From contig NZ_JABEPQ010000003.1 of the NCBI RefSeq assembly GCF_013041615.1, forward strand, positions 372,001-436,000: DNA of 64,000 bases. The letters are read 5' to 3'. The position numbers and the translations under genes were made by a program. Below are positions 1 to 64,000 of the stretch, in pieces (positions within the stretch are counted from its first letter, which is position 1; the number at the start of each line of letters is the position of its first letter). The stretch comes from Knoellia koreensis. GTDB taxonomy: Bacteria > Actinomycetota > Actinomycetes > Actinomycetales > Dermatophilaceae. The notes beneath the pieces were generated by a model. That model was not told the origin of the DNA and made no database searches. It worked only from the letters and a program-made list of their open reading frames with translations.

Positions 1-1763
1 ACCACCTTGACCTGCACCGGATCCGGCACGGAGGCGTCACCGCGGTAGCGGCGGAAGAACCCGTTGGGGCCGTGCAGGTGCACGTCGTACTCGCCGGTGA
101 CGGGGAAGGACGCGTCGACGCTCTTGCCGGCGCCGACCGTGTAGGCGTGCGGCTGTCCGGCCGGCGCGATGAGCCGGGCCTGCAGGTGCGCGGCCAGGGT
201 GCCGGTGTTGCGCAGGTTCAGTGCGATGGCGCCCGCGGTCCGGCGCTCCTCGACGTCCAGGGCGTAACCGATGGGCCGCGCGGGGCGGGTGCCCGGCTCC
301 TGCCTCGGCATCTGCCCCTGGGCCGGCGGCACCGGCCGGTAGCTCGGGTGCCGTCCGTCGTCGGCAGGCTTCCACGCGTCGGTGCTGGGCAGGGCCGGGA
401 CCTTGGCAGCGGTGCGGGAGAAGTCGAAGGCGGAGGTGAGGTCACCACAGATGGCGCGGCGCCACGGCGTGATGTTGGGCTCCTCGACGCCGAACCGCTC
501 CTCGATGAACCGGATCACCGAGGTGTGGTCGAAGGTCTCGGAGCAGACCCAGCCGCCGGTGCTCCACGGCGAGACGACGAACATCGGGACGCGCGGGCCG
601 AGGCCGTAGCTGCCCGGACCGTGGCGGCCGTCGTAGAACTCGTGGTCCGTGGGGACGGTCGACTCGCCCGGGATCACCGGGGACGGAGCGTGCGGCGGGA
701 CCAGGTGGTCGAAGAAGCCGTCGTTCTCGTCGTAGGTGATGAACAGCGCGGTACGGCTCCACAGGTCGGGGTTGGAGGTCAGGGTGTCGAGGACCTTGCT
801 GAGGTACCAGGCGCCGTAGTTGGTGGGCCAGTTCGAGTGCTCGCTGAACGCCTCGGGCGCGGCGATCCAGCTCACGGACGGGAGCGTGCCGGCATCGACG
901 TCACGCTGGAGCTGGGCGAAGTAGTCCTCGCCGTCGCGCGCCTTGGTGCCGCGACGGGCCTTCTCGTACAACGGGTTCCCGGGCTCGGCGTTGCGGTACT
1001 TGTTGAAGTAGAGAAGGGAGTTGTCGCCGTAGTTGCCGATGTAGGCGTCCGACGTCCAGCCCCAGGAGCCGGGACCGTCGAGACCGGTGCCCTCGTCCTG
1101 GTAGACCTTCCACGACACCCCGGCCTGCTCGAGCCGCTCAGGGTAGGTCGTCCAGTCGTAGCCGAGCTCGTCGTTGTAGAGGACGGGACCGCCGCCCTTC
1201 CCGTCGTTGCCGGTCCAGCCCGACCACAGGTAGTAGCGGTTGGGGTCGGTGTTGCCGATGAACGAGCAGTAGTAGGCGTCGCAGACGGTGAAGGCGTCGG
1301 CGAGCGCATAGTGGAAGGCCGCGTCCGCGCGCTCGAGGTAGGCCATCGTCGTGGTGCCCTTGGCCGGCACCCAACCGTCGTAGTGCCCCTTGTTGACCGC
1401 GGCCTGGCCGTCGGTCCAGCTGTGCGGCAGGCCCTCGAGGAACTGGGCGCCGAGGTCCTCGGCGGTCGGGTGGAACGGCAGGTACTCGCGACCGTTCTTG
1501 ACCTGGTGCCATACCGACTTGCCGCTGGGCAGCTGCACCGGGTGCGGGTCGCCGAAGCCGCGCACGCCGCGGAGCTTGCCGAGGTAGTGCTCGAAGGACC
1601 GGTTCTCCTGCATGAGGACCACGACGTGGTCGACGTCGCGGATCGAGCCGGAGGTTCGGGCGGCGGGGATGGAGGCCGCGCGGGCGATGCTCTGGTCGAG
1701 CATGGTCAGGGCGGCGGCGCCACCAGCGATCTGCAGGAAGCGGCGGCGGTCGATGTTCACCAT
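1..1763 (-). CDS. Phosphocholine-type phospholipase C, Tat-exported (3' end outside window)
   Basis: The minus strand is open from an ATG at 1763 to the window edge, giving about 587 residues of a family usually near 650-700. Residues 6-11 read RRRFLQ followed by an Ala-rich hydrophobic run, a twin-arginine signal, so the enzyme should be exported folded. ENRSF at 53-57 is the opening metal-binding block of the phosphoesterase (PlcC/AcpA) family, and DENDGFFDH near residue 340 is the second conserved block. From about residue 500 the sequence becomes the beta-rich C-terminal domain typical of phospholipases C. Known role of the family: hydrolysis of phosphatidylcholine or sphingomyelin, releasing phosphocholine outside the cell. 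A GGGAGG site 8 nt upstream supports this start. Substrate choice is inferred from the family. The gene is monocistronic in view, convergent with nothing, and its partner genes are beyond the edge. Confidence 0.88.
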   Translation of the reverse strand, partial: MVNIDRRRFLQIAGGAAALTMLDQSIARAASIPAARTSGSIRDVDHVVVLMQENRSFEHYLGKLRGVRGFGDPHPVQLPSGKSVWHQVKNGREYLPFHPTAEDLGAQFLEGLPHSWTDGQAAVNKGHYDGWVPAKGTTTMAYLERADAAFHYALADAFTVCDAYYCSFIGNTDPNRYYLWSGWTGNDGKGGGPVLYNDELGYDWTTYPERLEQAGVSWKVYQDEGTGLDGPGSWGWTSDAYIGNYGDNSLLYFNKYRNAEPGNPLYEKARRGTKARDGEDYFAQLQRDVDAGTLPSVSWIAAPEAFSEHSNWPTNYGAWYLSKVLDTLTSNPDLWSRTALFITYDENDGFFDHLVPPHAPSPVIPGESTVPTDHEFYDGRHGPGSYGLGPRVPMFVVSPWSTGGWVCSETFDHTSVIRFIEERFGVEEPNITPWRRAICGDLTSAFDFSRTAAKVPALPSTDAWKPADDGRHPSYRPVPPAQGQMPRQEPGTRPARPIGYALDVEERRTAGAIALNLRNTGTLAAHLQARLIAPAGQPHAYTVGAGKSVDASFPVTGEYDVHLHGPNGFFRRYRGDASVPDPVQVKV

Positions 1764-1836
1764 GCGCCCAACCTCCCGCTGCCCCGGCCCGCGCGGGTGA
1801 ACGTCACGCGCCGAACCGGTGACCTTTCGGGAAACC

Positions 1837-2574
1837 TCAGCCCTGCGGGGTCGTCTCCCCCGAGCCCGCCGCCTTGACGACCCAGTCGAAGAGCGCCTGC
1901 TGGAACGGCAGCTGCGCGGCGTCCATCTCCGGATGCCATTGCACCGCAACGATATTCGCGTCGCGGGACTCGAAGGCCTCGATGATGCCGTCAGGCGTCG
2001 TCGCGCTGAGCAGCATGTCGTCGGCGAGCCGGTCGCAGGCCTGGTGGTGGTTGGACCAGCCCACGAGGGGTCCGGCGCCCATGATCTCCTCGAGCAGGGT
2101 GCCGGGCACGATGTCGACCTCGTGGGGGTTGTCGGCGTGCCTGACCGACGTCTCGTCGAAGTGGGCGAAGATCGTGCCGCCGAGGACGATGTTGAGCACC
2201 TGCATGCCCCGGCAGACCGCGAGGATCGGTATGCCGGCCGCGAGGGCCGCGCGCGTCACGGCCAGGTCTGCGGCGTCCTGCTCCGGCGGCGCATGTTCCT
2301 CGCGTGGGTGCACCTCGGGGACCCCGAACGGGCGCAGGTCGAGGTCGGCTCCGCCTTGCAGGACAACGGCATCCGCGAGCTCGACGAGCGCGGCTGCCCG
2401 CTCCGTGGTGTCTGGCCAGGCGAGGAGGGGCTCACCGCCGGCGCGGGTGATCGCGTCGACGAGCGTGCGTGGGACGAAGACGCCCTCGCGCTTGCGGCCG
2501 CCGATCTCGTCGGTCCACCGACCGGGGACCAGCACGAGGGGGCGATGCGGGGCACTCCGGTGAGCAGGCGGCAT
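1837..2574 (-). CDS. Gamma-glutamyl-gamma-aminobutyrate hydrolase family (peptidase C26)
   Basis: This 245-residue protein is a class-I glutamine amidotransferase of the PuuD type. The nucleophile elbow is AVCRGMQ (Cys about 139) and the catalytic His lies in QWHPE near residue 221; the N-terminal LVLVPGRW strand and the VLQGGADLD turn are also family hallmarks. PuuD hydrolyses gamma-glutamyl-GABA in putrescine breakdown, but no other putrescine genes are nearby, so the substrate is uncertain. It probably acts in the cytoplasm as there is no signal. The ATG at 2574 sits inside a GTATGCCG motif and has no Shine-Dalgarno, but a TAGCCT box lies 7 nt upstream, so the message is predicted to be leaderless. 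It is divergent from cydA. Confidence 0.88.
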   Translation of the reverse strand: MPPAHRSAPHRPLVLVPGRWTDEIGGRKREGVFVPRTLVDAITRAGGEPLLAWPDTTERAAALVELADAVVLQGGADLDLRPFGVPEVHPREEHAPPEQDAADLAVTRAALAAGIPILAVCRGMQVLNIVLGGTIFAHFDETSVRHADNPHEVDIVPGTLLEEIMGAGPLVGWSNHHQACDRLADDMLLSATTPDGIIEAFESRDANIVAVQWHPEMDAAQLPFQQALFDWVVKAAGSGETTPQG

Positions 2575-2581
2575 ACCCCTG

Positions 2582-2587
2582 AGGCTA
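2582..2587 (-). promoter_or_regulatory. -10 element for a leaderless transcript of the C26 amidotransferase
   Basis: On the minus strand TAGCCT is followed by 7 nt and then the ATG at 2574. With no ribosome-binding site present, transcription is expected to start at the A of the ATG. Confidence 0.5.
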
Positions 2588-2624
2588 TCGGCGGACGCCT
2601 GCCGGGCTCGCGACGACTTTCGAG

Positions 2625-2653
2625 GTGACAGTTCCTACTACACGTCGTAGTAT
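2625..2653 (+). promoter_or_regulatory. Predicted promoter of the cyd operon
   Basis: GTGACA (2625-2630, one mismatch to TTGACA) is followed by a 17-bp spacer and TAGTAT (2648-2653, a TAnnnT -10 box). The first dyad operator covers the spacer end and the -10, and the second covers the expected start of transcription near 2660. A GGAG 7 nt before the cydA ATG serves translation. This arrangement implies direct repression when the dyads are occupied. Confidence 0.55.
2636..2652. promoter_or_regulatory. Operator dyad 1 (TACTAC-N5-GTAGTA), candidate BlaI site
   Basis: TACTACACGTCGTAGTA has perfect 6-bp arms around 5 bp. It overlaps the predicted -10 of the cyd promoter. BlaI/MecI repressors bind short dyads built on TAC/GTA half-sites, and a BlaI-family gene closes this operon, so BlaI is the natural candidate; this is inference. 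Confidence 0.6.
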
Positions 2654-2654
2654 C

Positions 2655-2671
2655 TACTACGCAATGTAGTA
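2655..2671. promoter_or_regulatory. Operator dyad 2 (TACTAC-N5-GTAGTA), candidate BlaI site
   Basis: TACTACGCAATGTAGTA repeats the same arms with a different centre. It starts 19 bp after dyad 1, so the two sites lie on nearly the same face of the helix, as expected for cooperative binding of two dimers. It spans the predicted transcription start of the cyd operon. Confidence 0.6.
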
Positions 2672-2702
2672 ACTCAGGAGCGTCACCGAGCCGGAGACAG
2701 CG

Positions 2703-4142
2703 ATGGACAACCTCGACCTCGCCCGTTGGCAGTTCGCCATCACCACCGTCTACCACTTCCTCTTCGTCCCCGTGACGATCGGGCTGTCGGCCGTGGTGGC
2801 CTGGTACCACTCGGCCTGGGTGCGCAGGCGGCGCCCGGACGACCTGCGGCTGGCGAAGTTCTTCGGCAAGCTCTTCACGATCAACTTCGCGCTCGGGCTG
2901 GTGACCGGCCTCGTGCAGGAGTTCCAGTTCGGCATGAACTGGTCGAGCTACAGCCGGTTCGTCGGTGACATCTTCGGTGCCCCATTGGCCCTCGAGGCGC
3001 TGCTCGCGTTCTTCCTCGAGTCGACCTTCCTCGGGCTGTGGATCTTCGGCTGGGGGCGCCTGCCCGAGAGGCTGCACGCCGCCTGCATGTGGATCGTCCA
3101 CGTCGGCACGCTGCTGTCGGCCTACTTCATCCTCGCCGCCAACTCGTTCATGCAGAACCCCGTCGGCTGGCGGTTCAACCCCGACACCGGGCGTGCCGAG
3201 CTGACCGACTTCATGGCCGTGCTGACCAACAAGGTGCAGCTGGTGACGTTCCCCCACATCGTCACGGCGGCATACATGGTGGGTGGCGCGACCGTCATGG
3301 CGGTCGCCCTGTGGCACCTGCGCCGCCGCGACGTCGGCGCGGACGCACCCATGTACCGCCGCTCCACCCGCCTCGGCGCGATCGTCACCCTCGTCGCGGC
3401 GATGGGCGTCGGGCTCACCGGCGACATCCAGGGCAAGATCATGACCGACGTCCAGCCGATGAAGATGGCTGCCGCGGAGGCGCTCTACGAGACGTCCGAC
3501 GGCCACGCGCCCTTCTCCCTGCTCACGATCGGCTCGCTCAACGGGCAGGAGGAGAAGTTCGCGATCACCGTGCCGAGCCTGCTCAGCTTCCTCGCGACCG
3601 GGCACTTCGACGGCACCGTCCAGGGCATCAACGACCTCAAGAAGGAGTACGCCCAGAAGTACGGCGAGGCCGGCAACCCGATGACGCGGGACGCGACCTA
3701 CACGCCCAACATCCCGTTGGCGTACTGGAGCTTCCGGCTCATGATCGGGGTCGGCATGTCGGCGGCGCTCATCGCCCTCGTCGTGCTGTGGGTGACCCGC
3801 GGCGACCGCATCCCACGGGCCAGGTGGTGGCACTGGGTGCTCATGGCGACGCCGCTCCTGCCGCTCTTCGGCAACAGCTTCGGGTGGATCTTCACCGAGA
3901 TCGGGCGGCAGCCGTGGCTGGTGTTCGGTGTCTACACGACGCAGTCCGGGGTCTCACCGTCGGTGTCGGCCGGTGACGTGGTGACGTCGATGGTCGTCTA
4001 CACGCTGCTCTACGGGGCGCTGGCCGTCATCGAGGTCAAGCTCTTCCTCAAGTACGTCCGGGCCGGCGCGCAACCCTTCGAGGAGCCGCCCAAGCCGGAC
4101 CACCACGACGACGAGGACGCCGAGCTGGCGTTCGCCTACTGA
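2703..4142 (+). CDS. cydA: Cytochrome bd ubiquinol oxidase subunit I
   Basis: The 479-residue polytopic membrane protein carries the quinol-oxidising site and hemes of cytochrome bd oxidase, reducing O2 to water with high affinity. His18 (TTVYHFLF) and the His in VTFPHIVTAAYM are the expected heme ligands; QPMKMAAAEAL opens the quinol-binding Q loop and GRQPW is the family signature. The length matches the short-Q-loop type found in actinobacteria and Bacillus rather than the 522-residue E. coli form. The C-terminus is an acidic, His-rich tail (DHHDDEDAE). It heads an operon with cydB, cydD, cydC, blaI and an M56 peptidase, behind a promoter with two dyad operators. Confidence 0.97.
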   Translation: MDNLDLARWQFAITTVYHFLFVPVTIGLSAVVAWYHSAWVRRRRPDDLRLAKFFGKLFTINFALGLVTGLVQEFQFGMNWSSYSRFVGDIFGAPLALEALLAFFLESTFLGLWIFGWGRLPERLHAACMWIVHVGTLLSAYFILAANSFMQNPVGWRFNPDTGRAELTDFMAVLTNKVQLVTFPHIVTAAYMVGGATVMAVALWHLRRRDVGADAPMYRRSTRLGAIVTLVAAMGVGLTGDIQGKIMTDVQPMKMAAAEALYETSDGHAPFSLLTIGSLNGQEEKFAITVPSLLSFLATGHFDGTVQGINDLKKEYAQKYGEAGNPMTRDATYTPNIPLAYWSFRLMIGVGMSAALIALVVLWVTRGDRIPRARWWHWVLMATPLLPLFGNSFGWIFTEIGRQPWLVFGVYTTQSGVSPSVSAGDVVTSMVVYTLLYGALAVIEVKLFLKYVRAGAQPFEEPPKPDHHDDEDAELAFAY

Positions 4143-4172
4143 GAACTCGACTCTGGGACAAGGGATTTCACC

Positions 4173-5198
4173 ATGGAACTCAGCACCGTCTGGTTCGTCA
4201 TCATCGCCGTTCTGTGGACCGGCTACTTCGTCCTCGAGGGTTTCGACTTCGGCGTCGGCATGCTGCTCCCGGTCCTCGGCCGGGGCGGGGACGCCGAGCT
4301 GACCGAGAAGCGCCGCCGCGTCATGATCAACACGATCGGCCCGGTCTGGGATGGCAACGAGGTGTGGGTCATCACCGCGGCCGGCGCCATGTTTGCAGCC
4401 TTCCCCCACTGGTACGCAACGATGTTCAGCGCGTTCTACCTGCCGCTGCTGCTCATCCTCGTCGCCCTCATCGTCCGCGCCCTCGGCATCGACTACCGGC
4501 CCAAGCGGGACGAGGCGCAGTGGCGGCGGAACTGCGACCTGGCGATCACGTTCGGGTCGACCGTGCCGGCCTTCGTGTGGGGGCTCGCGTTCACCAGCGT
4601 CGTGCGCGGCCTGCCGATCAACGCCGACAAGGACTTCACGGGCTCGCTGCTCGACCTGTTCCACCCCGTGGCAATCCTCGGCGGCCTCGTGACGGTGGCC
4701 CTGTTCCTCACCCACGGCGCGCTGTTCACGGCGCTCAAGACGATGGGCCCGATCAGTGACGACGCCCGCCGGGTCGCCGCGCGCACCGGAGTCGTCGCTG
4801 CCGTGCTCGCCCTGGTGCTGCTCGTCCTCCTCGGCACCAGCAACGGCAACGCCGCCTCGTGGGTGACCTCGGTCCTCGCGGCGGCCGCGCTCGTCGGCTC
4901 GCTGGTGGCCAACAGCCGCGACCGCAACGGCTGGGCCTTCCTCGGCACGTTCGTCGCCATCGCGCTGGCGGTCGTGACGTACTTCCTCATGCTGTTCCCG
5001 AACGTCATGCCGAGCAGCACCAACCCGGCCTGGTCGCTGACCACCGAGAACGCCTCCAGCACGCACTACACCCTGACGATCATGACCTGGGTGGCCGTGG
5101 TGTTCACGCCCGTGGTCCTGCTCTACCAATCGTGGACCTACTGGATCTTCCGCAAGCGCATCGGCACGCAGCACCTGCCGGCCACGTCGAGCCACTGA
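4173..5198 (+). CDS. cydB: Cytochrome bd ubiquinol oxidase subunit II
   Basis: This 341-residue integral membrane protein is the second core subunit of cytochrome bd oxidase and pairs with CydA. Typical blocks are GFDFGVGMLLP near residues 23-33 and NTIGPVWDGNEVWVI near residues 52-66, with eight or so hydrophobic helices across the rest. The ATG lies 30 bp after the cydA stop with an AAGGGA ribosome-binding site about 8 nt upstream, so it is co-transcribed. The last helix ends in a short basic tail, and cydD begins 3 bp after the stop. Confidence 0.97.
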   Translation: MELSTVWFVIIAVLWTGYFVLEGFDFGVGMLLPVLGRGGDAELTEKRRRVMINTIGPVWDGNEVWVITAAGAMFAAFPHWYATMFSAFYLPLLLILVALIVRALGIDYRPKRDEAQWRRNCDLAITFGSTVPAFVWGLAFTSVVRGLPINADKDFTGSLLDLFHPVAILGGLVTVALFLTHGALFTALKTMGPISDDARRVAARTGVVAAVLALVLLVLLGTSNGNAASWVTSVLAAAALVGSLVANSRDRNGWAFLGTFVAIALAVVTYFLMLFPNVMPSSTNPAWSLTTENASSTHYTLTIMTWVAVVFTPVVLLYQSWTYWIFRKRIGTQHLPATSSH

Positions 5199-5201
5199 GC
5201 C

Positions 5202-6806
5202 ATGCGACCGTTCGACCCGCGCCTGCTGCGCAGCATCCCGGAGGCCCGCCGGCCGCTGGTGCTGCTTGCCGTCGTGGGCACCGTCCAGGGCGTCGCCACG
5301 ATCGCGACGGCGTTCGCGTTGGCACACCTCGCGGTCGCAGTGGTGCGTGGTCAGTCGCTGGGTGAGCCCGCGGCATACCTGTTGGGGCTGTTCGTGATTC
5401 GCGGCATCCTCGCCTTTCTGGGCGAACGTGTCGCGGCCCGCGGCGGCGTCGCGGTGAGCACCGCCCTGCGCCGCCGGCTCGTCTCGCGCTGGCTGTCGCT
5501 GCCAGCCGAAGATCGCCCCGAGCCGGGCGTCGCCGTCACCCTCGCGACCCAGGGGACGACGAGCGTCGAGCCGTATGCCGCGCGCTTCCTCCCAGCGCTC
5601 GTCACCGCCGCGGTGGTGCCGGCGCTGGCGCTGGTCGCCCTCGTGGCCGTCGACTGGGTGAGCGCGCTCGTCGTGGCCCTCACGTTGCCGCTGCTGCCGG
5701 TCTTCGCCGCACTCATCGGTGCGGCCACGAGGGACGAGACGCAGCGGCGCTGGAGCTCACTCGCCGGCCTGTCCGGGCACTTCCTCGACGTCATGCGCGG
5801 GCTGCCCACCCTCGTCGGTTACGGGCGCGCCGAGCGCCAGGTCGACACCATCGCCGAGGTGAGCGGCCGCCACCGGCGCGCGACGATGGCGACCCTGCGG
5901 CTCGCCTTCCTCAGCTCGGCGGCGCTGGAATTGCTCGCCACGATCTGCGTGGCCATCGTGGCGGTCTTCGTCGGGCTGCGGCTGGCCTACGGGTCGATGG
6001 AGCTGCTGCCGGGACTCGTCGCGATCCTGCTGGCACCCGAGGCCTACTGGCCGGTGCGCCGGGTCGGTGCCGAGTTCCACAGCGCAGCCGACGGCACGGC
6101 CGCCCTCGAGAGTGCGCTCGACGAACTCGAGGCAGCGACGGCCGCGCCGGCACGGGCTCCCGCGACGTCAGGCACGGTCGTGCTCACTCGGCTCTCCTAC
6201 ACCTACCCCGGCAGCAGCCGCCCGGTGCTCGACGGGGTCGACCTCGAGGCGGGACCGGGGCTGACGGTCGTGACCGGCGAGTCCGGCGTGGGCAAGTCCA
6301 CCCTCCTCGAGCTCGTGGCCGGCCTGCGGACCCCGGACGCCGGCACCATCGAGGCCCCGGAGGCGCACCTGGTGACCCAGCGCCCGTTCCTCATGACCGG
6401 CACCGTGCGGGCCAACCTCACTCTGGGACAAGGGCGCCCGGTCTGCGAGGACGAGCAGTGGGCCGCCCTGCGCGCCGTCGCACTGGACTCACTGGTCGAG
6501 TCACTCCCCCACGACCTCGACGAGACGCTGGGCGACGACGGGCGCGGCCTGTCGGCGGGTCAGCGGGCCAGGCTGGTGCTCGCCCGGGCGCTGCTCAGCG
6601 ACGCACCCCTGGTGCTGCTCGACGAACCCACGGCCCACCTCGACGACGAGTCGGTCACGGTGGCGCACAGGGCGATTCGCGACCTGGCGGCCACCCGCAC
6701 GGTCATCGCGGTCACCCACCGGCCGGAGCTCGTGGCCCTCGCCGACCACCACGTGCACCTGCGCGCCCACGCGAGCACGCGGCATACCGAGGAGGTCCCG
6801 GCATGA
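5202..6806 (+). CDS. cydD: Cysteine/glutathione-type ABC exporter CydD
   Basis: CydD is one half of the heterodimeric ABC transporter needed to assemble cytochrome bd, exporting thiols in E. coli. In the 534 residues, a six-helix membrane domain (about 1-300) precedes a nucleotide-binding domain with Walker A GESGVGKST, signature LSAGQRARL and Walker B LVLLDEPTAHLD. A conspicuous LMRGLPTLVGYGRA coupling segment lies between. The gene follows cydB by 3 bp and overlaps cydC by ATGA. Its last codons (ASTRHTEEVPA) lie outside the conserved fold and are written by a 19-bp sequence, 6771-6789, that recurs exactly in an unrelated gene at 11545. Confidence 0.95.
   Translation: MRPFDPRLLRSIPEARRPLVLLAVVGTVQGVATIATAFALAHLAVAVVRGQSLGEPAAYLLGLFVIRGILAFLGERVAARGGVAVSTALRRRLVSRWLSLPAEDRPEPGVAVTLATQGTTSVEPYAARFLPALVTAAVVPALALVALVAVDWVSALVVALTLPLLPVFAALIGAATRDETQRRWSSLAGLSGHFLDVMRGLPTLVGYGRAERQVDTIAEVSGRHRRATMATLRLAFLSSAALELLATICVAIVAVFVGLRLAYGSMELLPGLVAILLAPEAYWPVRRVGAEFHSAADGTAALESALDELEAATAAPARAPATSGTVVLTRLSYTYPGSSRPVLDGVDLEAGPGLTVVTGESGVGKSTLLELVAGLRTPDAGTIEAPEAHLVTQRPFLMTGTVRANLTLGQGRPVCEDEQWAALRAVALDSLVESLPHDLDETLGDDGRGLSAGQRARLVLARALLSDAPLVLLDEPTAHLDDESVTVAHRAIRDLAATRTVIAVTHRPELVALADHHVHLRAHASTRHTEEVPA
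6771..6789 (+). repeat. 19-bp copy of the GCGGCATACC repeat in the cydD C-terminal tail
   Basis: GCGAGCACGCGGCATACCG is identical to 11545-11563. Here it encodes the dispensable tail STRHT of CydD. It contains the window-wide CGGCATAC octamer. Confidence 0.75.
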
Positions 6807-8410
6807 GGCTCGCCGACCGCCAGACCATCGCCGCCGGTCTGCTCGGAGCCGTCGCCGTGTCCTCGGGTGTGGCCCTTACCGCGACGTCCGGCTGGCTCAT
6901 CGTGCGGGCCAGCGAGAAGCCGGTGATCCTCACGCTGCTCACAGCGATCGTGGCGGTGCGCGCGTTCGGGATGGCGCGACCGGTGTTCCGCTACTGGGAG
7001 CGGCTGCGGTCGCACGACGCGGCCCTGGCCGACCTCGCCCGCGAGCGCACGAGTCTGTATGCCGCGTTGATCCCCCTGACGCCCGCGCGCCTCGTGCGCC
7101 GGGGCCGGGCCGCCATGCTCACCGGTGTCGTCGACGACCTCACCGACCGGGTCGAGGCGCGGGTGCGCGTGACGGTCCCGGCGGTCGCGACCACGCTGAC
7201 GGCGGTGTTCGCGACGGTGCTGTGCTGGCTGGTCGAACCGGCCGCGGGCCTGACGGTCGCGGCGCTGACCGTCGTGGTGGCCCTCACGACCTGGGTCGCC
7301 TGGCGGGTCGAGACGCGTGGGCATGACGACCTCGGTGCCGCGCGGGCCGAGGTCGGCCGGGTGTCCGAGCTGGTGACGTCGCAGGCCTTGGAGCTGCAAG
7401 CGATTGGGGCGCAGGAGGCGGCGACCGGGTGGCTCGACGACGCACACGCGCGGCTCGACCGTGCGGTCCGCCGACAGGTGACCGGGCGGGCGCTGGCTGC
7501 GGCGGTGCTGCCGGCCGCGACCGCGGTGGCGACGGTGGTCTGCGCGGTGGTGGCCGCCGGAAGCGACCGCTCAGCGCCGGTGCTGGGCCTGCTCGTGCTG
7601 GCGCCGTTCGCCCTCGCCGAGGTGTTCGCGCCCCTGCCCGACGTGGCGCGCGCGCTGGCCCGGGCCCAGGCCGCCGACCGCGACCTGAAGACCCTCCTCG
7701 ACGCCCAGCCAGCGGTCAGGGCCACGACCCGCGGGCGGGTGCTGGAGCACGGCTCCGTGCCGCACCTGCGGCTGTCCGGGGTCACTGCGTCGTGGGACGG
7801 CACCCGGCGTGCGGCCGGGCCGGTCGACCTCGATGTGGCGCCGGGTTCGGTGGTGGCCGTCACCGGCCCCTCGGGTGTCGGCAAGTCGACGGTCCTCGCG
7901 GTGCTGGCCCGTCAGCTCGACCCGGAGTCGGGCAGCTACACCATCGACGGGACGGACGCCCTCGACCTGCCGCTGAACCAGGTGCGCGGCCTCTTCGCGA
8001 TCGTCGACGACGAGCCCCACGTGTTCGCGACGACCCTGCGCGAGAACCTGCGCTTTGCCCGCCCGTCGGCCACGGACGACGACCTGCGCGCAGCCCTGGC
8101 TTCGGCTGGGCTCGGCGGGCTGGACGCGGACCTCGACACCAGGCTCGGCACCGGGGGCCGTGGCCTGTCCGGCGGCGAGCGCGCCCGGTTGTCGATCGCG
8201 CGGGCGCTGCTGTCCGGTCGCCCGGTGCTGTTGCTCGACGAACCCGTGGCCCACCTCGACCACGCGACTGCCGTGGCCGTCCTCGACGACCTCATGGCTC
8301 ACCGGGGCGGTCGCAGCGTCGTCGTGGTGAGCCACCGGCCCGAAGGCCTGCACGGGGCGCACGGCATCATTGATCTTCGCGACCATGCCCCGATGGCCGC
8401 CGCAGGATGA
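6803..8410 (+). CDS. cydC: Cysteine/glutathione-type ABC exporter CydC
   Basis: CydC is the partner of CydD, a 535-residue membrane plus ATPase half-transporter. The start is the ATG at 6803 that overlaps the cydD stop as ATGA; the frame stays open further upstream, but that part is the cydD sequence read out of frame. The protein opens with a hydrophobic helix (AAGLLGAVAVSSGVALTATSG), and the C-terminal domain has Walker A GPSGVGKST, signature LSGGERARL and Walker B VLLLDEPVAHLD. The pair is required to assemble active bd oxidase. The blaI gene begins 7 bp after its stop, so the regulator is part of the same transcript. Confidence 0.95.
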   Translation: MRLADRQTIAAGLLGAVAVSSGVALTATSGWLIVRASEKPVILTLLTAIVAVRAFGMARPVFRYWERLRSHDAALADLARERTSLYAALIPLTPARLVRRGRAAMLTGVVDDLTDRVEARVRVTVPAVATTLTAVFATVLCWLVEPAAGLTVAALTVVVALTTWVAWRVETRGHDDLGAARAEVGRVSELVTSQALELQAIGAQEAATGWLDDAHARLDRAVRRQVTGRALAAAVLPAATAVATVVCAVVAAGSDRSAPVLGLLVLAPFALAEVFAPLPDVARALARAQAADRDLKTLLDAQPAVRATTRGRVLEHGSVPHLRLSGVTASWDGTRRAAGPVDLDVAPGSVVAVTGPSGVGKSTVLAVLARQLDPESGSYTIDGTDALDLPLNQVRGLFAIVDDEPHVFATTLRENLRFARPSATDDDLRAALASAGLGGLDADLDTRLGTGGRGLSGGERARLSIARALLSGRPVLLLDEPVAHLDHATAVAVLDDLMAHRGGRSVVVVSHRPEGLHGAHGIIDLRDHAPMAAAG

Positions 8411-8417
8411 GGTAGCC

Positions 8418-8852
8418 ATGGCACGCAAGTCGATCAACCGGCTCGGCGAGCTCGAGCGCGCCGTCATGGAGACCGTGTGGGCCATGACCACCCCCGAGCG
8501 TCGCACCGTGTCGGTGCGCGAGGTGCACCAGGCGTTGTCGACGGGCCGGGACATCGCCTACACGACGGTTATGACGGTGATGGGCCGGCTGGCTGAGGGT
8601 GACCTGCTCAGCCGGCAACGGTCGGGACGTGCCTACCTGTATGCCGCGGTGGGCACGCGGGAGGAGCTCACCGCCTCGACGATGCGCGAGCAGCTCAACA
8701 CCGTCAATGCCGAGGACCGCCGTGCGGCCATCCTGCACTTCCTCGATGACGCTTCGGCCGACGAGATCAGTGAGCTCAAGGCGGCCCTCGCTGAGGTCGA
8801 GGCGCGGCAGGCGGGCTCGATCGGCAAGGACAGCAAGGGAGTTCGTCGCTGA
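8418..8852 (+). CDS. BlaI/MecI/CopY-family transcriptional repressor
   Basis: The 144-residue protein is a winged-helix repressor of the penicillinase-repressor family: LGELERAVMETVWAM (about 7-21), the recognition region AYTTVMTVMGRLAEGDLLSRQRSGRAYLY (about 46-74) and a C-terminal helical dimerisation part. Family members are dimers that leave DNA when cut by a partner M56 protease. That partner is encoded immediately downstream. I chose the ATG at 8418 because the family starts a few residues before LGELE and a GATGAGG site precedes it. Its position inside the cyd operon and the two dyads in the cyd promoter suggest it controls bd oxidase and itself; no beta-lactamase gene is present. Confidence 0.9.
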   Translation: MARKSINRLGELERAVMETVWAMTTPERRTVSVREVHQALSTGRDIAYTTVMTVMGRLAEGDLLSRQRSGRAYLYAAVGTREELTASTMREQLNTVNAEDRRAAILHFLDDASADEISELKAALAEVEARQAGSIGKDSKGVRR

Positions 8853-9721
8853 CCACCGTCCTGCCACTGGTCGGGCTGGCGGCGCTGGCGGTGCTGCTCA
8901 CCGGTCCGGCGCAGCGGCTCATGGCCCGGATGCACCGGTTCCGCCGTGCACCGCGTGAGGCGCTGCTGGTCTGGCAGGCGGTGTCGCTGGGTGGTGTGCT
9001 CGCGGCGCTGTCGCTCGCGCCGGCCTCGGTGGCCGGCTTCCGGGAGGCGCCGACGTGGCTCGTCTGGCTGGGGCTGCTCATCGCCGCGGCGATGGTGGCG
9101 CGGCTGCTGTGGTCCGGTCACACCGTCGGCTCAGGGATCCGCGCCGACCGGCGCCGCCACCGCGACCTCGTCGACCTGCTCGGCACCCACGCCGACCCCG
9201 TCCACGGCACCCAGGTGCGGGTGCTCGCCCACCCGACGCCGACGGCATACTGCCTGCCCGGTCTGCGTCGCCGGGTCGTCCTGAGCGAGGGCGCCCTCGC
9301 TGCGCTGCCCGCCGACGAGCTCACCGCCGTCCTCGCCCACGAGCGTGCCCACCTGCGGGCGCGGCACGACCTGGTGCTCGAGTTCTTCACGGTCCTGCAC
9401 CGGTCGGCCCCGCCGTGGCTGCGCGCCCCCGAGGCGCTGCGCGAGGTGCGGCTGCTCATCGAGGTGCTCGCCGACCGGGCGGCCCGCCGCACCGCCGGTG
9501 AGGTGCCGCTGGCCCGCGCCCTCGTGACGCTCGCGCGCGGCGTCCACCCGCAGGAGGCCCTGGGGGCCGGTGGTGGGTCCGGGGGCGAGTCGACCACCGT
9601 GGCGCGCATGGCACTGCTGGCCCAGCCGACCGCCGGGTTCGGAATGCGGCTCGTGATGACGGCGTTCGGGCTGGTGGTCGTGGCCGCCCCGGTGATCCTG
9701 CTGGTCATGACGCTGGTTTGA
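8849..9721 (+). CDS. M56-family membrane metallopeptidase (BlaR1-like, no sensor domain)
   Basis: The protein has the zinc-protease motif AHERAHLRARHD (HExxH with HERAH), with GALAALPADELTAVLAHERAH matching the BlaR1/MecR1 M56 block. Hydrophobic segments flank it, including one at the extreme C-terminus (LVVVAAPVILLVMTLV). It lacks the extracellular penicillin-binding domain of true BlaR1, as is usual for actinobacterial relatives. It should cleave or inactivate the BlaI protein encoded just upstream. The start is unclear: GTG 8891 is the first standard start, but the frame upstream encodes a good first membrane helix (TTVLPLVGLAALAVLL) beginning at a CTG at 8849 that overlaps the blaI stop and follows an AAGGGA site by 8 nt. 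I favour the CTG. Confidence 0.75.
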   Translation: MTTVLPLVGLAALAVLLTGPAQRLMARMHRFRRAPREALLVWQAVSLGGVLAALSLAPASVAGFREAPTWLVWLGLLIAAAMVARLLWSGHTVGSGIRADRRRHRDLVDLLGTHADPVHGTQVRVLAHPTPTAYCLPGLRRRVVLSEGALAALPADELTAVLAHERAHLRARHDLVLEFFTVLHRSAPPWLRAPEALREVRLLIEVLADRAARRTAGEVPLARALVTLARGVHPQEALGAGGGSGGESTTVARMALLAQPTAGFGMRLVMTAFGLVVVAAPVILLVMTLV

Positions 9722-9729
9722 ATGGAGGC

Positions 9730-10248
9730 ATGAGCGTGGACCGTCCCTACCGCGTCACCGTTGTCTGCACCGGGAACATCTGCCGGTCGCCGATGGGTGA
9801 GTTCGTGCTGCGTGAGCGGTTCGAAGAGGCCGGGCTGGGCGACCGGGTCGAGGTCGACTCGGCCGGCACGAGCAGCTGGGAGGTCGGCAACCCGGCGGAC
9901 CCGCGGACCCTCGATGTGCTGCGCCGCAACGGCCACGACGACTTCGGCGGTGAGGCGCACGTGGCGCGGCAGTTCGAGCGCAGCTGGTTCGGCGACGTCG
10001 ACCTCGTGCTGGCCGCGGACTCCGGCCACCTCAAGGCCCTGCAGCGGATGGCGCGCACCGACGAGGACCGCGCCAAGGTGCGCCTGCTGCGCTCGTTCGA
10101 CCCGGTGTCGGAGGGCGACGGCGAGCTCGACATGGACGACCCCTGGTACGGCGACGACGCCGCCTTCGACCAGACCTACGCCGAGGTGACGGCGGCGGCC
10201 GATGGCATCGTGGAGTACGTGCGGGCCGAGCTCAGCCGGAATAGTTGA
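9730..10248 (+). CDS. Low-molecular-weight protein-tyrosine phosphatase
   Basis: This is a cytoplasmic phosphatase of about 172 residues. The P-loop CTGNICRS (C-x5-R; nucleophile Cys13) lies at the N-terminus, and the general-acid loop is DDPWYG near residues 138-143. Such enzymes dephosphorylate tyrosine kinases of polysaccharide export or act in stress responses; the substrate cannot be read from the sequence. The start could be the ATG at 9730 or the GTG at 9736; the GGAGG at 9724-9728 is only 1 nt from the ATG but 7 nt from the GTG, so the GTG is mechanically better. It follows the M56 gene by a few bases and may be co-transcribed. Confidence 0.9.
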   Translation: MSVDRPYRVTVVCTGNICRSPMGEFVLRERFEEAGLGDRVEVDSAGTSSWEVGNPADPRTLDVLRRNGHDDFGGEAHVARQFERSWFGDVDLVLAADSGHLKALQRMARTDEDRAKVRLLRSFDPVSEGDGELDMDDPWYGDDAAFDQTYAEVTAAADGIVEYVRAELSRNS

Positions 10249-10272
10249 ATCCAAAACTAAGTTGATGGGGGC

Positions 10273-10680
10273 ATGACCACGATGACGAACACCAGCCCCT
10301 TCGAGCTGCGGCTCACCTGGGCCCGCAGCCTGTTCGAGCACGGCGACTACGCCGCGGCCGCGACTGCGCTCGTCGAGCTCGTGGACGAGGCCCGCGAGTC
10401 CGAGATGATGCACGGCACCACCGAGCTGCGCGAGATGCTCGCCCGCGCCTACTTCGGCTCCGCCCAGCTGGGCCGCGCCGAGGCCACGCTGCGCGACCTG
10501 GTCGCCGACGTGCCCACCGACGCCTACGCCCACCTGCTGCTCGGGCGCACGCTGCAGCGTCAGGCCCGCCACGACGAGGCGCGTCAGCACCTCGCGCTGG
10601 CCGAGGTCCTGGGCGACTACGAGCGCCCGGGGGCCTACGGCGAGACCCCGCGCGACGACGCGTCGTCCGACGACGCTTGA
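10273..10680 (+). CDS. Small tetratricopeptide-repeat protein
   Basis: The 135 residues form a chain of amphipathic helix pairs with TPR character: LRLTWARSLFEHGDYAAAATALVELV, ELREMLARAYFGSAQLGRAEATLRDLV and AYAHLLLGRTLQRQARHDEARQHLALAE. There is no signal or catalytic motif, so it is likely a cytoplasmic scaffold of unknown partner. An ATG at 10282 is an alternative start and is better spaced from the GGGGG at 10267-10271. The preceding 24 bp are unusually AT-rich (CCAAAACTAAGTT) and may hold a promoter. The C-terminal tail is acidic and Ser/Asp rich. Confidence 0.75.
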   Translation: MTTMTNTSPFELRLTWARSLFEHGDYAAAATALVELVDEARESEMMHGTTELREMLARAYFGSAQLGRAEATLRDLVADVPTDAYAHLLLGRTLQRQARHDEARQHLALAEVLGDYERPGAYGETPRDDASSDDA

Positions 10681-10683
10681 GCC

Positions 10684-12099
10684 ATGCCTGACTACGGGCA
10701 GGAGCTGCGGTTCGGGATCTTCCCGGCCCCGGACGCCGACGCGGTCGACCAGGTCGTCGAGCTGAGCGAGGCGGCAGACGTCGCCGGGCTCGACTACGTC
10801 ACCATCCAGGACCACCCCTACAACGCGCGTCAGGTGGACGCCTGGACGCTCCTGTCCTTCATCGGCGCGCGCACGTCACAGATCCGGTTGGCGCCCAACG
10901 TCGCCAACCTCCCGCTCCGCCCGCCGGTGGTGCTGGGCCGAAGTGTCGCCACACTGGACCGGCTCACCGGCGGACGGGCGGAGCTGGGCATCGGCACCGG
11001 CGCCTTCTGGGATGCGATCGTCGCCGCCGGCGGGCCGCGTCGGTCGCCGGGTGAGTCGATCAAGGCGCTCGAGGAGGGCATCGCAATCCTGCGCGGCGTC
11101 TGGGCCGGGTCGGGGTCGGTCAACGTCGACGGCGAGCACTACCAGGTGAAGGGCCTGCATTCCGGGCCGTCACCCGTGCATCCCGTCGAGATCTGGGTCG
11201 GCGCCTACAAGCCGCGCATGCTGCGCCTCACCGGTCGCCTCGCCGACGGCTGGCTGCCGTCGATGGGGTATGCCGACCCGCCCGCCTTGGGTGCCCTCAG
11301 TGAGCAGATCGACGCGGCGGCGTTGGCGGCCGGGCGCGATCCCGCCGCAGTCCGACGGCTCTACAACGTCTTCGGCCTCGAGGCCGAGGCCCTGGCCGAG
11401 CTCGCCCTCGAACAGGGCATGAGCACCTTCATCACCGGCGTCGGGTCGGTGCGCGACGTGCAGCGGTTCGCGGCGGAGACCGCGCCGGCGGTGCGCGAGC
11501 TGGTCGATGCCGAGCGGGCACGCCGGGCGAGCCAGCCCGAGGAGGCGAGCACGCGGCATACCGTGACGACGTCGGCGACCGCCACGGAAACTGTTGCGGC
11601 ACAAGCCAAGTCAGCCGAACCGCACGCCGGCTCCGGCGCCCACCTCGTGGAGATCCACGATGGCCTGCGGGCCGAGCTGGCACAGCTGCGCGACATCGTG
11701 CAGCAGGTGATGGCCGGCGAGGAGCAGGCCCACCGCGCGCGCAACATCATCAACGAGCTCACCATGCGCCAGAACAACTGGACGCTCGGCGCCTACTGCG
11801 CGCAGTACTGCCGGTTCGTCACCGGGCACCACACGCTCGAGGACCGCTCGATCTTCCCGCACCTGCGGCGCAGCGACCCGGCGCTCACGCCCGTCATCGA
11901 CCGGCTCGAGCAGGAGCACGTCGTCATCCACGACATCCTCGAGCAGCTCGACGACGCGCTGGTCGGCCTGGTGTCCGGCGGCTCGGGAACTGCTGAGCTG
12001 CAACGGGTCGTCGACCGGCTGAGCGACGACCTGCTGGCGCACCTGTCCTACGAGGAGGAGCACCTCGTGGGGGCGCTGGACCGGTACGGCTTCCAGTAG
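10684..12099 (+). CDS. Luciferase-like monooxygenase fused to a hemerythrin domain
   Basis: Residues 1 to about 280 form an LLM-class flavin-dependent oxidoreductase (TIM barrel with LAPNVANLPLRPPVVLGRSVATLDRLTGGRAELGIGTG and WVGAYKPRMLRLTGRLADGWLPS, F420- or FMN-binding type). After a low-complexity linker (about 285-320), residues 320-471 are a hemerythrin HHE four-helix bundle: IHDGLRAEL, GHHTLEDRSIFPHL, EQEHVVIHDIL and HLSYEEEHL give the His/Glu ligands for a di-iron site. The two domains are usually separate proteins. A likely reading is a redox enzyme with an O2-, NO- or iron-sensing module, but the reaction is unknown. The linker contains the 19-bp repeat shared with cydD. It starts 3 bp after the TPR gene, so both are probably in one operon. 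Confidence 0.85.
   Translation: MPDYGQELRFGIFPAPDADAVDQVVELSEAADVAGLDYVTIQDHPYNARQVDAWTLLSFIGARTSQIRLAPNVANLPLRPPVVLGRSVATLDRLTGGRAELGIGTGAFWDAIVAAGGPRRSPGESIKALEEGIAILRGVWAGSGSVNVDGEHYQVKGLHSGPSPVHPVEIWVGAYKPRMLRLTGRLADGWLPSMGYADPPALGALSEQIDAAALAAGRDPAAVRRLYNVFGLEAEALAELALEQGMSTFITGVGSVRDVQRFAAETAPAVRELVDAERARRASQPEEASTRHTVTTSATATETVAAQAKSAEPHAGSGAHLVEIHDGLRAELAQLRDIVQQVMAGEEQAHRARNIINELTMRQNNWTLGAYCAQYCRFVTGHHTLEDRSIFPHLRRSDPALTPVIDRLEQEHVVIHDILEQLDDALVGLVSGGSGTAELQRVVDRLSDDLLAHLSYEEEHLVGALDRYGFQ
11545..11563 (+). repeat. 19-bp copy of the GCGGCATACC repeat in an interdomain linker
   Basis: GCGAGCACGCGGCATACCG is identical to 6771-6789 in cydD and encodes ASTRHT in the linker between the luciferase-like and hemerythrin domains. 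The two host genes are unrelated, so the identity is at DNA level. Confidence 0.75.
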
Positions 12100-12104
12100 G
12101 GCCG

Positions 12105-12581
12105 TCAGCGCTCGGCGAGCTCGCGGATGCGTCCCAGCGACCGGCGCATGCCGTCCTCGAGCTCGACGGTGTGCTCGGGGTTGCCGCCGAGGAGCAGTTC
12201 GGTGAAGCGGGCGGCAAAGTCCTTGACGCCGTGCGGAGTTCGGCGCCGTGAGGTGAGCCGCGTGGTGCCCGAGCCGGTCGGTTCGAGGTCGTAGGACCAG
12301 AGCGCGTCGTTGTCGAGGACGCGCCACTCGATGCGCCGGCCGACGTCGTATGCCGTGACTCGGGACCGCGTCGGCCACACCATGAGCCCGCGCCGGTTGA
12401 CCCCGACGAAGCGGGTGCCGACACCGACCGCCCCGTCGCCGAGGACGACCACCTTGCGGCACTCCGGTGACCACTCGCCGGTGCGGCGCACGTCGGAGAC
12501 GACCTCCCAGACGCGCTCAGGCGGTGCGGCGATCTCGACCGACGCGTCCAGTGGGCGGGTGGTGTAGGGCATACGCGGCAT
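12105..12581 (-). CDS. SRPBCC-superfamily (polyketide cyclase/START-like) protein
   Basis: This 158-residue cytoplasmic protein has the SRPBCC opening strand and helix (DASVEIAAPPERVWEVVSDVRRTGEWSPEC), followed by alternating beta strands and a long C-terminal helix (GMRRSLGRIRELAE). The family binds lipids or hydrophobic ligands in a deep cavity; the ligand is unknown. An internal ATG 9 bases further in (MPYTTRPL) is an equally good start, and both ATGs sit in copies of the CGGCAT motif. It converges with the preceding gene (5 bp apart) and diverges from purB. Confidence 0.78.
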   Translation of the reverse strand: MPRMPYTTRPLDASVEIAAPPERVWEVVSDVRRTGEWSPECRKVVVLGDGAVGVGTRFVGVNRRGLMVWPTRSRVTAYDVGRRIEWRVLDNDALWSYDLEPTGSGTTRLTSRRRTPHGVKDFAARFTELLLGGNPEHTVELEDGMRRSLGRIRELAER

Positions 12582-12634
12582 CGTGGCACACCTCGCGTCC
12601 GGAGCACGCCCTCGGCTCTGGGAGACTGTGGGTC

Positions 12635-14050
12635 ATGGCTTCGCTTGCTGACGCGACCCCACCCATCGCCCTCGGGGCACTCGACGGCCGCTACCGCGGC
12701 GCGGTGGCGCCGCTCGTCGACCACCTCTCCGAGCCTGCGCTCAACCGCGAGCGGGTGCGGGTCGAGGTCGAGTGGCTGGTCTTCCTCACCACCCATGGTG
12801 TGGTGCCGGGTGTCCGGTCGCTGACCGAGGCGGAGCAGACCGCGCTGCGGCAGGTGGTCGAGGACTTCGGGGCCGACGAGATCGCCGAGCTGGCGGAGAT
12901 CGAGCGCGAGACCCAGCACGACGTGAAGGCGGTCGAGTACTTCCTCAAGCGCCGGCTGTCGGCGATCGCGCCCGACGAGTCCGACCGGGGGCTGGCCGAG
13001 CTGATCCACTTCTGCTGCACCAGCGAGGACATCAACAACCTGTCCTACGCGCTGATGGTGAAGGGGGCCGTCGAGCAGGTGTGGCTGCCGCGCGCCACCG
13101 CACTGGTAGAGACCGTGGCGACGATGGCGTCCGACCTGCGCGACGTGCCGTTGCTGGCGCACACCCACGGGCAGCCGGCGACCCCGACGACGATGGGCAA
13201 GGAGCTGGCCGTCCTCGCGCACCGGTTGGGCCGGCAGCTGCGCCGCATCCGGGGCGCTGAGTACCTCGGCAAGCTCAACGGTGCCACTGGCACGTTCGGT
13301 GCCCACCTGGCTGCCGTGCCCGGTGCGGACTGGCCTGAGCTGAGCCGCGAGTTTGTGGAATCCCTTGGGCTGCAGTGGAACCCGCTCACCACCCAGATCG
13401 AGTCACACGACTGGCAGGCCGAGCTCTACGCCGATGTCGCCCGGTTCAACCGGGTGCTGCACAACCTGTGCACCGACGTCTGGACCTACATCTCGATGGG
13501 CTACTTCGCGCAGGTCCGCGGCCAGGGCACCGTCGGCTCGTCGACGATGCCGCACAAGGTCAACCCGATCCGGTTCGAGAACGCCGAGGCCAACCTCGAG
13601 GTCAGCAACGCGCTGCTCGACGTGCTCGGCTCGACACTGGTGCAGTCGCGGTTGCAGCGCGATCTCACGGACTCCTCGATGCAGCGCAACATCGGGTCCG
13701 CGTTCGGCCACTCGCTGCTCGCGATCGACAACGTGGCGCGCGGACTCGCCGGACTCGACGCGGTGCCTGCGGCGATGGCCGCCGACCTCGACGCCAACTG
13801 GGAGGTGCTCGGCGAGCCTGTGCAGTCGGCGATGAGAGCCCTTGGGGCACAAGGGGTTCCGGGCATGGAGGAGCCCTACGAGCGGCTCAAGGAGCTCACC
13901 CGAGGTCGCCGCATCAACGGGGACGACCTGCGCGAGTTCATCGCCAAGCTGGGGCTGCCGGACGATGTCGCGGCGCGGCTGTCGGCGATGACTCCGGCCA
14001 CCTACGTCGGGGCGGCACCGCAGCTGGTCGACTACCTCGACGCCGACTGA
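12635..14050 (+). CDS. purB: Adenylosuccinate lyase
   Basis: PurB (471 residues) catalyses two fumarate-releasing steps of purine synthesis: SAICAR to AICAR and adenylosuccinate to AMP. The fumarase/aspartase-superfamily signature GSSTMPHKVNP and the blocks HTHGQPATPTTMGKEL and CTSEDINNLSYA are intact. The frame is open well upstream, but the ATG at 12635 gives the family N-terminus (ALGALDGRYRGAVAPL). It lacks a clear ribosome-binding site; GAGACT 7 nt upstream is a near match to the TAnnnT boxes seen at leaderless genes here. It stands alone among purine genes in this window. Confidence 0.95.
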   Translation: MASLADATPPIALGALDGRYRGAVAPLVDHLSEPALNRERVRVEVEWLVFLTTHGVVPGVRSLTEAEQTALRQVVEDFGADEIAELAEIERETQHDVKAVEYFLKRRLSAIAPDESDRGLAELIHFCCTSEDINNLSYALMVKGAVEQVWLPRATALVETVATMASDLRDVPLLAHTHGQPATPTTMGKELAVLAHRLGRQLRRIRGAEYLGKLNGATGTFGAHLAAVPGADWPELSREFVESLGLQWNPLTTQIESHDWQAELYADVARFNRVLHNLCTDVWTYISMGYFAQVRGQGTVGSSTMPHKVNPIRFENAEANLEVSNALLDVLGSTLVQSRLQRDLTDSSMQRNIGSAFGHSLLAIDNVARGLAGLDAVPAAMAADLDANWEVLGEPVQSAMRALGAQGVPGMEEPYERLKELTRGRRINGDDLREFIAKLGLPDDVAARLSAMTPATYVGAAPQLVDYLDAD

Positions 14051-14059
14051 GCGCCGGCC

Positions 14060-14401
14060 ATGGTCGCGTTCGGGTGGCTGGTGCTCGCCCTGGTGTTCGT
14101 CGACGAGGTCCTGGCGGCCGTGGCTGCGGGCGTGTGGGGCCGGTATGCCGGTGGGTGGGCGCTCGCGGTCCTCGCGCCTCTCGTCGTGGTCACCGTCTGG
14201 TGGGCGTTCGCCTCACCGAAGGCCCCCTACTCCGGGCCGGTCACGCGACCGGTGGTGAAGGTGATCGTCTTCGGGCTCGCCACGGTCGGGCTGTGGGTGG
14301 CAGGTCACCACACGGCCGCGGTCTGGTTCCTCGCCTTCTCGGTCGTGGTGAACGCACTGGCTCAGCTGCCGCTCATCCGTGCCCTGACGGCCTCAGCCTG
14401 A
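14060..14401 (+). CDS. YrdB-family (DUF2568) membrane protein
   Basis: The 113-residue protein has four hydrophobic segments (about 4-24, 32-50, 68-84 and 87-105) with the family landmark WWAFASPKAP between helices two and three. Function is unknown. It starts 9 bp after purB and is probably read with it. Its 3' end overlaps the convergent gene on the other strand by 9 bp. Confidence 0.8.
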   Translation: MVAFGWLVLALVFVDEVLAAVAAGVWGRYAGGWALAVLAPLVVVTVWWAFASPKAPYSGPVTRPVVKVIVFGLATVGLWVAGHHTAAVWFLAFSVVVNALAQLPLIRALTASA

Positions 14402-15061
14402 AGGGAATCGGGGTTCCCACGGCACGGCGGCGAAGGTGCGCCGACCCCAGTCGAGCATGACGGCGAGGTAGGCCAACCCGGCCAGGACTCCCGCAAGGGC
14501 GACGACCGGGGTGCTGCCGCCGACGGCGTCGGCCACGAGGGCGCCCAGCGTGCCTGCGACGATCGAGTTGACCGCCGCCAGGAAGATGGACGTGCTCGCT
14601 GCGACGTGGGAGAAGACCGACCGACGCCACCCCATGGTGTAGGACCGCATCAGCCCGGTCAGGTCGTCGTTCGCGGAGGTGACGAGGTAGCGCTCGATGC
14701 CCGGGTCGAGCTCGAGGTAGGCCGCCCGCAGCCGGTTCATGCCCAGCAGCATCGCGGCGTCGTCGGAGCTGGCGTTGTGCACCCTGGCCACCGTGAGGGT
14801 GCCGAGGATGAGCGACGACGAGGCCAGCCCGATCGCCATGACATGGAACGGCTTTCCGAAACCCGACGCCTGCGCCACCAGGGCAAGCACAACCAGCGAG
14901 GCCGAGGTGACGGTGAGGTGGATCGTGATGCGGCTCATCACCTCGCCCCACGTCATGCTGCGGGTGGCGAGCAACGACCAGTGCTCGGTCGCCAGGATCT
15001 GGGCACGGACGGCGGCTGCTGGCACCATCGCGGGCGCCGGCGTCGGTGCGGGTTCGGACAT
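14393..15061 (-). CDS. Membrane protein of unknown function
   Basis: I do not recognise this 222-residue protein. After a Pro/Ala-rich N-terminus (1-20) it has two hydrophobic segments (about 51-69 and 72-93), a polar middle with LRAAYLELDPGIERYLVTSANDD, and two more hydrophobic segments near 150-175 and 180-205. The topology suggests a four-helix inner-membrane protein with a cytoplasmic helical loop. A purine-rich GGAGAGGACGGAGAG stretch upstream gives a ribosome-binding site. It diverges from the damaged YjbR-like gene. Confidence 0.7.
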   Translation of the reverse strand: MSEPAPTPAPAMVPAAAVRAQILATEHWSLLATRSMTWGEVMSRITIHLTVTSASLVVLALVAQASGFGKPFHVMAIGLASSSLILGTLTVARVHNASSDDAAMLLGMNRLRAAYLELDPGIERYLVTSANDDLTGLMRSYTMGWRRSVFSHVAASTSIFLAAVNSIVAGTLGALVADAVGGSTPVVALAGVLAGLAYLAVMLDWGRRTFAAVPWEPRFPSG

Positions 15062-15143
15062 GGTCGGCTCTCCGTCCTCTCCTCCTCCGCCAGTAGAGCC
15101 CGCAGGCAGCCGGCGGCGCCTCCGTCAACTGACGCAGCCCAGC

Positions 15144-15508
15144 GGCATACCCGAGACATCTCGGGCACGTCCTGGGGCGACCGACCGTCGTACAAGGTGC
15201 GCGGCAAGGCGTTCGTGATCTACCGCGAGCCGCGGCCGGACGCGGACGACGAGGCAACGGGCGAACGGATGGACGACGTCGTGGTGTTCTCCACGCCGGA
15301 CGACGAGACCAAGCGCGCACTGATCGAGTCGGACGGGCCGTGGTTCACGACACCGCACTTCGACGGCTACCGCGCGGTGCTGCTGCGGTTGCGCAACCTC
15401 GGCGCGGTGACCCGCGACGAGCTCGCCGAGGTGGTCACCGACGCATGGCTGGCGCGGGCGCCCGAGCGGCTGGCGAAGGAGTTCCTCGCCGAGGGGTCCG
15501 GCGGCTGA
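15144..15508 (+). pseudogene. MmcQ/YjbR-family protein with a disrupted 5' end
   Basis: From GTSWGDRPSYKVRGKAFVIY onward the sequence is a normal MmcQ/YjbR protein (small DNA-binding-like fold; HFDGYRAVLLRL and WLARAPERLAKEFL are typical). Family members normally read PETS(x)GTSWGD at this point. Here PETS is present but in a frame one base off from GTSWGD, and no ATG, GTG or TTG lies upstream in the GTSWGD frame before the divergent gene. The first usable start would be the GTG at 15197, which would remove the N-terminal third. A one-base deletion near 15160-15166 is the simplest explanation. It may be a pseudogene, a sequencing error, or a truncated gene. Confidence 0.55.
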
Positions 15509-15514
15509 TCCTGC

Positions 15515-16159
15515 TCAGACGGTGACGTCGCCGGTCGGGGTGTCGAAGGTGACCGACAGGAGCCCGGGGGTGCCGCGCGGAGCGACGAACGTGAAGTCGA
15601 TGACCGACGAGGTCGCGTTGGCCGGCAGGTCGAGCCAGTCGCGCACCCGGTCGGGGTCGCCGGCGATCTCGAGGCTCTCGATGGTGACTTCGGTGTGCGC
15701 GCCCACCGACGGGTGCACGGACGGGTCGGCCCACTGGACGAAGAACGGGAGCTGCGGGTCGGCCATGAGTCCCTTGACGCCGAGCTGGCGCCACTTGATC
15801 TCGACGCCGTCGGGGCGGTGCCGGTTGCCCTCGACCGACTCGCGGCCGATGCGCTGCTCGAACGGGGTGATGTCGTCGACCGCGATGACCCAGCCGAGCC
15901 AGCCACCGCCGGCCTCGGAGCGGGCGCGGACGGCCTGTCCGAACGGGGCCTTGTCCGACGCGGGGTGGTCGAGCACCTCGACGACCTCGACGTAGCGCTC
16001 GTGGGCGAGCGGGAGGATCACGTTGCGAGTACCAAAGCGCGGGTGGATGCCGCCATCGACCGGTTCGACACCGATCAGCTTGGCCAGGCGTTCCGCGGTC
16101 GCCTGCAAACCGTCGTGCTCCGCCGCATACGACACATGGTCAACTCGCATACCGAACAT
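15515..16159 (-). CDS. VOC/glyoxalase-like domain protein
   Basis: The 214-residue protein begins with RVDHVSYAAEHDGLQATAERLAKLIGVEPVDGGIHPRFGTRNVIL, the opening beta-alpha-beta module of a glyoxalase-like (Glyoxalase_3 type) fold, and a second module starts near residue 130 (EVTIESLEIAGDPDRVRDWL). VOC proteins are metal-dependent lyases, isomerases or binding proteins; the His at the start (VDHVSY) is a likely ligand, but the substrate is unknown. An in-frame ATG three residues in (MRVDHVSY) is an alternative start. It converges with the YjbR remnant. Confidence 0.75.
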   Translation of the reverse strand: MFGMRVDHVSYAAEHDGLQATAERLAKLIGVEPVDGGIHPRFGTRNVILPLAHERYVEVVEVLDHPASDKAPFGQAVRARSEAGGGWLGWVIAVDDITPFEQRIGRESVEGNRHRPDGVEIKWRQLGVKGLMADPQLPFFVQWADPSVHPSVGAHTEVTIESLEIAGDPDRVRDWLDLPANATSSVIDFTFVAPRGTPGLLSVTFDTPTGDVTV

Positions 16160-16198
16160 CGTGACACACGGTGCGCAGTGCTCCTGACACGGGTGGGG

Positions 16199-17047
16199 TC
16201 AGTGTGACTCGGGGCCCGTCCGGCCGGTGGTGGAGTCGCGGCCGACGCCGCGCTGGCGCACCGCCTCGTAGATGACGATGGCCGCCGATGTCGCCACGTT
16301 GAGCGAGTTTGCCTTGCCCACCATGGGGATGCGGACCTGGTATGCCGCGTGGTGGAGCACCTCGTCGGTGAGGCCGTACTTCTCGGCACCGACGGCGATG
16401 GCGACGGGCCCGGTGTAGTCGACGTCGGTGTGGAGCAGGTCGGTGTCGGGGGTGGTGGCCACGAGCGCGATGCCCTGCTCGTCGAGCCAGGCGAGGGCGT
16501 CGGCGGTGGTGTCGCTGGCGACGGGGACGCTGAAGACGGTGCCCTTGGAGGCGCGCACGAGGTTGGGGTTGCCCCAGTCGGTGACCGGGTCGGCGGCGAT
16601 GACGGCGTCGGCGCCGGCGGCGTCCGCGGTGCGCAGCATCGCGCCGAGGTTGCCGGGCTTCTCGACGCCCTGGGTGAGGACCGTGAGGGCGGCCTGGCCG
16701 ACGGTGAGGTCGCGGGCGTGGCGTGTCACGGCGGGCACCACGGCGAGGAACCCGTCCGGTCCTTCGCGGTAGGCCGCCTTCTCGAACGCCGCGCGGGTCA
16801 GCTGAACGGTCTCGACACCGCTTGCGCGCACCTGGTCGACGACGCGGGCCTGGGTGGCGGGGTCGAGCATCAGCTCGGGGCACCAGTAGAGGGCCTCGGG
16901 GGTGACGCCGGCGTCGAGCGCGAGCTGGAGCTCCTCGTACCCCTCGACGAGGGTGCGGCCGGTCTCCTCGCGGTGGCGGCGCCGTCGCAGGGCTGCGATG
17001 GACTTCAGCCGCGGGTTGCCGGGCGAGCTGATGATCAGGTCGGTCAT
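16199..17047 (-). CDS. TrmH/SpoU-family RNA 2'-O-methyltransferase
   Basis: This 282-residue enzyme has the substrate-binding N-domain (ISSPGNPRLKSIAALRRRRHREETGRTLVEG) and the trefoil-knot SPOUT domain with GVEKPGNLGAMLRTADAAGADAVI, VAIAVGAEKYGLTDE and IPMVGKANSLNVATSAAIVIYEA, the three SpoU motifs that bind S-adenosylmethionine. It probably methylates a ribose in rRNA or tRNA; the position cannot be read from the sequence. The frame is open upstream, but the ATG at 17047 overlaps the preceding stop as ATGA and gives the normal N-terminus, so it is translationally coupled to the TMEM175 gene. Confidence 0.9.
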   Translation of the reverse strand: MTDLIISSPGNPRLKSIAALRRRRHREETGRTLVEGYEELQLALDAGVTPEALYWCPELMLDPATQARVVDQVRASGVETVQLTRAAFEKAAYREGPDGFLAVVPAVTRHARDLTVGQAALTVLTQGVEKPGNLGAMLRTADAAGADAVIAADPVTDWGNPNLVRASKGTVFSVPVASDTTADALAWLDEQGIALVATTPDTDLLHTDVDYTGPVAIAVGAEKYGLTDEVLHHAAYQVRIPMVGKANSLNVATSAAIVIYEAVRQRGVGRDSTTGRTGPESH

Positions 17048-17700
17048 GCCGGGACCCGCCGGGCGAGCTGGCTGCGGATGACCCGGGCCAGCGGGCCGGT
17101 GAGGAAGAGCAGGAACATCGGGTAGTACTTGTCGTCCTGCCACAGGATCGCCACGAGCAGGGCGACGCCGAACAGCAGGGAGAGGGCGATCGCTGCCGAG
17201 AGGCCACCGATCGGGCGTTCCTGCCCGGCCTTGAGCAGTCGCGGCGTGCGGATGACGACGACGTTCATGAGGACCATGATCACGGCGTTGGCCAGCATGG
17301 TGCCGATGTAGAGGACCTGTTGCAGCGTGTCGGTGTGCAGGCTGCCGGTGAGTGCTGTGGCCACGGGGAGCCAGACGATGGTGAACATCCACGCGATGTT
17401 GAGCCAGACGAGGGCGCCGGTCTCGCGTTCGACGCGGTCGAAGAGTCCGTGGTGCTGGCGCCAGAAGACCGCGATCAGGACGAAGCTCAGGGCCAGGCTG
17501 AACAGCTGCCCGCCGTGCTCGTTCAGGTACTCCGCGGTCGTGAGGTCCTCGGCCTTCGCCTCGGACACGCTCTCCATCAGGGGGAGGATGAGCAAGGTCA
17601 TGGCGATCGCAACGACGGCGTCGGTGAAGAAGACGAGCCGCTCGGCGGTCGGGTTCTCGCGGGGCTGGGCCGCGCGGGCGCGAATGGTGGTGTCCCCCAT
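17044..17700 (-). CDS. TMEM175-family (DUF1211) potassium-channel-like membrane protein
   Basis: The 218 residues contain the family pore signature RLVFFTDAVVAIAMTLLILPL in the first helix (about 21-41) and five further hydrophobic segments. Bacterial TMEM175 proteins are tetrameric six-helix K+ channels; the hydrophobic residues of the FTDAVVAIAMTLL helix form the filter. It is the first gene of a pair with the SpoU methyltransferase, overlapping it by ATGA. The start is supported by a TAGTCT box 8 nt upstream and lack of a ribosome-binding site, suggesting a leaderless message. Confidence 0.85.
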   Translation of the reverse strand: MGDTTIRARAAQPRENPTAERLVFFTDAVVAIAMTLLILPLMESVSEAKAEDLTTAEYLNEHGGQLFSLALSFVLIAVFWRQHHGLFDRVERETGALVWLNIAWMFTIVWLPVATALTGSLHTDTLQQVLYIGTMLANAVIMVLMNVVVIRTPRLLKAGQERPIGGLSAAIALSLLFGVALLVAILWQDDKYYPMFLLFLTGPLARVIRSQLARRVPA

Positions 17701-17708
17701 GAGTCTCG

Positions 17709-17714
17709 AGACTA
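17709..17714 (-). promoter_or_regulatory. -10 element for the TMEM175-spoU pair
   Basis: TAGTCT on the minus strand, 8 nt before the ATG at 17700, with no Shine-Dalgarno between them. Confidence 0.45.
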
Positions 17715-18701
17715 GCGAGCGGCGTCGCCGAACCAGTGGCAGGCCTGACCGTGGGGTCCGGACCAGGCGACCGGTATGCCGTCGAGCGCGGTGAGGAACC
17801 GCGGTGCGCCTTCGGGCGTGGGTTCGGTCGGCTCGGCGATGCCCAGGTCTGCCATGACGCCGACGCCCTCGTTGGCGATCCAGTGACCGGGCAGGTCGCG
17901 GACGAGGTCGGCGAAGCGTCGGCGGTCGTCGGGTTCGACGTAGGCGAGGACGGCCGAGTGGAAGATGACGACGGTGGCATCGGATGGTGCTTCGGCGACC
18001 AGGGCTGGCAGGTCGGTCAGGAGGTCGCCCTGGATGACGTGTGGCGGATCGGCTCGGACCAGTTCGGTGGCTTGGGTGATGCGCTTGCGGCGCTCGTGGT
18101 GCTCGGGCCAGACGAGCGCGGTGAGCCAGTCGCGGTCGTCATCGCGTGTCAGGTCAAGGGGATTCAGGTCCAACCCGCCACGCCACGCGACGGTCGGGAC
18201 GCGCTCGGGCGGCTCCGCGGCATACCTCTGTGGTGTCGACCAATCGCACGGGAGGACGGGACCGGGGCCGTCGCCGACGATGCCTTGGCCGTAGTCGTAG
18301 CGGTAGCGGTCGGGGTAGAGGGTCAGGCCCGCGCTCGCGCCGACCTCGATGAGGGCGAGCGGGCCGGGGATCGTCAGGAGTGCGGGCAGCAGCGTGGCAC
18401 AGCGGGCGGCCTCGTTGGTCTGGGTGCTGCGCGCGAGGATCTCGGGTCGGACGCGCGCCCAGTTCGCGGTGACCCAGACGGTGAACGCTTTGGGGTCGGT
18501 GAGGGGCGCGCCGAACATGGTGGCGACGCCGAAGAGGAGGTTCGGCTGACGCTTGGGCGCGGGAAGCGTGGTGACCAGCTCGAGGACGCCGGGGTCGGCG
18601 GCGACCGCGTGGGCGAGTGCCTCGTAAGTCGGCGAGGTGCCGGCTGCCTGGTTGGTCGCGAAGCGTTCGTAGAGCTGGGCGGTCTCGTCGGTTGCCGTCA
18701 C
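17712..18701 (-). CDS. DUF2332-family protein
   Basis: This cytoplasmic protein of about 329 residues is a DUF2332 member, a family related to SAM-dependent methyltransferases by the glycine-rich block LIEVGASAGLTLYPDRYRYDYG (about 115-136) and VIFHSAVLAYVEPDDRRRFADLV. Its reaction is unknown. The frame is open to 18755, where only a TTG is available; the GTG at 18701 is preferred because TACCGT lies 7 nt upstream in the leaderless arrangement and because the family starts close to TDETAQLYERFA. It is followed by the TMEM175 promoter inside its last codons. Confidence 0.78.
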   Translation of the reverse strand: MTATDETAQLYERFATNQAAGTSPTYEALAHAVAADPGVLELVTTLPAPKRQPNLLFGVATMFGAPLTDPKAFTVWVTANWARVRPEILARSTQTNEAARCATLLPALLTIPGPLALIEVGASAGLTLYPDRYRYDYGQGIVGDGPGPVLPCDWSTPQRYAAEPPERVPTVAWRGGLDLNPLDLTRDDDRDWLTALVWPEHHERRKRITQATELVRADPPHVIQGDLLTDLPALVAEAPSDATVVIFHSAVLAYVEPDDRRRFADLVRDLPGHWIANEGVGVMADLGIAEPTEPTPEGAPRFLTALDGIPVAWSGPHGQACHWFGDAAR

Positions 18702-18708
18702 GATGGCG

Positions 18709-18714
18709 ACGGTA
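18709..18714 (-). promoter_or_regulatory. -10 element for the DUF2332 gene
   Basis: TACCGT on the minus strand, 7 nt before the GTG at 18701; it supports the GTG rather than an upstream TTG as the start. Confidence 0.4.
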
Positions 18715-18768
18715 CCGACAGTCACGGGGTCAGGGCGGGGATGGCCGGGGCGCAAAGCGGCGCCCTAC

Positions 18769-20865
18769 TTAGAACGGTGGTGGGTCGTCGGCGTTGGGCC
18801 GGTGGCGGGTGGGGCGGTGGCGCGCGAGGTGGGTGGCGTAGTCGTCGTTGAGGTCGACGGTCCACAGGCTGCCGGGGGTGATCAGTTGGCCGATGGGTTT
18901 GCCGTACTCGTCGCAGATGTTGCGGTGTTGGGGGCCGAAGCGTTCGCGGTGGTCGGTGAGGTACTCGAGGTGTTCGTCGAGCAGTGAGGGCAGCTCGACC
19001 GAGCCGTCTGTTGCAGCGCCGGTGTCGTCAGCGAGGGGTCGGCCGGTGGGGTCGAGCCAGGGCTGGGGGTCGGGGTCCAGGTGGTCGACCGGGTGGGTGA
19101 GGCGTTGGCGGCCGGTGGGGTCGGTCCATTCGACGACGGCGCCGGGGAGCATGCGTACGGACCAGCGGCGCAGTTGTTTGGTGCGGTGGTGTCGTCGGCA
19201 CAGACAGATCAGGTTGCTCACCCGGGTCAGGGTGGACCCTTCCCGCCAGGGGCTGACGTGGTCGAGGTCGCAGAACGTGGCGGCGACGGTGCAGCCGGGG
19301 AACCGGCAGTGTCCGTCCCTGGCTTTGACGGTGCGGATCATGGCTTCGGTGGGTCGGTACCCGATCACGACCGGTTCCGGCACCGCGCACCGCCGCACGA
19401 CCGCGGCGGCGAGGACTGTCTCGATCCCTGCCACGCCGGACGAGCCGGTCAGGCCCGCCTTTCCAGTCGAGCCCGAGTTGCCTTCCGAGCCATCACTTCC
19501 GCTCCGGCTGGTGGCTGCCATCGCGGTGGCGCTGTCGCTGCCACGACCGGCCTCGTCCTGACCGGTGGGGGTGATGGTCCAGCTGCTGACCGGGGTGGAG
19601 GTGTAGGCGCCGGTCGACTCGTCGCAGGGCAGGATGTCGATCCGCACCCGCCGAGGAGCCAGCGCCGGCAGCGCCACCGGTCGACCACCTGCGGTCGCGG
19701 GCGCACTCGGGTCGGCAGCACGCAGCTTCTTCCTCTTGCGGCCCTTGCCCTTGCCTTCGCCGTCGACGCCCCAGTCCTCAGGGATTGTTCGGGTTGGGGG
19801 TCCTGTGAGTGCGGGTGGCCCGGCTGCGGTGCAGGCTTGGCCGATTCCGTTGTCGCGTAGCACTTGACGCACCCAGGCGTCGAGGTCGGCCGTGTCAACC
19901 GCCGCCTCCTCTGCGCTGGTCGGGACTGGTGACGCATCCGAGCTTCGGACTCGCTCGTTCGCGTGGGCACCGGAAGTGCCGGTCAAGGGAGCGTGGCGGG
20001 TCTTGGGCGGGCGTTGCGGCTGTCTCGCGGACGGTTCGGTGACGCTTGCCAGCGCACCATTGAGGCGGGACTCGGGGACCGCGACTTGGATGACGTACTC
20101 GGCGCGGGTGTTGCCGTCGATGAACGCGAGCATCGCGTCCGCGCGGGCCTGCTCGATGCACGTGTTGTGTCCGGCGCGCACGTACTCGCGGGCGAGGGAG
20201 TCGATCGCGGACCACGCCTTCTGCGACTGCTCCACCGGCAACGACGCGACCCAGGTGTCGACGCCGGGCCCGTCACCGGGCCACCGTTGCAGTGACCGGT
20301 CCTTGCGCGCTTGGGCGGCTTTCTGGCGCAGGAACTCGGCCGCGACCTGTCCCAGGACGCGGCGGACGCGTTGCCGCAACCGGCCACCGGTCTCCTTGCC
20401 GAGGTGGGGTTCGATCTTGGCCAGCACCGCCTCCACGGCGTTGTCGGGGGCATCGGCCAGTTCGTGTTCGATGATGCTGGCCCGGTACGGGTCGATCCGG
20501 CCCTGACCCATCGCTTCGAGCACGCACGGGTACCGCCCCGCCAGCTGGGCTGCGACCCCGACCCTGGTCTCCGCGCCGCGGGCGGTGACACCGAGCTCGT
20601 CGCTGACGAGGGCGGCGGCGTCCATGCGGTGGTGTCCGTACCCGCGGAACTGTTCGACGACTTCACCGGTGCCCGGGTCGACGACGTCCTCGATCGCGGA
20701 CACGTTCGCGATCGCGAGGGTCTGCACGGCCTGGGCGGTGCTGATCAGGCGCTGGGTGTCGCCGACGAGCTGGACGAAGTCGTCGATCGACTCCCGTCGT
20801 GGAGCATCCGCCAGACGGGCAGCGTCAGCGCTCACCGTCCGCAACAGCTCCACGATATCGATCAT
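18769..20865 (-). CDS. DUF222 / HNH endonuclease signature protein
   Basis: The 698-residue protein joins an N-terminal DUF222 helical region (about 1-230; ADAARLADAPRRESIDDFVQLV..RGAETRVGVAAQLAG) to a long Ser/Gly/Thr-rich variable middle and a C-terminal HNH nuclease (about 560-610; DGHCRFPGCTVAATFCDLDHVSPWREG..NLICLCRRHH) with the paired Cys and His residues of the HNH zinc-finger fold. Such genes are multicopy in actinobacteria (the 13E12-like family) and are thought to be selfish or defence-related; the target is unknown. I chose the ATG at 20865 because a full promoter ends 7 nt before it. The gene carries no copy of the CGGCATAC motif, unlike most neighbours. Confidence 0.88.
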   Translation of the reverse strand: MIDIVELLRTVSADAARLADAPRRESIDDFVQLVGDTQRLISTAQAVQTLAIANVSAIEDVVDPGTGEVVEQFRGYGHHRMDAAALVSDELGVTARGAETRVGVAAQLAGRYPCVLEAMGQGRIDPYRASIIEHELADAPDNAVEAVLAKIEPHLGKETGGRLRQRVRRVLGQVAAEFLRQKAAQARKDRSLQRWPGDGPGVDTWVASLPVEQSQKAWSAIDSLAREYVRAGHNTCIEQARADAMLAFIDGNTRAEYVIQVAVPESRLNGALASVTEPSARQPQRPPKTRHAPLTGTSGAHANERVRSSDASPVPTSAEEAAVDTADLDAWVRQVLRDNGIGQACTAAGPPALTGPPTRTIPEDWGVDGEGKGKGRKRKKLRAADPSAPATAGGRPVALPALAPRRVRIDILPCDESTGAYTSTPVSSWTITPTGQDEAGRGSDSATAMAATSRSGSDGSEGNSGSTGKAGLTGSSGVAGIETVLAAAVVRRCAVPEPVVIGYRPTEAMIRTVKARDGHCRFPGCTVAATFCDLDHVSPWREGSTLTRVSNLICLCRRHHRTKQLRRWSVRMLPGAVVEWTDPTGRQRLTHPVDHLDPDPQPWLDPTGRPLADDTGAATDGSVELPSLLDEHLEYLTDHRERFGPQHRNICDEYGKPIGQLITPGSLWTVDLNDDYATHLARHRPTRHRPNADDPPPF

Positions 20866-21237
20866 GTGTTCGATTGTACTCGGGTCGACCGACACCGACA
20901 AGGGTTGTCCACACCGAATCCTGTGTGTTTCCAAGAGAATTCGTTCACAAGCCCGGCAGCCGCCGAAGGCCGCCCAAGGCCCCATCGACGAACGCACGCC
21001 CCGGCACCCAAGCCGGCCGCGCCACGAGTAGAAGGGGCACGGACCAGCAACAGCAGCGTGCACGATGAGCCGGTCCTCCCCAGCGCCTTTTCAGCGCAAC
21101 CACACCCCAAGGTGCGCCGCGCTGAGACCCGGCCCACACGGCATACCTGCGCCCGGGCGCCACGACCGCGACCAACGGCCGTCACGGACCGTCCTAGGCC
21201 ACCGCCCGAGCGACCCAAAGGCCCATTGGCCCCAGCC
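20866..21237. other. 372-bp intergenic region
   Basis: Between the HNH gene and the thioesterase gene there is no convincing reading frame. The left 50 bp hold the HNH promoter. One CGGCATAC motif copy lies at 21139-21146. The rest is repeat-free, somewhat lower in GC near 20920-20960, and no terminator hairpin stands out. Confidence 0.6.
20873..20901 (-). promoter_or_regulatory. Promoter of the HNH gene, leaderless
   Basis: On the minus strand TTGTCG (20896-20901), a 17-bp spacer and TACAAT (20873-20878) lead to the ATG at 20865 after 7 nt. Both boxes are close to the sigma-70-type consensus, and the message should begin at the start codon. Confidence 0.65.
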
Positions 21238-21603
21238 TCAGCGCACGCCCGCCCGGGCCTCGAACTTCGCTTGGTCGACCACGATCCGGTCGATCTCGCC
21301 ATCGGCGACGACCTCACCAGAGTCGTCGATCGCCTTGACGGAGAACGTCATTCGACGACCGTCCACCACCGGCTCACCCGCCGTGACCGTCACCTGACCA
21401 CCCACCGGAGTGGGTCGGTGGTGCCCCACTCGCAGAGCCGTCCCGACCGTCGTCTCCCCCGCCTCGAGCAGCGGCCCAGCCGCAGCCACCGTGGCCGCCT
21501 CGAGCCACGCGACGACCCGCGGCGTCCCGAGGACGGCCACCGAACCGCTCCCCAGCGCGATCGCCGTGTCGTCCGTCGTCACCTGGAACTCCATGCGAGC
21601 CAT
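21238..21603 (-). CDS. Hot-dog-fold thioesterase family protein
   Basis: This 121-residue protein has the hot-dog layout: a long central helix (TPRVVAWLEAATVAAAGPLL) after two strands, then TTVGTALRVGHHRPTPVGGQVTVTA, a block typical of fluoroacetyl-CoA-thioesterase-like (FlK) proteins. Glu/Thr/His in that block are candidate catalytic residues. It probably hydrolyses an acyl-CoA of unknown type. The start is the ATG at 21603, 7 nt after a TAGGTT box; a second ATG nine bases on (MEFQV) is possible. It is divergent from the LURP-one gene with only 24 bp between. Confidence 0.75.
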   Translation of the reverse strand: MARMEFQVTTDDTAIALGSGSVAVLGTPRVVAWLEAATVAAAGPLLEAGETTVGTALRVGHHRPTPVGGQVTVTAGEPVVDGRRMTFSVKAIDDSGEVVADGEIDRIVVDQAKFEARAGVR

Positions 21604-21610
21604 GCGAACC

Positions 21611-21620
21611 AACCTAGACT
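21611..21620. promoter_or_regulatory. Back-to-back -10 elements of two divergent leaderless genes
   Basis: Within AACCTAGACT, TAGGTT on the minus strand (21611-21616) lies 7 nt before the thioesterase ATG and TAGACT on the plus strand (21615-21620) lies 7 nt before the LURP-one ATG. The two boxes share 2 bp, so both promoters cannot be occupied at once. Confidence 0.5.
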
Positions 21621-21627
21621 GCTCCCC

Positions 21628-22236
21628 ATGAGCCAGCACCCGACGCCCGAGCGCTACGCCCTGCGCCAGAAGCTGACCATGATGGTCAACCGCTACGAGA
21701 TCCGCCCCGTCGACGCGAACGGCGCCGAGGGCCCGGTCATCGCAGTCGCGCAGCAGAAGCGGATGGCGTTCAAGGAGCAGGTCACGTTCTACGCCGACGA
21801 GGCGCGCAGCCAGCCGGTGTTCTCCTTCAAGGCGCGCCAGCGGATGGACCTCGGCGCCACCTACGACGTCTTCGACGCGGCCGGCACCCCGATCGGCTGG
21901 TTCAAGAAGGACTTCGGCAAGTCGCTGCTGCGTTCGTCGTGGCACCTCGGGACGCCCGACGGCCTGCAGGCGTTCGGCACCGAGCGCAACCAGAACATCG
22001 CGATCCTGCGCCGAATCTGGGAGTTCATCCCGGTCGTCGGCGAGATCCCGTTGCCGTTCATCTTCCACTTCGACTTCAAGACTGCCGACGGTTCGGTGGT
22101 GCTGACGTCGGAGCGCAGGATGTCCCTGAGGGACCGCTACGACATCACGATCCCCAAGCAGGGCAACGGTTACCAGCTCGACTGGCGGGTCGGCCTCGCC
22201 ATGTCGGTCGCCCTGGACGCGCTCCAGTCCCGCTGA
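21628..22236 (+). CDS. LURP-one-related (DUF567/scramblase-like) protein
   Basis: The 202 residues follow the tubby-like beta-barrel pattern of LURP-one proteins: MVNRYEIRPVDANG, AFKEQVTFYADEARSQPVFSFKARQRMDLGATYDVFDAAGTPIGWFKKDFGKSLLRSSWHL, and a C-terminal hydrophobic helix (DWRVGLAMSVALDAL) inside the barrel. Members of the fold may bind phospholipid or DNA, but bacterial functions are unknown. The ATG at 21628 follows a TAGACT box by 7 nt, consistent with a leaderless message. Confidence 0.8.
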   Translation: MSQHPTPERYALRQKLTMMVNRYEIRPVDANGAEGPVIAVAQQKRMAFKEQVTFYADEARSQPVFSFKARQRMDLGATYDVFDAAGTPIGWFKKDFGKSLLRSSWHLGTPDGLQAFGTERNQNIAILRRIWEFIPVVGEIPLPFIFHFDFKTADGSVVLTSERRMSLRDRYDITIPKQGNGYQLDWRVGLAMSVALDALQSR

Positions 22237-22257
22237 CCCGAGTCGTATGCCGCCGCG

Positions 22258-23523
22258 TCACTCCTGGGTGCGCCACGCGTCCTTGACGGACAGCTTGCCG
22301 CCGGTCTGTAGCAGCGCCCGGCGGTAGATCCGCTCGCTGACGAGGATCAGCCCGACCGCGAAGGCGACGAGCAGCAACAGCGCCAGGGCCGGCTCCCACC
22401 ACGACACCTCACCCGCCAGCACCCGCATGGGCATGAGGATCGAGGACACCGGCGGGATGAACGACCCGATCGCGCGGGCGGTCCCGTCGAGGAACAGCGC
22501 CCCGAAGTACATCAGCATCATCAGCATCGTGATGGGCATCGACGTCGACTGGATGTCCTCGGTGCGGCTCGCGAGCGCACCGGCCACGGCCCAGAGGCAG
22601 GCCAGCGCCACGAACCCGACGAGGAAGAACGCCAGGAACCAGCCGATCGACCCCGACAGACCGGCGACGTACTTGCCGTAGTCGGTGAACGACATGCCGA
22701 CCAGCCCGACGCCGACGTACAACGCCATCTGCCCGAACGCCAGCACCGTGTTGCCGATGATCTTGCCGGCGAGCAGCTGCCGCAACGGAATTGCCGCGGC
22801 GATCATCTCGACGATGCGCGACTGCTTCTCCTCGACGACGCTGCTGGCCAGGGTCATGCCGAACATGATCGACGCGAGGTAGAACAGGATCGCGAAGATG
22901 AACCCTAGGGCCGTCACGAGGCCCGATCGCTCGGCGTTGCCGTCGAGCTGCTGGGCGGTCACGGTCGTCCCGGCCTGCAGGGCCGCCATGGTCGTGCCCG
23001 CCTTGGAGGCGTTGTCGGCGAGCGCGGTCTCGCGCACCACGGTGGACACGACGGTGCTGAGGTCGCTGTCCGCGGTGTCCTTGGTGACGAGGGTCCAGCC
23101 GGAGTCGGTGCGCTGCAGCCAGGCGTCGGCCTTCTCGTCCTGCACCGCCACCCGGGCCGCGGCCGCGTCGGCCTCGGTGCCCGCCTTGACCGCGACCTTG
23201 TCGTCGATGTCCGGCGCCCGGTCGGCGATGCGGTCGACCATGGCGGCGGCTGTGGAGTCGGTGGTGACCACGTCGAAGGTGCTCGTGCGGTTCTGCATGA
23301 AACCCTGGATGGCCAGCACCGCACCGATGAGCAGCACGGTGACGACGGTGCTGATGAGGAAGCCCTTGTCGGTGAGCTTTACCAGCACCTCGCGCCGGGC
23401 GACCTGGAGCCACGCCCCTCGCGTCGCGGCGCGCGACTGCTGCGCCTCGGTGCCGTGGCCGGGGTCCGCCGTATGCCGCGTGGTCGCCTCGGCGCCCGTC
23501 GTCTCGTTGGTGTGGGTGCTCAT
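22258..23523 (-). CDS. ABC-2 type exporter permease (NatB-like)
   Basis: The 421-residue protein has a first membrane helix near residues 52-72 (FLISTVVTVLLIGAVLAIQGF), a large external domain (about 75-220; DSTAAAMVDRIADRAPDIDDKVAVKAGTE), and five more helices toward the C-terminus, the NatB/YhaP layout. It pairs with the ATPase encoded immediately upstream, whose stop overlaps its ATG by ATGA. The substrate is unknown; NatAB exports Na+ and relatives export drugs or peptides. Its non-conserved N-terminus (EATTRHTADPGHG) is encoded over a copy of the CGGCATAC repeat. Confidence 0.88.
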   Translation of the reverse strand: MSTHTNETTGAEATTRHTADPGHGTEAQQSRAATRGAWLQVARREVLVKLTDKGFLISTVVTVLLIGAVLAIQGFMQNRTSTFDVVTTDSTAAAMVDRIADRAPDIDDKVAVKAGTEADAAAARVAVQDEKADAWLQRTDSGWTLVTKDTADSDLSTVVSTVVRETALADNASKAGTTMAALQAGTTVTAQQLDGNAERSGLVTALGFIFAILFYLASIMFGMTLASSVVEEKQSRIVEMIAAAIPLRQLLAGKIIGNTVLAFGQMALYVGVGLVGMSFTDYGKYVAGLSGSIGWFLAFFLVGFVALACLWAVAGALASRTEDIQSTSMPITMLMMLMYFGALFLDGTARAIGSFIPPVSSILMPMRVLAGEVSWWEPALALLLLVAFAVGLILVSERIYRRALLQTGGKLSVKDAWRTQE

Positions 23524-24401
23524 GACGTGGCCTCCTGGTAGATCTCGCTGAGTCGGGGGACGACGCGCCGGAACTCCTCAACCGGCCCGCGTCGGAGCGC
23601 CTGCTCGAGGACGCGCTGTTCGGCACCGGACTCGACGACCTCGAGCAGCGCGGTGCGCCCGTCGACGTCGGCCACGTGGATGCCCGGCAGGTCGCGTACC
23701 CAGCCGGCGTCGCCGGCCGTGACGAGCTCGTAGCGCACCGGCCCACCCGCGCGCAGCTCCTCGGCTGTCCCCTGCGTGACAACCTTGCCCTGCGCCATGA
23801 TGACCAGCCGGTCGCACAGCCGGTCGACGAGGTCGAGCTGGTGTGACGAAAAGAGCACGGGCACACCGCGACTCGTGTGTTCGCGCAGCAGCCCGGCCAT
23901 CGACTCGACCGCCGTCGGGTCCAGGCCTGAGAACGGCTCGTCGAGGATCAGGGCGTCCGGCTGCGGCACCAGTGCGGCGATGATCTGCACCCGCTGCTGG
24001 TTGCCCAGCGACAGCTTCTCGACCCGGTCCTTGGCGCGCTCGGCCAGCCCGAACCGCTCGAGGTGCTCCATCACGGCCGCCCGCGCCGCACCCGGGTCCA
24101 TCCCTCGCAACGTCGCCAGGTAGACGAGCTGGTCGGCGATCGCCTGCTTGGGGTAGAGGCCGCGCTCCTCGGGCATGTACCCGATCCGGCGCCGCTGCGC
24201 CGCGGTGATCGGACGCCCGTCCCACAGCACCTCGCCGTCGTGCGCCTGGAGCACCCCCATGACCATCCGCATCGTGGTGGTCTTTCCTGCCCCGTTGCCC
24301 CCGACGAACCCGGTCAGCCCGCCATCGGGCACCGGGAAGCTCACGTGGTCAACGGCTGTCTTGTCCCCGAACCGTCGGGTCAGCCCCTTGATCTCCAGCA
24401 T
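23520..24401 (-). CDS. ABC exporter ATP-binding protein (NatA-like)
   Basis: This 293-residue ATPase has Walker A GGNGAGKTTT, Q-loop region YMPEERGLYPKQ, signature LSLGNQQRVQ and Walker B ALILDEPFSGLDP. The YMPEERGLYP block and LSLGNQQR signature are typical of the NatA/YhaQ group. The remaining C-terminal 80 residues are the usual accessory domain. The ATG at 24401 gives the standard N-terminus (MLEIKGLTRRFG); TAGCGT 7 nt upstream predicts a leaderless message. It is coupled to the permease gene, and a two-component system lies just upstream on the same strand, a frequent arrangement for regulated exporters. Confidence 0.92.
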   Translation of the reverse strand: MLEIKGLTRRFGDKTAVDHVSFPVPDGGLTGFVGGNGAGKTTTMRMVMGVLQAHDGEVLWDGRPITAAQRRRIGYMPEERGLYPKQAIADQLVYLATLRGMDPGAARAAVMEHLERFGLAERAKDRVEKLSLGNQQRVQIIAALVPQPDALILDEPFSGLDPTAVESMAGLLREHTSRGVPVLFSSHQLDLVDRLCDRLVIMAQGKVVTQGTAEELRAGGPVRYELVTAGDAGWVRDLPGIHVADVDGRTALLEVVESGAEQRVLEQALRRGPVEEFRRVVPRLSEIYQEATS

Positions 24402-24408
24402 GGCCCCC

Positions 24409-24414
24409 ACGCTA
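24409..24414 (-). promoter_or_regulatory. -10 element for the NatAB-like exporter
   Basis: TAGCGT on the minus strand, 7 nt before the ATG at 24401; no ribosome-binding site intervenes. Confidence 0.45.
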
Positions 24415-24456
24415 GGACCGTTGCCCACCAACCGGATCCGCCTCGGGACGGAACTT

Positions 24457-24486
24457 GTATGCCGCGTGGCCGACCACGCGGCATAC
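24457..24486. terminator. Perfect hairpin made of two inverted GTATGCCG repeats
   Basis: Arms at 24457-24469 (GTATGCCGCGTGG) and 24474-24486 are perfect 13-bp complements around a CCGA loop. It sits 1 bp after the response-regulator stop codon and before the exporter promoter, where a terminator is expected. There is no U tract, which is usual for high-GC actinobacteria. The arms are two head-to-head copies of the window-wide motif. Confidence 0.7.
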
Positions 24487-24487
24487 C

Positions 24488-25162
24488 TCACTCCCCCGCA
24501 GGGATGAGACCGGCTCGGTGCGCCCACACGACGGCCTGCACCCGGTCGCGCAGGTGGAGCTTGGCGAGCACGTTCGACACGTGGGTCTTGACGGTCGCCT
24601 CGCCCACGACGAGGCGCGCTGCGACCTCGGCGTTGGAGAGGCCCTCGGCGACGAGCACGAGCACCTCACGTTCGCGCTCGGTGAGCAGGTCCAAGCCCGG
24701 TGCGGCCGGCTGCGCCTGCTGCGCCGTCGCCGAGTCACGCGCCTCACCGGCCGTCATCCGCTCGATCACCCGCTTGGTCACCTCGGGCGCGAGCAGCGCA
24801 TGCCCACCGGCGACCGCGCGCACCGCGTCGACGAGCGCCTCGGGTTCGGCGTTCTTGAGCAGGAACCCGCTCGCCCCGGCGTCGAGCGCGTCGAACAGGT
24901 AGTCGTCGCGGTCGAACGTCGTGAGGATGACGACCTTGGCGAGGTCCTCGGCGACCACCTGGCGGGTGGCCTCGATGCCGTCGGTGCCGGGCATCTGCAC
25001 GTCCATGAGGATCACGTCGGGCCGCTCGGCCCGGGCGGCCCGCACGGCCTCGGCCCCGTCGGCTGCCTCACCGACGATCTCGAGGTCGGCCTCGACCGAC
25101 AGGATCATCCGGAACCCCGATCGCACCAGCGCCTGGTCGTCGACGAGCAGGACTCGCGTCAT
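24488..25162 (-). CDS. NarL/FixJ-family response regulator
   Basis: The 224-residue protein has a receiver domain (1-120) with the phosphoacceptor Asp in [13 protein letters not shown] (about residue 55), acidic pair DD at 8-9 and Lys in LLKN, then a LuxR-type helix-turn-helix (about 155-215; [43 protein letters not shown]). It is overlapped by ATGA with the kinase gene upstream, forming a two-component pair. It likely controls the adjacent exporter, as in LiaSR- or DesKR-like loci; that is inferred from position. Confidence 0.93.
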
Positions 25163-26526
25163 CGCGCACCCTCGCGTTCCTCGAGCGGGAACCGCACCCG
25201 CACCCGGTAGCCGCCACCCACGCGCGGGCCGACCTCGACGAGACCTCGTCGGGCAGCCGCCCGCTCACGCACCCCCAGCAGTCCCAGACCCGACCCCGAG
25301 GTGCCGGGTCGCGGGCGCCCGTTGTCGACGACCTCCACCTCGGCGAAGGGCTTGTCCCCGCTCGGGTCGACGCGCACCACGACGCCGACGTGGTTGGCCG
25401 TGGAGTGCTTGCGCACGTTGGTCAGCGCCTCCTGGACGATGCGGTAGATGGCGAGGCCGAGCGGCCCCGGCAGCTCCTCGAGCGCGCCCGGCGTCGCCTC
25501 GACCGCCTCGTATGCCGTTGTCAGGCCTGCGGTTTCGGCCTCACCCACCAGGGTGGCGAGGTCGGCGAGGCCCGGCTCGGGGGCCCGCCTTTCGCGGCCA
25601 TCGGAGACTCCGTCAGCCGGGTCGCGCAGCGCTCCGACGAGCGAGCGCATCTGGGCGACCGCCTCGCGCGATGACGCCTCCACCTGGCTGAGCGCGGCGG
25701 TCGCTGCGGGCGGGTCGGTAGTGAGCACCCGACGGCTGGCGCCCGCCTGGATGCCGATGACCGAGACGTGGTGGGCGACGACGTCGTGCAGCTCACGGGC
25801 GATGCGCAGCCGCTCGGCGAGGACCGCCTGCCGTTGCAGCTCCTCGGCCTGGTCGGCGATGGTCCGGGCCTGCTCCCCGAGCCGCGCACCCTGCCGCGCT
25901 GCGCGCCAGGAGACCTGACCACCGATGATGGCGCCGCCGAAATAGATGACGTTGGTGATGGCGGTCAGCAGGACGTAGGACGTGACCAGCGGTAGAAGGC
26001 CGTCCGACTCGGCCGCCCGCGGCTCGAGCTCGCGTCGCAGCGAGTCCATTCCGACGCCGACCGCCATCTGCCAGGCGAGCCACGCGAACATGAAGACCAC
26101 GACCCCACCGAGCACGACGCCCATGTCCCGTCGGCTGCGCGCCCAGGCCACACCAGAGAAGAAGATCGCGAAGTAGATGACCTGCATGGCGAACTGGGCC
26201 ATGACCTGGGGCATGGTCACCCCGACGACGAACATGTGCGCGGCCCCGAGCACCGCCACCACGAGCGGCCACTGCCGGCGGCCCACGAGCAGCATGGCCC
26301 CCACGACCACGGCTCCGACCTGCACCCAGCGCGGCGCCTCGAGCTCGTTCATGGCGCCCAGCCCCCGGGTCAGCTCCAGCAGCACCACGGAGACGACGGT
26401 TGCCACCGCACCGACGACCCAGTCCTGGGTGGTCAGCCCACCGGGCCGCACCCACGGGTCGTCGAAGGCGAAGAACTGGGCGACCCGCTGGCGCACGCTG
26501 CGGTGCGGGGTCGTCGACTGGCTCAC
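25159..26526 (-). CDS. NarL-type sensor histidine kinase
   Basis: The 455 residues contain about six N-terminal membrane helices (residues 30-215), a short coiled coil ([25 protein letters not shown]), a HisKA_3 dimerisation domain with the phosphoacceptor in [17 protein letters not shown] (His near 243), and a HATPase_c domain ending [17 protein letters not shown]. With few periplasmic residues it resembles intramembrane-sensing kinases that respond to cell-envelope stress. It is translationally coupled to the response regulator. The GTG start follows TAGGCT by 6 nt with no ribosome-binding site. Confidence 0.92.
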
Positions 26527-26532
26527 CGGACC

Positions 26533-26538
26533 AGCCTA
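26533..26538 (-). promoter_or_regulatory. -10 element for the two-component operon
   Basis: TAGGCT on the minus strand, 6 nt before the GTG at 26526. The same hexamer and spacing recur at serS and at the 2-hydroxyacid dehydrogenase gene. Confidence 0.5.
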
Positions 26539-26566
26539 TTGACCGCCCCGAGCGGCGCCCTCCCCC

Positions 26567-27022
26567 TCAGGACGGAACTTGGGCGCGGTGGCGGTCGGTG
26601 ACCTCGGTGAACACCTCGAGCAGGGCACGCATCCGGTCGAGCTCGGCGATCGTGAAGGACGCCAGCGCCTGTTGCCCTTCCTGCACCATCGGCCCGTAGA
26701 GCTCCCACGTGCGCTGCATTCCCTCCGGCGTGAGCTCGACGAGCACCTTGCGCCGGTCGGTGGGGCTCGGCGTTCGCCGGACCAGTCCCCGATCCGCGAG
26801 CCGGTCGATCAGCGTGGTCGTCGCCGCCGGCCTCAGCCCCGTGGCCGTGCTCAGGTCGCCGGCGCTGAGTGGCCCCTCGACCAGGACGTCGAGGCAGCGC
26901 AGGTCAGCCGGACCCAGCCCGAGCGCCCGGCCCACGGCGTCGTCGAACGCCTGCACGCTGCGCTGGTACCGCTGCATCGCGGTGCCCAGCTCGTCGACGG
27001 CAGCTTGACGTGAGCGCGCCAC
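26567..27022 (-). CDS. MarR-family transcriptional regulator
   Basis: This 151-residue protein has the MarR winged helix: ADLRCLDVLVEGPLSAGDLSTATGLRPAATTTLIDRLADRGLVRRTPSPTDRRKVLVELT (about 45-103), where the wing carries the conserved DRR. Long N- and C-terminal helices form the dimer. The frame is open upstream to 27160, but GTG 27022 has an AAAGGA site 7 nt before it. It is divergent from a flavin monooxygenase, and a 17-bp perfect palindrome lies between them, so it probably represses both genes and is released by a small-molecule ligand, perhaps the monooxygenase substrate. Confidence 0.9.
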   Translation of the reverse strand: MARSRQAAVDELGTAMQRYQRSVQAFDDAVGRALGLGPADLRCLDVLVEGPLSAGDLSTATGLRPAATTTLIDRLADRGLVRRTPSPTDRRKVLVELTPEGMQRTWELYGPMVQEGQQALASFTIAELDRMRALLEVFTEVTDRHRAQVPS

Positions 27023-27031
27023 AGTGCAATC

Positions 27032-27048
27032 CTTTCGATAATCGAAAG
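27032..27048. promoter_or_regulatory. MarR-type operator palindrome
   Basis: CTTTCGATAATCGAAAG is a perfect dyad of 8-bp arms around one base, starting 10 bp from the MarR GTG. A weaker dyad, TTTCT-N4-AGAAA, follows at 27054-27067, just before the monooxygenase ribosome-binding site. Length and position fit a MarR dimer site. Confidence 0.7.
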
Positions 27049-27077
27049 ATATGTTTCTCGTAAGAAAGGCTAGCACC

Positions 27078-28283
27078 ATGAAGGCAATCGTCATCGGTGG
27101 CGGCATCGCCGGACCCGCCACCGCCATGGCCCTCCAGCAGGTCGGGGTCGACGTCACCATCCTCGAGCGGCGCTCCGACGACGGGCGCGCGACGGGCTCC
27201 TACTTCTCCATCGCCCCCAACGGCCTCAGCGCCCTCGACGCCATCGGCGCGCTCGACCTCGCCCGCGCGCTGGGCTCCCCTGCCCACGACAGCCTCATGT
27301 ACGGCGCGACGGGTCGCCTCCTGGGCCGCGTCACGCTCGGCACCCCACTCGCCGACGGCACCCCGTCGCTGACGATGCGTCGCGGCGACCTCACCGGCGC
27401 GCTCATGGACGAGGCCGCGCGCCGCGGCATACCCGTCAGGTATGCCGCCCGCGTCACCTCCGTGCGCACCTCACCCGAGCGTGCCGTCGTCACGCTCGAG
27501 GACGGCACCGAGCTGGACGCCGACCTCGTGGTCGCGGCCGACGGGATCCACTCAGTCGCGCGCCGCACCCTCGATGCCGGCGCACCGGCCCCGCGGTACG
27601 TCGGCCTGACGAACTTCGGCGGCATCACTCGGAACTCGCCGATCGCTGACCGCCTGACCCCGCAAGACTGGACCTTCGTCTTCGGGCGGCGCGCGTTCTT
27701 CGGGGCGTTCCCCGAGCCGAACGGCGACGTCGTGTGGTTCGTCAACGTCCCCCGACCCGAGATCAGCCGCGAGGAGCGCGCCAGCACCACCGACACTCGG
27801 TGGAAGGAGTGGCTGACGTCCCTCCTGTCCGGCGACCGCAGCGACGCCGCGGCCCTGGTCGCGGCCGGCGAGCTACAGCTGGCCGGCGACAACACCTACG
27901 ACCTCGGGCACGTCCCCGTCTGGCACGACGACCGTCTCGTCCTCGTCGGGGATGCCGCCCACGCGCCCTCCCCCAGCTCCGGCCAGGGGGCATCGATGGC
28001 GCTGGAGGACGCGGTCGCACTCGCCGCTGCGCTTCGTGACGCGCCGTCCGTACCGGAGGCGTTGTCGAGCTACGAGGCAGCCCGGCGCGCCCGGGTCGAG
28101 AAGATCGTCGCCGTCGGTGCCCGCTCGTCGAGTTCGAAGATCCCCGGCCGGGTCGGCCGCATCGTCCAGGAGGCGGTGATGCGGCTGGTCTTCCGGTTCG
28201 TCACCACCGACGCGCGGCAGAAGTGGATGACCGGGTTCCGCAGCCCGACCTTGCGGGGGCGCTCAGTCGACGCCCGGCAGTGA
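27078..28283 (+). CDS. FAD-dependent aromatic monooxygenase family protein
   Basis: The 401-residue enzyme belongs to the UbiH/PHBH flavoprotein group: FAD-binding VIGGGIAGPATAMALQQVGVDVTILERR at the N-terminus, the DG motif VAADGIHSVARR near residue 155, and GDAAHAPSPSSGQGASMALEDA near residue 290. It hydroxylates or epoxidises an unknown substrate using NAD(P)H and O2. ATG 27078 is chosen because AAGAAAGG lies 8 nt upstream; an upstream ATG at 27051 has no such site. Its RGIPVRYAARV segment uses the rare Ile codon ATA and is encoded by an inverted pair of CGGCATAC motifs. The last 21 bp overlap the convergent HAD gene. Confidence 0.88.
   Translation: MKAIVIGGGIAGPATAMALQQVGVDVTILERRSDDGRATGSYFSIAPNGLSALDAIGALDLARALGSPAHDSLMYGATGRLLGRVTLGTPLADGTPSLTMRRGDLTGALMDEAARRGIPVRYAARVTSVRTSPERAVVTLEDGTELDADLVVAADGIHSVARRTLDAGAPAPRYVGLTNFGGITRNSPIADRLTPQDWTFVFGRRAFFGAFPEPNGDVVWFVNVPRPEISREERASTTDTRWKEWLTSLLSGDRSDAAALVAAGELQLAGDNTYDLGHVPVWHDDRLVLVGDAAHAPSPSSGQGASMALEDAVALAAALRDAPSVPEALSSYEAARRARVEKIVAVGARSSSSKIPGRVGRIVQEAVMRLVFRFVTTDARQKWMTGFRSPTLRGRSVDARQ
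27424..27448. repeat. Inverted pair of GCGGCATACC motifs inside a coding sequence
   Basis: GCGGCATACC (27424-27433), a 5-nt loop CGTCA, and GGTATGCCGC (27439-27448) make a perfect 10-bp hairpin within the monooxygenase gene. It forces an ATA codon. Confidence 0.7.
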
Positions 28284-29075
28284 GCGCAGTACCGGCACGA
28301 GCCCGTCGTCGTCGACGTCGGCCGTGACCTCGTCGGCGACCTCCTTGACCTCGTCCGGGGCGTTGCCCATGGCGACCCCGCGGGCGGCCCAGTGCAGCAT
28401 CTCGACGTCGTTGCGCTGGTCGCCCACCGCGACCGTGTATGCCGGCTCGACCCCGAGGCGACGACGCACGAGCTCCAGCGCGGATCCCTTGGAGACGCCC
28501 TCGGGGTTGAGGTCGAGCCAGGCGGAGAAGCCGACCGCGTAGTTGACGCCGTGCAGGCCGATGCGTTCGGTGAGTGCGAGGAAGTCCTCGGCCGTGCCCT
28601 CGGGGGCCCGGAAGGTCACGCGGGTCACCGGGTCGGCGACGAGCTCCTCCCAGGGCACGATCCGCAGCTCGCCCTGGAGCTCTCCGTCGGGGAAGGGTGC
28701 GTTGAGCTTGAACCCGACGCCCAGCTCCTCGACGGCGACGACGGCGTCCGGCCACTCCGCCCGCAGCAGCTCGAGCGCAGGACGGGCGTCGAAGGTGACG
28801 GCCTCCTCGACGCGAAACCCCTTGTCCTGACTGGGATCCAGGCCGAGCGTCACTGCCCCGTTGGAGCACACGGCATACCCGGTCGTGAGGCCGAGCACGT
28901 CGAGGATCGGCGTGGTGGCGACGATGGAGCGACCGGTCGAGATGACGACGTGGTGGCCCGCGTCCGCGACGGCGCGCACGGCCTCGGCAACGGCCGGCGA
29001 GAGGTCACCCGCGTGGTTGATCGTGGTGCCGTCGACGTCGAGGGCGACGAGGTGGGGCGCGAAGGAGTCGGCCAT
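28263..29075 (-). CDS. HAD-superfamily Cof-type phosphatase
   Basis: The 270-residue protein has the HAD motifs DVDGTTI (nucleophile Asp near residue 13), the STGRSI motif II block, and the metal-binding GDQRNDVEML near residue 222. The C2-type cap between them is that of Cof/SupH enzymes, which dephosphorylate sugar phosphates or flavin-type metabolites; specificity is unknown. The ATG at 29075 follows TAGGTT by 6 nt, so the message is probably leaderless. It overlaps the convergent monooxygenase by 21 bp. Confidence 0.88.
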   Translation of the reverse strand: MADSFAPHLVALDVDGTTINHAGDLSPAVAEAVRAVADAGHHVVISTGRSIVATTPILDVLGLTTGYAVCSNGAVTLGLDPSQDKGFRVEEAVTFDARPALELLRAEWPDAVVAVEELGVGFKLNAPFPDGELQGELRIVPWEELVADPVTRVTFRAPEGTAEDFLALTERIGLHGVNYAVGFSAWLDLNPEGVSKGSALELVRRRLGVEPAYTVAVGDQRNDVEMLHWAARGVAMGNAPDEVKEVADEVTADVDDDGLVPVLRSLPGVD

Positions 29076-29081
29076 GTGCCC

Positions 29082-29087
29082 AACCTA
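29082..29087 (-). promoter_or_regulatory. -10 element for the HAD phosphatase gene
   Basis: TAGGTT on the minus strand, 6 nt before the ATG at 29075, without a ribosome-binding site. Confidence 0.45.
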
Positions 29088-29183
29088 TCCAGCGAGGGTG
29101 CGCGAGCAGCGATGAGTTCTGGTCTCCGGACGGGTCCATAGTGGGTACGGGACCCGCGGGTGGGCACGACAAGGGAGGCGACC

Positions 29184-29687
29184 ATGACAGGCGAACCGAC
29201 AACCGAGTTCGACACCAGGTACAGCGAGGCCCAGGCGGAAGCGCCGCAGTGGCCGGCCGTGCGGCAGCTGCTCGCCGACGCGGAGCTCTACTGGCTGACC
29301 ACCATCCGCGACGGGTCCAGCCCGCACGTCACGCCCCTGGTCGGGATCTGGCACGAGGACGGTTTCGCCTTCTGCACCGGTCCCCGCGAGCAGAAGGCGC
29401 GCAACCTGGCCGACAACCCGGACGTGGCCGTGACAACCGGGTCGAACACGTGGGCCGACGGTCACGACGTGGTGGTCGAGGGAACCGTGACCCGGATCCA
29501 GGGCGGCGACAACCTGCGCGCGGTCGCCGAGGCCTACCGCGTCAAGTACGGGTCCGACTGGGACTTCGAGGTCGACGAGGAGCACTTCAACCCGGACAAC
29601 CCGGCCCTGGTCTTCTGGGTCAGGCCGCGGACCGTGCGCTCGTTCACCAAGTCACCGCACGGCCAGACCGCCTACCGATTCGAGTGA
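29184..29687 (+). CDS. Pyridoxamine 5'-phosphate oxidase-family flavin/F420-binding protein
   Basis: This 167-residue split-barrel protein shows YWLTTIRDGSSPHVTPLVGIWHEDGFAFCTGPREQKARNLADNPDVAVTTG, the PNPOx-like opening, and ends WVRPRTVRSFTKSPHGQTAYRF. Members bind FMN, F420 or heme and act as reductases or oxidases; the role here is unknown. The ATG at 29184 has AGGGAGG at 29172-29178; upstream in-frame starts are less likely. Its TGA stop is the first three bases of a 17-bp copy of the window repeat. Confidence 0.82.
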   Translation: MTGEPTTEFDTRYSEAQAEAPQWPAVRQLLADAELYWLTTIRDGSSPHVTPLVGIWHEDGFAFCTGPREQKARNLADNPDVAVTTGSNTWADGHDVVVEGTVTRIQGGDNLRAVAEAYRVKYGSDWDFEVDEEHFNPDNPALVFWVRPRTVRSFTKSPHGQTAYRFE

Positions 29688-29701
29688 CCACACGGCATAC
29701 C
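29685..29701 (+). repeat. Extended repeat copy overlapping a stop codon
   Basis: TGACCACACGGCATACC begins with the stop codon of the PNPOx-like gene. It differs by one base from the reverse complement of 62684-62700, which overlaps the stop codon of another gene in the same way. Confidence 0.65.
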
Positions 29702-29706
29702 TGCGT

Positions 29707-30936
29707 CTAACGCGACGCACCCTGGGGCGCGAGCTCGACCATCTCGGGCCTCAGGTCGGTGACGGTCGCGGCCCCCAGCAAGGCCATCGTGCGCTTCACC
29801 TCCGAGGCGAGGATGTCGGCGGCGCGCTGCACACCCCGCTCGCCGCCTGCCATGAGGCCGTAGAGGTAGGCGCGACCGACCAGCACCGAGCTCGCCCCGA
29901 GCGCCACCGCCGCGACCACGTCGGAGCCCGACATCACGCCGGTGTCGACCATGACCTCGGCGTCCGGACCGACCGCCTCGCGCACCTTGGGCAGGAGCCG
30001 CACCGGCGGCAGGGCCTTGTCGAGCTGGCGACCGCCGTGGTTGGAGAGCACGATCGCGTCCGCGCCGTGGTCGAGGATCGCCCTGGCGTCCTCCACCGTC
30101 TGCACGCCCTTGACGATGAGCGGGCCGTCCCAGGAGCGCCGCACCCAGTCGAGGTCGTCGAGCGACATGGTCGGGTCGAAGAGCGCGTTCATCATCTCCC
30201 CGACGGTGCCACCCCACGACTCGAGCGAGGCGAACCGCAGCGGCGGGGTGGTCAGGAAGTTGACCCACCAGTTGGGGTGCATCGCCCCGTCGAGGACGGT
30301 CTTGGCGGTGAGTGCCGGCGGGATGGCGAACCCGTTGCGGACGTCGCGGTGCCGGTTGCCGCCGACCGGGCAGTCGACGGTGAGCATGAGCGCCTCGAAG
30401 CCGTTCTCCTTGGCCCGCGCCATGAGGTCCTCGGCCGGTGCGTGGTCGCGCCAGACATAGAGCTGGAACCACTTGCGGGTGCCTGGCGCGGCGGCCGCCA
30501 GCTCCTCGATGTTGGTGGTGCCGAGCGTGGACAGGCCGTAGGGGATGTCCATCTTCTCGGCGATGTGCGCGACGGCCGCCTCACCCTCGTGCTGCATCAT
30601 CCGCGTGAAACCAGTTGGCCCGAAACCGAATGGCTGCGCGGACGGCTTGCCCAGCACCGTCGTCGTGGTGTCGACCTCGCCGTGGCCGGTGAGCACCCGC
30701 GGGTGGAACGTCAGGTCACGGTAGGTCTCGCGCGCCCGCCGCAGGCTGTGCTCCTCCTCGGCGGCCCCGTCGGTGTAGTCGAACACCGATGTGGGGGTGC
30801 GGCGCTTGGCGATCCGGCGCAGGTCGGCGATCGTCACGGCCGACGCGAGCCGCCGGTCGGTCGCGTTGATCGTGATCGGCTTGGGCCGCAGCAGCGGCTT
30901 GAGCTCCGACCACTTCGGCAGCTGACGATCACTCAT
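29707..30936 (-). CDS. lldD: FMN-dependent L-lactate dehydrogenase (LldD2-like alpha-hydroxyacid oxidase)
   Basis: The 409-residue TIM-barrel flavoprotein closely resembles mycobacterial LldD2: TIADLRRIAKRRTPTSVFDYTDGAAEEE, TGFTRMMQHEGE, STLGTTNIEEL, KWFQLYVWRD and the catalytic-base motif SNHGGRQLD. It should oxidise L-lactate to pyruvate, passing electrons to the respiratory chain. The ATG at 30936 is chosen because GGAGGTG lies 9 nt upstream; a GTG four codons earlier overlaps that site. Mycofactocin-linked MftD proteins are close relatives, but no mycofactocin genes are in view. It adjoins the L-fucose cluster, whose non-phosphorylating pathway can end in L-lactate. Confidence 0.85.
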   Translation of the reverse strand: MSDRQLPKWSELKPLLRPKPITINATDRRLASAVTIADLRRIAKRRTPTSVFDYTDGAAEEEHSLRRARETYRDLTFHPRVLTGHGEVDTTTTVLGKPSAQPFGFGPTGFTRMMQHEGEAAVAHIAEKMDIPYGLSTLGTTNIEELAAAAPGTRKWFQLYVWRDHAPAEDLMARAKENGFEALMLTVDCPVGGNRHRDVRNGFAIPPALTAKTVLDGAMHPNWWVNFLTTPPLRFASLESWGGTVGEMMNALFDPTMSLDDLDWVRRSWDGPLIVKGVQTVEDARAILDHGADAIVLSNHGGRQLDKALPPVRLLPKVREAVGPDAEVMVDTGVMSGSDVVAAVALGASSVLVGRAYLYGLMAGGERGVQRAADILASEVKRTMALLGAATVTDLRPEMVELAPQGASR

Positions 30937-30990
30937 CGCTTGGCGCACCTCCGGGCGGCAACGTCACGGGCACCCTTCCACCCTGCCACG

Positions 30991-33900
30991 TCATGGGGTG
31001 ATCGGCGTGCCGCGCACCTCAACCTCCGCCAGGGACAACGGGTTGGTCGCCGACTCGAGCTGGATCCGCACGTACCGCGCCTTCGTGCCGTCGGGCAGCT
31101 TGACGGCCGACGGGCGCCCCGCGGTGGCCGCCACCCGCACCGCGGTCACAGCCGGTGAGGTGCGCACCGTCTCCAAGGACCCGCTCGGGAACGGCTGCTG
31201 CGACGCCATGACCCAGTAGTTGCTGAGCCGGTCCGAGCAGCAGTCGGTGCGGTTCCACAGCTCGACGCGGTCGGTCGCGGCGACGGCGCCGAGGTCGACC
31301 TGCCACCAGGCCTGGTTGGACGGCTCGGCCGTGTGCGTCACCGAGTTGCCGTTGAAGTTGCCGTCACGGTTGCCGTCGACCGCGCGCTCCGGCACGCCGC
31401 CCCAGGCCAGGGACGACTGCGTCGCCGACTTGCCCCGCGAGAGGTTGGGCAGCTGCACGGCGATGGTCGCCGAGGCCGTCGTGGTGACCCCCGCGCTGGT
31501 CGTGCGCACGGTGACGGTCCCCGAGCCGGTGGCCCCCTCGGGCACGGTCACCTGCACGGGCACTGTGTAGGTCTCGCCCGGGGCCAGGGCCGGCACGTCG
31601 GCGCTCTGCGGCGAGACCGTCCACCCGGACGGGCCGGCGACCTGGATTGTGGCCGGCGCCGAGGACGTGCCGCCGACGTTGCGGATCGCCGCCTGGAGTA
31701 TGCCGCTGGAGCCGGGCGCGAGCTCACTGGCGCCGGTGAGCGTGGTGCGCAGCTGGGTGCTGACACCCGGCGTGGTCACCTTGAAGGTGAAGGCGTTCTT
31801 GCTCGTGGTGGCGTCGGCGCCGGCCGCGGGCATCGTCACGACGACTCGTCCGTTCGCGTCCCGCTTCCAGGCGAGTGCCTTGCCGTCGGAGCCGAGCAGG
31901 CTGATGGTGCTGTTGTCGGCGACGGGCACGTCGGCGCCGAGCGTCAGGGTGGCGCCCGGCCAGTCCAGCGCAGTCGCGTAGAACGCGCCGTTCTTGACGG
32001 TGTACCGCACCGGAACGCTCGAGGCCGGCTCCTCGGCTCGGTTCCAGTAGGTCGTGCCGTAGACCGCCTCGCCGTTGACCTTCAGCCACTGACCCATCTC
32101 ACGCAGCCGCTGGGCCATGAGCTCCGGGACGGTGCCGTCGGCCTTGGGCCCGATGTCGAGCAGCAGGTTGCCGTTCTTGCTGACGATGTCGACGAACGAG
32201 TCGACCAGCTGGTCGGTGGTCTGGTAGTCCTCGATCGGCTCGTTGGCGTTGTAGCCGTAGGAGTGCGCGATGCCGCGGCTCGACTCCCACTTGTCCGTGG
32301 TGATGTCGGGCTTGACGGTGTACTCCGGCGTCTGGAAGTCGAGCTCCTCGGAGTCGAGGTTGCCCGTCTGGATCTTGCACCGGTTGGCGACGACCACGTC
32401 GCGCTCACGGTCCCTCGCCTTGTTGTAGTAGTCGGCGATGACTCCGGCGGTCTTCCAGTAGGACGCGGGCTTGTCCCACTGTCCGTCGCACCACAGGATG
32501 TCCGGGTCGTACTGGTCGATGAGCTCACGCATCTGCGGCAGCATGTAGTCGTCGACGTAGCTGTTGACCGGCCCGATCCCGGTGTAGGGCACCTGCGCCC
32601 CGGTGTAGGGGTTCGTGTAGGGCCGCCCGGTGTAGTTCGGGTTGAACCACTCGTAGAGCGAGTAGTAGAAGCCGGCCTTGAGCTTGCCGTCGGCCTTGGC
32701 TGCCTTGAACAGGTCACCCGCGAGGTCGCGCCCCGGCCCCAGGTCCACGGTGTCGCGCCCACTCACCTTCGAGTCGAAGAGCGACACCCCCTCGTGGTGC
32801 TTGGAGGTGAGGACGAAGTACTTCGCGCCGGCCTCGTTGAACAGGTCGACCCACTCCTGCGGGTTGAACTTCTCCGCCTTCCACTGGCCGATGAACTGGT
32901 CGTAGTTGAAGTCCTGGCCGTAGGTCTCCTTGTGGTACGCGTTGGTCGGCGTGCCCCACGACTGCATGTAGTTCCAGTACCACTCGGCATAGGAGCCGCG
33001 CGGTCCCCAGGCGGGCACCGAGTAGGCGCCCCAGTGGATGAAGATCCCGAACTTGTCGTTGTTGAACCAGGCCGGCACCTCGTGGCTGTTGAGGGACGCG
33101 ACGGTGGGCTCGTACTTCCAGGCCGGCTGCTCGAAGCCACCGACGTAGGACTTCACGGCGGCCTCACCCAGCTGCTCGTCCCACGTGGTCAGCTCGTCGA
33201 GGTTGCCCTTGAGGGTGGTCCCCTTGACGCCGATCGACCGCAGCGGCAACGCGATCGACGCCGCGACCCGGCCCACGCGCTGGCCGTCGACGTAGAGGGT
33301 CGTCTCGCCCTTGCGGGCCGTCCACATGACGTTGACCCAGCGGTCGCCCGGCAACGTCACGTCGAACGAGAAGTCACCGACACCGGTCTTGCTGAACCCG
33401 ACCTTGCCGGTGCCGGCCTGGCGCAGCTTGAGCGCGCCGTCCTTGGAGCTGAGCAGCACCTGCTCGCCGCTGGTGTCGCTGAGCTTGACCCAGGTCGAGA
33501 CGCTCCACGGCTCGGCCACGTCGACACCACCGAAGCCGACGCCGTCCCCTCCGTTGTCGAAGCGGAACGAGCCGCCGACCACACCGTCCTTGACGGGTTC
33601 GGGGTTGTTGATGATGTACGTCGAGCCGTCGAGCTTGCCCGCGACGTCGTCGACGAAGAGCGTGTTGCCCGGGCTGCCGGCCCACGTCCAACCCTTGGGG
33701 TATGCCGCGGGCTCGAATGTCCAACGGTGGCTTGGCTTTCCGTCGTCGACCCGAGGAGGGGTCGCCTTGGTGACGTACCCGCGGGGGAGCGGGAGGGCGG
33801 CATACCTCGCCTCGAAGTCCGCCAACGTGTCCGGGGTGGGTGAGGCGTTCCACGACCGGTCGGCGATCACGGCACGCGGCAGGTTGCTGAGGTTCTCCCA

Positions 33901-35355
33901 GTACTGGTCCTCGGACCAGAAGTTGTAGTCGGCCCAGTGCGGCATGCCCGAGCCGAGCATGTCCTTGGCCGTGCTCGGCTCCCACTCGTCGTACATCCAC
34001 GCCGAGTCGGGGTAGAGGTTGTGGTAGTTGTTCGGCGTCAGGTAGAAGGGCCCGATGGCGATCTCGTCATACCCGGGGATCGCCGGCTGCGCGCCGGTGC
34101 CCTCCCACGTGAGCATCACGACCGAGGAGTCCAGGTCCTGCTTCGGCGTGCTCATGTGCTCGACACCGTTGTAGATCGCCGAACGGGCACCGGTCTTCTT
34201 GACGACGTCGTCGAGCTCGTTGAGGTAGCGCACGACGGCATCACCCATGGTGTCGACCTCAGGGTCGGCGGCGACGAAGTCCTTGACCTTGGGGCAGTTC
34301 GCCAGCTGACCTGGCAGCTCGTCGGCGCCGAGGGAGAACAGCGGGGCGTCGAACCAGCTCGAGAACTCGGCGACGATCTCCTTGGTCTTCGCGACGGCCT
34401 CGGGGCGGGTGAAGTCGGTGATCCAGTTCGGCGTCAGGTGGGAGTGGGTGTACTGCTGCGCGCATGGCTTCGCGCCGGAGCCCATGCCGATGTCGAACGT
34501 CTCGTTCATGCGCGTCGCGTGGCCCGGCATCTCCAGGCCGGCCATGATCTGGACGTGCTGCGTGGCCGCGAGCGCCTTGAGCCGCTCGATGTCCGCACGG
34601 CTGTAGGAGCTGTCCGGCTCGGCCAGACCGGGGAACTTGTCGCTGTAGAGCCGGAAGCCCTCGGACTCGGCGAGGTGGAGGAACAGGGTGTTGAGCTTGA
34701 GCTGGCCCATCCGGCGGATGAGGTTCTCCAGGTAGCCCATCTCCCAGTACTTGCGGCCGGACTCGAGCTGGACCATCCGCACCGCCTGGGCCGGCACGTC
34801 CGTGCTCTGGGCCCGCGGGACGGTGCGCTTGTCGGCGCTGGCCCCGAGGAGCTGCACGAGGGTGCGGGTGCCGTAGAACAGCCCGTGGGTGGAGGCCGCT
34901 TCGATGGTGATCGGCCCGCGGGTGTCGAGCCGGTAGCCCTCGGCCCCGAGCGCCTTGTCGTCCACCAGGCGCAGGACGAGGTCGCCGCGCTGGGCGTCCT
35001 TGACCTGACCGGTCATCTGCAGCGGCAACCCGGTGAGCTCCCGGAGCTCGACCTGGGTCTGCTTGGCCAGGGTCTGGGTGTCCTGCTTGACCGGTCCGGG
35101 GAACTCGGCCTTGCCGGCCGGGCGCAGCATGAGGTCACGCGAGGTCGGGTCGACGAGGATGCGCGAGGACGCGCCCAGGGTGACCGAGCCGGTCGCGGCG
35201 GTCCATGACGTCGGGCGCGGCACGAGCGCGTCCCGACCGCTCGGGGCCGCGGCGGCGTTCGGGGCGGCCGGAGCCGCCACGGCGGCTCCCGAGGCCAGCA
35301 ACCCTCCGATGATTGACCCGATGACTAGACTGATCACGCGACGACGTTGGCGCAT
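30991..35355 (-). CDS. Secreted multidomain glycosidase: GH20-like + LamG + GH29 alpha-L-fucosidase + NEW3 + F5/8C
   Basis: This 1454-residue protein starts with a signal peptide (RQRRRVISLVIGSIIGGLLASGAAVAAPAAP). Domains in order: a GH20b-type N-domain (about 45-170); a GH20-like barrel (about 175-500) with FSLGADELP supplying the Asp-Glu pair of hexosaminidases; a LamG-type jelly roll (about 560-745); a GH29 fucosidase (about 760-1140) with FGIFIHWGAYSVPAWG, KYFVLTSKHHEGVSLF and nucleophile motif ILWCDGQWDKP; a NEW3 domain (about 1210-1300); and an F5/8C (CBM32/47-like) domain ending with RYVRIQLES and LAEVEVRG. It should release fucose, and perhaps hexosamine, from glycans outside the cell. 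The frame is unbroken. It diverges from the GntR gene and heads the fucose island. Confidence 0.9.
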   Translation of the reverse strand: MRQRRRVISLVIGSIIGGLLASGAAVAAPAAPNAAAAPSGRDALVPRPTSWTAATGSVTLGASSRILVDPTSRDLMLRPAGKAEFPGPVKQDTQTLAKQTQVELRELTGLPLQMTGQVKDAQRGDLVLRLVDDKALGAEGYRLDTRGPITIEAASTHGLFYGTRTLVQLLGASADKRTVPRAQSTDVPAQAVRMVQLESGRKYWEMGYLENLIRRMGQLKLNTLFLHLAESEGFRLYSDKFPGLAEPDSSYSRADIERLKALAATQHVQIMAGLEMPGHATRMNETFDIGMGSGAKPCAQQYTHSHLTPNWITDFTRPEAVAKTKEIVAEFSSWFDAPLFSLGADELPGQLANCPKVKDFVAADPEVDTMGDAVVRYLNELDDVVKKTGARSAIYNGVEHMSTPKQDLDSSVVMLTWEGTGAQPAIPGYDEIAIGPFYLTPNNYHNLYPDSAWMYDEWEPSTAKDMLGSGMPHWADYNFWSEDQYWENLSNLPRAVIADRSWNASPTPDTLADFEARYAALPLPRGYVTKATPPRVDDGKPSHRWTFEPAAYPKGWTWAGSPGNTLFVDDVAGKLDGSTYIINNPEPVKDGVVGGSFRFDNGGDGVGFGGVDVAEPWSVSTWVKLSDTSGEQVLLSSKDGALKLRQAGTGKVGFSKTGVGDFSFDVTLPGDRWVNVMWTARKGETTLYVDGQRVGRVAASIALPLRSIGVKGTTLKGNLDELTTWDEQLGEAAVKSYVGGFEQPAWKYEPTVASLNSHEVPAWFNNDKFGIFIHWGAYSVPAWGPRGSYAEWYWNYMQSWGTPTNAYHKETYGQDFNYDQFIGQWKAEKFNPQEWVDLFNEAGAKYFVLTSKHHEGVSLFDSKVSGRDTVDLGPGRDLAGDLFKAAKADGKLKAGFYYSLYEWFNPNYTGRPYTNPYTGAQVPYTGIGPVNSYVDDYMLPQMRELIDQYDPDILWCDGQWDKPASYWKTAGVIADYYNKARDRERDVVVANRCKIQTGNLDSEELDFQTPEYTVKPDITTDKWESSRGIAHSYGYNANEPIEDYQTTDQLVDSFVDIVSKNGNLLLDIGPKADGTVPELMAQRLREMGQWLKVNGEAVYGTTYWNRAEEPASSVPVRYTVKNGAFYATALDWPGATLTLGADVPVADNSTISLLGSDGKALAWKRDANGRVVVTMPAAGADATTSKNAFTFKVTTPGVSTQLRTTLTGASELAPGSSGILQAAIRNVGGTSSAPATIQVAGPSGWTVSPQSADVPALAPGETYTVPVQVTVPEGATGSGTVTVRTTSAGVTTTASATIAVQLPNLSRGKSATQSSLAWGGVPERAVDGNRDGNFNGNSVTHTAEPSNQAWWQVDLGAVAATDRVELWNRTDCCSDRLSNYWVMASQQPFPSGSLETVRTSPAVTAVRVAATAGRPSAVKLPDGTKARYVRIQLESATNPLSLAEVEVRGTPITP

Positions 35356-35399
35356 AACCCGGCCCTTCCTGGACGAATGGGTGAGGCAAAGGTGGGATG

Positions 35400-35429
35400 A
35401 ATGTAGGGCAACTGGGCGCAGGTCGGCAA
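35400..35429 (-). promoter_or_regulatory. Possible promoter of the multidomain fucosidase gene
   Basis: On the minus strand TTGCCG (35424-35429), an 18-bp spacer and TACATT (35400-35405) lie about 45 bp before the ATG, leaving a leader that contains an AGGAAGGG ribosome-binding region. Confidence 0.4.
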
Positions 35430-35485
35430 CAGATAGGCTCCGCGCAGCGATACGGGCGGGACACGACAGGGAAGAGGTGGTGCGG

Positions 35486-36196
35486 GTGGCCGTCACCGAC
35501 GAGGCGATCGTCAAGATCAAGGACATGATCGTCCGGGGCGACCTGGGGCCGGGCGACCGGCTGCCGCGCGAGGCCGATCTGGCCGAGCGGCTCGGCCTGT
35601 CCCGCAACAGCCTGCGCGAGGCAGTCAAGGCGCTGTCGCTCATCCATGTCCTCGATGTGCGCCAGGGTGACGGCACCTACGTCACGAGCCTCGAACCAGC
35701 ACTGCTCATGGGCGCCATGGAGTTCGTCGTGGACTTCCACCGCGACCACACCGTCCTGGAGTTCCTCGAGGTGCGCCGCGTGCTGGAGCCGGCGGCGACC
35801 GCGATGGCGAGCCTGCGGATGAGCGACGAGGACGTCCAGGCCCTGCGCGACCACCTCGCGGCCGTGCCCGCCGAGCCGAGCGTCGAGGAGCTGGTCCAGT
35901 CCGACCTGGAGTTCCACCGGATGGTGGCGCGCGGCTCGGGCAACAAGGTGCTGGGCTCGCTGCTCGACAGCCTCTCCGGCCCGACCCACCGGGCCCGCGT
36001 GTGGCGCGGCATGACCCAGGACAACGCGGTCGACCGGACCATCCGCGAGCACCATGCAATCGTCGACGCCATCGCGTCGCACCAACCGGACGTGGCCCGC
36101 GCCGCCGCCACCATCCACGTGGCCGGCGTCGAGGAGTGGCTGCGCGCGTCGCTGGGGTCGCAGCAGCCGACCGGGCAGACCCCCGACGCGACCTGA
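35486..36196 (+). CDS. GntR/FadR-family transcriptional regulator
   Basis: The 236-residue protein has the GntR winged helix (residues 3-70: VKIKDMIVRGDLGPGDRLPREADLAERLGLSRNSLREAVKALSLIHVLDVRQGDGTYV) and an FCD effector domain (about 85-225) whose DLEFHRMVAR, REHHAIVDAI and HVAGVEEWL segments supply the metal/ligand His residues. FCD regulators typically sense sugar acids. GTG 35486 is chosen for the AAGAGG 8 nt upstream. Set between the fucosidase and the fucose catabolic genes, it probably represses them until a pathway intermediate such as L-fuconate accumulates; no shared operator sequence was evident by eye. Confidence 0.88.
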   Translation: MAVTDEAIVKIKDMIVRGDLGPGDRLPREADLAERLGLSRNSLREAVKALSLIHVLDVRQGDGTYVTSLEPALLMGAMEFVVDFHRDHTVLEFLEVRRVLEPAATAMASLRMSDEDVQALRDHLAAVPAEPSVEELVQSDLEFHRMVARGSGNKVLGSLLDSLSGPTHRARVWRGMTQDNAVDRTIREHHAIVDAIASHQPDVARAAATIHVAGVEEWLRASLGSQQPTGQTPDAT

Positions 36197-36202
36197 GCCG
36201 GC

Positions 36203-36964
36203 CTACTGCTCGACCGGCCGCAACCGCAACGCCTGCATCCCACCGTCCACCGCCAGGGCGACACCGGTGGTCGAGCCGGACGCCGGCGACGCGAGGTAGA
36301 CGACGGCCCCGGCGACCTCCTCGGCGCTGACGAGGCGCCCGTGCGGCTGCCGGGCGTTGAGCGCATCGCGCTCGGCCTGGGGGTCGTCCGCCTTCTCGAG
36401 CAACCGGCCGATCCACGGAGTGTCGGCGGTGCCGGGGCTGACGGCGTTGACCCGGATGCCCTCGCGCACGTGGTCGGCGGCCATCGCGCGGGTGAGCGCG
36501 TGGACCGCGCCCTTGCTGGCGGAGTAGAGGGCGCGTTGCGGCAGGCCCGCGGTCGCGGCGATCGAGCCGGTGTTGACGACGGCGGCCCGTGACGAGGCGC
36601 GCAGGTGGGGCAGCGCGGCCCGCGTCACCCGGGCCATGCCGACCACGTTGACGTCCAGGACGCGCGCCCACTCGGCGTCCTCGTTGTCGGCGACCGTGCC
36701 CTGTGCGCCGATGCCGGCGTTGTTGACGACGACGTCGATGCCGCCCCAGTTGTCGACCACCTGCGCGACGGCTGCGCGCACCGACTCGTCGTCGGCGACG
36801 TCGCAGCGCACCGGGAGGGTCTGGTCGTCGGCGGTGACGTCGGAGGGGTCGAGGTCGAGGACCGCCACCCGGGCGCCACGCTCCCGCAGGGCCGAGACCA
36901 CCGCGGCCCCGATTCCCGACGCACCACCGGTCACCACCGCGACCGCACCCGCGAAGTCGTCCAT
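36203..36964 (-). CDS. SDR-family oxidoreductase, probable 2-keto-3-deoxy-L-fuconate or L-fucose dehydrogenase
   Basis: This 253-residue classical SDR has the cofactor motif VVTGGASGIGAAVV, NNAG (VVNNAGIG), catalytic Ser in NTGSIAATAG and YSASKGA. An Asp after the second strand (VLDLDPSDV) favours NAD+. In the non-phosphorylating fucose pathway an SDR oxidises either L-fucose or 2-keto-3-deoxy-L-fuconate. Because an aldo-keto reductase likely performs the first step here, the later step is more probable. An AAAGGAGG site 4 nt before the ATG is the strongest in the region. It diverges from the dehydratase gene. Confidence 0.82.
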   Translation of the reverse strand: MDDFAGAVAVVTGGASGIGAAVVSALRERGARVAVLDLDPSDVTADDQTLPVRCDVADDESVRAAVAQVVDNWGGIDVVVNNAGIGAQGTVADNEDAEWARVLDVNVVGMARVTRAALPHLRASSRAAVVNTGSIAATAGLPQRALYSASKGAVHALTRAMAADHVREGIRVNAVSPGTADTPWIGRLLEKADDPQAERDALNARQPHGRLVSAEEVAGAVVYLASPASGSTTGVALAVDGGMQALRLRPVEQ

Positions 36965-36987
36965 GCTGCCTCCTTTGGCTCACGTCC

Positions 36988-37024
36988 TTGACACACCTTA
37001 AAGATCCGATGTTTCATGGCGCAA
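36988..37024. promoter_or_regulatory. Divergent promoter region of the fucose catabolic genes
   Basis: Between the SDR and dehydratase genes, a plus-strand TTGACA lies at 36988-36993. On the minus strand TTGCGC (37019-37024) and TAAGGT (36995-37000) are 18 bp apart. The locally AT-rich ACCTTAAAGATCCGATG segment is a plausible site for the GntR regulator. No clear -10 matches the plus-strand TTGACA. Confidence 0.35.
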
Positions 37025-37055
37025 CACCACCTCCACGGGATCGGAGTCGCCCCCA

Positions 37056-38342
37056 GTGAGCACGATCGTTGGTCTTCAGACGCACGACGTGCGCTTTCCG
37101 ACCTCCCAGTCACTGGATGGCTCGGACGCGATGAACCCCGATCCCGACTACTCCGCGGCCTACGTCCGCGTCGTCACGGACGCCGGCGACGGCCTCGACG
37201 GACACGGGTTCGTCTTCACCATCGGGCGCGGCAACGACGTCCAGGTCAAGGCGATCGAGGCGCTGGCCGACCACGTCGTGGGGCTGGAGGTCGAGCCGCT
37301 GCTGGCCGACATGGGCGAGCCGTGGCGGCTGCTGACCCAGGACTCCCAGCTGCGCTGGCTCGGGCCGGAGAAGGGAGTCATGCACATGGCGGCCGGCGCG
37401 GTGCTCACCGCGTTGTGGGACCTCAAGGCCAAGCGGGCGGGTATGCCGCTGTGGCAGCTCCTCGCGACGATGTCACCGCAGGAGCTCGTCGCCGCCGTCG
37501 ACTTCCGCTACCTGCGCGACGTCCTCACCGAGGACGACGCCCTCGAGCTGCTGCGCGCCGCCGAACCCGGCCGCGCCGAGCGGATGGCGACGCTCCTGCG
37601 CACCGGCTACCCGGCATACACGACGACCCCCGGGTGGCTCGGGTACGACGACGCCAAGCTGGAGCGCCTCAGCAAGGAGGCCGTCAGCGAGGGCTTCACC
37701 CAGATCAAGCTCAAGGTCGGCTCCGACCTGCAGGAGGACCGCCGCCGAATGGGGATCGCGCGCGCGGCGGTGGGACCCGACATCCGCATCGCCATCGACG
37801 CCAACCAGCGGTGGGAGGTCCAGGAGGCCATCGACTGGGTGGGTGAGCTCGCCGAGTTCGACCTCGCCTGGGTCGAGGAGCCCACCTCCCCCGACGACGT
37901 CCTCGGCCACGCCGCCATCGCCAAGGGCATCGCGCCGACGCCCGTCGCCACCGGCGAGCACATGATGAACCGGGTCCTGGCCAAGCAGTACCTCCAGGCA
38001 GGCGCGGTGCAGGTGCTGCAGATCGACGCCACCCGCGTGGCCGGCGTCAACGAGAACCTCGCCATGTTGTTGCTGGCGGCCAAGTTCGGCGTCCGGGTCT
38101 GTCCGCACGCCGGTGGTGTCGGACTCTGTGAGGCCGTGCAGCACCTGTCGATGTTCGACTACGTCGCGCTCTCCGGGACCACCCAGGACCGCTGCATCGA
38201 GTACGTCGACCACCTGCACGAGCACTTCGCCACGCCCGTGGTGATCGAGGACGGCCACTACGTCGCGCCGACCGCGCCCGGCGCCGGCACCGAGATGCTG
38301 CCCGAGTCGATCGCCGCCTACGAGGTGCGCAACGACTCATGA
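37056..38342 (+). CDS. L-fuconate dehydratase
   Basis: The 428-residue enolase-superfamily enzyme converts L-fuconate to 2-keto-3-deoxy-L-fuconate. The N-terminus [26 protein letters not shown] is distinctive of fuconate dehydratases. The barrel has the KxK base motif IKLKVG (about 214-219), metal ligands in IDANQRW, WVEEP and TGEHM, and the His base in [10 protein letters not shown]. The GTG start has little ribosome-binding support, but the family N-terminus begins here. It is the first gene of a run of seven plus-strand genes reaching the ABC importer; the aldo-keto reductase ATG overlaps its stop. Confidence 0.92.
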
Positions 38343-39310
38343 ACCGCACCCGTCCGACGCTCGCCCTCGGTTGCGCCCAGCTGGGCAACCTCTTCGAGGC
38401 GATCGACGACGCCTCAGCGCGGGAGTTGCTGGAACTGGCTTGGGACACCGGAGTTCGCGTGTTCGACACGGCGCCGCACTATGGGCTCGGACTCAGCGAG
38501 CGGCGGCTCGGCAACTTCCTCGCCACGCTCACGCCGGCCGAGCGCGCAGAGGCCGTGGTGTCGACCAAGGTGGGCCGTCTGCTGGCGCCGACACCTGACC
38601 GAGCTTCTGCCACCGACCTCGAGGCGGGCTTCGACGTACCCGCCACCCACGAGCGGGTGTGGGACGCGAGCACCGACGGGGTCCGCCGTTCGCTCGAGGC
38701 ATCGCTCGTGCGGCTCGGTCTCGACCGCGTCGACACGGCATACCTGCACGACCCCGACGAGTACCCCGCCACCGAGCGGTCGGTCGAGACCGGGATCGCA
38801 GCACTCGCGGAGCTGCGCGACGAGGGCCTCGTGCGCGCGGTCGGCACCGGCAGCAAGTCGGTCGCCGCGATGCTCACGACCCTCGACCAGCCGGCCACCA
38901 CGGCGATGATGGTCGCCGGCCGCCACACCCTGATCGACCGGTCGGCCGACGCCGACCTCCTGCCGAGGTGTCTGCGGCGTGGCACCGAGGTCGCGGTCGC
39001 CGGCGTCTACAACTCCGGACTGCTGGCGACGCCACGGCCGAGCGGTCGTTTCGAGTATGCCGAGGCGCCGGCTCACGTCGTCGCCCTCGCCCAGCGCGTG
39101 GCCGCCACCTGCGAGCGCCACGGCGTCGACCTGCCCACCGCCGCCCTGCAGTTCGCCGGCCGCGACGAGTCCGTCAGCCGCGTGGTGGTCGGCGCACGCA
39201 CGCCCGGCCAGCTGCGCACCAACCTCGAACGGTGGTCCACCGCCGTGCCCGAGTCGCTGTGGGACGAGCTCGCCGGCCTCGAGCTCATCGGCACCACGGT
39301 GGCGACATGA
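38339..39310 (+). CDS. Aldo/keto reductase, probable L-fucose dehydrogenase
   Basis: This 323-residue TIM-barrel oxidoreductase has the AKR catalytic residues Asp and Tyr in [17 protein letters not shown], Lys in VVSTKVG and His in AYLHDPDE. The [11 protein letters not shown] start and the overall form match the D-threo-aldose/L-fucose 1-dehydrogenase group, which oxidises L-fucose to L-fuconolactone. It overlaps the dehydratase gene upstream and the lactonase gene downstream by ATGA, so the three are translated together. Pyridoxal 4-dehydrogenase is a close alternative function but does not fit the neighbourhood. Confidence 0.86.
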
Positions 39311-40143
39311 GGGTCGACGCGCACCTGCACCTGTGGGACCCGGCGCTGGGTGTCTACGACTGGATCACCCCGGAGCTCGGTCCGCTGAACCGTGCCTTCT
39401 CTGCGGACGAAGCGCAGAAGGTGTTGGCGGACAACCGGATCGATGCCGCGGTGCTCGTGCAGGCGGCCGACTCGACCGCGGACACGGACGCCATGCTGCT
39501 GGCCGCGGCCGGGCACCCATGGGTGGCCGGGGTGGTCGGCTGGCTCGACCTCGAGGACGACGCGGGCGCTGCCGAGGCGCTCGACCGGTGGGGCGAGGAC
39601 GAGGTGCTGAGCGGGGTGCGCCAGCTCGTGCACGACGACCCGCGCGCCGACCTGCTGGAGCGGCCCGAGGTCCTGCGCACCCTGCACGAGGTGGCCGCCC
39701 GCGGTCTCGCCTTCGACGTGCCGGATGCCTTTCCACGGCACCTCGGCCAGGCGGCGATGATCGCCGAGCAGGTGCCGGAGCTCGTCGTGGTGGTCGACCA
39801 CCTGGGCAAGCCGCCCAGGGAGGACGCGGAGGCCATGGGGCGCTGGGAGAGCCAGATCCGCGCCGTCGCCGCCAACGCCAACACGGTCGCGAAGGTGTCG
39901 GGCCTGGGACTTGCCGACGCGGCATACACGGTGGACGCCCTGCGGCACGTCTGGGACGTCGCCCTCGAGGCGTTCGGCCCCGACCGACTCATGCTCGGCA
40001 GCGACTGGCCCGTGTCACTGGTGCACGCGACGTACGCCGAGACGGTCGGGGTGCTCGCCGATCTGGTCGGCGAGCTGTCCGAGCCGGAGCAGGCCGAGCT
40101 GTGGTCCGGCACCGCGACGAGGACTTACCGACTGACTGGCTGA
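39307..40143 (+). CDS. L-fuconolactonase (amidohydrolase family)
   Basis: The 278 residues form an amidohydrolase-2 barrel: the HxH metal motif in VDAHLHLWDP at the N-terminus, VVVDHLGKPP near residue 165 and the catalytic Asp in MLGSDWPVS near residue 232. This COG3618 group hydrolyses sugar-acid lactones, here L-fucono-1,5-lactone to L-fuconate. The ATG at 39307 overlaps the reductase stop; longer frames upstream are out-of-frame readings of that gene. It provides the step between the dehydrogenase and the dehydratase. Confidence 0.88.
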   Translation: MRVDAHLHLWDPALGVYDWITPELGPLNRAFSADEAQKVLADNRIDAAVLVQAADSTADTDAMLLAAAGHPWVAGVVGWLDLEDDAGAAEALDRWGEDEVLSGVRQLVHDDPRADLLERPEVLRTLHEVAARGLAFDVPDAFPRHLGQAAMIAEQVPELVVVVDHLGKPPREDAEAMGRWESQIRAVAANANTVAKVSGLGLADAAYTVDALRHVWDVALEAFGPDRLMLGSDWPVSLVHATYAETVGVLADLVGELSEPEQAELWSGTATRTYRLTG

Positions 40144-40184
40144 CCCGCCGACCCGAACGACGATTCCGAGGATGTGATCGCGAC

Positions 40185-40619
40185 ATGCTGCAGGGAGTGG
40201 ACCCGGTGCTCACCGGCCAGGTGCTGCTGCACCTCGACGCCATGGGGCACTCCGACGCGGTGGCCGTGGTCGACGCCCACTTCCCGGCCCACCGCCTCGG
40301 CCAGCGGGTGATCGACCTGCCCGGGCTGGGTACACCGCGCGTGCTGCGCGCCGTCCGCACCGTCGTGCCGCTCGACGACGCGCCCGCCCTCGACCTCATG
40401 ACCTCGGCGGACGGCTCGGTGCTCGCGGTGCAGAAGGAGCTCATGGCAGCCGCCGGGGTCGACGACACGTCGACCCGGTTCGTCGACCGGTTCGACTACT
40501 ACGGCCTCGCCCAGGAGGCCTACGTCGTGATCCGCACCGGCGAGACGCGGGTCTACGGAAATGCCTTGCTGCGCAAGGGAGTCGTGGTCCTCCCCGGCGA
40601 GATTCGCGGTGACGCATGA
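40185..40619 (+). CDS. fucU: L-fucose mutarotase (RbsD/FucU family)
   Basis: This 144-residue protein interconverts alpha and beta anomers of L-fucose after import. RbsD/FucU marks are the N-terminal VLLHLDAMGHSDAVAVVDAHFPAH, containing the catalytic His, RVIDLPG, and the C-terminal TRVYGNALLRKGVVV. The ATG at 40185 gives the family N-terminus. It lies 41 bp after the lactonase and overlaps the ABC ATPase start, tying sugar entry to the catabolic genes. Confidence 0.88.
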   Translation: MLQGVDPVLTGQVLLHLDAMGHSDAVAVVDAHFPAHRLGQRVIDLPGLGTPRVLRAVRTVVPLDDAPALDLMTSADGSVLAVQKELMAAAGVDDTSTRFVDRFDYYGLAQEAYVVIRTGETRVYGNALLRKGVVVLPGEIRGDA

Positions 40620-42220
40620 GCGCGGCGGTGAGCGAGCAGACGGCGCCGTCGAGCACGGCCCTGCTGACCGTGGACGGCGTCAGCAAGGCCTTCCCCGGCG
40701 TCCAGGCCCTGTCGGACATGCATCTCGAGCTTCGCCATGGTGAGGTGCTCGCCGTCGTCGGCGAGAACGGTGCCGGCAAGTCGACGCTGATGAAGCTGCT
40801 GTCGGGCATCAACCAGGCCGACAGCGGGCACTTCCTGCTCGACGGGGTGCCCTTCCACGCCGACAACCCCAAGGAGGCGATGGAACAGGGCATCAGCATC
40901 ATCCACCAGGAGTTCAACCTGGTGCCCGACCTCACGGTCGCCCAGAACCTCTTCCTCGGTCGGGAGCCACGCTCGCGCGGCTGGTTCACCGCGGACCGCG
41001 ACCTGAACCGGCAGGCCGCCGACCTGATCGACCGGCTCGGGCTGGTGCTCGACCCCCGCGCCGTCGTCGGCACGCTCACCGTCGCCAAGCAGCAGATGGT
41101 CGAGATCGCGCGAGCACTGTCCTACGACGCCCGCGTGCTCATCATGGACGAGCCCACCGCCGCCCTCAACGACGCCGAGGTCGAGGTGCTGCACGACCTC
41201 ATCCGCGGCTTCGTGAGCCCGCGCACCGGTGTCATCTACATCAGCCACCGGATGGACGAGCTCAAGCGGATCAGCAACCGCATCACCGTGATTCGCGACG
41301 GCGCCTACATCGACACCCTCGACACCGAGTCCACGACGATGCCGCAGGTCATCTCCCGCATGGTCGGGCGGGCCATCGACACCAGCGCCCGTCCCGAGAA
41401 CGTGCGGGCGGACCGTCCCGTCGTGCTCTCGGTGGAGGGGCTCAGCACCAAGCACCTGTTGCGTGACGTCTCGTTCGAGCTGCGCCAGGGCGAGATCCTC
41501 GGCTTCGCCGGCCTCATGGGCGCCGGCCGCACCGAGGTGGCGCGGGCCCTGGTCGGTGCCGACCCCATCACGGCGGGCCGCATCACGGTCGATGGCAAGG
41601 AGGTGCGCATCCCGAACGCAGCCAAGGCGGCCGAGCTCGGGATCGGCTACCTGTCGGAGGACCGCAAGCACTTCGGCCTGTTGCTCGACCAGACGGTGTC
41701 GAGCAACATCGCCCTCTCGTCCCTGGGTGACAAGTTCTCCAGGCAGGGCTTCGTCGACGACCGCGCCATCCGCCGCGAGGCCGAGCGTGCGGTGACACGC
41801 CTGGGGATCAAGACGCCGTCGGTGGAGCAGGAGGTCAAGAACCTCTCCGGCGGCAACCAGCAGAAGGTCGTCGTGGGCCGTTGGCTCGCCAAGGACTGCG
41901 ACGTGCTGATCGTCGACGAGCCGACCCGCGGCATCGACGTCGGCGCCAAGGACGAGATCTACCGGCTCCTGAACGACCTTGCCGCGCAGGGAAAGTCGAT
42001 CATCGTCATCTCCAGCGAGCTGCCTGAGGTGCTGCGGCTGGCGCACCGCGTGGTGGTGATGAGCGAGGGCCGGGTCACCGGCGAGCTCGGGCCGGACGAG
42101 GCCACCCAGGAGAGCGTGATGGAGCTCGCCACCCAGCGCCGCAGTGCACCGGCGACCGTCGCCGAGGCCGAGGCCGAGCACCCCGAGGGCAGCCCTCACG
42201 ACGAGAGAGGACGGGCATGA
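40616..42220 (+). CDS. Sugar ABC importer ATP-binding protein (RbsA-like, two ATPase domains)
   Basis: The 534-residue protein has two nucleotide-binding domains. The first has Walker A GENGAGKSTLMKLLSG, QEFNLVPDLTVAQNLFLGREP and Walker B VLIMDEPTAAL; the second has a degenerate Walker A (FAGLMGAGRTEVARAL), signature LSGGNQQKVVVGRWLA and LIVDEPTRGIDVGAKDEIY, as in RbsA/MglA/AraG. It energises the permease and binding protein encoded next. The start overlaps fucU by 4 bp. Position argues for L-fucose as substrate. Confidence 0.93.
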   Translation: MSAAVSEQTAPSSTALLTVDGVSKAFPGVQALSDMHLELRHGEVLAVVGENGAGKSTLMKLLSGINQADSGHFLLDGVPFHADNPKEAMEQGISIIHQEFNLVPDLTVAQNLFLGREPRSRGWFTADRDLNRQAADLIDRLGLVLDPRAVVGTLTVAKQQMVEIARALSYDARVLIMDEPTAALNDAEVEVLHDLIRGFVSPRTGVIYISHRMDELKRISNRITVIRDGAYIDTLDTESTTMPQVISRMVGRAIDTSARPENVRADRPVVLSVEGLSTKHLLRDVSFELRQGEILGFAGLMGAGRTEVARALVGADPITAGRITVDGKEVRIPNAAKAAELGIGYLSEDRKHFGLLLDQTVSSNIALSSLGDKFSRQGFVDDRAIRREAERAVTRLGIKTPSVEQEVKNLSGGNQQKVVVGRWLAKDCDVLIVDEPTRGIDVGAKDEIYRLLNDLAAQGKSIIVISSELPEVLRLAHRVVVMSEGRVTGELGPDEATQESVMELATQRRSAPATVAEAEAEHPEGSPHDERGRA

Positions 42221-43239
42221 CCACCCACGACACCAGCGAGACCACGACCACGACCGCGGCGGCGCCGGCCAGCGGTGTCGGCTCGACGCTGCGGTCCAGG
42301 CTCCAGCAGCTGCTGGCGTTCGCGAGCCTCATCGTCATCGCAGCCTTCTTCGCCGTCGCCAACCCGGTGTTCCTCACCTACGGCAACATCATCAACGTCC
42401 TCTTCTCGACGGTCGTGATCGGGCTGTTGGCGCTCGGCACCACGTTCGTCATCATCACCGGCGGAATCGACCTGTCCATCGGCACCGGCATGGCGCTGTG
42501 CGCCGTCATGGCCGGCACGTTCATCGTCACCTGGGGCATCCCGCTGCCGCTGGGCGTGCTGCTGGCGGTGCTCTTCGGCGGGTTCCTGGGGTTCGTCAAC
42601 GGGTTCAACGTCGCCAAGCTCGGGCTGCCGCCCTTCATCGCCACCCTCGCGACCATGCTCATGGCGCAGGGCCTGGCCCTGGTGATCTCCCACAGCGCGC
42701 CGATCTACTTCAGCGACACCCCGGGCTATCTCAAGCTGTCCACGGGCAACCTCATCCCCGGCGTCAACTTCCCCAACGCGGTCCTGGTCCTCGTCCTGGC
42801 GGTCGTGGTCGCGGCCATCCTGCTCAACCGCACCGTTCTCGGCCGGTACACCTTCGCGATCGGCAGCAACGAGGAGGCCACGGCCCTCTCCGGCATCAAC
42901 GTGCGCCGGTGGAAGATCGTCATCTACACCCTCGCCGGGCTGTTCACCGGCCTCGCCGGCGTCATGATCTCGGCCCGCCTCGGGTCCGCGCAGCCGGCAA
43001 CCGGCGCCGGTTACGAGCTCCAGGCCATCGCCGCCGTCGTCATCGGCGGCACGTCGCTGGCCGGCGGCAAGGGCTCGATCATCGGCACCGTGATCGGCGC
43101 CCTCATCATCTCGGTGCTCAACAACGGCCTCCAGCTGATGTCGATCCCGCAGGAGTGGCAGAACGTCATCCTCGGCGCCGTCATCCTCGTCGCCGTCTAC
43201 GCCGACATGGTCCGCAAGCGCGCCGCCAGCACGACCTGA
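42217..43239 (+). CDS. Sugar ABC importer permease (RbsC-like)
   Basis: This 340-residue membrane protein has about ten hydrophobic segments and the carbohydrate-uptake-2 permease marks VFLTYGNIINVLF, GGIDLSIGTGMAL and VIGGTSLAGGKGSIIGTVIGALI. It forms the homodimeric channel of the importer. An ATGA overlap couples it to the ATPase. The N-terminal 25 residues are Thr-rich and not conserved. The binding-protein gene follows after 63 bp that contain a CGGCATAC motif copy at 43264-43271. Confidence 0.92.
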   Translation: MTTHDTSETTTTTAAAPASGVGSTLRSRLQQLLAFASLIVIAAFFAVANPVFLTYGNIINVLFSTVVIGLLALGTTFVIITGGIDLSIGTGMALCAVMAGTFIVTWGIPLPLGVLLAVLFGGFLGFVNGFNVAKLGLPPFIATLATMLMAQGLALVISHSAPIYFSDTPGYLKLSTGNLIPGVNFPNAVLVLVLAVVVAAILLNRTVLGRYTFAIGSNEEATALSGINVRRWKIVIYTLAGLFTGLAGVMISARLGSAQPATGAGYELQAIAAVVIGGTSLAGGKGSIIGTVIGALIISVLNNGLQLMSIPQEWQNVILGAVILVAVYADMVRKRAASTT

Positions 43240-43302
43240 ACCGACCCCGCACAGCAAGCAGCACGGCATACCGCCACCCCACCCCGCAAAGGAGCACCAC
43301 TC

Positions 43303-44280
43303 ATGCGCACTCGCCGCATCGCCACGGTGACCGTCGCCGGCCTCGTCACGTTGGGACTCGCCGCCTGCGGCCAGTCCGGTGACAACGCCGGCGGTGGCTC
43401 GACGGACAAGAAGGAGCCGTACATCGCCATCGTCTCCAAGGGTTTCCAGCACCAGTTCTGGCAGGCCGTGAAGAAGGGGGCGGAGGACGAGGCCAAGAAG
43501 CAGGGCGCCCGCATCACCTTCGAGGGCCCCGCGACCGAGAAGGAGGTCGAGGCCCAGATCACCATGCTCACCAACGCCATGGCGAAGAAGCCCGATGCCA
43601 TCGGGTTCGCGGCGCTGGACTCCAAGGCGGCCGAGGGGCTGTTGCAGCAGGCCAAGAGCCAGAACATCCCGGTCATCGCATTCGACTCCGGCGTCGAGTC
43701 CGACGTGCCGCTGACCACCGCGGCCACCGACAGCAAGAAGGCGGCGGGTGAGGCGGCGAAGAAGATGTCCGAGCTCATCGGCGGCAAGGGCACGGTCGCC
43801 GTCGTCGCCCACGACCAGACCAGCCAGACGGGCAAGGACCGGCGCGACGGCTTCCTCGACTGGATGAAGAGCAACGCGCCCGACATCAAGGTCCTGCCCG
43901 TCCAGTACGGCGACGGCGACCAGGCCAAGAGCGCCGACATCACCAAGTCGATCATCCGCGCCAACCCCGACGTCAAGGGCATCTACGGCACCAACGAGGG
44001 GTCGGCCATCGGCGTCGTCAAGGGTGTCCAGGAGGCCGGCACGAAGGGCCTGACGATCATCGGGTTCGACTCCGGCCAGGCCCAGATCGACGCGATCAAC
44101 TCCGGGCTCGAGGCCGGCGCCATCACCCAGAACCCGGTCGGCATCGGCGAGGAGGTCGTCAAGGCGGCCATGAAGGCCATCAACGGTGAGTCCCTGCCGA
44201 AGACGATCGACACCGGCTACTACTGGTACGACAAGACCAACATCACCGACCCGAAGATCGAGGCCGTCCTCTACAAGTGA
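43303..44280 (+). CDS. Sugar ABC importer substrate-binding lipoprotein
   Basis: The 325-residue protein has a lipoprotein signal (MRTRRIATVTVAGLVTLGLAACG, lipobox Cys near residue 23) and a Peripla_BP_4 fold as in RbsB: YIAIVSKGFQHQFWQAVKKGAEDEAKKQG, FAALDSKAAEGLLQQA, VIAFDSGVE and TIIGFDSGQAQIDAINSG. It delivers sugar, probably L-fucose, to the permease. An AAAGGAG site 8 nt before the ATG is strong, as is common for the most abundant component. It ends the island, with a hairpin just downstream. Confidence 0.92.
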   Translation: MRTRRIATVTVAGLVTLGLAACGQSGDNAGGGSTDKKEPYIAIVSKGFQHQFWQAVKKGAEDEAKKQGARITFEGPATEKEVEAQITMLTNAMAKKPDAIGFAALDSKAAEGLLQQAKSQNIPVIAFDSGVESDVPLTTAATDSKKAAGEAAKKMSELIGGKGTVAVVAHDQTSQTGKDRRDGFLDWMKSNAPDIKVLPVQYGDGDQAKSADITKSIIRANPDVKGIYGTNEGSAIGVVKGVQEAGTKGLTIIGFDSGQAQIDAINSGLEAGAITQNPVGIGEEVVKAAMKAINGESLPKTIDTGYYWYDKTNITDPKIEAVLYK

Positions 44281-44286
44281 CCGACG

Positions 44287-44320
44287 GGTGCTGCGCCCGG
44301 GTCACACGGGGCGCAGCACC
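44287..44320. terminator. Bidirectional terminator between the sugar-binding protein and serS
   Basis: GGTGCTGCGCCC (44287-44298) pairs perfectly with 44309-44320 around a 10-nt loop. The right arm lies in the last codons of serS, so one hairpin serves two convergent transcripts. Confidence 0.7.
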
Positions 44321-45567
44321 TCGAGGCCGAGGAACGGGCGCAGCGCCTCGGGGACCACGACCGAGCCGTCGGCCTGCTGGTGGTTCTCGAGGATCGCGAC
44401 CATCCACCGCGTCGTGGCGAGGGTGCCGTTGAGGGTGGCGACGGTGCGAGTTCCGTTGCCGCCGCCCGGGTCTCGCTCACGGGTGTTCAGCCGGCGCGCC
44501 TGGTAGGTCGTGCAGTTCGACGTCGAGGTGAGCTCGCGGTAACGGCCCTGCGTCGGCACCCACGCCTCGATGTCGTACTTGCGCGCGGCCGGCCCACCGA
44601 GGTCGCCCGCGGCGGTGTCGATGATGCGGTAGGGCACCTCGATCTTGGCCATCATGTCGCGCTCGAGGTCGAGCAGTCGCCGGTGCTCCTCGACCGCGTC
44701 CTCGACCCGGCAGTAGGTGAACATCTCGACCTTGTGGAACTGGTGCACGCGGATGATGCCGCGGGTGTCCTTGCCGTGCGACCCGGCCTCGCGGCGGTAG
44801 CACGCCGACCACCCGGCATACCTCTTGGGGCCATCGGAGAGGTCGAGGATCTCGTCGGCGTGGTAGCCCGCGAGCGCGACCTCGGAGGTGCCGGTGAGCC
44901 AGAGGTCGTCGTCGGCGAGCCGGTAGACCTCCTCGGAGTGCTTGTCGATGAACCCGGCTCCGGCCATGACGTCGGTCTTGACCAGCGTGGGAGTGATGAC
45001 CGGCGTGAACCCGTGCTCGACGGCCTGCGCGATGCCGAGGTTGAGCAGCGCCAGCTCCAGCCGCGCACCGACGCCGGTGAGGAAGTAGAACCGCGACCCC
45101 GAGACCTTGGCGCCGCGCTCCATGTCGATGGCCGCGAGCTTCTCGCCAAGGGCGAGGTGGTCGAGCGGCTCGAAGTCGAACTCCGTTGGCGTTCCCACGG
45201 TTTCGAGCACGGTGTAGTCGTCCTCGCCGCCCACGGGCACACCCGGCTCGACGACGTTGCCGATCGACCGCACGAGCCCGTCGAGCTCGGTCTGTGCCGC
45301 GTCCGCGTCGGCCTGCAGCGACTTGACCTCGGCCGCGATCTCCTTGGTGCGGGTCAGCAGGGCGTGCTTCTCGTCGCCCTGCGCCTTGGCGACCTGCTTG
45401 CCCATCGACTTCTGCTCGGCGCGCAGCCGCTCGAACTCGGTGAGGGATGACCGGCGTCGCTCGTCCGCAGCCAGGGCCGCGTCGACGACCCCTTCGTCCT
45501 CACCACGGGCGCGCTGGCTGGCCCGGACGGTCTCCGGGTCGTCGCGCAGGAGCTTGATGTCGATCAC
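44302..45567 (-). CDS. serS: Seryl-tRNA synthetase
   Basis: SerRS (421 residues) charges tRNA-Ser and is essential. The N-terminal coiled-coil arm spans about 30-105 ([37 protein letters not shown]), and class-II motifs follow: [27 protein letters not shown] (motif 1), [33 protein letters not shown] (motif 2) and [27 protein letters not shown] (motif 3). The start is a GTG 6 nt after a TAGGCT box, with no ribosome-binding site, so the mRNA is probably leaderless. No T-box leader is possible at that distance. Confidence 0.97.
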
Positions 45568-45573
45568 CGGGTC

Positions 45574-45579
45574 AGCCTA
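45574..45579 (-). promoter_or_regulatory. -10 element of serS
   Basis: TAGGCT on the minus strand, 6 nt before the GTG at 45567; same hexamer and spacing as at 26533-26538 and 63667-63672. Confidence 0.5.
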
Positions 45580-45653
45580 CCGATGGCCCGGCGGGCGTCC
45601 GCCACGTGATTACCCGTTGCCTCCCAGCCCGGTCCGGTCCGATCCTTTCCCGT

Positions 45654-46292
45654 ATGCCGTCCGCCGCCACCCTGGGCACGTTCGCCCTCGCCGCCACCGC
45701 GCTGATCCTGCTGCCCGGGCCAGCCATGCTGTTCCTCATCTCGCGTGGCATCGGGCAGAGCAACCCGCGGCTGGCCGTGGCATCGATGCTCGGCATCGAG
45801 TCGGCGACCGCCTGCATGGTGGTCGCGACCGCGTTCGGGCTGTCGGCGGTCATCAGCTCCTCGGTGGTGGCGTTCGCGGTCGTGAAGTACGCCGGCGCGG
45901 CATACCTGTTGTGGCTGGCGGTCCGTGAGTTCCGCAGCAAGGGGCACTTCTCGCTCGACCGGGCACCCGTGGTGAGCTCGCGCCGCGCGTTCGTCGACGC
46001 CTTCGCGGTCGGCATCTCCAACCCCAAGACGGCCGTCTTCTTCGTCGCGTTCTTCCCGCAGTTCCTGCACCGCGACGCCGGTGCGGTCTGGTCCCAGGTG
46101 CTGGTGCTCGGCGCCATCTTCGTCGTCATCGGCGCGGTGTTCGACAGCTTCTACGCGCTCAGCGCCGGCGGTGTGGGGCGCTGGCTCCAGCGGCACCCCA
46201 AGGCGGTCGAGCGGCAGAAGTACGTGTCCGGCTCGATCTTCCTCGTCATGGGCGGGGCGGCCGCCCTGACGGGTCACCCGCAGAAGGCCTGA
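45654..46292 (+). CDS. LysE/RhtB-family amino-acid exporter
   Basis: The 212-residue membrane protein has six hydrophobic segments and the LysE/RhtB marks LPGPAMLFLISRGIGQSNPRLAVASMLGIE (N-terminal helix 1 and loop) and AFAVGISNPKTAVFFVAFFPQFL. It exports a neutral or basic amino acid or homoserine lactone; substrate unknown. The ATG lies within a GTATGCCG motif. A longer frame from 45606 exists, but its extra residues are not conserved. It diverges from serS. Confidence 0.88.
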   Translation: MPSAATLGTFALAATALILLPGPAMLFLISRGIGQSNPRLAVASMLGIESATACMVVATAFGLSAVISSSVVAFAVVKYAGAAYLLWLAVREFRSKGHFSLDRAPVVSSRRAFVDAFAVGISNPKTAVFFVAFFPQFLHRDAGAVWSQVLVLGAIFVVIGAVFDSFYALSAGGVGRWLQRHPKAVERQKYVSGSIFLVMGGAAALTGHPQKA

Positions 46293-46303
46293 GGCCCACG
46301 CAT

Positions 46304-46813
46304 CTAGGCACGCACGTCGTGCAGGTGGTGCGCCAGGTCGTGCAGCATGTACTGCCCGAGGGTGAGCACCGTGAAGTGTGAGCCGTTGCTGCGTATGCCG
46401 CGGCGAGACCACGCGCCGTCCGGCACCTGGGCGAACTGGGCCGACACCGCGGCGGCTGCCGCGACCAGCTCGCCGGAGACCTGCGCCGGGTCCTGCTCGT
46501 CGTAGCGGCCGTCGACCGCTGCCTGGTCCTGGTCCCAGTTCTCGAACTCGGCGGGGTCCTCCACCAGCAGCTGGCGTACGCGGCCGTCGAAGACCGGGCA
46601 CACGTCGCGCACGTGCGCGGCATACTCCAGCTCCGACCAGACCTCGGGAGCCGGCCGTTCGCGCACGGACGACCGCTGGAGCACCTGCGGCCACGGGCGG
46701 GTCAGCTCGAGCACCAGGCCGGCGATGCCGTCGGCCGGCACGCCGCCTGCGTCGAAGCCGCACTCGGGGCAGACCCGTTCCAGGGTCCAGGTCCAGTCCT
46801 TGGTGTCAGCCAC
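46304..46813 (-). CDS. DinB-superfamily protein
   Basis: This 169-residue helical-bundle protein has CPECGFDAG at the N-terminus, LEYAAHVRDVCPVFDGRVRQLL in the middle and LGQYMLHDLAHHLHDV at the end; the His residues of AAHVRD and HDLAHHLHD are the DinB metal ligands. DinB-like enzymes in actinobacteria are often mycothiol- or bacillithiol-dependent transferases, but many are uncharacterised. The GTG start follows TAGGGT by 6 nt. RRGIRSNG in the middle uses an ATA Ile codon supplied by the window motif at 46393. Confidence 0.78.
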   Translation of the reverse strand: MADTKDWTWTLERVCPECGFDAGGVPADGIAGLVLELTRPWPQVLQRSSVRERPAPEVWSELEYAAHVRDVCPVFDGRVRQLLVEDPAEFENWDQDQAAVDGRYDEQDPAQVSGELVAAAAAVSAQFAQVPDGAWSRRGIRSNGSHFTVLTLGQYMLHDLAHHLHDVRA

Positions 46814-46819
46814 GAGATC

Positions 46820-46825
46820 ACCCTA
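46820..46825 (-). promoter_or_regulatory. -10 element of the DinB-like gene
   Basis: TAGGGT on the minus strand, 6 nt before the GTG at 46813. Confidence 0.45.
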
Positions 46826-46864
46826 ACCACCACCTGGCCTGCGCATATGCACCACCGCGTGGGG

Positions 46865-46870
46865 TAGTTT
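46865..46870 (+). promoter_or_regulatory. -10 element of the lipid-kinase gene
   Basis: TAGTTT, 6 nt before the GTG at 46877, with no ribosome-binding site; predicts a leaderless mRNA for the lipid kinase-PAP2 operon. Confidence 0.45.
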
Positions 46871-46876
46871 CGGCGG

Positions 46877-47989
46877 GTGCTTTCGGACCATCCAGGCTGG
46901 ATCGCCATCGGCGCGATCGTGCTCGTCATCGCCTTCGCGGCGCTCATCGCGTCGCTGTCGGCCCGCCCTCGCCGGCGGGGCCGTGGCGCCCATCGAGCCA
47001 GTCGGTGGAGCCGACGCCCACACCGCAACGAGTTCCGTCCGGAGGGGACAGTGACCGAGACACCGAAGCGCCGCGTCGCCATCATCGTCAACCCGACCAA
47101 GTTCGACGACCTCGAGGGCACCAAGGCCCACATCACGCGCCAGGTCGTGCAGCACGGCTGGGAGTCACCGCTGTTCATCGAGACCACCGAGAAGGACCCC
47201 GGCACCGGCCAGGCCAAGGAGGCGCTCGAGCAGGACGTCGACCTCGTCTGCCCCCTCGGCGGTGACGGCACCGTCCGCAGCGTGGCCGCCGCCCTCGTCG
47301 GCACCGACACCCCGCTGGGGCTGTTGCCGGGCGGCACCGGCAACCTGTTGGCACGCAACCTCGACCTGCCGTTCGCCGACCTCGACGACGCACTCGACGT
47401 CGCCCTCACCGGCCAGAACAAGCGGATCGACGTCGGCCGGCTCACGGTCAACAGCAGCGGGGAGGACCAGCGCCCCGAGCAGCACATCTTCCTCGTCATG
47501 GCCGGATTCGGCTTCGACGCGGCGATCATGGCCGACGCCCCGGAGGGCCTCAAGGCCAAGGTGGGGCCGCTCGCCTACATGGTCTCCGGCACCCGCAACC
47601 TGCGCGGGCCGCAGTTCAAGGTGCGCGTGAAGATCGACGACTCCGAGGAGTTCACGCGGCGCACCCGCACGGTCGTCATCGGCAACGTCGGCAAGCTCGT
47701 CGGCGGCCTGGTGCTCCTGCCGGACGCGGAGGTCGACGACGGCCACCTCGACGCAGTCCTGTTGTCCCCCAAGGGAATCGTGGGTTGGGCCGCGGTCGCA
47801 GCACGCATCGCGTCCAAGCAGCGCAAGGGGCACCAGCGCGTCGACCACCACACCGCCCGCGAGATCTCCGTGCGCGCCGACCGGCCCGAGGAGGCCCAGG
47901 TCGACGGCGACACCATCGGCAAGGCACGCGCCATCTCGGCCGAGGTCCTCCCCGGCTCGCTCGTGGTGCGGGTGGGCGCGACGGCCTAG
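46877..47989 (+). CDS. Diacylglycerol kinase-family lipid kinase
   Basis: The 370-residue protein has an N-terminal membrane anchor (WIAIGAIVLVIAFAALIASLSA, about 8-29), then a DAGK catalytic domain from about residue 65: RVAIIVNPTKFDDLEGTKAHI, the nucleotide loop LVCPLGGDGTVRSVAAALVG and LGLLPGGTGNLLARNLDLP. It phosphorylates a lipid such as diacylglycerol or a related long-chain alcohol using ATP. Two lipid phosphatases follow directly (3 bp and an overlap), so kinase and phosphatases may act on one lipid cycle. The GTG start is supported by the TAGTTT box. Confidence 0.88.
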   Translation: MLSDHPGWIAIGAIVLVIAFAALIASLSARPRRRGRGAHRASRWSRRPHRNEFRPEGTVTETPKRRVAIIVNPTKFDDLEGTKAHITRQVVQHGWESPLFIETTEKDPGTGQAKEALEQDVDLVCPLGGDGTVRSVAAALVGTDTPLGLLPGGTGNLLARNLDLPFADLDDALDVALTGQNKRIDVGRLTVNSSGEDQRPEQHIFLVMAGFGFDAAIMADAPEGLKAKVGPLAYMVSGTRNLRGPQFKVRVKIDDSEEFTRRTRTVVIGNVGKLVGGLVLLPDAEVDDGHLDAVLLSPKGIVGWAAVAARIASKQRKGHQRVDHHTAREISVRADRPEEAQVDGDTIGKARAISAEVLPGSLVVRVGATA

Positions 47990-47992
47990 CCC

Positions 47993-48682
47993 GTGGCGTC
48001 ACCCCGGGGCGCGGGCCGCGCCCGCAGGCTGGCCCGGGGAGCGGTGTGCATGGCGTTGTTCGCGCTGCCCGTCGCGCTCGTCGCGTATGCCGTGCGTGAG
48101 CGCTGGGACGCGCTGGTCAGCCTCGACGAGACGGTCGCCGTCCGCGCGACCGACCTCGCCCGCGGCGCCGGGCTCGGGCCGTCCCTGACGGTCCTGCAGG
48201 CGGTGAGCCAGCCTTGGGTGCTGTATGCCGTGGCGACCGCCACGTGCGTTTGGGCTTGGCTCGCGCGCGGCCTGCGGACCCGGGCCCTGTGGGCGTTCGT
48301 GACGATGATGGTCGCCTGGAACGTCGGCCTGCTGCTGAAGCTGGTGGTGCACCGGGCCCGTCCCGTCATCGACGACCCCCTCTCGCATGCGCCGGGCTAC
48401 TCGTTCCCGTCGGGTCACGCCTTCAACGCGGCCGTGGTCGCCACGGTCGTGGTCTTCCTGCTCTGGCCGCTGCTGAGCCCGACGGCTCGTCGGGTGTCCA
48501 CCATGGTCGCGGTGGTCGGCGTGCTGGCCGTCGGGCTCGACCGGGTCTTCCTGGGCGTCCACTTCGCCTCTGACGTGGTTGCCGGGTGGGTTCTGGGTTT
48601 CGGCATTAGCCTCGCGTCGTGGGTCGGTTTCATCGGGACGACGCAAGGGCCTTCGTCAGCCGCGCCATCGCCCCCGGCGTAG
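47993..48682 (+). CDS. PAP2-family lipid phosphatase (first of a tandem pair)
   Basis: This 229-residue membrane protein has the three acid-phosphatase motifs of the PAP2 superfamily: KLVVHRARP, YSFPSGHAFNAA and DRVFLGVHFASDVVAGW. It should remove phosphate from phosphatidate, undecaprenyl pyrophosphate or a similar lipid at the outer membrane face. It starts 3 bp after the lipid kinase stop. Its last 64 bp overlap the start of the next PAP2 gene in another frame. Confidence 0.88.
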   Translation: MASPRGAGRARRLARGAVCMALFALPVALVAYAVRERWDALVSLDETVAVRATDLARGAGLGPSLTVLQAVSQPWVLYAVATATCVWAWLARGLRTRALWAFVTMMVAWNVGLLLKLVVHRARPVIDDPLSHAPGYSFPSGHAFNAAVVATVVVFLLWPLLSPTARRVSTMVAVVGVLAVGLDRVFLGVHFASDVVAGWVLGFGISLASWVGFIGTTQGPSSAAPSPPA

Positions 48683-49344
48683 GCGTCTGGCTGGCGATCC
48701 TGGGCATCGGGGCGCTGCTCACCGGACCCTTCCGGGGACTGGCCCGGGACGAGGAGGCGGTGAACCGCGTCCTCGCGGACGAGCGCAACCCGACGTGGAA
48801 CACCATCACGATGCTGTGGTCCCACATCGGCAACACCGAGTACGTCATCGGTGTGTGCGTGCTCGTGACCGCGGTCCTGCTGTGGCGGACCCGCGACTGG
48901 CGCTGGTCGGTCGTGCCGGCCATCGCGATCTCGTTACAGGCCACCATCTTCGTCATCGCGACGGCGATCATCGGGCGCCCCCGACCCACCGTCGAGCACC
49001 TGGACCCGGCACCACCCACCTCGAGCTACCCCAGCGGTCACGTGGGCGCCTCCACCGCGCTCTACCTCGTGCTGGCGCTCATGGCAGGACGGATCGCCCG
49101 GCCCTGGCTGCGGTGGCTCACGACGGTGCTGTGCCTCCTGCTGCCACTCCTCGTCACCTACGCGCGGCTCTACCGCGGCATGCACCACGTCACCGACGTC
49201 GCAGTCGGCATGCTCAACGGCATCGGGTGCGCCCTGCTCGCGTATGGCTGGTGGCGACACCGGTCGCGGGCCGCGTCAGCCGAACAGCTGCCGGCCCCAG
49301 TCGTCCCCGTCGTCCAGCCCCGGGGGGCAGGCGAACAGGCCTGA
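48619..49344 (+). CDS. PAP2-family lipid phosphatase (second of a tandem pair)
   Basis: The 241-residue protein has PAP2 motifs AIIGRPRPTVEHL, SSYPSGHVGASTAL and RLYRGMHHVTDVAVG with six hydrophobic segments. It is only weakly similar to the preceding PAP2 protein, so it is not a recent duplicate. The GTG at 48619 overlaps the previous gene by 64 bp; a later start would cut residues before the first helix. The non-conserved C-terminal tail (from about residue 220) overlaps the 3' end of efeB on the other strand by 69 bp. Confidence 0.85.
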   Translation: MGRFHRDDARAFVSRAIAPGVGVWLAILGIGALLTGPFRGLARDEEAVNRVLADERNPTWNTITMLWSHIGNTEYVIGVCVLVTAVLLWRTRDWRWSVVPAIAISLQATIFVIATAIIGRPRPTVEHLDPAPPTSSYPSGHVGASTALYLVLALMAGRIARPWLRWLTTVLCLLLPLLVTYARLYRGMHHVTDVAVGMLNGIGCALLAYGWWRHRSRAASAEQLPAPVVPVVQPRGAGEQA

Positions 49345-50562
49345 GCCGGTGTGCTCGATGTACTCGCTCAGTGCGTCCCGCGCCGCGAGCGCCCGCTGCA
49401 TCGGGACGAACTGCTCGTGCGGGTCGCGCATGAACGCGACGAAGAACAGCCCCGCGTCGAGGTGGCCCAGCCCGTCACTGCCGTCGGTGAAGTTGTAGCC
49501 ACGACGCAGGATCCGTATGCCGCCGAGCCGGCTCTCATGCGCGAGGCGCACGTGGGCGTCCATCGGGATCGCCGGCCGGCCGTCGGCACCCTTGGCGTCG
49601 AAGTCGACCGGATCGAGTTCGGACTGCTGGCCGAGTGGCGCCCCCTCGCCCTTGTCACGGCCGATCACGTCCTGCTGCTCCTGCAGCGTGCTGCGGTCCC
49701 ACACCTCGACGTGCATCCTGATGCGGCGCGCCACCAGGTAGGAGCCACCCGCCAGCCAGGCGGCCGAACCCGTGACGTCGGCGGGCTGGACCCACACGTG
49801 CCGGTCCAGCGCCTCGGTGTCCTCGGCCCTGATGTTGGCCGTACCGTCCTTGAACCCGAACAGGTTTCGTGGGGTGGTCTGGGTGCGGGTCGTCGCTGAC
49901 GTGCGGCCGAAACCGAGCTGGCTCCACCGCACCGACACGGTGCCGAAGCCGAGCCGGACGAGGTTGCGCACCGCGTGGACCGCGACCTGGGGGTCGTTCG
50001 CGCAGGCCTGGATGCACAGGTCGCCGCCACTGCGAGCGGGGTCCAGGTCGTCGCCGACGAACCCGGGAAGCTCGCGCAGGGGCGACGGCTTGCGCCCGGC
50101 CAGCCCGAAGCGGCCGTCGAACAGCGCCGGGCCGTAGCCGATCGTGATGGTCAGGTTCGAGGCATCGAGGTCGAATGCCTCGCCGGTGTCCGCCGGAGCC
50201 TTGTGTGGACCACCGCCGATGACACCGCCCGGTGCCGCCTCGGCACCGGCGACCATGCGCTCGGCGGCGCCGGTCCAGGCCATGAGCAGCTCACGGAGCT
50301 CGCGCGGGTCCTTGGTGACGACGTCGAGCGCCACGAAGTGCATCCGGTCCTGTGCCGGGGTGATGATCCCGGCCTGGTGGGCGCCGCGGAACGGGACCAC
50401 CTGGTCGCTGCCGGCGGCGACTGCCGCGGAGGCGATGGCGTCATCGTGACCCAGCCCCGCGGCATACGCCCCACCGGCGCCCGCCACGAGACCGGCGGCC
50501 GCAGCACCCGCACCGACCCCGATCAGGTGGCGGCGGCTCAGGCCCGCGTCGAGGCGGCTCAC
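49276..50562 (-). CDS. efeB: Dye-decolourising-type heme peroxidase EfeB
   Basis: EfeB is a 428-residue DyP peroxidase exported by Tat (SRRHLIGVGAGAAAAGLVAGAGGAYA at the N-terminus) that works with EfeO in ferrous or heme-iron uptake. The signature GFKDGTANI (GxxDG; distal Asp near residue 232) and the C-terminal block HESRLGGIRILRRGYNF..GLFFVAFMRDPHEQFVPMQ are intact. The GTG at 50562 overlaps the efeO stop (GTGA), so the longer frame upstream is not used. It is the second gene of an iron-regulated pair. The LGGIRIL stretch uses an ATA codon inside the window motif at 49515. Confidence 0.93.
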   Translation of the reverse strand: MSRLDAGLSRRHLIGVGAGAAAAGLVAGAGGAYAAGLGHDDAIASAAVAAGSDQVVPFRGAHQAGIITPAQDRMHFVALDVVTKDPRELRELLMAWTGAAERMVAGAEAAPGGVIGGGPHKAPADTGEAFDLDASNLTITIGYGPALFDGRFGLAGRKPSPLRELPGFVGDDLDPARSGGDLCIQACANDPQVAVHAVRNLVRLGFGTVSVRWSQLGFGRTSATTRTQTTPRNLFGFKDGTANIRAEDTEALDRHVWVQPADVTGSAAWLAGGSYLVARRIRMHVEVWDRSTLQEQQDVIGRDKGEGAPLGQQSELDPVDFDAKGADGRPAIPMDAHVRLAHESRLGGIRILRRGYNFTDGSDGLGHLDAGLFFVAFMRDPHEQFVPMQRALAARDALSEYIEHTGSGLFACPPGLDDGDDWGRQLFG

Positions 50563-51392
50563 TTCGCCGCGACGACGCCGGAGACCCGGGCGATCGGCTC
50601 GCTCAGCGCGTCGAGGGCGACCGAGAGCTCCTTGACCTCGTCCTTGGACAAGGAGGTGTAGAGCGCGAACCCCTTGTCGGTGCGGTGCTTTTCGAGCTCG
50701 GCGTCGAGAGCGGCGAACCGGGCGTCGACCTCGGTGAGCAGCTGCGGGTCGCGCTCCTGCAGGACCGGTCGCAGCGCGTCGACGACGGCCTTGCTGCCCT
50801 TGACGTTCTCGTCGAAGTCGTAGAGGTCGGTGTGGGAGTAGCGGTCCTCCTCGCCGGTGATCTTGCCGGTCGCGACTTCGTCGAGCAGGCCCTTGGCGCC
50901 GCCGGCGAGCTGGTCCGGGGCGAGCTCGACTGCCTTGGCCCTCGCCACGATCTCCACCACGTCGGCCAGGAGTCGGTCGGCCACCGCCGCGGAGTCGGGC
51001 TGGAGACCGTCGACCCACAGGTCCTTCTCGAGCCGGTGGAAGCCGGTGAACTCCTGGCCGTCCTCGACGACGTCCTCGCGACCGTCGATCCGCGGGTCCA
51101 GGTCGCCGAAGGACTCGGCGACCGGCTCGATCCGCTCCCACGGCCCGCGGGCGAGTGGGTATGCCGCCTTGGCGGCCTCGACCTCGCGCGCCTTGACCGC
51201 CGTGACGAAGGTCGTGGTGCGCTCGAGCAGCTGGTCGGCCTGCTCGCTCACGAAGCCCTCGTACTGCTCGACCGCCGCCGTGGTCCGTGGGTCCAGCGCC
51301 TGCACCGCGCGGTCGTCACCGCTGCTGCCACAGGCCGCGGTGGCGAGGACGAGTGCCGCGCCGAGGGCAGCGGGGACGAGGGACGTGCGCAT
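50559..51392 (-). CDS. efeO: Iron-uptake lipoprotein EfeO (imelysin-like M75 domain)
   Basis: The 277-residue protein begins with a lipoprotein signal (AALGAALVLATAACGSSG, Cys near 21) and continues as an EfeO/M75 helical domain with GREDVVEDGQEFTGFHRLEKDLW, where HRLE is the HxxE metal site, and GKITGEEDRYSHTDLYDFDENVKGS. It lacks the N-terminal cupredoxin domain of E. coli EfeO, as do many lipoprotein forms. It binds iron outside the membrane. AAGGAG 4 nt before the ATG and a DtxR/IdeR box at 51421-51439 indicate iron-repressed expression. The EfeU permease gene is not adjacent. Confidence 0.92.
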   Translation of the reverse strand: MRTSLVPAALGAALVLATAACGSSGDDRAVQALDPRTTAAVEQYEGFVSEQADQLLERTTTFVTAVKAREVEAAKAAYPLARGPWERIEPVAESFGDLDPRIDGREDVVEDGQEFTGFHRLEKDLWVDGLQPDSAAVADRLLADVVEIVARAKAVELAPDQLAGGAKGLLDEVATGKITGEEDRYSHTDLYDFDENVKGSKAVVDALRPVLQERDPQLLTEVDARFAALDAELEKHRTDKGFALYTSLSKDEVKELSVALDALSEPIARVSGVVAAK

Positions 51393-51420
51393 GGTTCTCC
51401 TTGGGTTGGGCGACGGGCGA

Positions 51421-51439
51421 TAAGGTAAGCCTTACCTAA
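51421..51439. promoter_or_regulatory. DtxR/IdeR iron box upstream of efeOB
   Basis: TAAGGTAAGCCTTACCTAA matches 15 of 19 positions of the consensus TTAGGTTAGGCTAACCTAA. It lies 29-47 bp before the efeO ATG and overlaps a minus-strand TACCTT -10 box, so Fe-bound repressor would block transcription. Confidence 0.8.
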
Positions 51440-51464
51440 CTGGCCTCGTCAAGTCGACCACGCG

Positions 51465-51481
51465 GCATACCCGCCCCGTGC
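51465..51481 (+). repeat. Intergenic full-length repeat copy
   Basis: CGACCACGCGGCATACC lies between efeO and zwf. The same 17 bases occur in the right arm of the 24457-24486 hairpin, and the element at 62684-62700 matches except for the first base. Confidence 0.65.
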
Positions 51482-51501
51482 ACCCACCCATCCGCGGTGC
51501 C

Positions 51502-53022
51502 ATGATCGAGAACGTGCCCGAAGCCACACCGCCCCGCCCGCAGACGATCTCCTATCCGGCGAGCGAACGGGTGAGCAGTCGCAGCCCGCTCGAACCGGTC
51601 GAACCCCACGTCGTCGTCCTGTTCGGCGCCACCGGTGACCTGGCGAGACGCAAGCTGCTGCCCGGGCTCGCCTACCTCGTGACCAGCGACCTGGCGCCGG
51701 ACATCCGGGTCGTCGGCACGTCGCTGGAGGAGATGGACGACGCGCAGTTCCGCGAGTTCGCCAAGCAGGCGATCGACGAGTTCGGGTCGCACAAGCTGAC
51801 AGCGGAGCAGTGGGACGAGTTCGACGACCACCTGACCTACGTGCCACAGAGTGCCGGGCCCAAGGCACTCGCCGACGCCGTGCACCGCGCGCAGGAACAG
51901 CTGGGCGGCAGCTCCAAGCTGCTGCTGCACTACCTGTCGGTGCCGCCGAAGGCCGCGGTGGCGGTGCTCAACACGCTGCGCGAGGCGGGCCTGGTCGACG
52001 GGTCGCGGGTGGTCATGGAGAAGCCATTCGGCACCGACCTCGCGAGCGCGATCGCGTTGAACGACAAGGTGCACGAGACGTTCTCGGAGGAGCAGATCTT
52101 CCGGATCGACCACTTCCTCGGCAAGGAGGCGGCGCAGAACATCCTCGCCTTCCGGTTCGCGAACGGGCTGTTCGAGCCGATCTGGAACCGCAACTTCATC
52201 GACCACGTGCAGATCGACATCCCCGAGACGCTCGGGCTCGACCAGCGCGCCAACTTCTACGAGTCGACCGGTGCCTACAAGGACATGGTGGTGACGCACC
52301 TGTTCCAGGTGATGGCGTTCGTCGCGATGGAGCCGCCGACCGCGCTGGAGCCGCGCGCCATCTCCGAGGAGAAGAACAAGGTCTTCCGGTCGCTGCTGCC
52401 GATCGACCCCGACGACGTGGTGCGCGGACAGTTCGCCGGCTACACCCAGCTGCCCGGGGTGGCGTCGGACTCCGACACCGAGACCTTCATCGCGCTCAAG
52501 GTGGGCCTGGACAACTGGCGCTGGGCGGGCGTGCCGTTCTACCTGCGCACCGGCAAGAAGATGGCCGAGGGGGCGCGCATCATCTCGATCGCCTTCAAGG
52601 AGGCGCCGCGGTCGATGTTCCCGCACAACTCGGGTGTGGGGTCGGCGGGGCCGGACCACCTGACGTTCGACCTCGCCGACGAGTCGAAGGTGTCGTTGTC
52701 GTTCTACGGCAAGCGACCCGGGCCCGGCATGCGGTTGGAGAAGCTGTCGATGCAGTTCTCCACCCGCGAGACCGAGCGCGCCGGTGACGTGCTCGAGGCC
52801 TATGAGCGGCTCATGCTCGATGCGATGCGCGGCGACCACACGCTGTTCACGACCGCCGAGGGCATCGAGTCGTTGTGGGAGCGCTCGCAGCCGCTGCTCG
52901 ACGACCCGCCGGAGGCCAAGCCCTACCCCGAGGGCTCGTGGGGCCCGAACGCGATCCACCAGCTGATCGCGCCGCACGCCTGGCGGCTGCCCTTCGAACG
53001 CGCCTGGCGCGAGAAGAAGTAG
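51502..53022 (+). CDS. zwf: Glucose-6-phosphate 1-dehydrogenase
   Basis: Zwf (about 506 residues) oxidises glucose 6-phosphate to 6-phosphogluconolactone, the entry to the pentose phosphate pathway, producing NADPH. The cofactor loop is LFGATGDLARRKLLP (about 44-58), and the active-site signature RIDHFLGKE (His near 205) is intact; MEKPFGTDL binds cofactor. The frame is open from a GTG at 51478; ATG 51502 or GTG 51514 are more likely starts and differ only in the poorly conserved first residues. No transketolase, transaldolase or opcA neighbours are present, unlike the usual actinobacterial zwf cluster, so this may be a second copy. Confidence 0.95.
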   Translation: MIENVPEATPPRPQTISYPASERVSSRSPLEPVEPHVVVLFGATGDLARRKLLPGLAYLVTSDLAPDIRVVGTSLEEMDDAQFREFAKQAIDEFGSHKLTAEQWDEFDDHLTYVPQSAGPKALADAVHRAQEQLGGSSKLLLHYLSVPPKAAVAVLNTLREAGLVDGSRVVMEKPFGTDLASAIALNDKVHETFSEEQIFRIDHFLGKEAAQNILAFRFANGLFEPIWNRNFIDHVQIDIPETLGLDQRANFYESTGAYKDMVVTHLFQVMAFVAMEPPTALEPRAISEEKNKVFRSLLPIDPDDVVRGQFAGYTQLPGVASDSDTETFIALKVGLDNWRWAGVPFYLRTGKKMAEGARIISIAFKEAPRSMFPHNSGVGSAGPDHLTFDLADESKVSLSFYGKRPGPGMRLEKLSMQFSTRETERAGDVLEAYERLMLDAMRGDHTLFTTAEGIESLWERSQPLLDDPPEAKPYPEGSWGPNAIHQLIAPHAWRLPFERAWREKK

Positions 53023-53037
53023 CCCCGCGCGCTGTCA

Positions 53038-53128
53038 CAACTTTTACGCGTCACGCTGGAAGGTTGATCTTCACACGCACCAGTAGCCCGAGCGAAGTGC
53101 ATGTTTCGCGCATGACGCGTAAAAGTTG
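53038..53128. repeat. 91-bp element with 16-bp perfect terminal inverted repeats
   Basis: CAACTTTTACGCGTCA at 53038-53053 is the exact reverse complement of 53113-53128, with 59 bp between. The element fills almost the whole gap between convergent zwf and pheA and is lower in GC than its flanks. The loop is long for a terminator. It could be a MITE-like or REP-like unit; no target-site duplication is obvious. Confidence 0.65.
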
Positions 53129-53135
53129 AGCCCGG

Positions 53136-54065
53136 TCAGGTGAGGGTGCGCAGGTCGCGGAGCCAGGCGCGGGCGTCGGCGAACGCCGCGTCCGTCGTGA
53201 CCGGGCTGACCTGCACCGCGGTGCCGTGCGCCGCGGGATAGCTGCCGAGGAACCGCACGTCGGCGCAGACCCGCTTGAGCCCGAGCAGCGCCTCGCCGAC
53301 CCGCTCGTCGAGGACGTGCCCCTCGATGTCGATCGAGAAGCAGTAGGACCCCATCGACTCCTTGGTCGGCCGCGATTCCAGCCGGGACATGTTGATGCCG
53401 CGCACCGAGAACTGCTCGAGCAGCTCGAGCAGGCCGCCCGCGTGGTCGTCGCGCTGGAACAGCACCAGGGTCGTCTTGTCGGCGCCGGTGCGTTCCGGGA
53501 GGTCCCCCGGCCGGGCGACGAGGACGAAGCGCGTCACCGCGGCCGCGTTGTCGCCGATGCCCTCCGCGAGGATCTCGAGGCCGTGGTTGCTCGCCGCGAC
53601 AGGGGCACAGACGGCCGCGTCGTATGCCGGTGAGCCGCCTTGCGCTGCAAGGCCTTCCGCCGCTGCGGCGGTGGACAGGGTCGGCACGTAGACGGCGTCG
53701 GGGAGGTTGGACTCCATCCAGCCACGCACCTGAGCCCACGCGTGCGAGTGGGTGCCCACGGCACGCACCTGGCCCAGCGGCATACCCGGTCGCGCAGCGA
53801 GCACGAAGGTGATGGGCACGAGCACCTCGGCCACGACGACGAGGGGGTCGCCACTGGCGAGCGCGTCGAGCGTGGCGCTGACGCCACCCTCGACGGAGTT
53901 CTCGATCGGCACCATCGCACCGTCGACCTCGCCCGCGCGCAGGAGCGTGAGGGCCTGGTCGACCGAGCCGCACGGGCGGTGCTCCGCGCCGCGCGCCGGT
54001 GCCCAGGCGTCGAGCGCCATCTGGGTGAAGGTGCCCTCGGGGCCGAGGTAGGCGTAGGTCGTCAT
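53136..54065 (-). CDS. pheA: Prephenate dehydratase
   Basis: This 309-residue cytoplasmic enzyme decarboxylates and dehydrates prephenate to phenylpyruvate in phenylalanine synthesis. The catalytic domain (1-185) starts YAYLGPEGTFTQMAL and includes VPIENSVEGGVSATLD, with the catalytic Thr in the later TRFVLVARPG stretch; the ACT regulatory domain (about 195-285) has the ESRPTKESMGSYCFSID motif that binds phenylalanine for feedback inhibition. The ATG at 54065 gives the standard N-terminus; an ATG four codons earlier overlaps the previous gene. It is co-directional with, and abuts, the DUF4446 gene. Confidence 0.94.
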   Translation of the reverse strand: MTTYAYLGPEGTFTQMALDAWAPARGAEHRPCGSVDQALTLLRAGEVDGAMVPIENSVEGGVSATLDALASGDPLVVVAEVLVPITFVLAARPGMPLGQVRAVGTHSHAWAQVRGWMESNLPDAVYVPTLSTAAAAEGLAAQGGSPAYDAAVCAPVAASNHGLEILAEGIGDNAAAVTRFVLVARPGDLPERTGADKTTLVLFQRDDHAGGLLELLEQFSVRGINMSRLESRPTKESMGSYCFSIDIEGHVLDERVGEALLGLKRVCADVRFLGSYPAAHGTAVQVSPVTTDAAFADARAWLRDLRTLT

Positions 54066-54069
54066 CGTC

Positions 54070-54486
54070 TCAGGCATCCTTCGAGCCGGTGCGGGCGGAG
54101 GCCAGCGCCTGCTGCTCCTCCGGGGTCAAGGTGGCGTCGGACTGCCCGCCGACGACGCCCTTGGCGTAGGTGCGGGACTCGCCGCGGGCGTGGATCGAAG
54201 ACAGGACGAGCCCGTCGCCGGAGTCGTCCACGACGGCCGCACTGAACGACAGTCGACCGCCCATGTCGCCAAACGCGTCGTAGCGGACCACCGCCACATG
54301 CCGAAGGGCCTGGCCGATGTCGGCGCGCAGCGCGGCGAGGTCGCCGGCACCGACAGGGCGCTGGGTCTCCAGGGCGCGCAGGCGGCGCTCGAGGCGGCGG
54401 GCACGAGCCACGGTCGTGACGGCGACTGCGAGCGCGAGGACCGCCACCACGACCGCCACCACGGCGATCACGTTGGCGTCGGACAC
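54070..54486 (-). CDS. DUF4446-family membrane-anchored protein
   Basis: The 138 residues comprise one N-terminal membrane helix (VIAVVAVVVAVLALAVAVTTVA, about 5-27), a basic coiled-coil stretch (RARRLERRLRALE), and the DUF4446 core HVAVVRYDAFGDMGGRLSFSAAVVDDSGDGLVLSSIHARGESRTYAKGV. Function is unknown; the family is widespread in Gram-positive bacteria. It precedes pheA in the same transcript, an association seen in actinobacteria. The GTG start follows TACGCT by 6 nt. Confidence 0.85.
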   Translation of the reverse strand: MSDANVIAVVAVVVAVLALAVAVTTVARARRLERRLRALETQRPVGAGDLAALRADIGQALRHVAVVRYDAFGDMGGRLSFSAAVVDDSGDGLVLSSIHARGESRTYAKGVVGGQSDATLTPEEQQALASARTGSKDA

Positions 54487-54492
54487 GCGGCC

Positions 54493-54498
54493 AGCGTA
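54493..54498 (-). promoter_or_regulatory. -10 element of the DUF4446-pheA operon
   Basis: TACGCT on the minus strand, 6 nt before the GTG at 54486. A plus-strand TAGAGT at 54514-54519, 9 nt before the divergent ATG at 54529, may serve the opposite gene. Confidence 0.4.
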
Positions 54499-54528
54499 TT
54501 GGGGTCACGCGGATAGAGTCGACGCGAC

Positions 54529-55146
54529 ATGGACTTCGACCTCGCCACCATGGCGATCGTCTTCGGCGCGATCTTCTTCGTGGAGCTGCCCGACAAGACG
54601 TTCGTCGCCACGCTCGTCCTCGCGACGCGGTACCGCCCGCTGTTCGTGTGGATCGGCGTGTGCCTCGCATTCCTCGTGCAGACCCTCGTCGCGGTCACGA
54701 TCGGAGGTCTGCTGGCACAGCTGCCGAAACGCCCCGTCGAGATCTTCGCCGCGCTGATGTTCCTGGTCGGCGGCATCATCCTGCTGCGCGGTGCCGGCAA
54801 AGCCGACGAGGAGGAGCAGGAGGCCGAGGAGGAGTTCTCGCACAAGGGCGCCGCGCGGGCCGTGGGGCTGAAGGCGATCGTGGTGTCGTTCTCGATCCTC
54901 TTCCTCGCCGAGTGGGGCGACCTGTCGCAGATCCTCACCGCCAACATGGTGCTGCGCTTCCACGAGCCCGTGTCGGTCTTCATCGGCGCGTTCGCCGCCT
55001 TGGCAACGGTGTCCGCGCTCGGGGCGGCACTCGGTCGAGCGCTCCTCAGGCGCGTGAAGCTGGCGCTGATCCGCCGCATCGGCGGCGTGGTCTGCCTCAT
55101 CCTCGCCTTCGTCACCGCGCTCCAGGTCGTCGGCGTCATCGGCTGA
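54529..55146 (+). CDS. TMEM165/GDT1-family (UPF0016) cation transporter
   Basis: This 205-residue membrane protein has the two family signatures, FFVELPDKTFVATLVLA in the first repeat and LAEWGDLSQILTANM in the second, on opposed hydrophobic halves joined by an acidic loop (ADEEEQEAEEEFSHKGAAR). Bacterial members export Mn2+ (MneA/Mnx type) or Ca2+. The first signature has Pro where ExGD[KR][TS] has Gly-like residues (ELPDKT), as seen in actinobacterial members. No yybP-ykoY Mn riboswitch fits in the 42-bp upstream gap. Confidence 0.88.
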   Translation: MDFDLATMAIVFGAIFFVELPDKTFVATLVLATRYRPLFVWIGVCLAFLVQTLVAVTIGGLLAQLPKRPVEIFAALMFLVGGIILLRGAGKADEEEQEAEEEFSHKGAARAVGLKAIVVSFSILFLAEWGDLSQILTANMVLRFHEPVSVFIGAFAALATVSALGAALGRALLRRVKLALIRRIGGVVCLILAFVTALQVVGVIG

Positions 55147-55154
55147 CGTGGTGG

Positions 55155-55197
55155 CCGGTGGGCGCCGCCGATGAGGGGATACGGCGACGCCCACCGG
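55155..55197. terminator. Terminator hairpin, near-identical to one at 63700
   Basis: CCGGTGGGCGCCGCCG (55155-55170) pairs with 55182-55197 around an 11-nt loop with one G-T or mismatch position. It lies between the convergent transporter and amylase genes. The same left arm recurs exactly at 63700-63715. Confidence 0.7.
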
Positions 55198-55203
55198 GGC
55201 TTG

Positions 55204-57057
55204 TCAGAACGTCGGGTACACGTCCATGGTCTGGCCGCCGGTTCCCACGTAGTTGGCGCCGGTGGAGTACTGGCTGTCGTTGACCAGAGGCTTGAACTCG
55301 AAGGCCTGCCCCGCCGGGATGCGCTCGAGCTCGAACTCCCAGACGTCAGGGGCGATGTTTCGCGCTCCACGACCGTAGGTCCACGTGAAGGGATAGGTGT
55401 TGCCACGTATGGCGATCGAGTTTCCGAGTCCCACGTTGTAGTGGACGCGGATCTTGGTCACGTTCCGAGCCGGAGGCGTGTATGCCGTGACGGAGCCTGG
55501 CACGTAGACCTTCGCCTCGTGCTCACCCAGGGTGGTGGTGATCTGCTTGCCGGTGGTCCCACCGGCCTGCACTGTCACCGTGTCGGCGGTGTTCATGATG
55601 TTGGTGAGGACCGTGCCGACGGTCAGGCTGCTCTCGGCCCGCAGAGGAATCGTCCGCGTCTGGTTGGGCCACGTGCCGTTGATGAGCGTCACCGCCTCGG
55701 CCCCGCTGCTGTCGACTCGCCGCGAGAAGCCGTAGACCTGCTGGTCCTTCCACATCTCGCGCTGGGTGCCAACGCGCAGCGCGGGATACGCCTTCTTCAT
55801 GGCGTTGAGCCGCTTGATGTGCGTGTAGATCGTCGACGTTTCGCTGAACGATGTCATGTCCTTGCGATTGTCCTTGTTCGCGATCGGCACCTCGTTGGGG
55901 TTGCCATTGCCGTCGTCGGCCTGCTCGGTTCCGTAGTAGATGACCGGCACCCCACGTGAGGACAAAAGGAAGGTCAGCGCCGAGCGGAGCCTCTGGTAGT
56001 TGTCATCAGCCCGCGTGAGAAACCGAGCACGATCGTGGTTGTCGAGGAAAGTCTCGAGCCGATTGGCGTTGGTGTACTTGTAGTCCTGGTCGAACAGACC
56101 CCCGAGGTTCCGCATGTCACCATCAGCCACGAGCGTGTCCCTGACGGTGAAGAAGTATGGGAAATCCAGGACCCCCCATTCGTACTTCTGGTACTCGGAG
56201 ACATAGTCGATGTCCCCCACAAAAACCTCTCCAAAGGTGGGCACACCCATGGTCTGCTCGAACGACTGCAGCCAGGGCTTGGGCACGGACCGGGCCGCGT
56301 CGACGCGGATCCCGTCAAATCCCATGCCTATCCAGTCCTTGTAGGTGGCCATGAGGTAGCTGGACACGGTGCTGTTGGACTGGTCCAGGTCATCGAGACC
56401 GCCAAGGTCACAGTTCTCGATCTGCGTCTGGGTCTCTGACCCGTCGAAGCGACAGTCTCCGTTGTGGTGGAAGTACGCCGAGTTGTCGAGCGGCGATGCC
56501 GGCTTGTTCGTCGAGGGGCTGTATGTCGTCGACGTACCGGCCAGATAGTCGGCCGTGTGGTTGGGGACGACGTCCAGGATCATTTTCAGACCCATACTGT
56601 GGGCGGTGTCGATGAGGGTCTGCAGCTCTGCCTTGGAGCCGAAGTGGGAGTTGGGTGTCGCGAAGTCCTTTGTGAAGTAGCCGTGGTAGCTGGCTTCCTT
56701 GCCGTCTCGGCTGAGCGGCTGCTGTTCAGAGACTGGTGAGAGCCAGATCGCTGTCACGCCAAGGTTCTTGATGTAGGACAGCTTGTTCGTGAGCCCCGTC
56801 CAGTCACCTCCGTGATAGAAGCCGAGGTCGCTGGGGTTGTACTCACCATTGCCGGTGTTGTCGTTGGCCGTGCTCCCGTTGGAAAACCGGTCGACGAGCA
56901 CTTGATAGATGACGTCACCCTCAGTCAGAGGGCCCGGCCCTGCGGCGGGCGACGCAGTGGCGGTGGTTGCGTTGACACCGGTCGTGGTCAACGCCGCAAC
57001 AGCGACGAGACCCGTCGCTACGACACCGGCGACTCGTGTCCTGCGTGGCATTCTCAT
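55204..57057 (-). CDS. Secreted alpha-amylase (GH13) with C-terminal starch-binding-like domain
   Basis: The 617-residue enzyme starts with a signal peptide (RTRVAGVVATGLVAVAALTTTGVNATTATASPA). The GH13 barrel (about 45-440) has VIYQVLVDRF, DVVPNHTADY, nucleophile Asp in GFDGIRVDAAR, acid/base Glu in FGEVFVG and FLDNHDR. An all-beta region follows, and the last 100 residues (VTKIRVHYNVGLGNSIAIRGN..WEFELERIPAGQAFEFKPLV) form a CBM20/25-like domain. It degrades extracellular starch to maltodextrins for the importer in the same operon. ATG 57057 has AGGAG 10 nt upstream. Base composition is visibly lower in GC than its neighbours (58% in the line starting 56221), which hints at later acquisition. 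Confidence 0.9.
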   Translation of the reverse strand: MRMPRRTRVAGVVATGLVAVAALTTTGVNATTATASPAAGPGPLTEGDVIYQVLVDRFSNGSTANDNTGNGEYNPSDLGFYHGGDWTGLTNKLSYIKNLGVTAIWLSPVSEQQPLSRDGKEASYHGYFTKDFATPNSHFGSKAELQTLIDTAHSMGLKMILDVVPNHTADYLAGTSTTYSPSTNKPASPLDNSAYFHHNGDCRFDGSETQTQIENCDLGGLDDLDQSNSTVSSYLMATYKDWIGMGFDGIRVDAARSVPKPWLQSFEQTMGVPTFGEVFVGDIDYVSEYQKYEWGVLDFPYFFTVRDTLVADGDMRNLGGLFDQDYKYTNANRLETFLDNHDRARFLTRADDNYQRLRSALTFLLSSRGVPVIYYGTEQADDGNGNPNEVPIANKDNRKDMTSFSETSTIYTHIKRLNAMKKAYPALRVGTQREMWKDQQVYGFSRRVDSSGAEAVTLINGTWPNQTRTIPLRAESSLTVGTVLTNIMNTADTVTVQAGGTTGKQITTTLGEHEAKVYVPGSVTAYTPPARNVTKIRVHYNVGLGNSIAIRGNTYPFTWTYGRGARNIAPDVWEFELERIPAGQAFEFKPLVNDSQYSTGANYVGTGGQTMDVYPTF

Positions 57058-57062
57058 GTAGA

Positions 57063-58142
57063 TCACGCTCCTGTTCCTCGGACGGGGGTCTTGCGTGGAG
57101 TGGCGGTGGACTCGCGGACGATGAGCGCCGTGTGCAGCGTGTGGTGGTGGTGTCGTGAGCTGCCTCGGATCGCCGAGACGAGGAAGTCGGCAGCGACCCG
57201 CCCCTTCGCCTCGATCGGTTGCCGGACGGTGGTGAGCCGCGGTCGCAGCCAGACCGCCTCGGGCTGGTCGTCGTAACCAGCGACCGAGACGTCGCCGGGG
57301 ACCGAGATCCCGAGCTCGTATGCCGCGTCGAGAACTCCTGCGGCGAGGATGTCCGAGAGCGCGAAGACAGCCGTGGGACGGTCGTCCGAGTCGAGGATGT
57401 CCAGACCCGCCTTGTAGCCCTCCGCCCGCGTGGCCCGCGCCTCCACGACGCGCAGCCGGACGTCGGAGGCGACAGGTCCAAGCCCGTCGAGAGCGTCATC
57501 GACGCCGGCCATGCGTCGGCCCAGCGGCCCGCGCGCCGCATCGATGACGCTGTCGGGCCCGGCCTCGAACGCCAGCACCGTGATGTCCCGATGCCCCAGC
57601 TCGAGGAGGTGGGTCATCATGGCGGCCGCACCAGCCTGGTCGTCGACCTCGACCGTGGGTACGTCCTCGTCGCTCTCGCTGTCGACGAGGACGAACGGGA
57701 CTCCCCGTCGCTCCAGTTCGGCCACCTCACCGCGGTCGCGCTCGAGCCCGGTCACGACGAAGCCGTCGACTGCTGCATACGGGATGGCGTCGAGCATCGA
57801 GTTCCGCAAGGGCGGTACGAGCAGGAGGGTGAAACCTTCCTGGTGACAGACCTGCCCCACCCCGACGAGGAACTGCGCGTAGTAGGGGTTCTCCATCGCC
57901 TGCGGAATGTCTTGCGGCAGAAGGATTCCCAATGAGTTGGTGCGGCCCTGGACGAGCATCCGGGCTACCGGATCAGGCCGGTAACCTAGGCGGGCTGCCA
58001 CCTCGAGGATCCGGTCACGAGTCGCGGCTGAGAGCCGGCCCGGGTCGTTGAATGCGAATGACACCGCCGTTCGCGACACCCCCGCGGCGGTGGCAACGTC
58101 GCGGGACGTGGGCCGTTTGGCTCCATCAGTCGAGCCGGACAA
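57063..58142 (-). CDS. LacI-family regulator of the maltodextrin operon
   Basis: The 359-residue repressor has a LacI helix-turn-helix (about 12-65: TSRDVATAAGVSRTAVSFAFNDPGRLSAATRDRILEVAARLGYRPDPVARML) and a periplasmic-binding-like sensor domain (about 70-345) including SLGILLP and VPGDVSVAGYDDQPEAVWLRP. It probably senses a maltodextrin. The start is a TTG at 58142 overlapping the preceding gene by 17 bp, but AAGGGGAG lies 6 nt upstream, which makes it convincing. It is the fifth gene of the operon it likely represses through the palindrome at 62621-62638. Confidence 0.9.
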   Translation of the reverse strand: MSGSTDGAKRPTSRDVATAAGVSRTAVSFAFNDPGRLSAATRDRILEVAARLGYRPDPVARMLVQGRTNSLGILLPQDIPQAMENPYYAQFLVGVGQVCHQEGFTLLLVPPLRNSMLDAIPYAAVDGFVVTGLERDRGEVAELERRGVPFVLVDSESDEDVPTVEVDDQAGAAAMMTHLLELGHRDITVLAFEAGPDSVIDAARGPLGRRMAGVDDALDGLGPVASDVRLRVVEARATRAEGYKAGLDILDSDDRPTAVFALSDILAAGVLDAAYELGISVPGDVSVAGYDDQPEAVWLRPRLTTVRQPIEAKGRVAADFLVSAIRGSSRHHHHTLHTALIVRESTATPRKTPVRGTGA

Positions 58143-59526
58143 TGGACACTCCCCTTCCCGGAACCGGCACGGCGTCCAGCCGCACCCGCTCGTTGGTCAC
58201 CAGGTCAACACCGGTCCGGCCCGAATACTGCCGGACCGAAATCTCGGTGCCTCCTCGGATCCGGTTGGCGCACACCACGATCGACTCGGATTCATGCTGC
58301 CGCAGGCGCACGATCGTGTTCTCGCTGGCGGACAGGGTCTGTTCCGAGCCACGCCTCAGGGCGACGTGCTCGCGTCGCAGGCGGGCCAGCAGCCGCACCC
58401 AGTCGAGCAGCTCGAGGTTCCAGGTCGACTCGTCCCACGGCATGGCTCCACGGCAGTCCGGGTCGTTGAAGCCGGTCAGACCGACCTCGTCGCCGTAGTA
58501 GAGCATCGGTGCGCCCTCGGCCGTGAACAGGAGCGCCTGTGCCAGCTTTACTGCAGCCACGTCACCCCCGACGTGAGTCAGGAGGCGCTCAGTGTCATGG
58601 CTCCCCAGCAGGTTGAGCATCAAGCCCTTTCGGCCAGCGGGAATCTCGGCGTCGATCGACGCAAGCTCTTTGGCGAAGTGCTCGCCGCCATTGCGCCACT
58701 CGGACACGAACCCGAGGATCGCGTCACGCAGGCGGTAGTTCATGGCGGCATCGGACGTGCGTCCAGTGGTCCACTCCGTCGCGGCCTCCCACACTTCGGC
58801 GACGATGTACTGGTCCGGGTCGTGCGCCTTGACCACACTTCGGAACTGCTCCCAGAAGGGCTCGTTCTCGAGCATGTAGGGCACATCGAGCCGCCATCCG
58901 TCGATGCCGCTGTTCATCCACTTCTGAACCGCGCCGAAGAGGTGGTCCCGCACCACCGGGTTCTGCACGTTCAGCTTGGGCAGGTACCAGCAACCAGAGC
59001 AGGTCTGGTAGTTGGGCACCGGCTGTGCCGAGATCGGGAAGTCCTGGACGAGGAACCAGTTGACGTACTCCGACTCCCCCTCACGCTTCACGACGTCCTG
59101 GAAGAAGGGGTGGTCCCAACCGCAGTGGTGGAACACCGCATCGAGAACCACCTTGATCCCGTGCTCATGGGCGCTGGCTACCAGTCCGTCGAAGGCCACC
59201 TCGCCACCGAGCCGGGGGTCGATGGCGTAGTAGTCGGTGCCGTCGTACCGGTGGTTTGTCGAAGACGCGAACACCGGGGTCAGGTAGAGAGCGTTCACTC
59301 CCAGCGACTCGAGGTGTCCGAGCCGCCGGGTGATCCCCGGCAGGTCGCCGCCCATGAAGTTGTCGCGGGTGGGTGGACTGCCCCATGGCACGACGTTCTC
59401 CGGGTTGGTCGTCGGGTCGGCGTTGTCGAACCGCTCCGGGAAGACCTGGTAGAAGATCGCGTCGCGTACCCAGTCCGGGCCGGGTACGTCCTCGCGGGGT
59501 GTGTCGACCCCGGTCTCGTCACTCAC
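58126..59526 (-). CDS. GH13 maltodextrin glucosidase / neopullulanase-like enzyme
   Basis: This 466-residue cytoplasmic enzyme has no signal. GH13 motifs are present: VVLDAVFHHCGWDH, nucleophile in GIDGWRLDVPY, acid/base in YIVAEVWE and the transition-state Asp in NLLGSHDTER. The N-terminus DWVRDAIFYQVFPERFDN and GGDLPGITRRLGHLESLGVNALYLTPVF are typical of neopullulanase/maltogenic-amylase relatives, although the usual N-terminal domain is absent. It should cut imported maltodextrins to glucose and maltose. GTG 59526 with AAGGAG 10 nt upstream gives the start; the permease gene ends 7 bp before it. Confidence 0.88.
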   Translation of the reverse strand: MSDETGVDTPREDVPGPDWVRDAIFYQVFPERFDNADPTTNPENVVPWGSPPTRDNFMGGDLPGITRRLGHLESLGVNALYLTPVFASSTNHRYDGTDYYAIDPRLGGEVAFDGLVASAHEHGIKVVLDAVFHHCGWDHPFFQDVVKREGESEYVNWFLVQDFPISAQPVPNYQTCSGCWYLPKLNVQNPVVRDHLFGAVQKWMNSGIDGWRLDVPYMLENEPFWEQFRSVVKAHDPDQYIVAEVWEAATEWTTGRTSDAAMNYRLRDAILGFVSEWRNGGEHFAKELASIDAEIPAGRKGLMLNLLGSHDTERLLTHVGGDVAAVKLAQALLFTAEGAPMLYYGDEVGLTGFNDPDCRGAMPWDESTWNLELLDWVRLLARLRREHVALRRGSEQTLSASENTIVRLRQHESESIVVCANRIRGGTEISVRQYSGRTGVDLVTNERVRLDAVPVPGRGVSIVRLD

Positions 59527-59533
59527 TGGGCCA

Positions 59534-60349
59534 TCACTCCTTGACCCCGGTCGCAGCCAAGCCGCGTACCAGGCTCCGTTGCAGGTAGACGAACACGACG
59601 ATGGCGGGCACCGCTGCCACGACCGTCCCCGCCATGAGGTACTGCGGGTATGGCGCGTACTTGCTCGTGAAGGCCGCCAGGCCGAGCTGGATGGTGCGGT
59701 ACTGGTCATCGCTCGTCACCAGCAATGGCCAGAGAAAGTCATTCCAGGCGAAGAGGAAGCTGAACACGGCAGTACTGGCGAGCGCCGGCTTGCACAGTGG
59801 CAGGAGCACCCGCACGAGCACCTGCATCCGGTTGGCACCATCGATCCGTGCGGCCTCGTCGAGTTCGCGCGGCAGCGACAGGAGGTAACCCCGGATGACG
59901 ACGATGCCGAACACGTCCGCAAGTCTCGGCACGATCAGGGCGGTGTAGCTGTTGAACCACCCGAACCGGATGACGAGGTCGAACGCAGGCAGGACGGTGA
60001 GGAAGGTCGGCACCAGCATCGTGGCCACCAGACCGAGGAAGACGACGTTGCGACCGGGAAAGCGCAGCCGGGCGAGGGCGTATGCCGCGAGAGTGTCCAG
60101 GACGAGGTGGCCGGCCACGATGCCCGCCGTCATGACGACCGAGTTGACGTAGTAGTGACCGAAGGGCGCTGCGGACAGCGCCTGGGGGTAGTTGCCCCAC
60201 TCGAACTGATGCGGCACCAGGTAGGGGCCGGTGTTGACCTTGTCGGCCGACTTGAGGCTGGTGGTGATCATCCATGCGAAGGGTGCGACGACGAGCAGGC
60301 TCAGGCCCAGCAGGACTGCGTGACGACTGAGTTGCCGCAGGGCGCTCAT
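59534..60349 (-). CDS. Maltodextrin-type ABC permease (MalG family)
   Basis: The 271-residue membrane protein has six helices and the EAA loop IPRELDEAARIDGANRMQVLVRVLLPLCKPAL, which contacts the ATPase. It forms the inner-membrane channel with the MalF-like protein. An ATGA overlap links the two genes. No ATPase gene is in the operon, so a shared MsiK/UgpC-type ATPase encoded elsewhere must drive it, as is common in actinobacteria. Confidence 0.92.
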   Translation of the reverse strand: MSALRQLSRHAVLLGLSLLVVAPFAWMITTSLKSADKVNTGPYLVPHQFEWGNYPQALSAAPFGHYYVNSVVMTAGIVAGHLVLDTLAAYALARLRFPGRNVVFLGLVATMLVPTFLTVLPAFDLVIRFGWFNSYTALIVPRLADVFGIVVIRGYLLSLPRELDEAARIDGANRMQVLVRVLLPLCKPALASTAVFSFLFAWNDFLWPLLVTSDDQYRTIQLGLAAFTSKYAPYPQYLMAGTVVAAVPAIVVFVYLQRSLVRGLAATGVKE

Positions 60350-61326
60350 GCCTCAGCCCTGCCGCCGAGGCGCCACTGCACCCAGGTGAGCCCAAAGACC
60401 AGGGCGAACCCGGCATACGCGATCGTCGCTCCGTAACCGAACTGTCCGGTGACGAACGCCGTGCGGTAGACGAGGAAGCCGACGACCTCCGTGCCACCGA
60501 GTGGGCCACCCGAAGTGAGCTGGTAGACGAGGTCGAAGCCCTGGAACGTCGCCACGAGTGCCTGGACCACGACGAAGAACGTCATCGGTGCCAGCAGCGG
60601 AAAGGTGATTCGACGCATCGTCTGGAACGGTCCCGCCCCGTCGAGGGCGGCCGCCTCGTAGACCGAGGTGGGGATGGTCTGCATCGCGGTGAGGTAGAGA
60701 ACAGTGTTGAGCCCCAGCTGTTTCCACACGGTGAGCAGGGTCAGGCACAACAGCGCCAGGTGCGGGTCTCCCAACCAGTTGGGTGCGCCGAGCCCCACCG
60801 CCGAGAGGCCGGCGTTGACCGGGCCGGACGCACCGAAGAGGTACTTCCAGACCGCGGCGGCTGCGATCGAGGACGTGACCACGGGCAGGAAGAATGCCGT
60901 GCGGTAGACAGCTCGACCGCGAATCGCCTTGTTGAGCAAGGCCGCAGCGCCCAGTCCGGTGACCACGCTGAGCACGCTGACGCCGACCCCGTAGAGGAGG
61001 GTGACGACCATCGAGTTGCGGAAGTCGGCGTCGCCTGCGAGCTTGCGGTAGTTGTCGAGCCCTACGAACGGCTTGTCCGGGCTGATGCCGTCCCAGTCGG
61101 TGAGGGAGAGCAGCCCGGTGGCAACCAGGGGGTAGACGACGAACAGGCCGATGACCACGAGGGCGGGCGCAAGGCAGGCGACGGCCGTCAGCACCTCTGT
61201 CCGCGAGTAGCGCTCGCGCGAACGGGAACGGAATCGCACTCGCGGACGCGGTCGCGTGGTGGGCACGGCGGGTTCACCACGAGTGTGCGAAACCCTGGTC
61301 ACCGTGCCCACCACGCTGTTGGTCAC
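60346..61326 (-). CDS. Maltodextrin-type ABC permease (MalF family)
   Basis: This 326-residue protein has a basic N-terminus, a first helix near 45-67 (VACLAPALVVIGLFVVYPLVATGLLSLTDWDG) and five more, with the EAA loop IPTSVYEAAALDGAGPFQTMRRITFPLLAP. It pairs with the MalG-like permease. Its GTG start overlaps the binding-protein stop as GTGA, so translation is coupled along the operon. Confidence 0.92.
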   Translation of the reverse strand: MTNSVVGTVTRVSHTRGEPAVPTTRPRPRVRFRSRSRERYSRTEVLTAVACLAPALVVIGLFVVYPLVATGLLSLTDWDGISPDKPFVGLDNYRKLAGDADFRNSMVVTLLYGVGVSVLSVVTGLGAAALLNKAIRGRAVYRTAFFLPVVTSSIAAAAVWKYLFGASGPVNAGLSAVGLGAPNWLGDPHLALLCLTLLTVWKQLGLNTVLYLTAMQTIPTSVYEAAALDGAGPFQTMRRITFPLLAPMTFFVVVQALVATFQGFDLVYQLTSGGPLGGTEVVGFLVYRTAFVTGQFGYGATIAYAGFALVFGLTWVQWRLGGRAEA

Positions 61327-62603
61327 TTGGCTGCGAGGATGCCGTTGACCTGGGACTCAGCGTCAGCCAGCGCCTTGTCGACAGGCTTGCCGTGCAGCGC
61401 CTGTTCCACCTGCTTGGCGAACGCGAGCGACACCTGTGGGTAGAGAGGGGTCGCCGGTCGCGCCTTGGCCGTCGGCAGGGCGTCCACGAACGGTTGCAGC
61501 TCAGGCAGGTTCGTCTTCACGAAGTCCTTGTAGGTGGAGGAGTCGGCGACCGTCTTGCGCACTGGCAGGAAGCCCGTCTTCTCGCTCCAGGACTCGCTCT
61601 GCGCCGGGTCGACGAACCAGGTCAGGAAGGCGCCTGCAGCCTTCTGCTTGTTCTTGTCCGCGGCGAAGACGACGGCTTGTTCGCCACCCATGTTGGTCGC
61701 CGGCTTTCCGTTGCTGGGGTATGGAATCTGGGCGACGCCGAAGTCGAACGGGGGCTTGGGCTTCCAGATGCCAGCCATCCACGAACCCTCCTGGGCCGAG
61801 GCGGCCTTGCCCTTCTCGAACTCACCCCACTGGGTCAGTGGGCTGTCCTTGGTCTTGACCAGGTCCACCCAGTACTGCAGCGCCTCCTTGCCCGCCTCGG
61901 AGTTGAACGCGGCCTTGGTGTTGTCGTCGTTGAGGAACTCACCGCCCGCCTGCCACAAGGACACCTGGAAGTTCCACGTGACGCCCTCACCGTCGGCGCC
62001 GGGGGTGGTGAACAGCTCGAACCCGGGCATACCGGTCTTGGCCCGGATCGTCGCTGACGCTGCCTTGAGCTCATCCCACGTCTGCGGGGGCTTGTTGGGG
62101 TCGAGCCCGGCCTTGGTGAAGAGCGTCTTGTTGTACATCCACGCCATCGTGTTGGACGAGACCGGCACCGAGACCTGCTTCCCGTCCTGCTGGCCGAACT
62201 TGAGCATCTCGGGGTAGATGTCGGACCAGGTGCTCTCGGGCACCAGCGACTTCAGGTCGACAGCCTTGCCGGTCTGGGCCATCCGAGGCACGGTGACCAG
62301 GTCGCCGATGACCACGTCGGGCAGGGTGCGCGACTGGGCGGCCGCCTGGAGCTTGGTGAGCAGATCGGCGCCGGGCACGTTGACGAGCTTGATGGTGGTG
62401 CCGGCATGAGCACCCTCGTAGGCCTTGGCCATCGCCGCGAAGGTGTCAGCGTTGTTGCCGTCCCAGTAGTGCCAGACGGTCAGCTCGGCCTTGGCCGGGC
62501 CGGCGTCGGAGCCGGCGTCGGACGAACCGCCGCACGCGGCGGTGGTTAGTACCGCGATCCCGGCTGCGGCGGCGATCACCGCACGCACAGACTTCGTTGT
62601 CAT
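61323..62603 (-). CDS. Maltodextrin-type ABC substrate-binding lipoprotein
   Basis: The 426-residue protein has a lipoprotein signal (SVRAVIAAAAGIAVLTTAACGGSS, Cys near 24) and an SBP_bac_1 fold: ELTVWHYWDGNNADTFAAMAKAYEGAH, SNTMAWMYNKTLFTKAGLDPNKPPQTWDELKAAS and WNFQVSLWQAGGEFLND. It captures the oligosaccharide for the MalFG-like permeases. It is the first gene of a six-gene leftward operon. GGAGG 4 nt before the ATG is a strong ribosome-binding site, and a LacI-type palindrome lies 18 bp upstream. Sugar identity rests on the two GH13 enzymes in the operon. Confidence 0.92.
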   Translation of the reverse strand: MTTKSVRAVIAAAAGIAVLTTAACGGSSDAGSDAGPAKAELTVWHYWDGNNADTFAAMAKAYEGAHAGTTIKLVNVPGADLLTKLQAAAQSRTLPDVVIGDLVTVPRMAQTGKAVDLKSLVPESTWSDIYPEMLKFGQQDGKQVSVPVSSNTMAWMYNKTLFTKAGLDPNKPPQTWDELKAASATIRAKTGMPGFELFTTPGADGEGVTWNFQVSLWQAGGEFLNDDNTKAAFNSEAGKEALQYWVDLVKTKDSPLTQWGEFEKGKAASAQEGSWMAGIWKPKPPFDFGVAQIPYPSNGKPATNMGGEQAVVFAADKNKQKAAGAFLTWFVDPAQSESWSEKTGFLPVRKTVADSSTYKDFVKTNLPELQPFVDALPTAKARPATPLYPQVSLAFAKQVEQALHGKPVDKALADAESQVNGILAAK

Positions 62604-62620
62604 GGATCCTCCATCACGAT

Positions 62621-62638
62621 TAGTAACTCGTGTTACTA
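62621..62638. promoter_or_regulatory. LacI-family operator of the maltodextrin operon
   Basis: TAGTAAC-TCGT-GTTACTA is an 18-bp dyad with perfect 7-bp arms, 18 bp before the binding-protein ATG. A minus-strand TTGACA at 62670-62675 may be the -35 of the promoter, though no good -10 follows at 17 bp. The LacI protein encoded in the operon is the likely ligand. Confidence 0.65.
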
Positions 62639-62683
62639 GCCGCAAAGAGTGCGCCTGCGGGAGAGGCGTTGTCAAGACCCGGG

Positions 62684-62700
62684 GGTATGCCGCGTGGTCA
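62684..62700 (-). repeat. Extended repeat copy overlapping a stop codon
   Basis: Read on the minus strand this is TGACCACGCGGCATACC; its TGA is the stop codon of the 2-hydroxyacid dehydrogenase gene. The copy at 29685-29701 uses a stop codon in the same way. Confidence 0.65.
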
Positions 62701-63660
62701 CCTCGCGGGCGCGGCCACCACGTCGACGGGGTTGCCGTCGGCGTACGCGAGCACCTGGTCCGCGGCTGCGGCATACAGGGTCTCGAGCACGTCGCGCTCG
62801 ACGTAGCCGAGGTGCGGGGTGGCGGTGACCTGCGGCAGGGCGAGCAGCGGGTCAGAGGCCCCGAGCACCGGCTCGTCGTCGAAGACGTCGATGGCTGCGC
62901 GCCCCGGACGCCCGGCCAGCAGGGACGCCTCGAGCGCACCTGGCGCGACCAGAGCGGCGCGAGAAGTGTTGACGAACAACGCATCCGAGCCCATGCGACC
63001 AAGATCCTCGGCCGTCACGATGCCCCGGGTCGACTCATTCAGAGGGAGGTGAACCGACAGCACGTCGCTCATGGCGAACAGGGCAGCGCGGTCGGGCGCC
63101 ACGGCATACCCCTGCTCGCGTGCCTGCTCGAGCGACCCCTCGCGACCCCACACGAGGATGTCCATGCCGAAGGCCGTGCCGTAGCGCGCGAGGAGTCCGC
63201 CGATCCGGCCGAGCCCCCAGATGCCCAGCGTGCGACCGGCGAGCCGTCGCCCGACGGTGTGCTGCCACTGACCGGAGCGCAACCGCGCGGCCTCCTCGGG
63301 CAGGTTGCGTTGGGCCGCCAGGATGAGCGCCCACGTCAGCTCCGCCGTGGTCACCGGGTCGCTCAGACCGCCGGCGCAGACCGTAACGCCTTGGGCCGCA
63401 AGGGCATCGAGGTCGAGGTGCGCGGTGCTGCGACCGGTCTGGGTGACGAGCCGCACTGTGGTGAGGCGTTCGGCCACCTCTCGGGGCACCCGGGTGCGCT
63501 GCTGGAGCAGCACCGCAGCGTCGAAGCCGTCGAGCCGCGCGACGAGCTCATCGCCCCGGACCGAGTCGGCAAACGCGACGACCTCGTGACCGGCGAGGCG
63601 ACGCGCCGCCTGCGTCTGCGCGAAGGCTCCCGCATAGTCGTCCAGGATCGCGATCCGCAT
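62698..63660 (-). CDS. D-isomer-specific 2-hydroxyacid dehydrogenase family protein
   Basis: The 320-residue NAD(P)-dependent oxidoreductase has the Rossmann motif TLGIWGLGRIGGLLARYG (about 143-160) and the catalytic Arg in FVNTSRAALV, Glu in DVFDDEPV and His in ATPHLGYVE. Family members reduce 2-keto acids or oxidise D-2-hydroxyacids such as phosphoglycerate or glyoxylate; the substrate is not evident. The ATG follows TAGGCT by 6 nt with no ribosome-binding site, so the message is likely leaderless. It is upstream of, but separated by the LacI operator from, the maltodextrin operon. Confidence 0.88.
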   Translation of the reverse strand: MRIAILDDYAGAFAQTQAARRLAGHEVVAFADSVRGDELVARLDGFDAAVLLQQRTRVPREVAERLTTVRLVTQTGRSTAHLDLDALAAQGVTVCAGGLSDPVTTAELTWALILAAQRNLPEEAARLRSGQWQHTVGRRLAGRTLGIWGLGRIGGLLARYGTAFGMDILVWGREGSLEQAREQGYAVAPDRAALFAMSDVLSVHLPLNESTRGIVTAEDLGRMGSDALFVNTSRAALVAPGALEASLLAGRPGRAAIDVFDDEPVLGASDPLLALPQVTATPHLGYVERDVLETLYAAAADQVLAYADGNPVDVVAAPAR

Positions 63661-63666
63661 GGTGGC

Positions 63667-63672
63667 AGCCTA
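63667..63672 (-). promoter_or_regulatory. -10 element of the 2-hydroxyacid dehydrogenase gene
   Basis: TAGGCT on the minus strand, 6 nt before the ATG at 63660. Confidence 0.5.
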
Positions 63673-63699
63673 GGTGCGGAACGCGAGAGCGGGTTGGGG

Positions 63700-63743
63700 C
63701 CGGTGGGCGCCGCCGTCGTGAGGGAAGCAGCGACGCCCACCGG
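63700..63743. terminator. Terminator hairpin, near-identical to one at 55155
   Basis: CCGGTGGGCGCCGCCG (63700-63715) pairs with 63728-63743, allowing two imperfect positions, around a 12-nt loop. It follows the stop of the partial gene at 63755 on the minus strand, the same relation as 55155-55197 to the amylase gene. Confidence 0.65.
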
Positions 63744-63754
63744 GATCGTGGTGA

Positions 63755-64000
63755 TCAGCGGGTCTGGATGCTGATCTCATCGAGGGCGAAGGACTGGCCG
63801 ACGCCGCCTGACTGGCTTGGCGTCTGCACCCGCACCTTCGTGGCACCCGTCCGCTCGACCTTGCCCTGGCCGACCAGCTGGTCGTCGAGGTAGACGGTGT
63901 AGGTCGACCCGGTGATGACCGCCTCGAGCGTCATCCACTCACCGACCGGGTAGGACACCGACGTGTCGACCCAGCTCGAGCCGTCGGTGTAGGACACGCC
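63755..64000 (-). CDS. C-terminal jelly-roll (LamG-like) domain of a protein cut by the window edge
   Basis: The frame is open to the right edge, so only the last 81 residues are visible. They form a beta-rich unit (SSWVDTSVSYPVGEWMTLEAVITG, STYTVYLDDQLVGQGKV, SFALDEISIQTR) like the end of a LamG or DUF1080-type concanavalin fold, as found at the C-termini of secreted glycosidases. With a terminator matching that of the amylase gene, it is probably another secreted carbohydrate-active enzyme. The catalytic part is outside the window, so no function is assigned. Confidence 0.6.
   Translation of the reverse strand, partial: GVSYTDGSSWVDTSVSYPVGEWMTLEAVITGSTYTVYLDDQLVGQGKVERTGATKVRVQTPSQSGGVGQSFALDEISIQTR

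Follow-up and report, generated by a model that had tools for sequence, protein, structure and literature searches.

The 64-kb window, by which we mean the whole stretch of DNA analysed, holds 57 exact copies of the octamer CGGCATAC/GTATGCCG, 27 of them as CGGCATAC and 30 as GTATGCCG, along with 59 occurrences of the heptamer GGCATAC. The original prediction had counted about 57 and 59 by eye, split nearly evenly between the strands, and had put the chance expectation at about 2 octamers. The counts agree exactly, and the excess over chance is just as clear: the zero-order expectation is 2.28, and 100 dinucleotide shuffles of the window gave a mean of 0.99 and a maximum of 4. All positions below are exact matches in window coordinates, with the strand (+ or -) given as the orientation of CGGCATAC.

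Intergenic copies are located at 2569..2576, 15143..15150, 21139..21146, 29693..29700, 43264..43271 and 51463..51470 (+), and at 22245..22252 and 62685..62692 (-). The copies at 51463..51470 and 62685..62692 lie inside the longer form GACCACGCGGCATACC, as does the one at 24479..24486 (+); the octamer in each of these three window copies of the longer form was scored as intergenic or at a gene edge, in agreement with the claim that this form appears between genes. The copy at 24479..24486 is also the right arm of a potential hairpin (24457..24486) between two called genes, with the copy at 24457..24464 (-) as its left arm. Another close pair, within a called gene, is formed by 27425..27432 (+) and 27440..27447 (-). 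The former reads in the Gly-Ile ATA frame, and so do the minus-strand copies at 2229..2236, 17774..17781, 31698..31705, 46393..46400 and 49515..49522, hence all six sites for which this frame had been proposed were correctly named. The copy at 45652..45659 (-) overlaps the start of a called gene (ATG-CCG, 45654). The other copies are found at 3268..3275, 5371..5378, 6780..6787, 9243..9250, 11554..11561, 18218..18225, 28871..28878, 33798..33805, 37612..37619, 38736..38743, 39920..39927, 44814..44821, 45898..45905, 46618..46625, 50460..50467, 53778..53785, 60411..60418, 62769..62776 and 63102..63109 on the plus strand, and at 5573..5580, 7057..7064, 8639..8646, 11268..11275, 12348..12355, 14143..14150, 16340..16347, 23471..23478, 25510..25517, 28437..28444, 33700..33707, 37441..37448, 39055..39062, 48085..48092, 48223..48230, 51159..51166, 53622..53629, 55480..55487, 57318..57325 and 60080..60087 on the minus strand.

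The whole genome (4.28 Mb) contains 3986 octamers, 1983 and 2003 by strand, or about 0.93 per kb, while the control word, the octamer spelled in reverse, occurs 114 times (54 + 60). The genome-wide count had been named beforehand as a possible refutation, and it lies far above the control. The octamer differs from its own reverse complement, i.e. it is non-palindromic. In 464 kb sampled, singly mismatched forms are fewer than exact ones (312 vs 401); 276 of the 312 differ from the octamer at one of its three A/T positions, and the other 36 are distributed among the 15 possible changes of the five G/C positions. The flanking consensus lies chiefly 5' of the core. No regional strand bias was detected across 23 stretches, 504 kb in all (chi-square 7.0, 23 degrees of freedom), and the gaps between all copies, strands pooled, are more even than random (CV 0.84).

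A new observation is that octamers on the same strand shun one another within about 1 kb. Same-strand pairs at 60-1000 bp number 92 in this genome vs 156.1 ± 8.9 on label shuffling, and the corresponding figures are 10 vs 25.4 expected for same-genus stretches and 87 vs 116.8 for other genera; in each of the three sample sets 0 of 1000 shuffles was as low. The deficit was unchanged after re-adding stretches that were initially excluded. Copies on opposite strands show no mutual avoidance within about 1 kb in any of the three sets, and it looks as if every strand needs its own tag. We found no description of same-strand avoidance for DUS in the parts of the uptake-sequence literature available to us.

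A look at close relatives had been proposed, and in our survey of one actinobacterial family 107 of 186 genomes were clearly octamer-positive and 66 octamer-negative. In a phylum sample of 396 genomes strong enrichment was confined to family members, and the distribution is family-wide with losses. No clear alternative word (dialect) was detected in 11 of the 66 negative genomes, with 20-100 kb sampled from each. Exact copies were retained in 49 of 116 aligned cases (G001-G008), as compared to 22-28% for other 8-mers, and in 57 of 155 cases across all 13 genomes aligned. Plasmid- or conjugation-like stretches carry 11 octamers in 139 kb (0.08 per kb) vs 461 in 504 kb of core DNA (0.91 per kb, 23 stretches). 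Stretches that show a mobility gene themselves or share a contig with one gave 8 in 107 kb, and leaving out three stretches picked once their neighbours had proved low gave 7 in 82 kb. It should be noted that scarcity on mobile-looking DNA would be in keeping with a genome-wide signature of whatever kind, such as Chi or HIP1.

As to the com and tad competence genes that the original prediction proposed to look for, the genome encodes ComEC, ComEA and Tad/Flp genes. ComEC is present in 57 of 58 genomes, octamer-bearing or not. One tad cluster (L033) has the order tadA, B, C, small protein, TadE, TadF-like, TadG-like; a second (L032) has one TadA and one T2SSF protein. The TadF label was given from the protein N-terminus, after the M. 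luteus row in PMC6370729, and the protein scores below the cut-off for Pfam TadE. A TadF match is absent from 4 of 107 octamer-positive and 13 of 66 negative genomes (Fisher p 0.001, kinship uncorrected), and as 53 of the 66 negatives retain one, TadF does not seem to explain who carries the octamer. None of the receptor candidates tracked octamer presence. Whether a genome carries the octamer thus does not seem to be settled by the competence genes examined here.

The two commonest coding frames of the octamer read TAT-GCC and GCA-TAC, which is what a preference for codons or codon pairs (Tyr-Ala, Ala-Tyr) would have to offer as an account of it. However, in 100 synonymous-codon shuffles a mean of 11.1 and at most 20 of the 294 coding copies remained. 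The dipeptides, named beforehand as a possible refutation of the original prediction, are at 1.00 (Tyr-Ala) and 1.08 (Ala-Tyr) of expectation; TAT and ATA are rare codons in the sampled genes, with 143 of 227 TAT and 27 of 39 ATA lying inside an octamer; and the density is 2.06 per kb between genes vs 0.82 in coding DNA, a 2.5-fold difference (385 copies, 18 stretches). Codon preference is refuted on these grounds, and we give it practically no chance. Since synonymous shuffling erases most coding copies and the intergenic density is higher, it is well supported that selection acts on DNA and not on protein, as had been claimed. The octamer had also been called hairpin-forming. A single copy, being non-palindromic, forms no hairpin, and the claim stands for inverted pairs only: such pairs with 3-30 bases between occur at 108 places genome-wide, counted in one orientation only, and the control gave 0. 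Another reading takes the hairpin as a transcription terminator or RNA element, with the single copies as decayed halves, but the 108 hairpins account for about 216 of 3986 copies. Further, 294 of 385 sampled copies are intragenic, 135 along the gene and 159 opposed to it, and the densities in tandem (2.06), divergent (1.77) and convergent (2.38 per kb) gaps differ little. The 23 sampled stretches contain 10 hairpins, and eight of these do lie in tandem or convergent gaps and hence downstream of a gene; of the other two, one is intragenic and one lacks a visible gene to its left, and none is in a divergent gap. This support is weak, as divergent gaps make up 14 of the 50.5 kb of gap DNA, and we regard a terminator as highly improbable.

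The main rival to an uptake sequence is a Chi-like recombination site, at which a helicase-nuclease would read the octamer on one strand and protect or recombine the cell's own DNA ends; an AdnAB/AddAB type is proposed because RecBCD is often absent. Chi sites too are over-represented non-palindromic 8-mers, possibly read on one strand, and the strong over-representation of the octamer, its scarcity on mobile-looking DNA and the same-strand avoidance, which one-strand reading would likewise yield, all fit. Against this, RecC is absent in 10 of 10 same-genus octamer-positives (G001-G010, own genome excluded), and 46 of 107 positives encode it vs 37 of 66 negatives; it does not track the octamer, and the reader is thus not RecBCD. 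Chi sites have a leading-strand bias, while the octamer shows no regional strand bias in the 23 stretches, and the intergenic excess and hairpin pairs, both uptake-sequence traits, are to our knowledge not described for Chi. We find a Chi-like site unlikely. Still less can be said for a HIP1-like element, a site for methylation, repair or chromosome packing via a double-stranded-DNA-binding protein, which seems very unlikely. HIP1 of cyanobacteria (GCGATCGC) is, like the octamer, a dispersed and greatly over-represented 8-mer, and the genome-wide dispersal of both orientations, with roughly one copy per kb, and the even spacing noted above are in its favour. HIP1 as described in PMC4390886 is, however, palindromic and linked to core-recognising methyltransferases, and if both strands were read alike, one would not expect avoidance among same-strand but not opposite-strand copies.

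The suggestion of a DUS- or HIP1-like word is thus partly supported. Its DUS half agrees with the features tested, which are the copy density, the lack of a palindrome, the excess between genes, the inverted pairs, the rarity on mobile-looking DNA, the spread over the family with losses and the presence of competence genes. The HIP1 half agrees poorly, as HIP1 is a palindrome with a tie to methyltransferases and as the two orientations of the octamer differ at short range. The point that does not fit a DUS is that the tested competence genes do not seem to decide the carriers. We suggest that CGGCATAC, with its long form GACCACGCGGCATACC, is probably a DUS/USS-like uptake sequence for natural transformation. 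The octamer would mark DNA of the same family, which the competence apparatus (Tad/Flp pilus, ComEA and ComEC) may favour over foreign DNA, and biased uptake with recombination would let it spread and persist wherever genes permit. As ComEC imports one strand, the octamer may act on each strand separately; any one copy would, by its orientation, serve one strand across roughly 1 kb, and each strand would therefore bear its own series, with about 2 kb spacing in this genome. Uptake preference, receptor and strand-wise mechanism are all three what we infer from the sequences. More tentatively, and with somewhat less than even confidence, we speculate that this is a third self-DNA tag for transformation, of independent evolutionary origin and without precedent in a Gram-positive lineage or in combination with a Tad/Flp machine, and that it is read strand-wise with each strand needing a copy every 1-2 kb, in which case the spacing would record the machine's choice or orientation of the imported strand at the tag.

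An uptake sequence in actinobacteria would, if true, mean that exchange of self-tagged DNA has arisen on more than two occasions. It would suggest a simple rule for transforming these bacteria, namely donor DNA plus octamer, and make it possible to search genetically for the DNA receptor in Tad-type competence. Same-strand spacing further offers a sequence-only test for one-strand reading that is applicable to Neisseria and Haemophilus genomes.

Uptake sequences have been called special to Neisseria and Pasteurellaceae (PMC3630211, PMC7811141). The DUS of Neisseriaceae (GCCGTCTGAA; receptor ComP) resembles the octamer in traits given in PMC3630211, namely its thousands of copies, its non-palindromic sequence, its place in permissive intergenic regions, its inverted pairs (there tied to terminators) and its being common to a family, and DUS distribution has been used for finding conjugative elements (PMC7371117). 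The octamer is, however, an unrelated word in a different phylum, its host has Tad/Flp genes where the DUS system relies on ComP and a type IV pilus, sampling of 11 of the 66 negative genomes revealed no clear dialect, and it shows same-strand avoidance. The Micrococcus luteus com/tad transformation system shares ComEA and ComEC with our genome, and its cluster has the same gene order as L033 (PMC4322843); L032 has TadA and T2SSF, with its pilin genes uncalled here. PMC4322843 names no uptake sequence, a point of difference from the octamer-bearing genome. The USS of Pasteurellaceae (AAGTGCGGT / ACAAGCGGT) is, like the octamer, present at about 1 per kb, with 1014 USS10 per Mb in H. influenzae 86-028NP (PMC7811141). 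It differs in word, host phylum and pilus, and the flank consensus of the octamer is weaker and mostly 5'. Close inverted pairs are similar in number: PMC7811141 gives 109 within 14 bp for USS10 of H. influenzae 86-028NP, and 108 occur here (3-30 bases between, one orientation). In both, single-mismatch forms are rarer than exact ones, and their share, a point against the uptake reading, is relatively higher for the octamer (312 to 401) than for the H. influenzae USS (764 to 1471, as given in PMC1939737).

The octamer CGGCATAC and its reverse complement GTATGCCG (together the word) occur in 57 exact copies in the window, where shuffling gives a mean of 0.99, and the strong over-representation claimed in the original prediction is thereby confirmed. 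The genome-wide count agrees, as the 15 contigs (4.28 Mb) hold 1983 + 2003 copies against 54 + 60 of the reversed word, i.e. the octamer read backwards. It should be noted that a maximal-order Markov expectation is uninformative for the window, as the sub-words are almost all parts of the motif itself.

Further, selection on the word acts on DNA and not on protein, as had been claimed. In 365 genes from 18 stretches of the own genome, the window included, we found 294 coding copies, while 100 synonymous-codon shuffles of the same genes kept a mean of 11.1 and a maximum of 20. A preference for certain codons or codon pairs, which could in principle have produced all copies, is refuted by this result, and the Tyr-Ala dipeptide is not enriched in the sampled genes (observed/expected 1.00). 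The word covers 143 of the 227 TAT and 27 of the 39 ATA codons of these genes, and the six ATA-codon copies listed originally were all correct. The density, measured over 385 copies, is also higher between genes (2.06 per kb) than within them (0.82 per kb). Genes were called by a purpose-written script rather than a standard caller; in the per-genome comparison of coding and intergenic DNA two genomes (G029 and G024) were left out, and gene coverage is thin in G012, G018, G019 and G020.

The core of the word is eight bases, with a flank tendency to 5' GACCACG and 3' C that is clearest in intergenic copies. Single-base variants at the five G/C positions are few (36 copies over 15 variants), while the three A/T positions gave 276, to be compared with 401 exact copies. 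Close inverted pairs, with 3-30 bases between the copies, were found at 108 sites genome-wide, many of them perfect hairpins, and control matches gave 0. Ten inverted pairs lie in the sampled stretches, eight of them downstream of a gene, one within a gene and one without a left gene in view. In alignments to eight congeners (G001-G008), 49 of 116 copies of the word were exactly conserved, where other 8-mers reached 22-28%. Over all 13 compared genomes the figure was 57 of 155, with 6/21 in the congeners G009 and G010, 2/6 in G027 and 0/12 in G011 and G033.

The copies are not placed independently of orientation. Adjacent copies alternate in 300 of 438 cases in the own genome, 75 of 118 in same-genus stretches and 202 of 334 in other genera, because same-strand copies are scarce at 60-1000 bp. 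At these distances the own genome has 92 same-strand pairs against 156.1 expected from label shuffling, the same-genus set 10 against 25.4 and the other genera 87 against 116.8, and none of 1000 shuffles was as low in any of the three sets. Opposite-strand pairs in bins over the same range gave observed/expected values of 0.96-1.34 in the own genome, with more scatter in the smaller sets (0.53-2.44 for the same genus and 0.82-1.34 for other genera). Alternation in the own genome is 65-75% at gaps of 60-1500 bp and 52-54% beyond, and same-strand gaps have a mean of 2.0 kb and a CV of 0.66. The share of neighbours in the same orientation was 0.284 for the motif; 43 comparably frequent control words having no 6-mer in common with it gave 0.534 +/- 0.050 (lowest 0.444).

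Initially, the spacing test omitted the weak loci L058 and L076 and eight of the 20 same-genus stretches, those from G009 and G010, where the word is sparse. The results were unchanged after all of these were restored. Those eight stretches alone are too thin to judge, with 27 copies, 10 of 19 neighbours alternating and 0 same-strand pairs against 0.9 expected. Eight same-genus stretches (L151-L158) share the serS region with part of the window, so this set is not fully independent. A polar model, in which one copy serves one side, was rejected as no clear asymmetry between +/- and -/+ neighbours was seen past 200 bp. From the spacing, we read the word copies as two independent series, one on each strand.

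Mobile-looking DNA is poor in the word: eight such stretches have 11 copies in 139 kb, while core stretches have 461 in 504 kb (p = 7e-35). ParA, ParB, resolvase, recombinase, transposase or TraG-type genes occur in most of the eight stretches. Two members of this pool, L241 and L254, had no mobility gene shown, and without them 8 copies in 107 kb remain. Leaving out three stretches that had been fetched since their neighbours were already low gives 7 copies in 82 kb. The stretches L036, L037 and L049 were excluded from the core counts. L243 (6 copies in 6.5 kb) and L037 (9 in 20 kb) entered neither the core nor the mobile total. Among viral contigs the 16-base long form was found in 10 stretches and its reversed control in 35, i.e. 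no enrichment. Extra Tad-like clusters lie on word-poor mobile-looking DNA of the own genome in L036 (2664-10631, the C8 island) and L049 (4146-13707, C15), separate from the chromosomal clusters. Pfam recognised a T2SSE ATPase there, along with a large LysM protein, and small TadE-like genes were recognised by eye only. In L037, near the start of contig C1, two called 260-aa proteins (6821-7603 and 8613-9395) about 1.8 kb apart have identical first 50 residues.

The word is a real, family-wide signal at the DNA level. Among 186 genomes in 53 genera of the family, which we take to be the Dermatophilaceae of GTDB, 107 were word-positive, 66 negative and 13 intermediate, the classes being set, with cut-offs of our own, from the density of the word and its ratio to the reversed control. 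The initial search covered 58 relatives, 22 of them from other families of the same order; in these 22 the count was at or near control. An even draw of 396 genomes from the phylum held four family members, three of them strongly word-positive; in the list as scanned by eye the top non-family genome had 0.09 per kb, and several others, none above 0.07 per kb, exceeded their small control counts two- to threefold. The former (G478, 1.8 Mb, from another family) has a mild excess of CGGCATAC, 161 against 30 reversed.

Within ComEC loci no longer than 22 kb, the word is found in 13 copies in Humibacillus xanthopallidus DSM 21776 (22 kb) and 8 in a Phycicoccus MAG (L055), and weakly, in 6 copies, in Arsenicicoccus bolidensis; Humibacillus and Arsenicicoccus are placed in the Intrasporangiaceae in NCBI taxonomy. 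The loci of Intrasporangium flavum, Dermacoccus abyssi and another Phycicoccus-labelled record (L052) are word-negative. Negative genomes also occur within otherwise positive genera (G151, G127 and G065). When word presence is mapped onto a ComEC tree with 24 family members, rooted at the midpoint only, four changes are required and both sides of the root include positives; we therefore infer that the word probably has an old origin followed by several losses.

The com and tad genes looked for as possible partners are present. ComEC was found in 57 of 58 genomes searched, ComEA (SLBB + HHH) adjoins comEC in the own genome, and there are two chromosomal Tad clusters. The gene order of one (L033) is that described for the tad cluster linked to transformation in Micrococcus luteus, as given in excerpts of PMC4322843; the other (L032) has one TadA and one T2SSF protein, with pilins not among the called genes. 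Of the 186 family genomes, 165 have a match to the gene that we labelled TadF and 184 one to the second TadA. TadF is absent from 4 of 107 word-positive and 13 of 66 word-negative genomes; as TadF and either TadA are present in most word-negative genomes, none was kept as the gene deciding word carriage. A type IV pilus was likewise rejected as partner, with full-length PilB-type matches only in G015 and G035 among 36 family genomes. In the word-bearing congener G004 the ComEC match falls in two adjoining pieces in different frames (C1:1517076-1517881), and comEC may be broken there.

The motif had been proposed as DUS- or HIP1-like, and of the two the first is the likelier. The tested features match those of known uptake sequences, bar a tight link to the tested competence genes, and the weakest joint of the uptake argument is that neither TadF nor the second TadA decides word carriage. 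A HIP1-like function is disfavoured, as the word lacks symmetry and its spacing is strand-wise. For uptake such spacing could have a plain cause: if ComEC imports one strand, each strand would need its own word copies. This strand-wise demand is plausible, since in H. influenzae a single strand is described as entering through ComEC (excerpts of PMC7811141) and N. gonorrhoeae is described as having a strand preference for single-stranded DUS DNA (excerpts of PMC12061091). A Chi-like site read by AdnAB or AddAB would likewise act on one strand, and we regard it as the main rival, though much less probable than an uptake sequence. RecC is missing from the other ten members of the genus, all of them word-positive, and does not track the word, which makes a RecBCD-Chi site unlikely. 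Same-strand avoidance was not seen described for DUS or USS in the portions of the literature searched, nor was any actinobacterial uptake sequence found in the open-licence portions.

Other words were also frequent. CGGCGTAC reaches high counts in G033 (2216) and G034 (1359) and moderate ones in G009 (1011) and G010 (865), but was rejected as a dialect of the word as neighbouring GTAC words are also enriched and the flanks are mismatched. It is denser within genes than between them (0.64 against 0.26 per kb in G033, 0.34 against 0.28 in G034), hence coding-region preference or codon usage is apparently the simpler account. In the same-genus loci L152-L158 words around CGGTGTAGTCGA are strongly enriched; CGACTACA, for example, occurs 25 times where 2.4 are expected, and these loci may hold a further short repeat. 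Genome G014 (L163, L186 and L187) carries a CGAAACGTCA / ACGTTTCGCG repeat, ten copies each in 60 kb where 0.1 is expected. Within the window, 30991-35280 is called as a 1429-aa protein with GH20, alpha-L-fucosidase, lectin-like and F5/8 type C domains.
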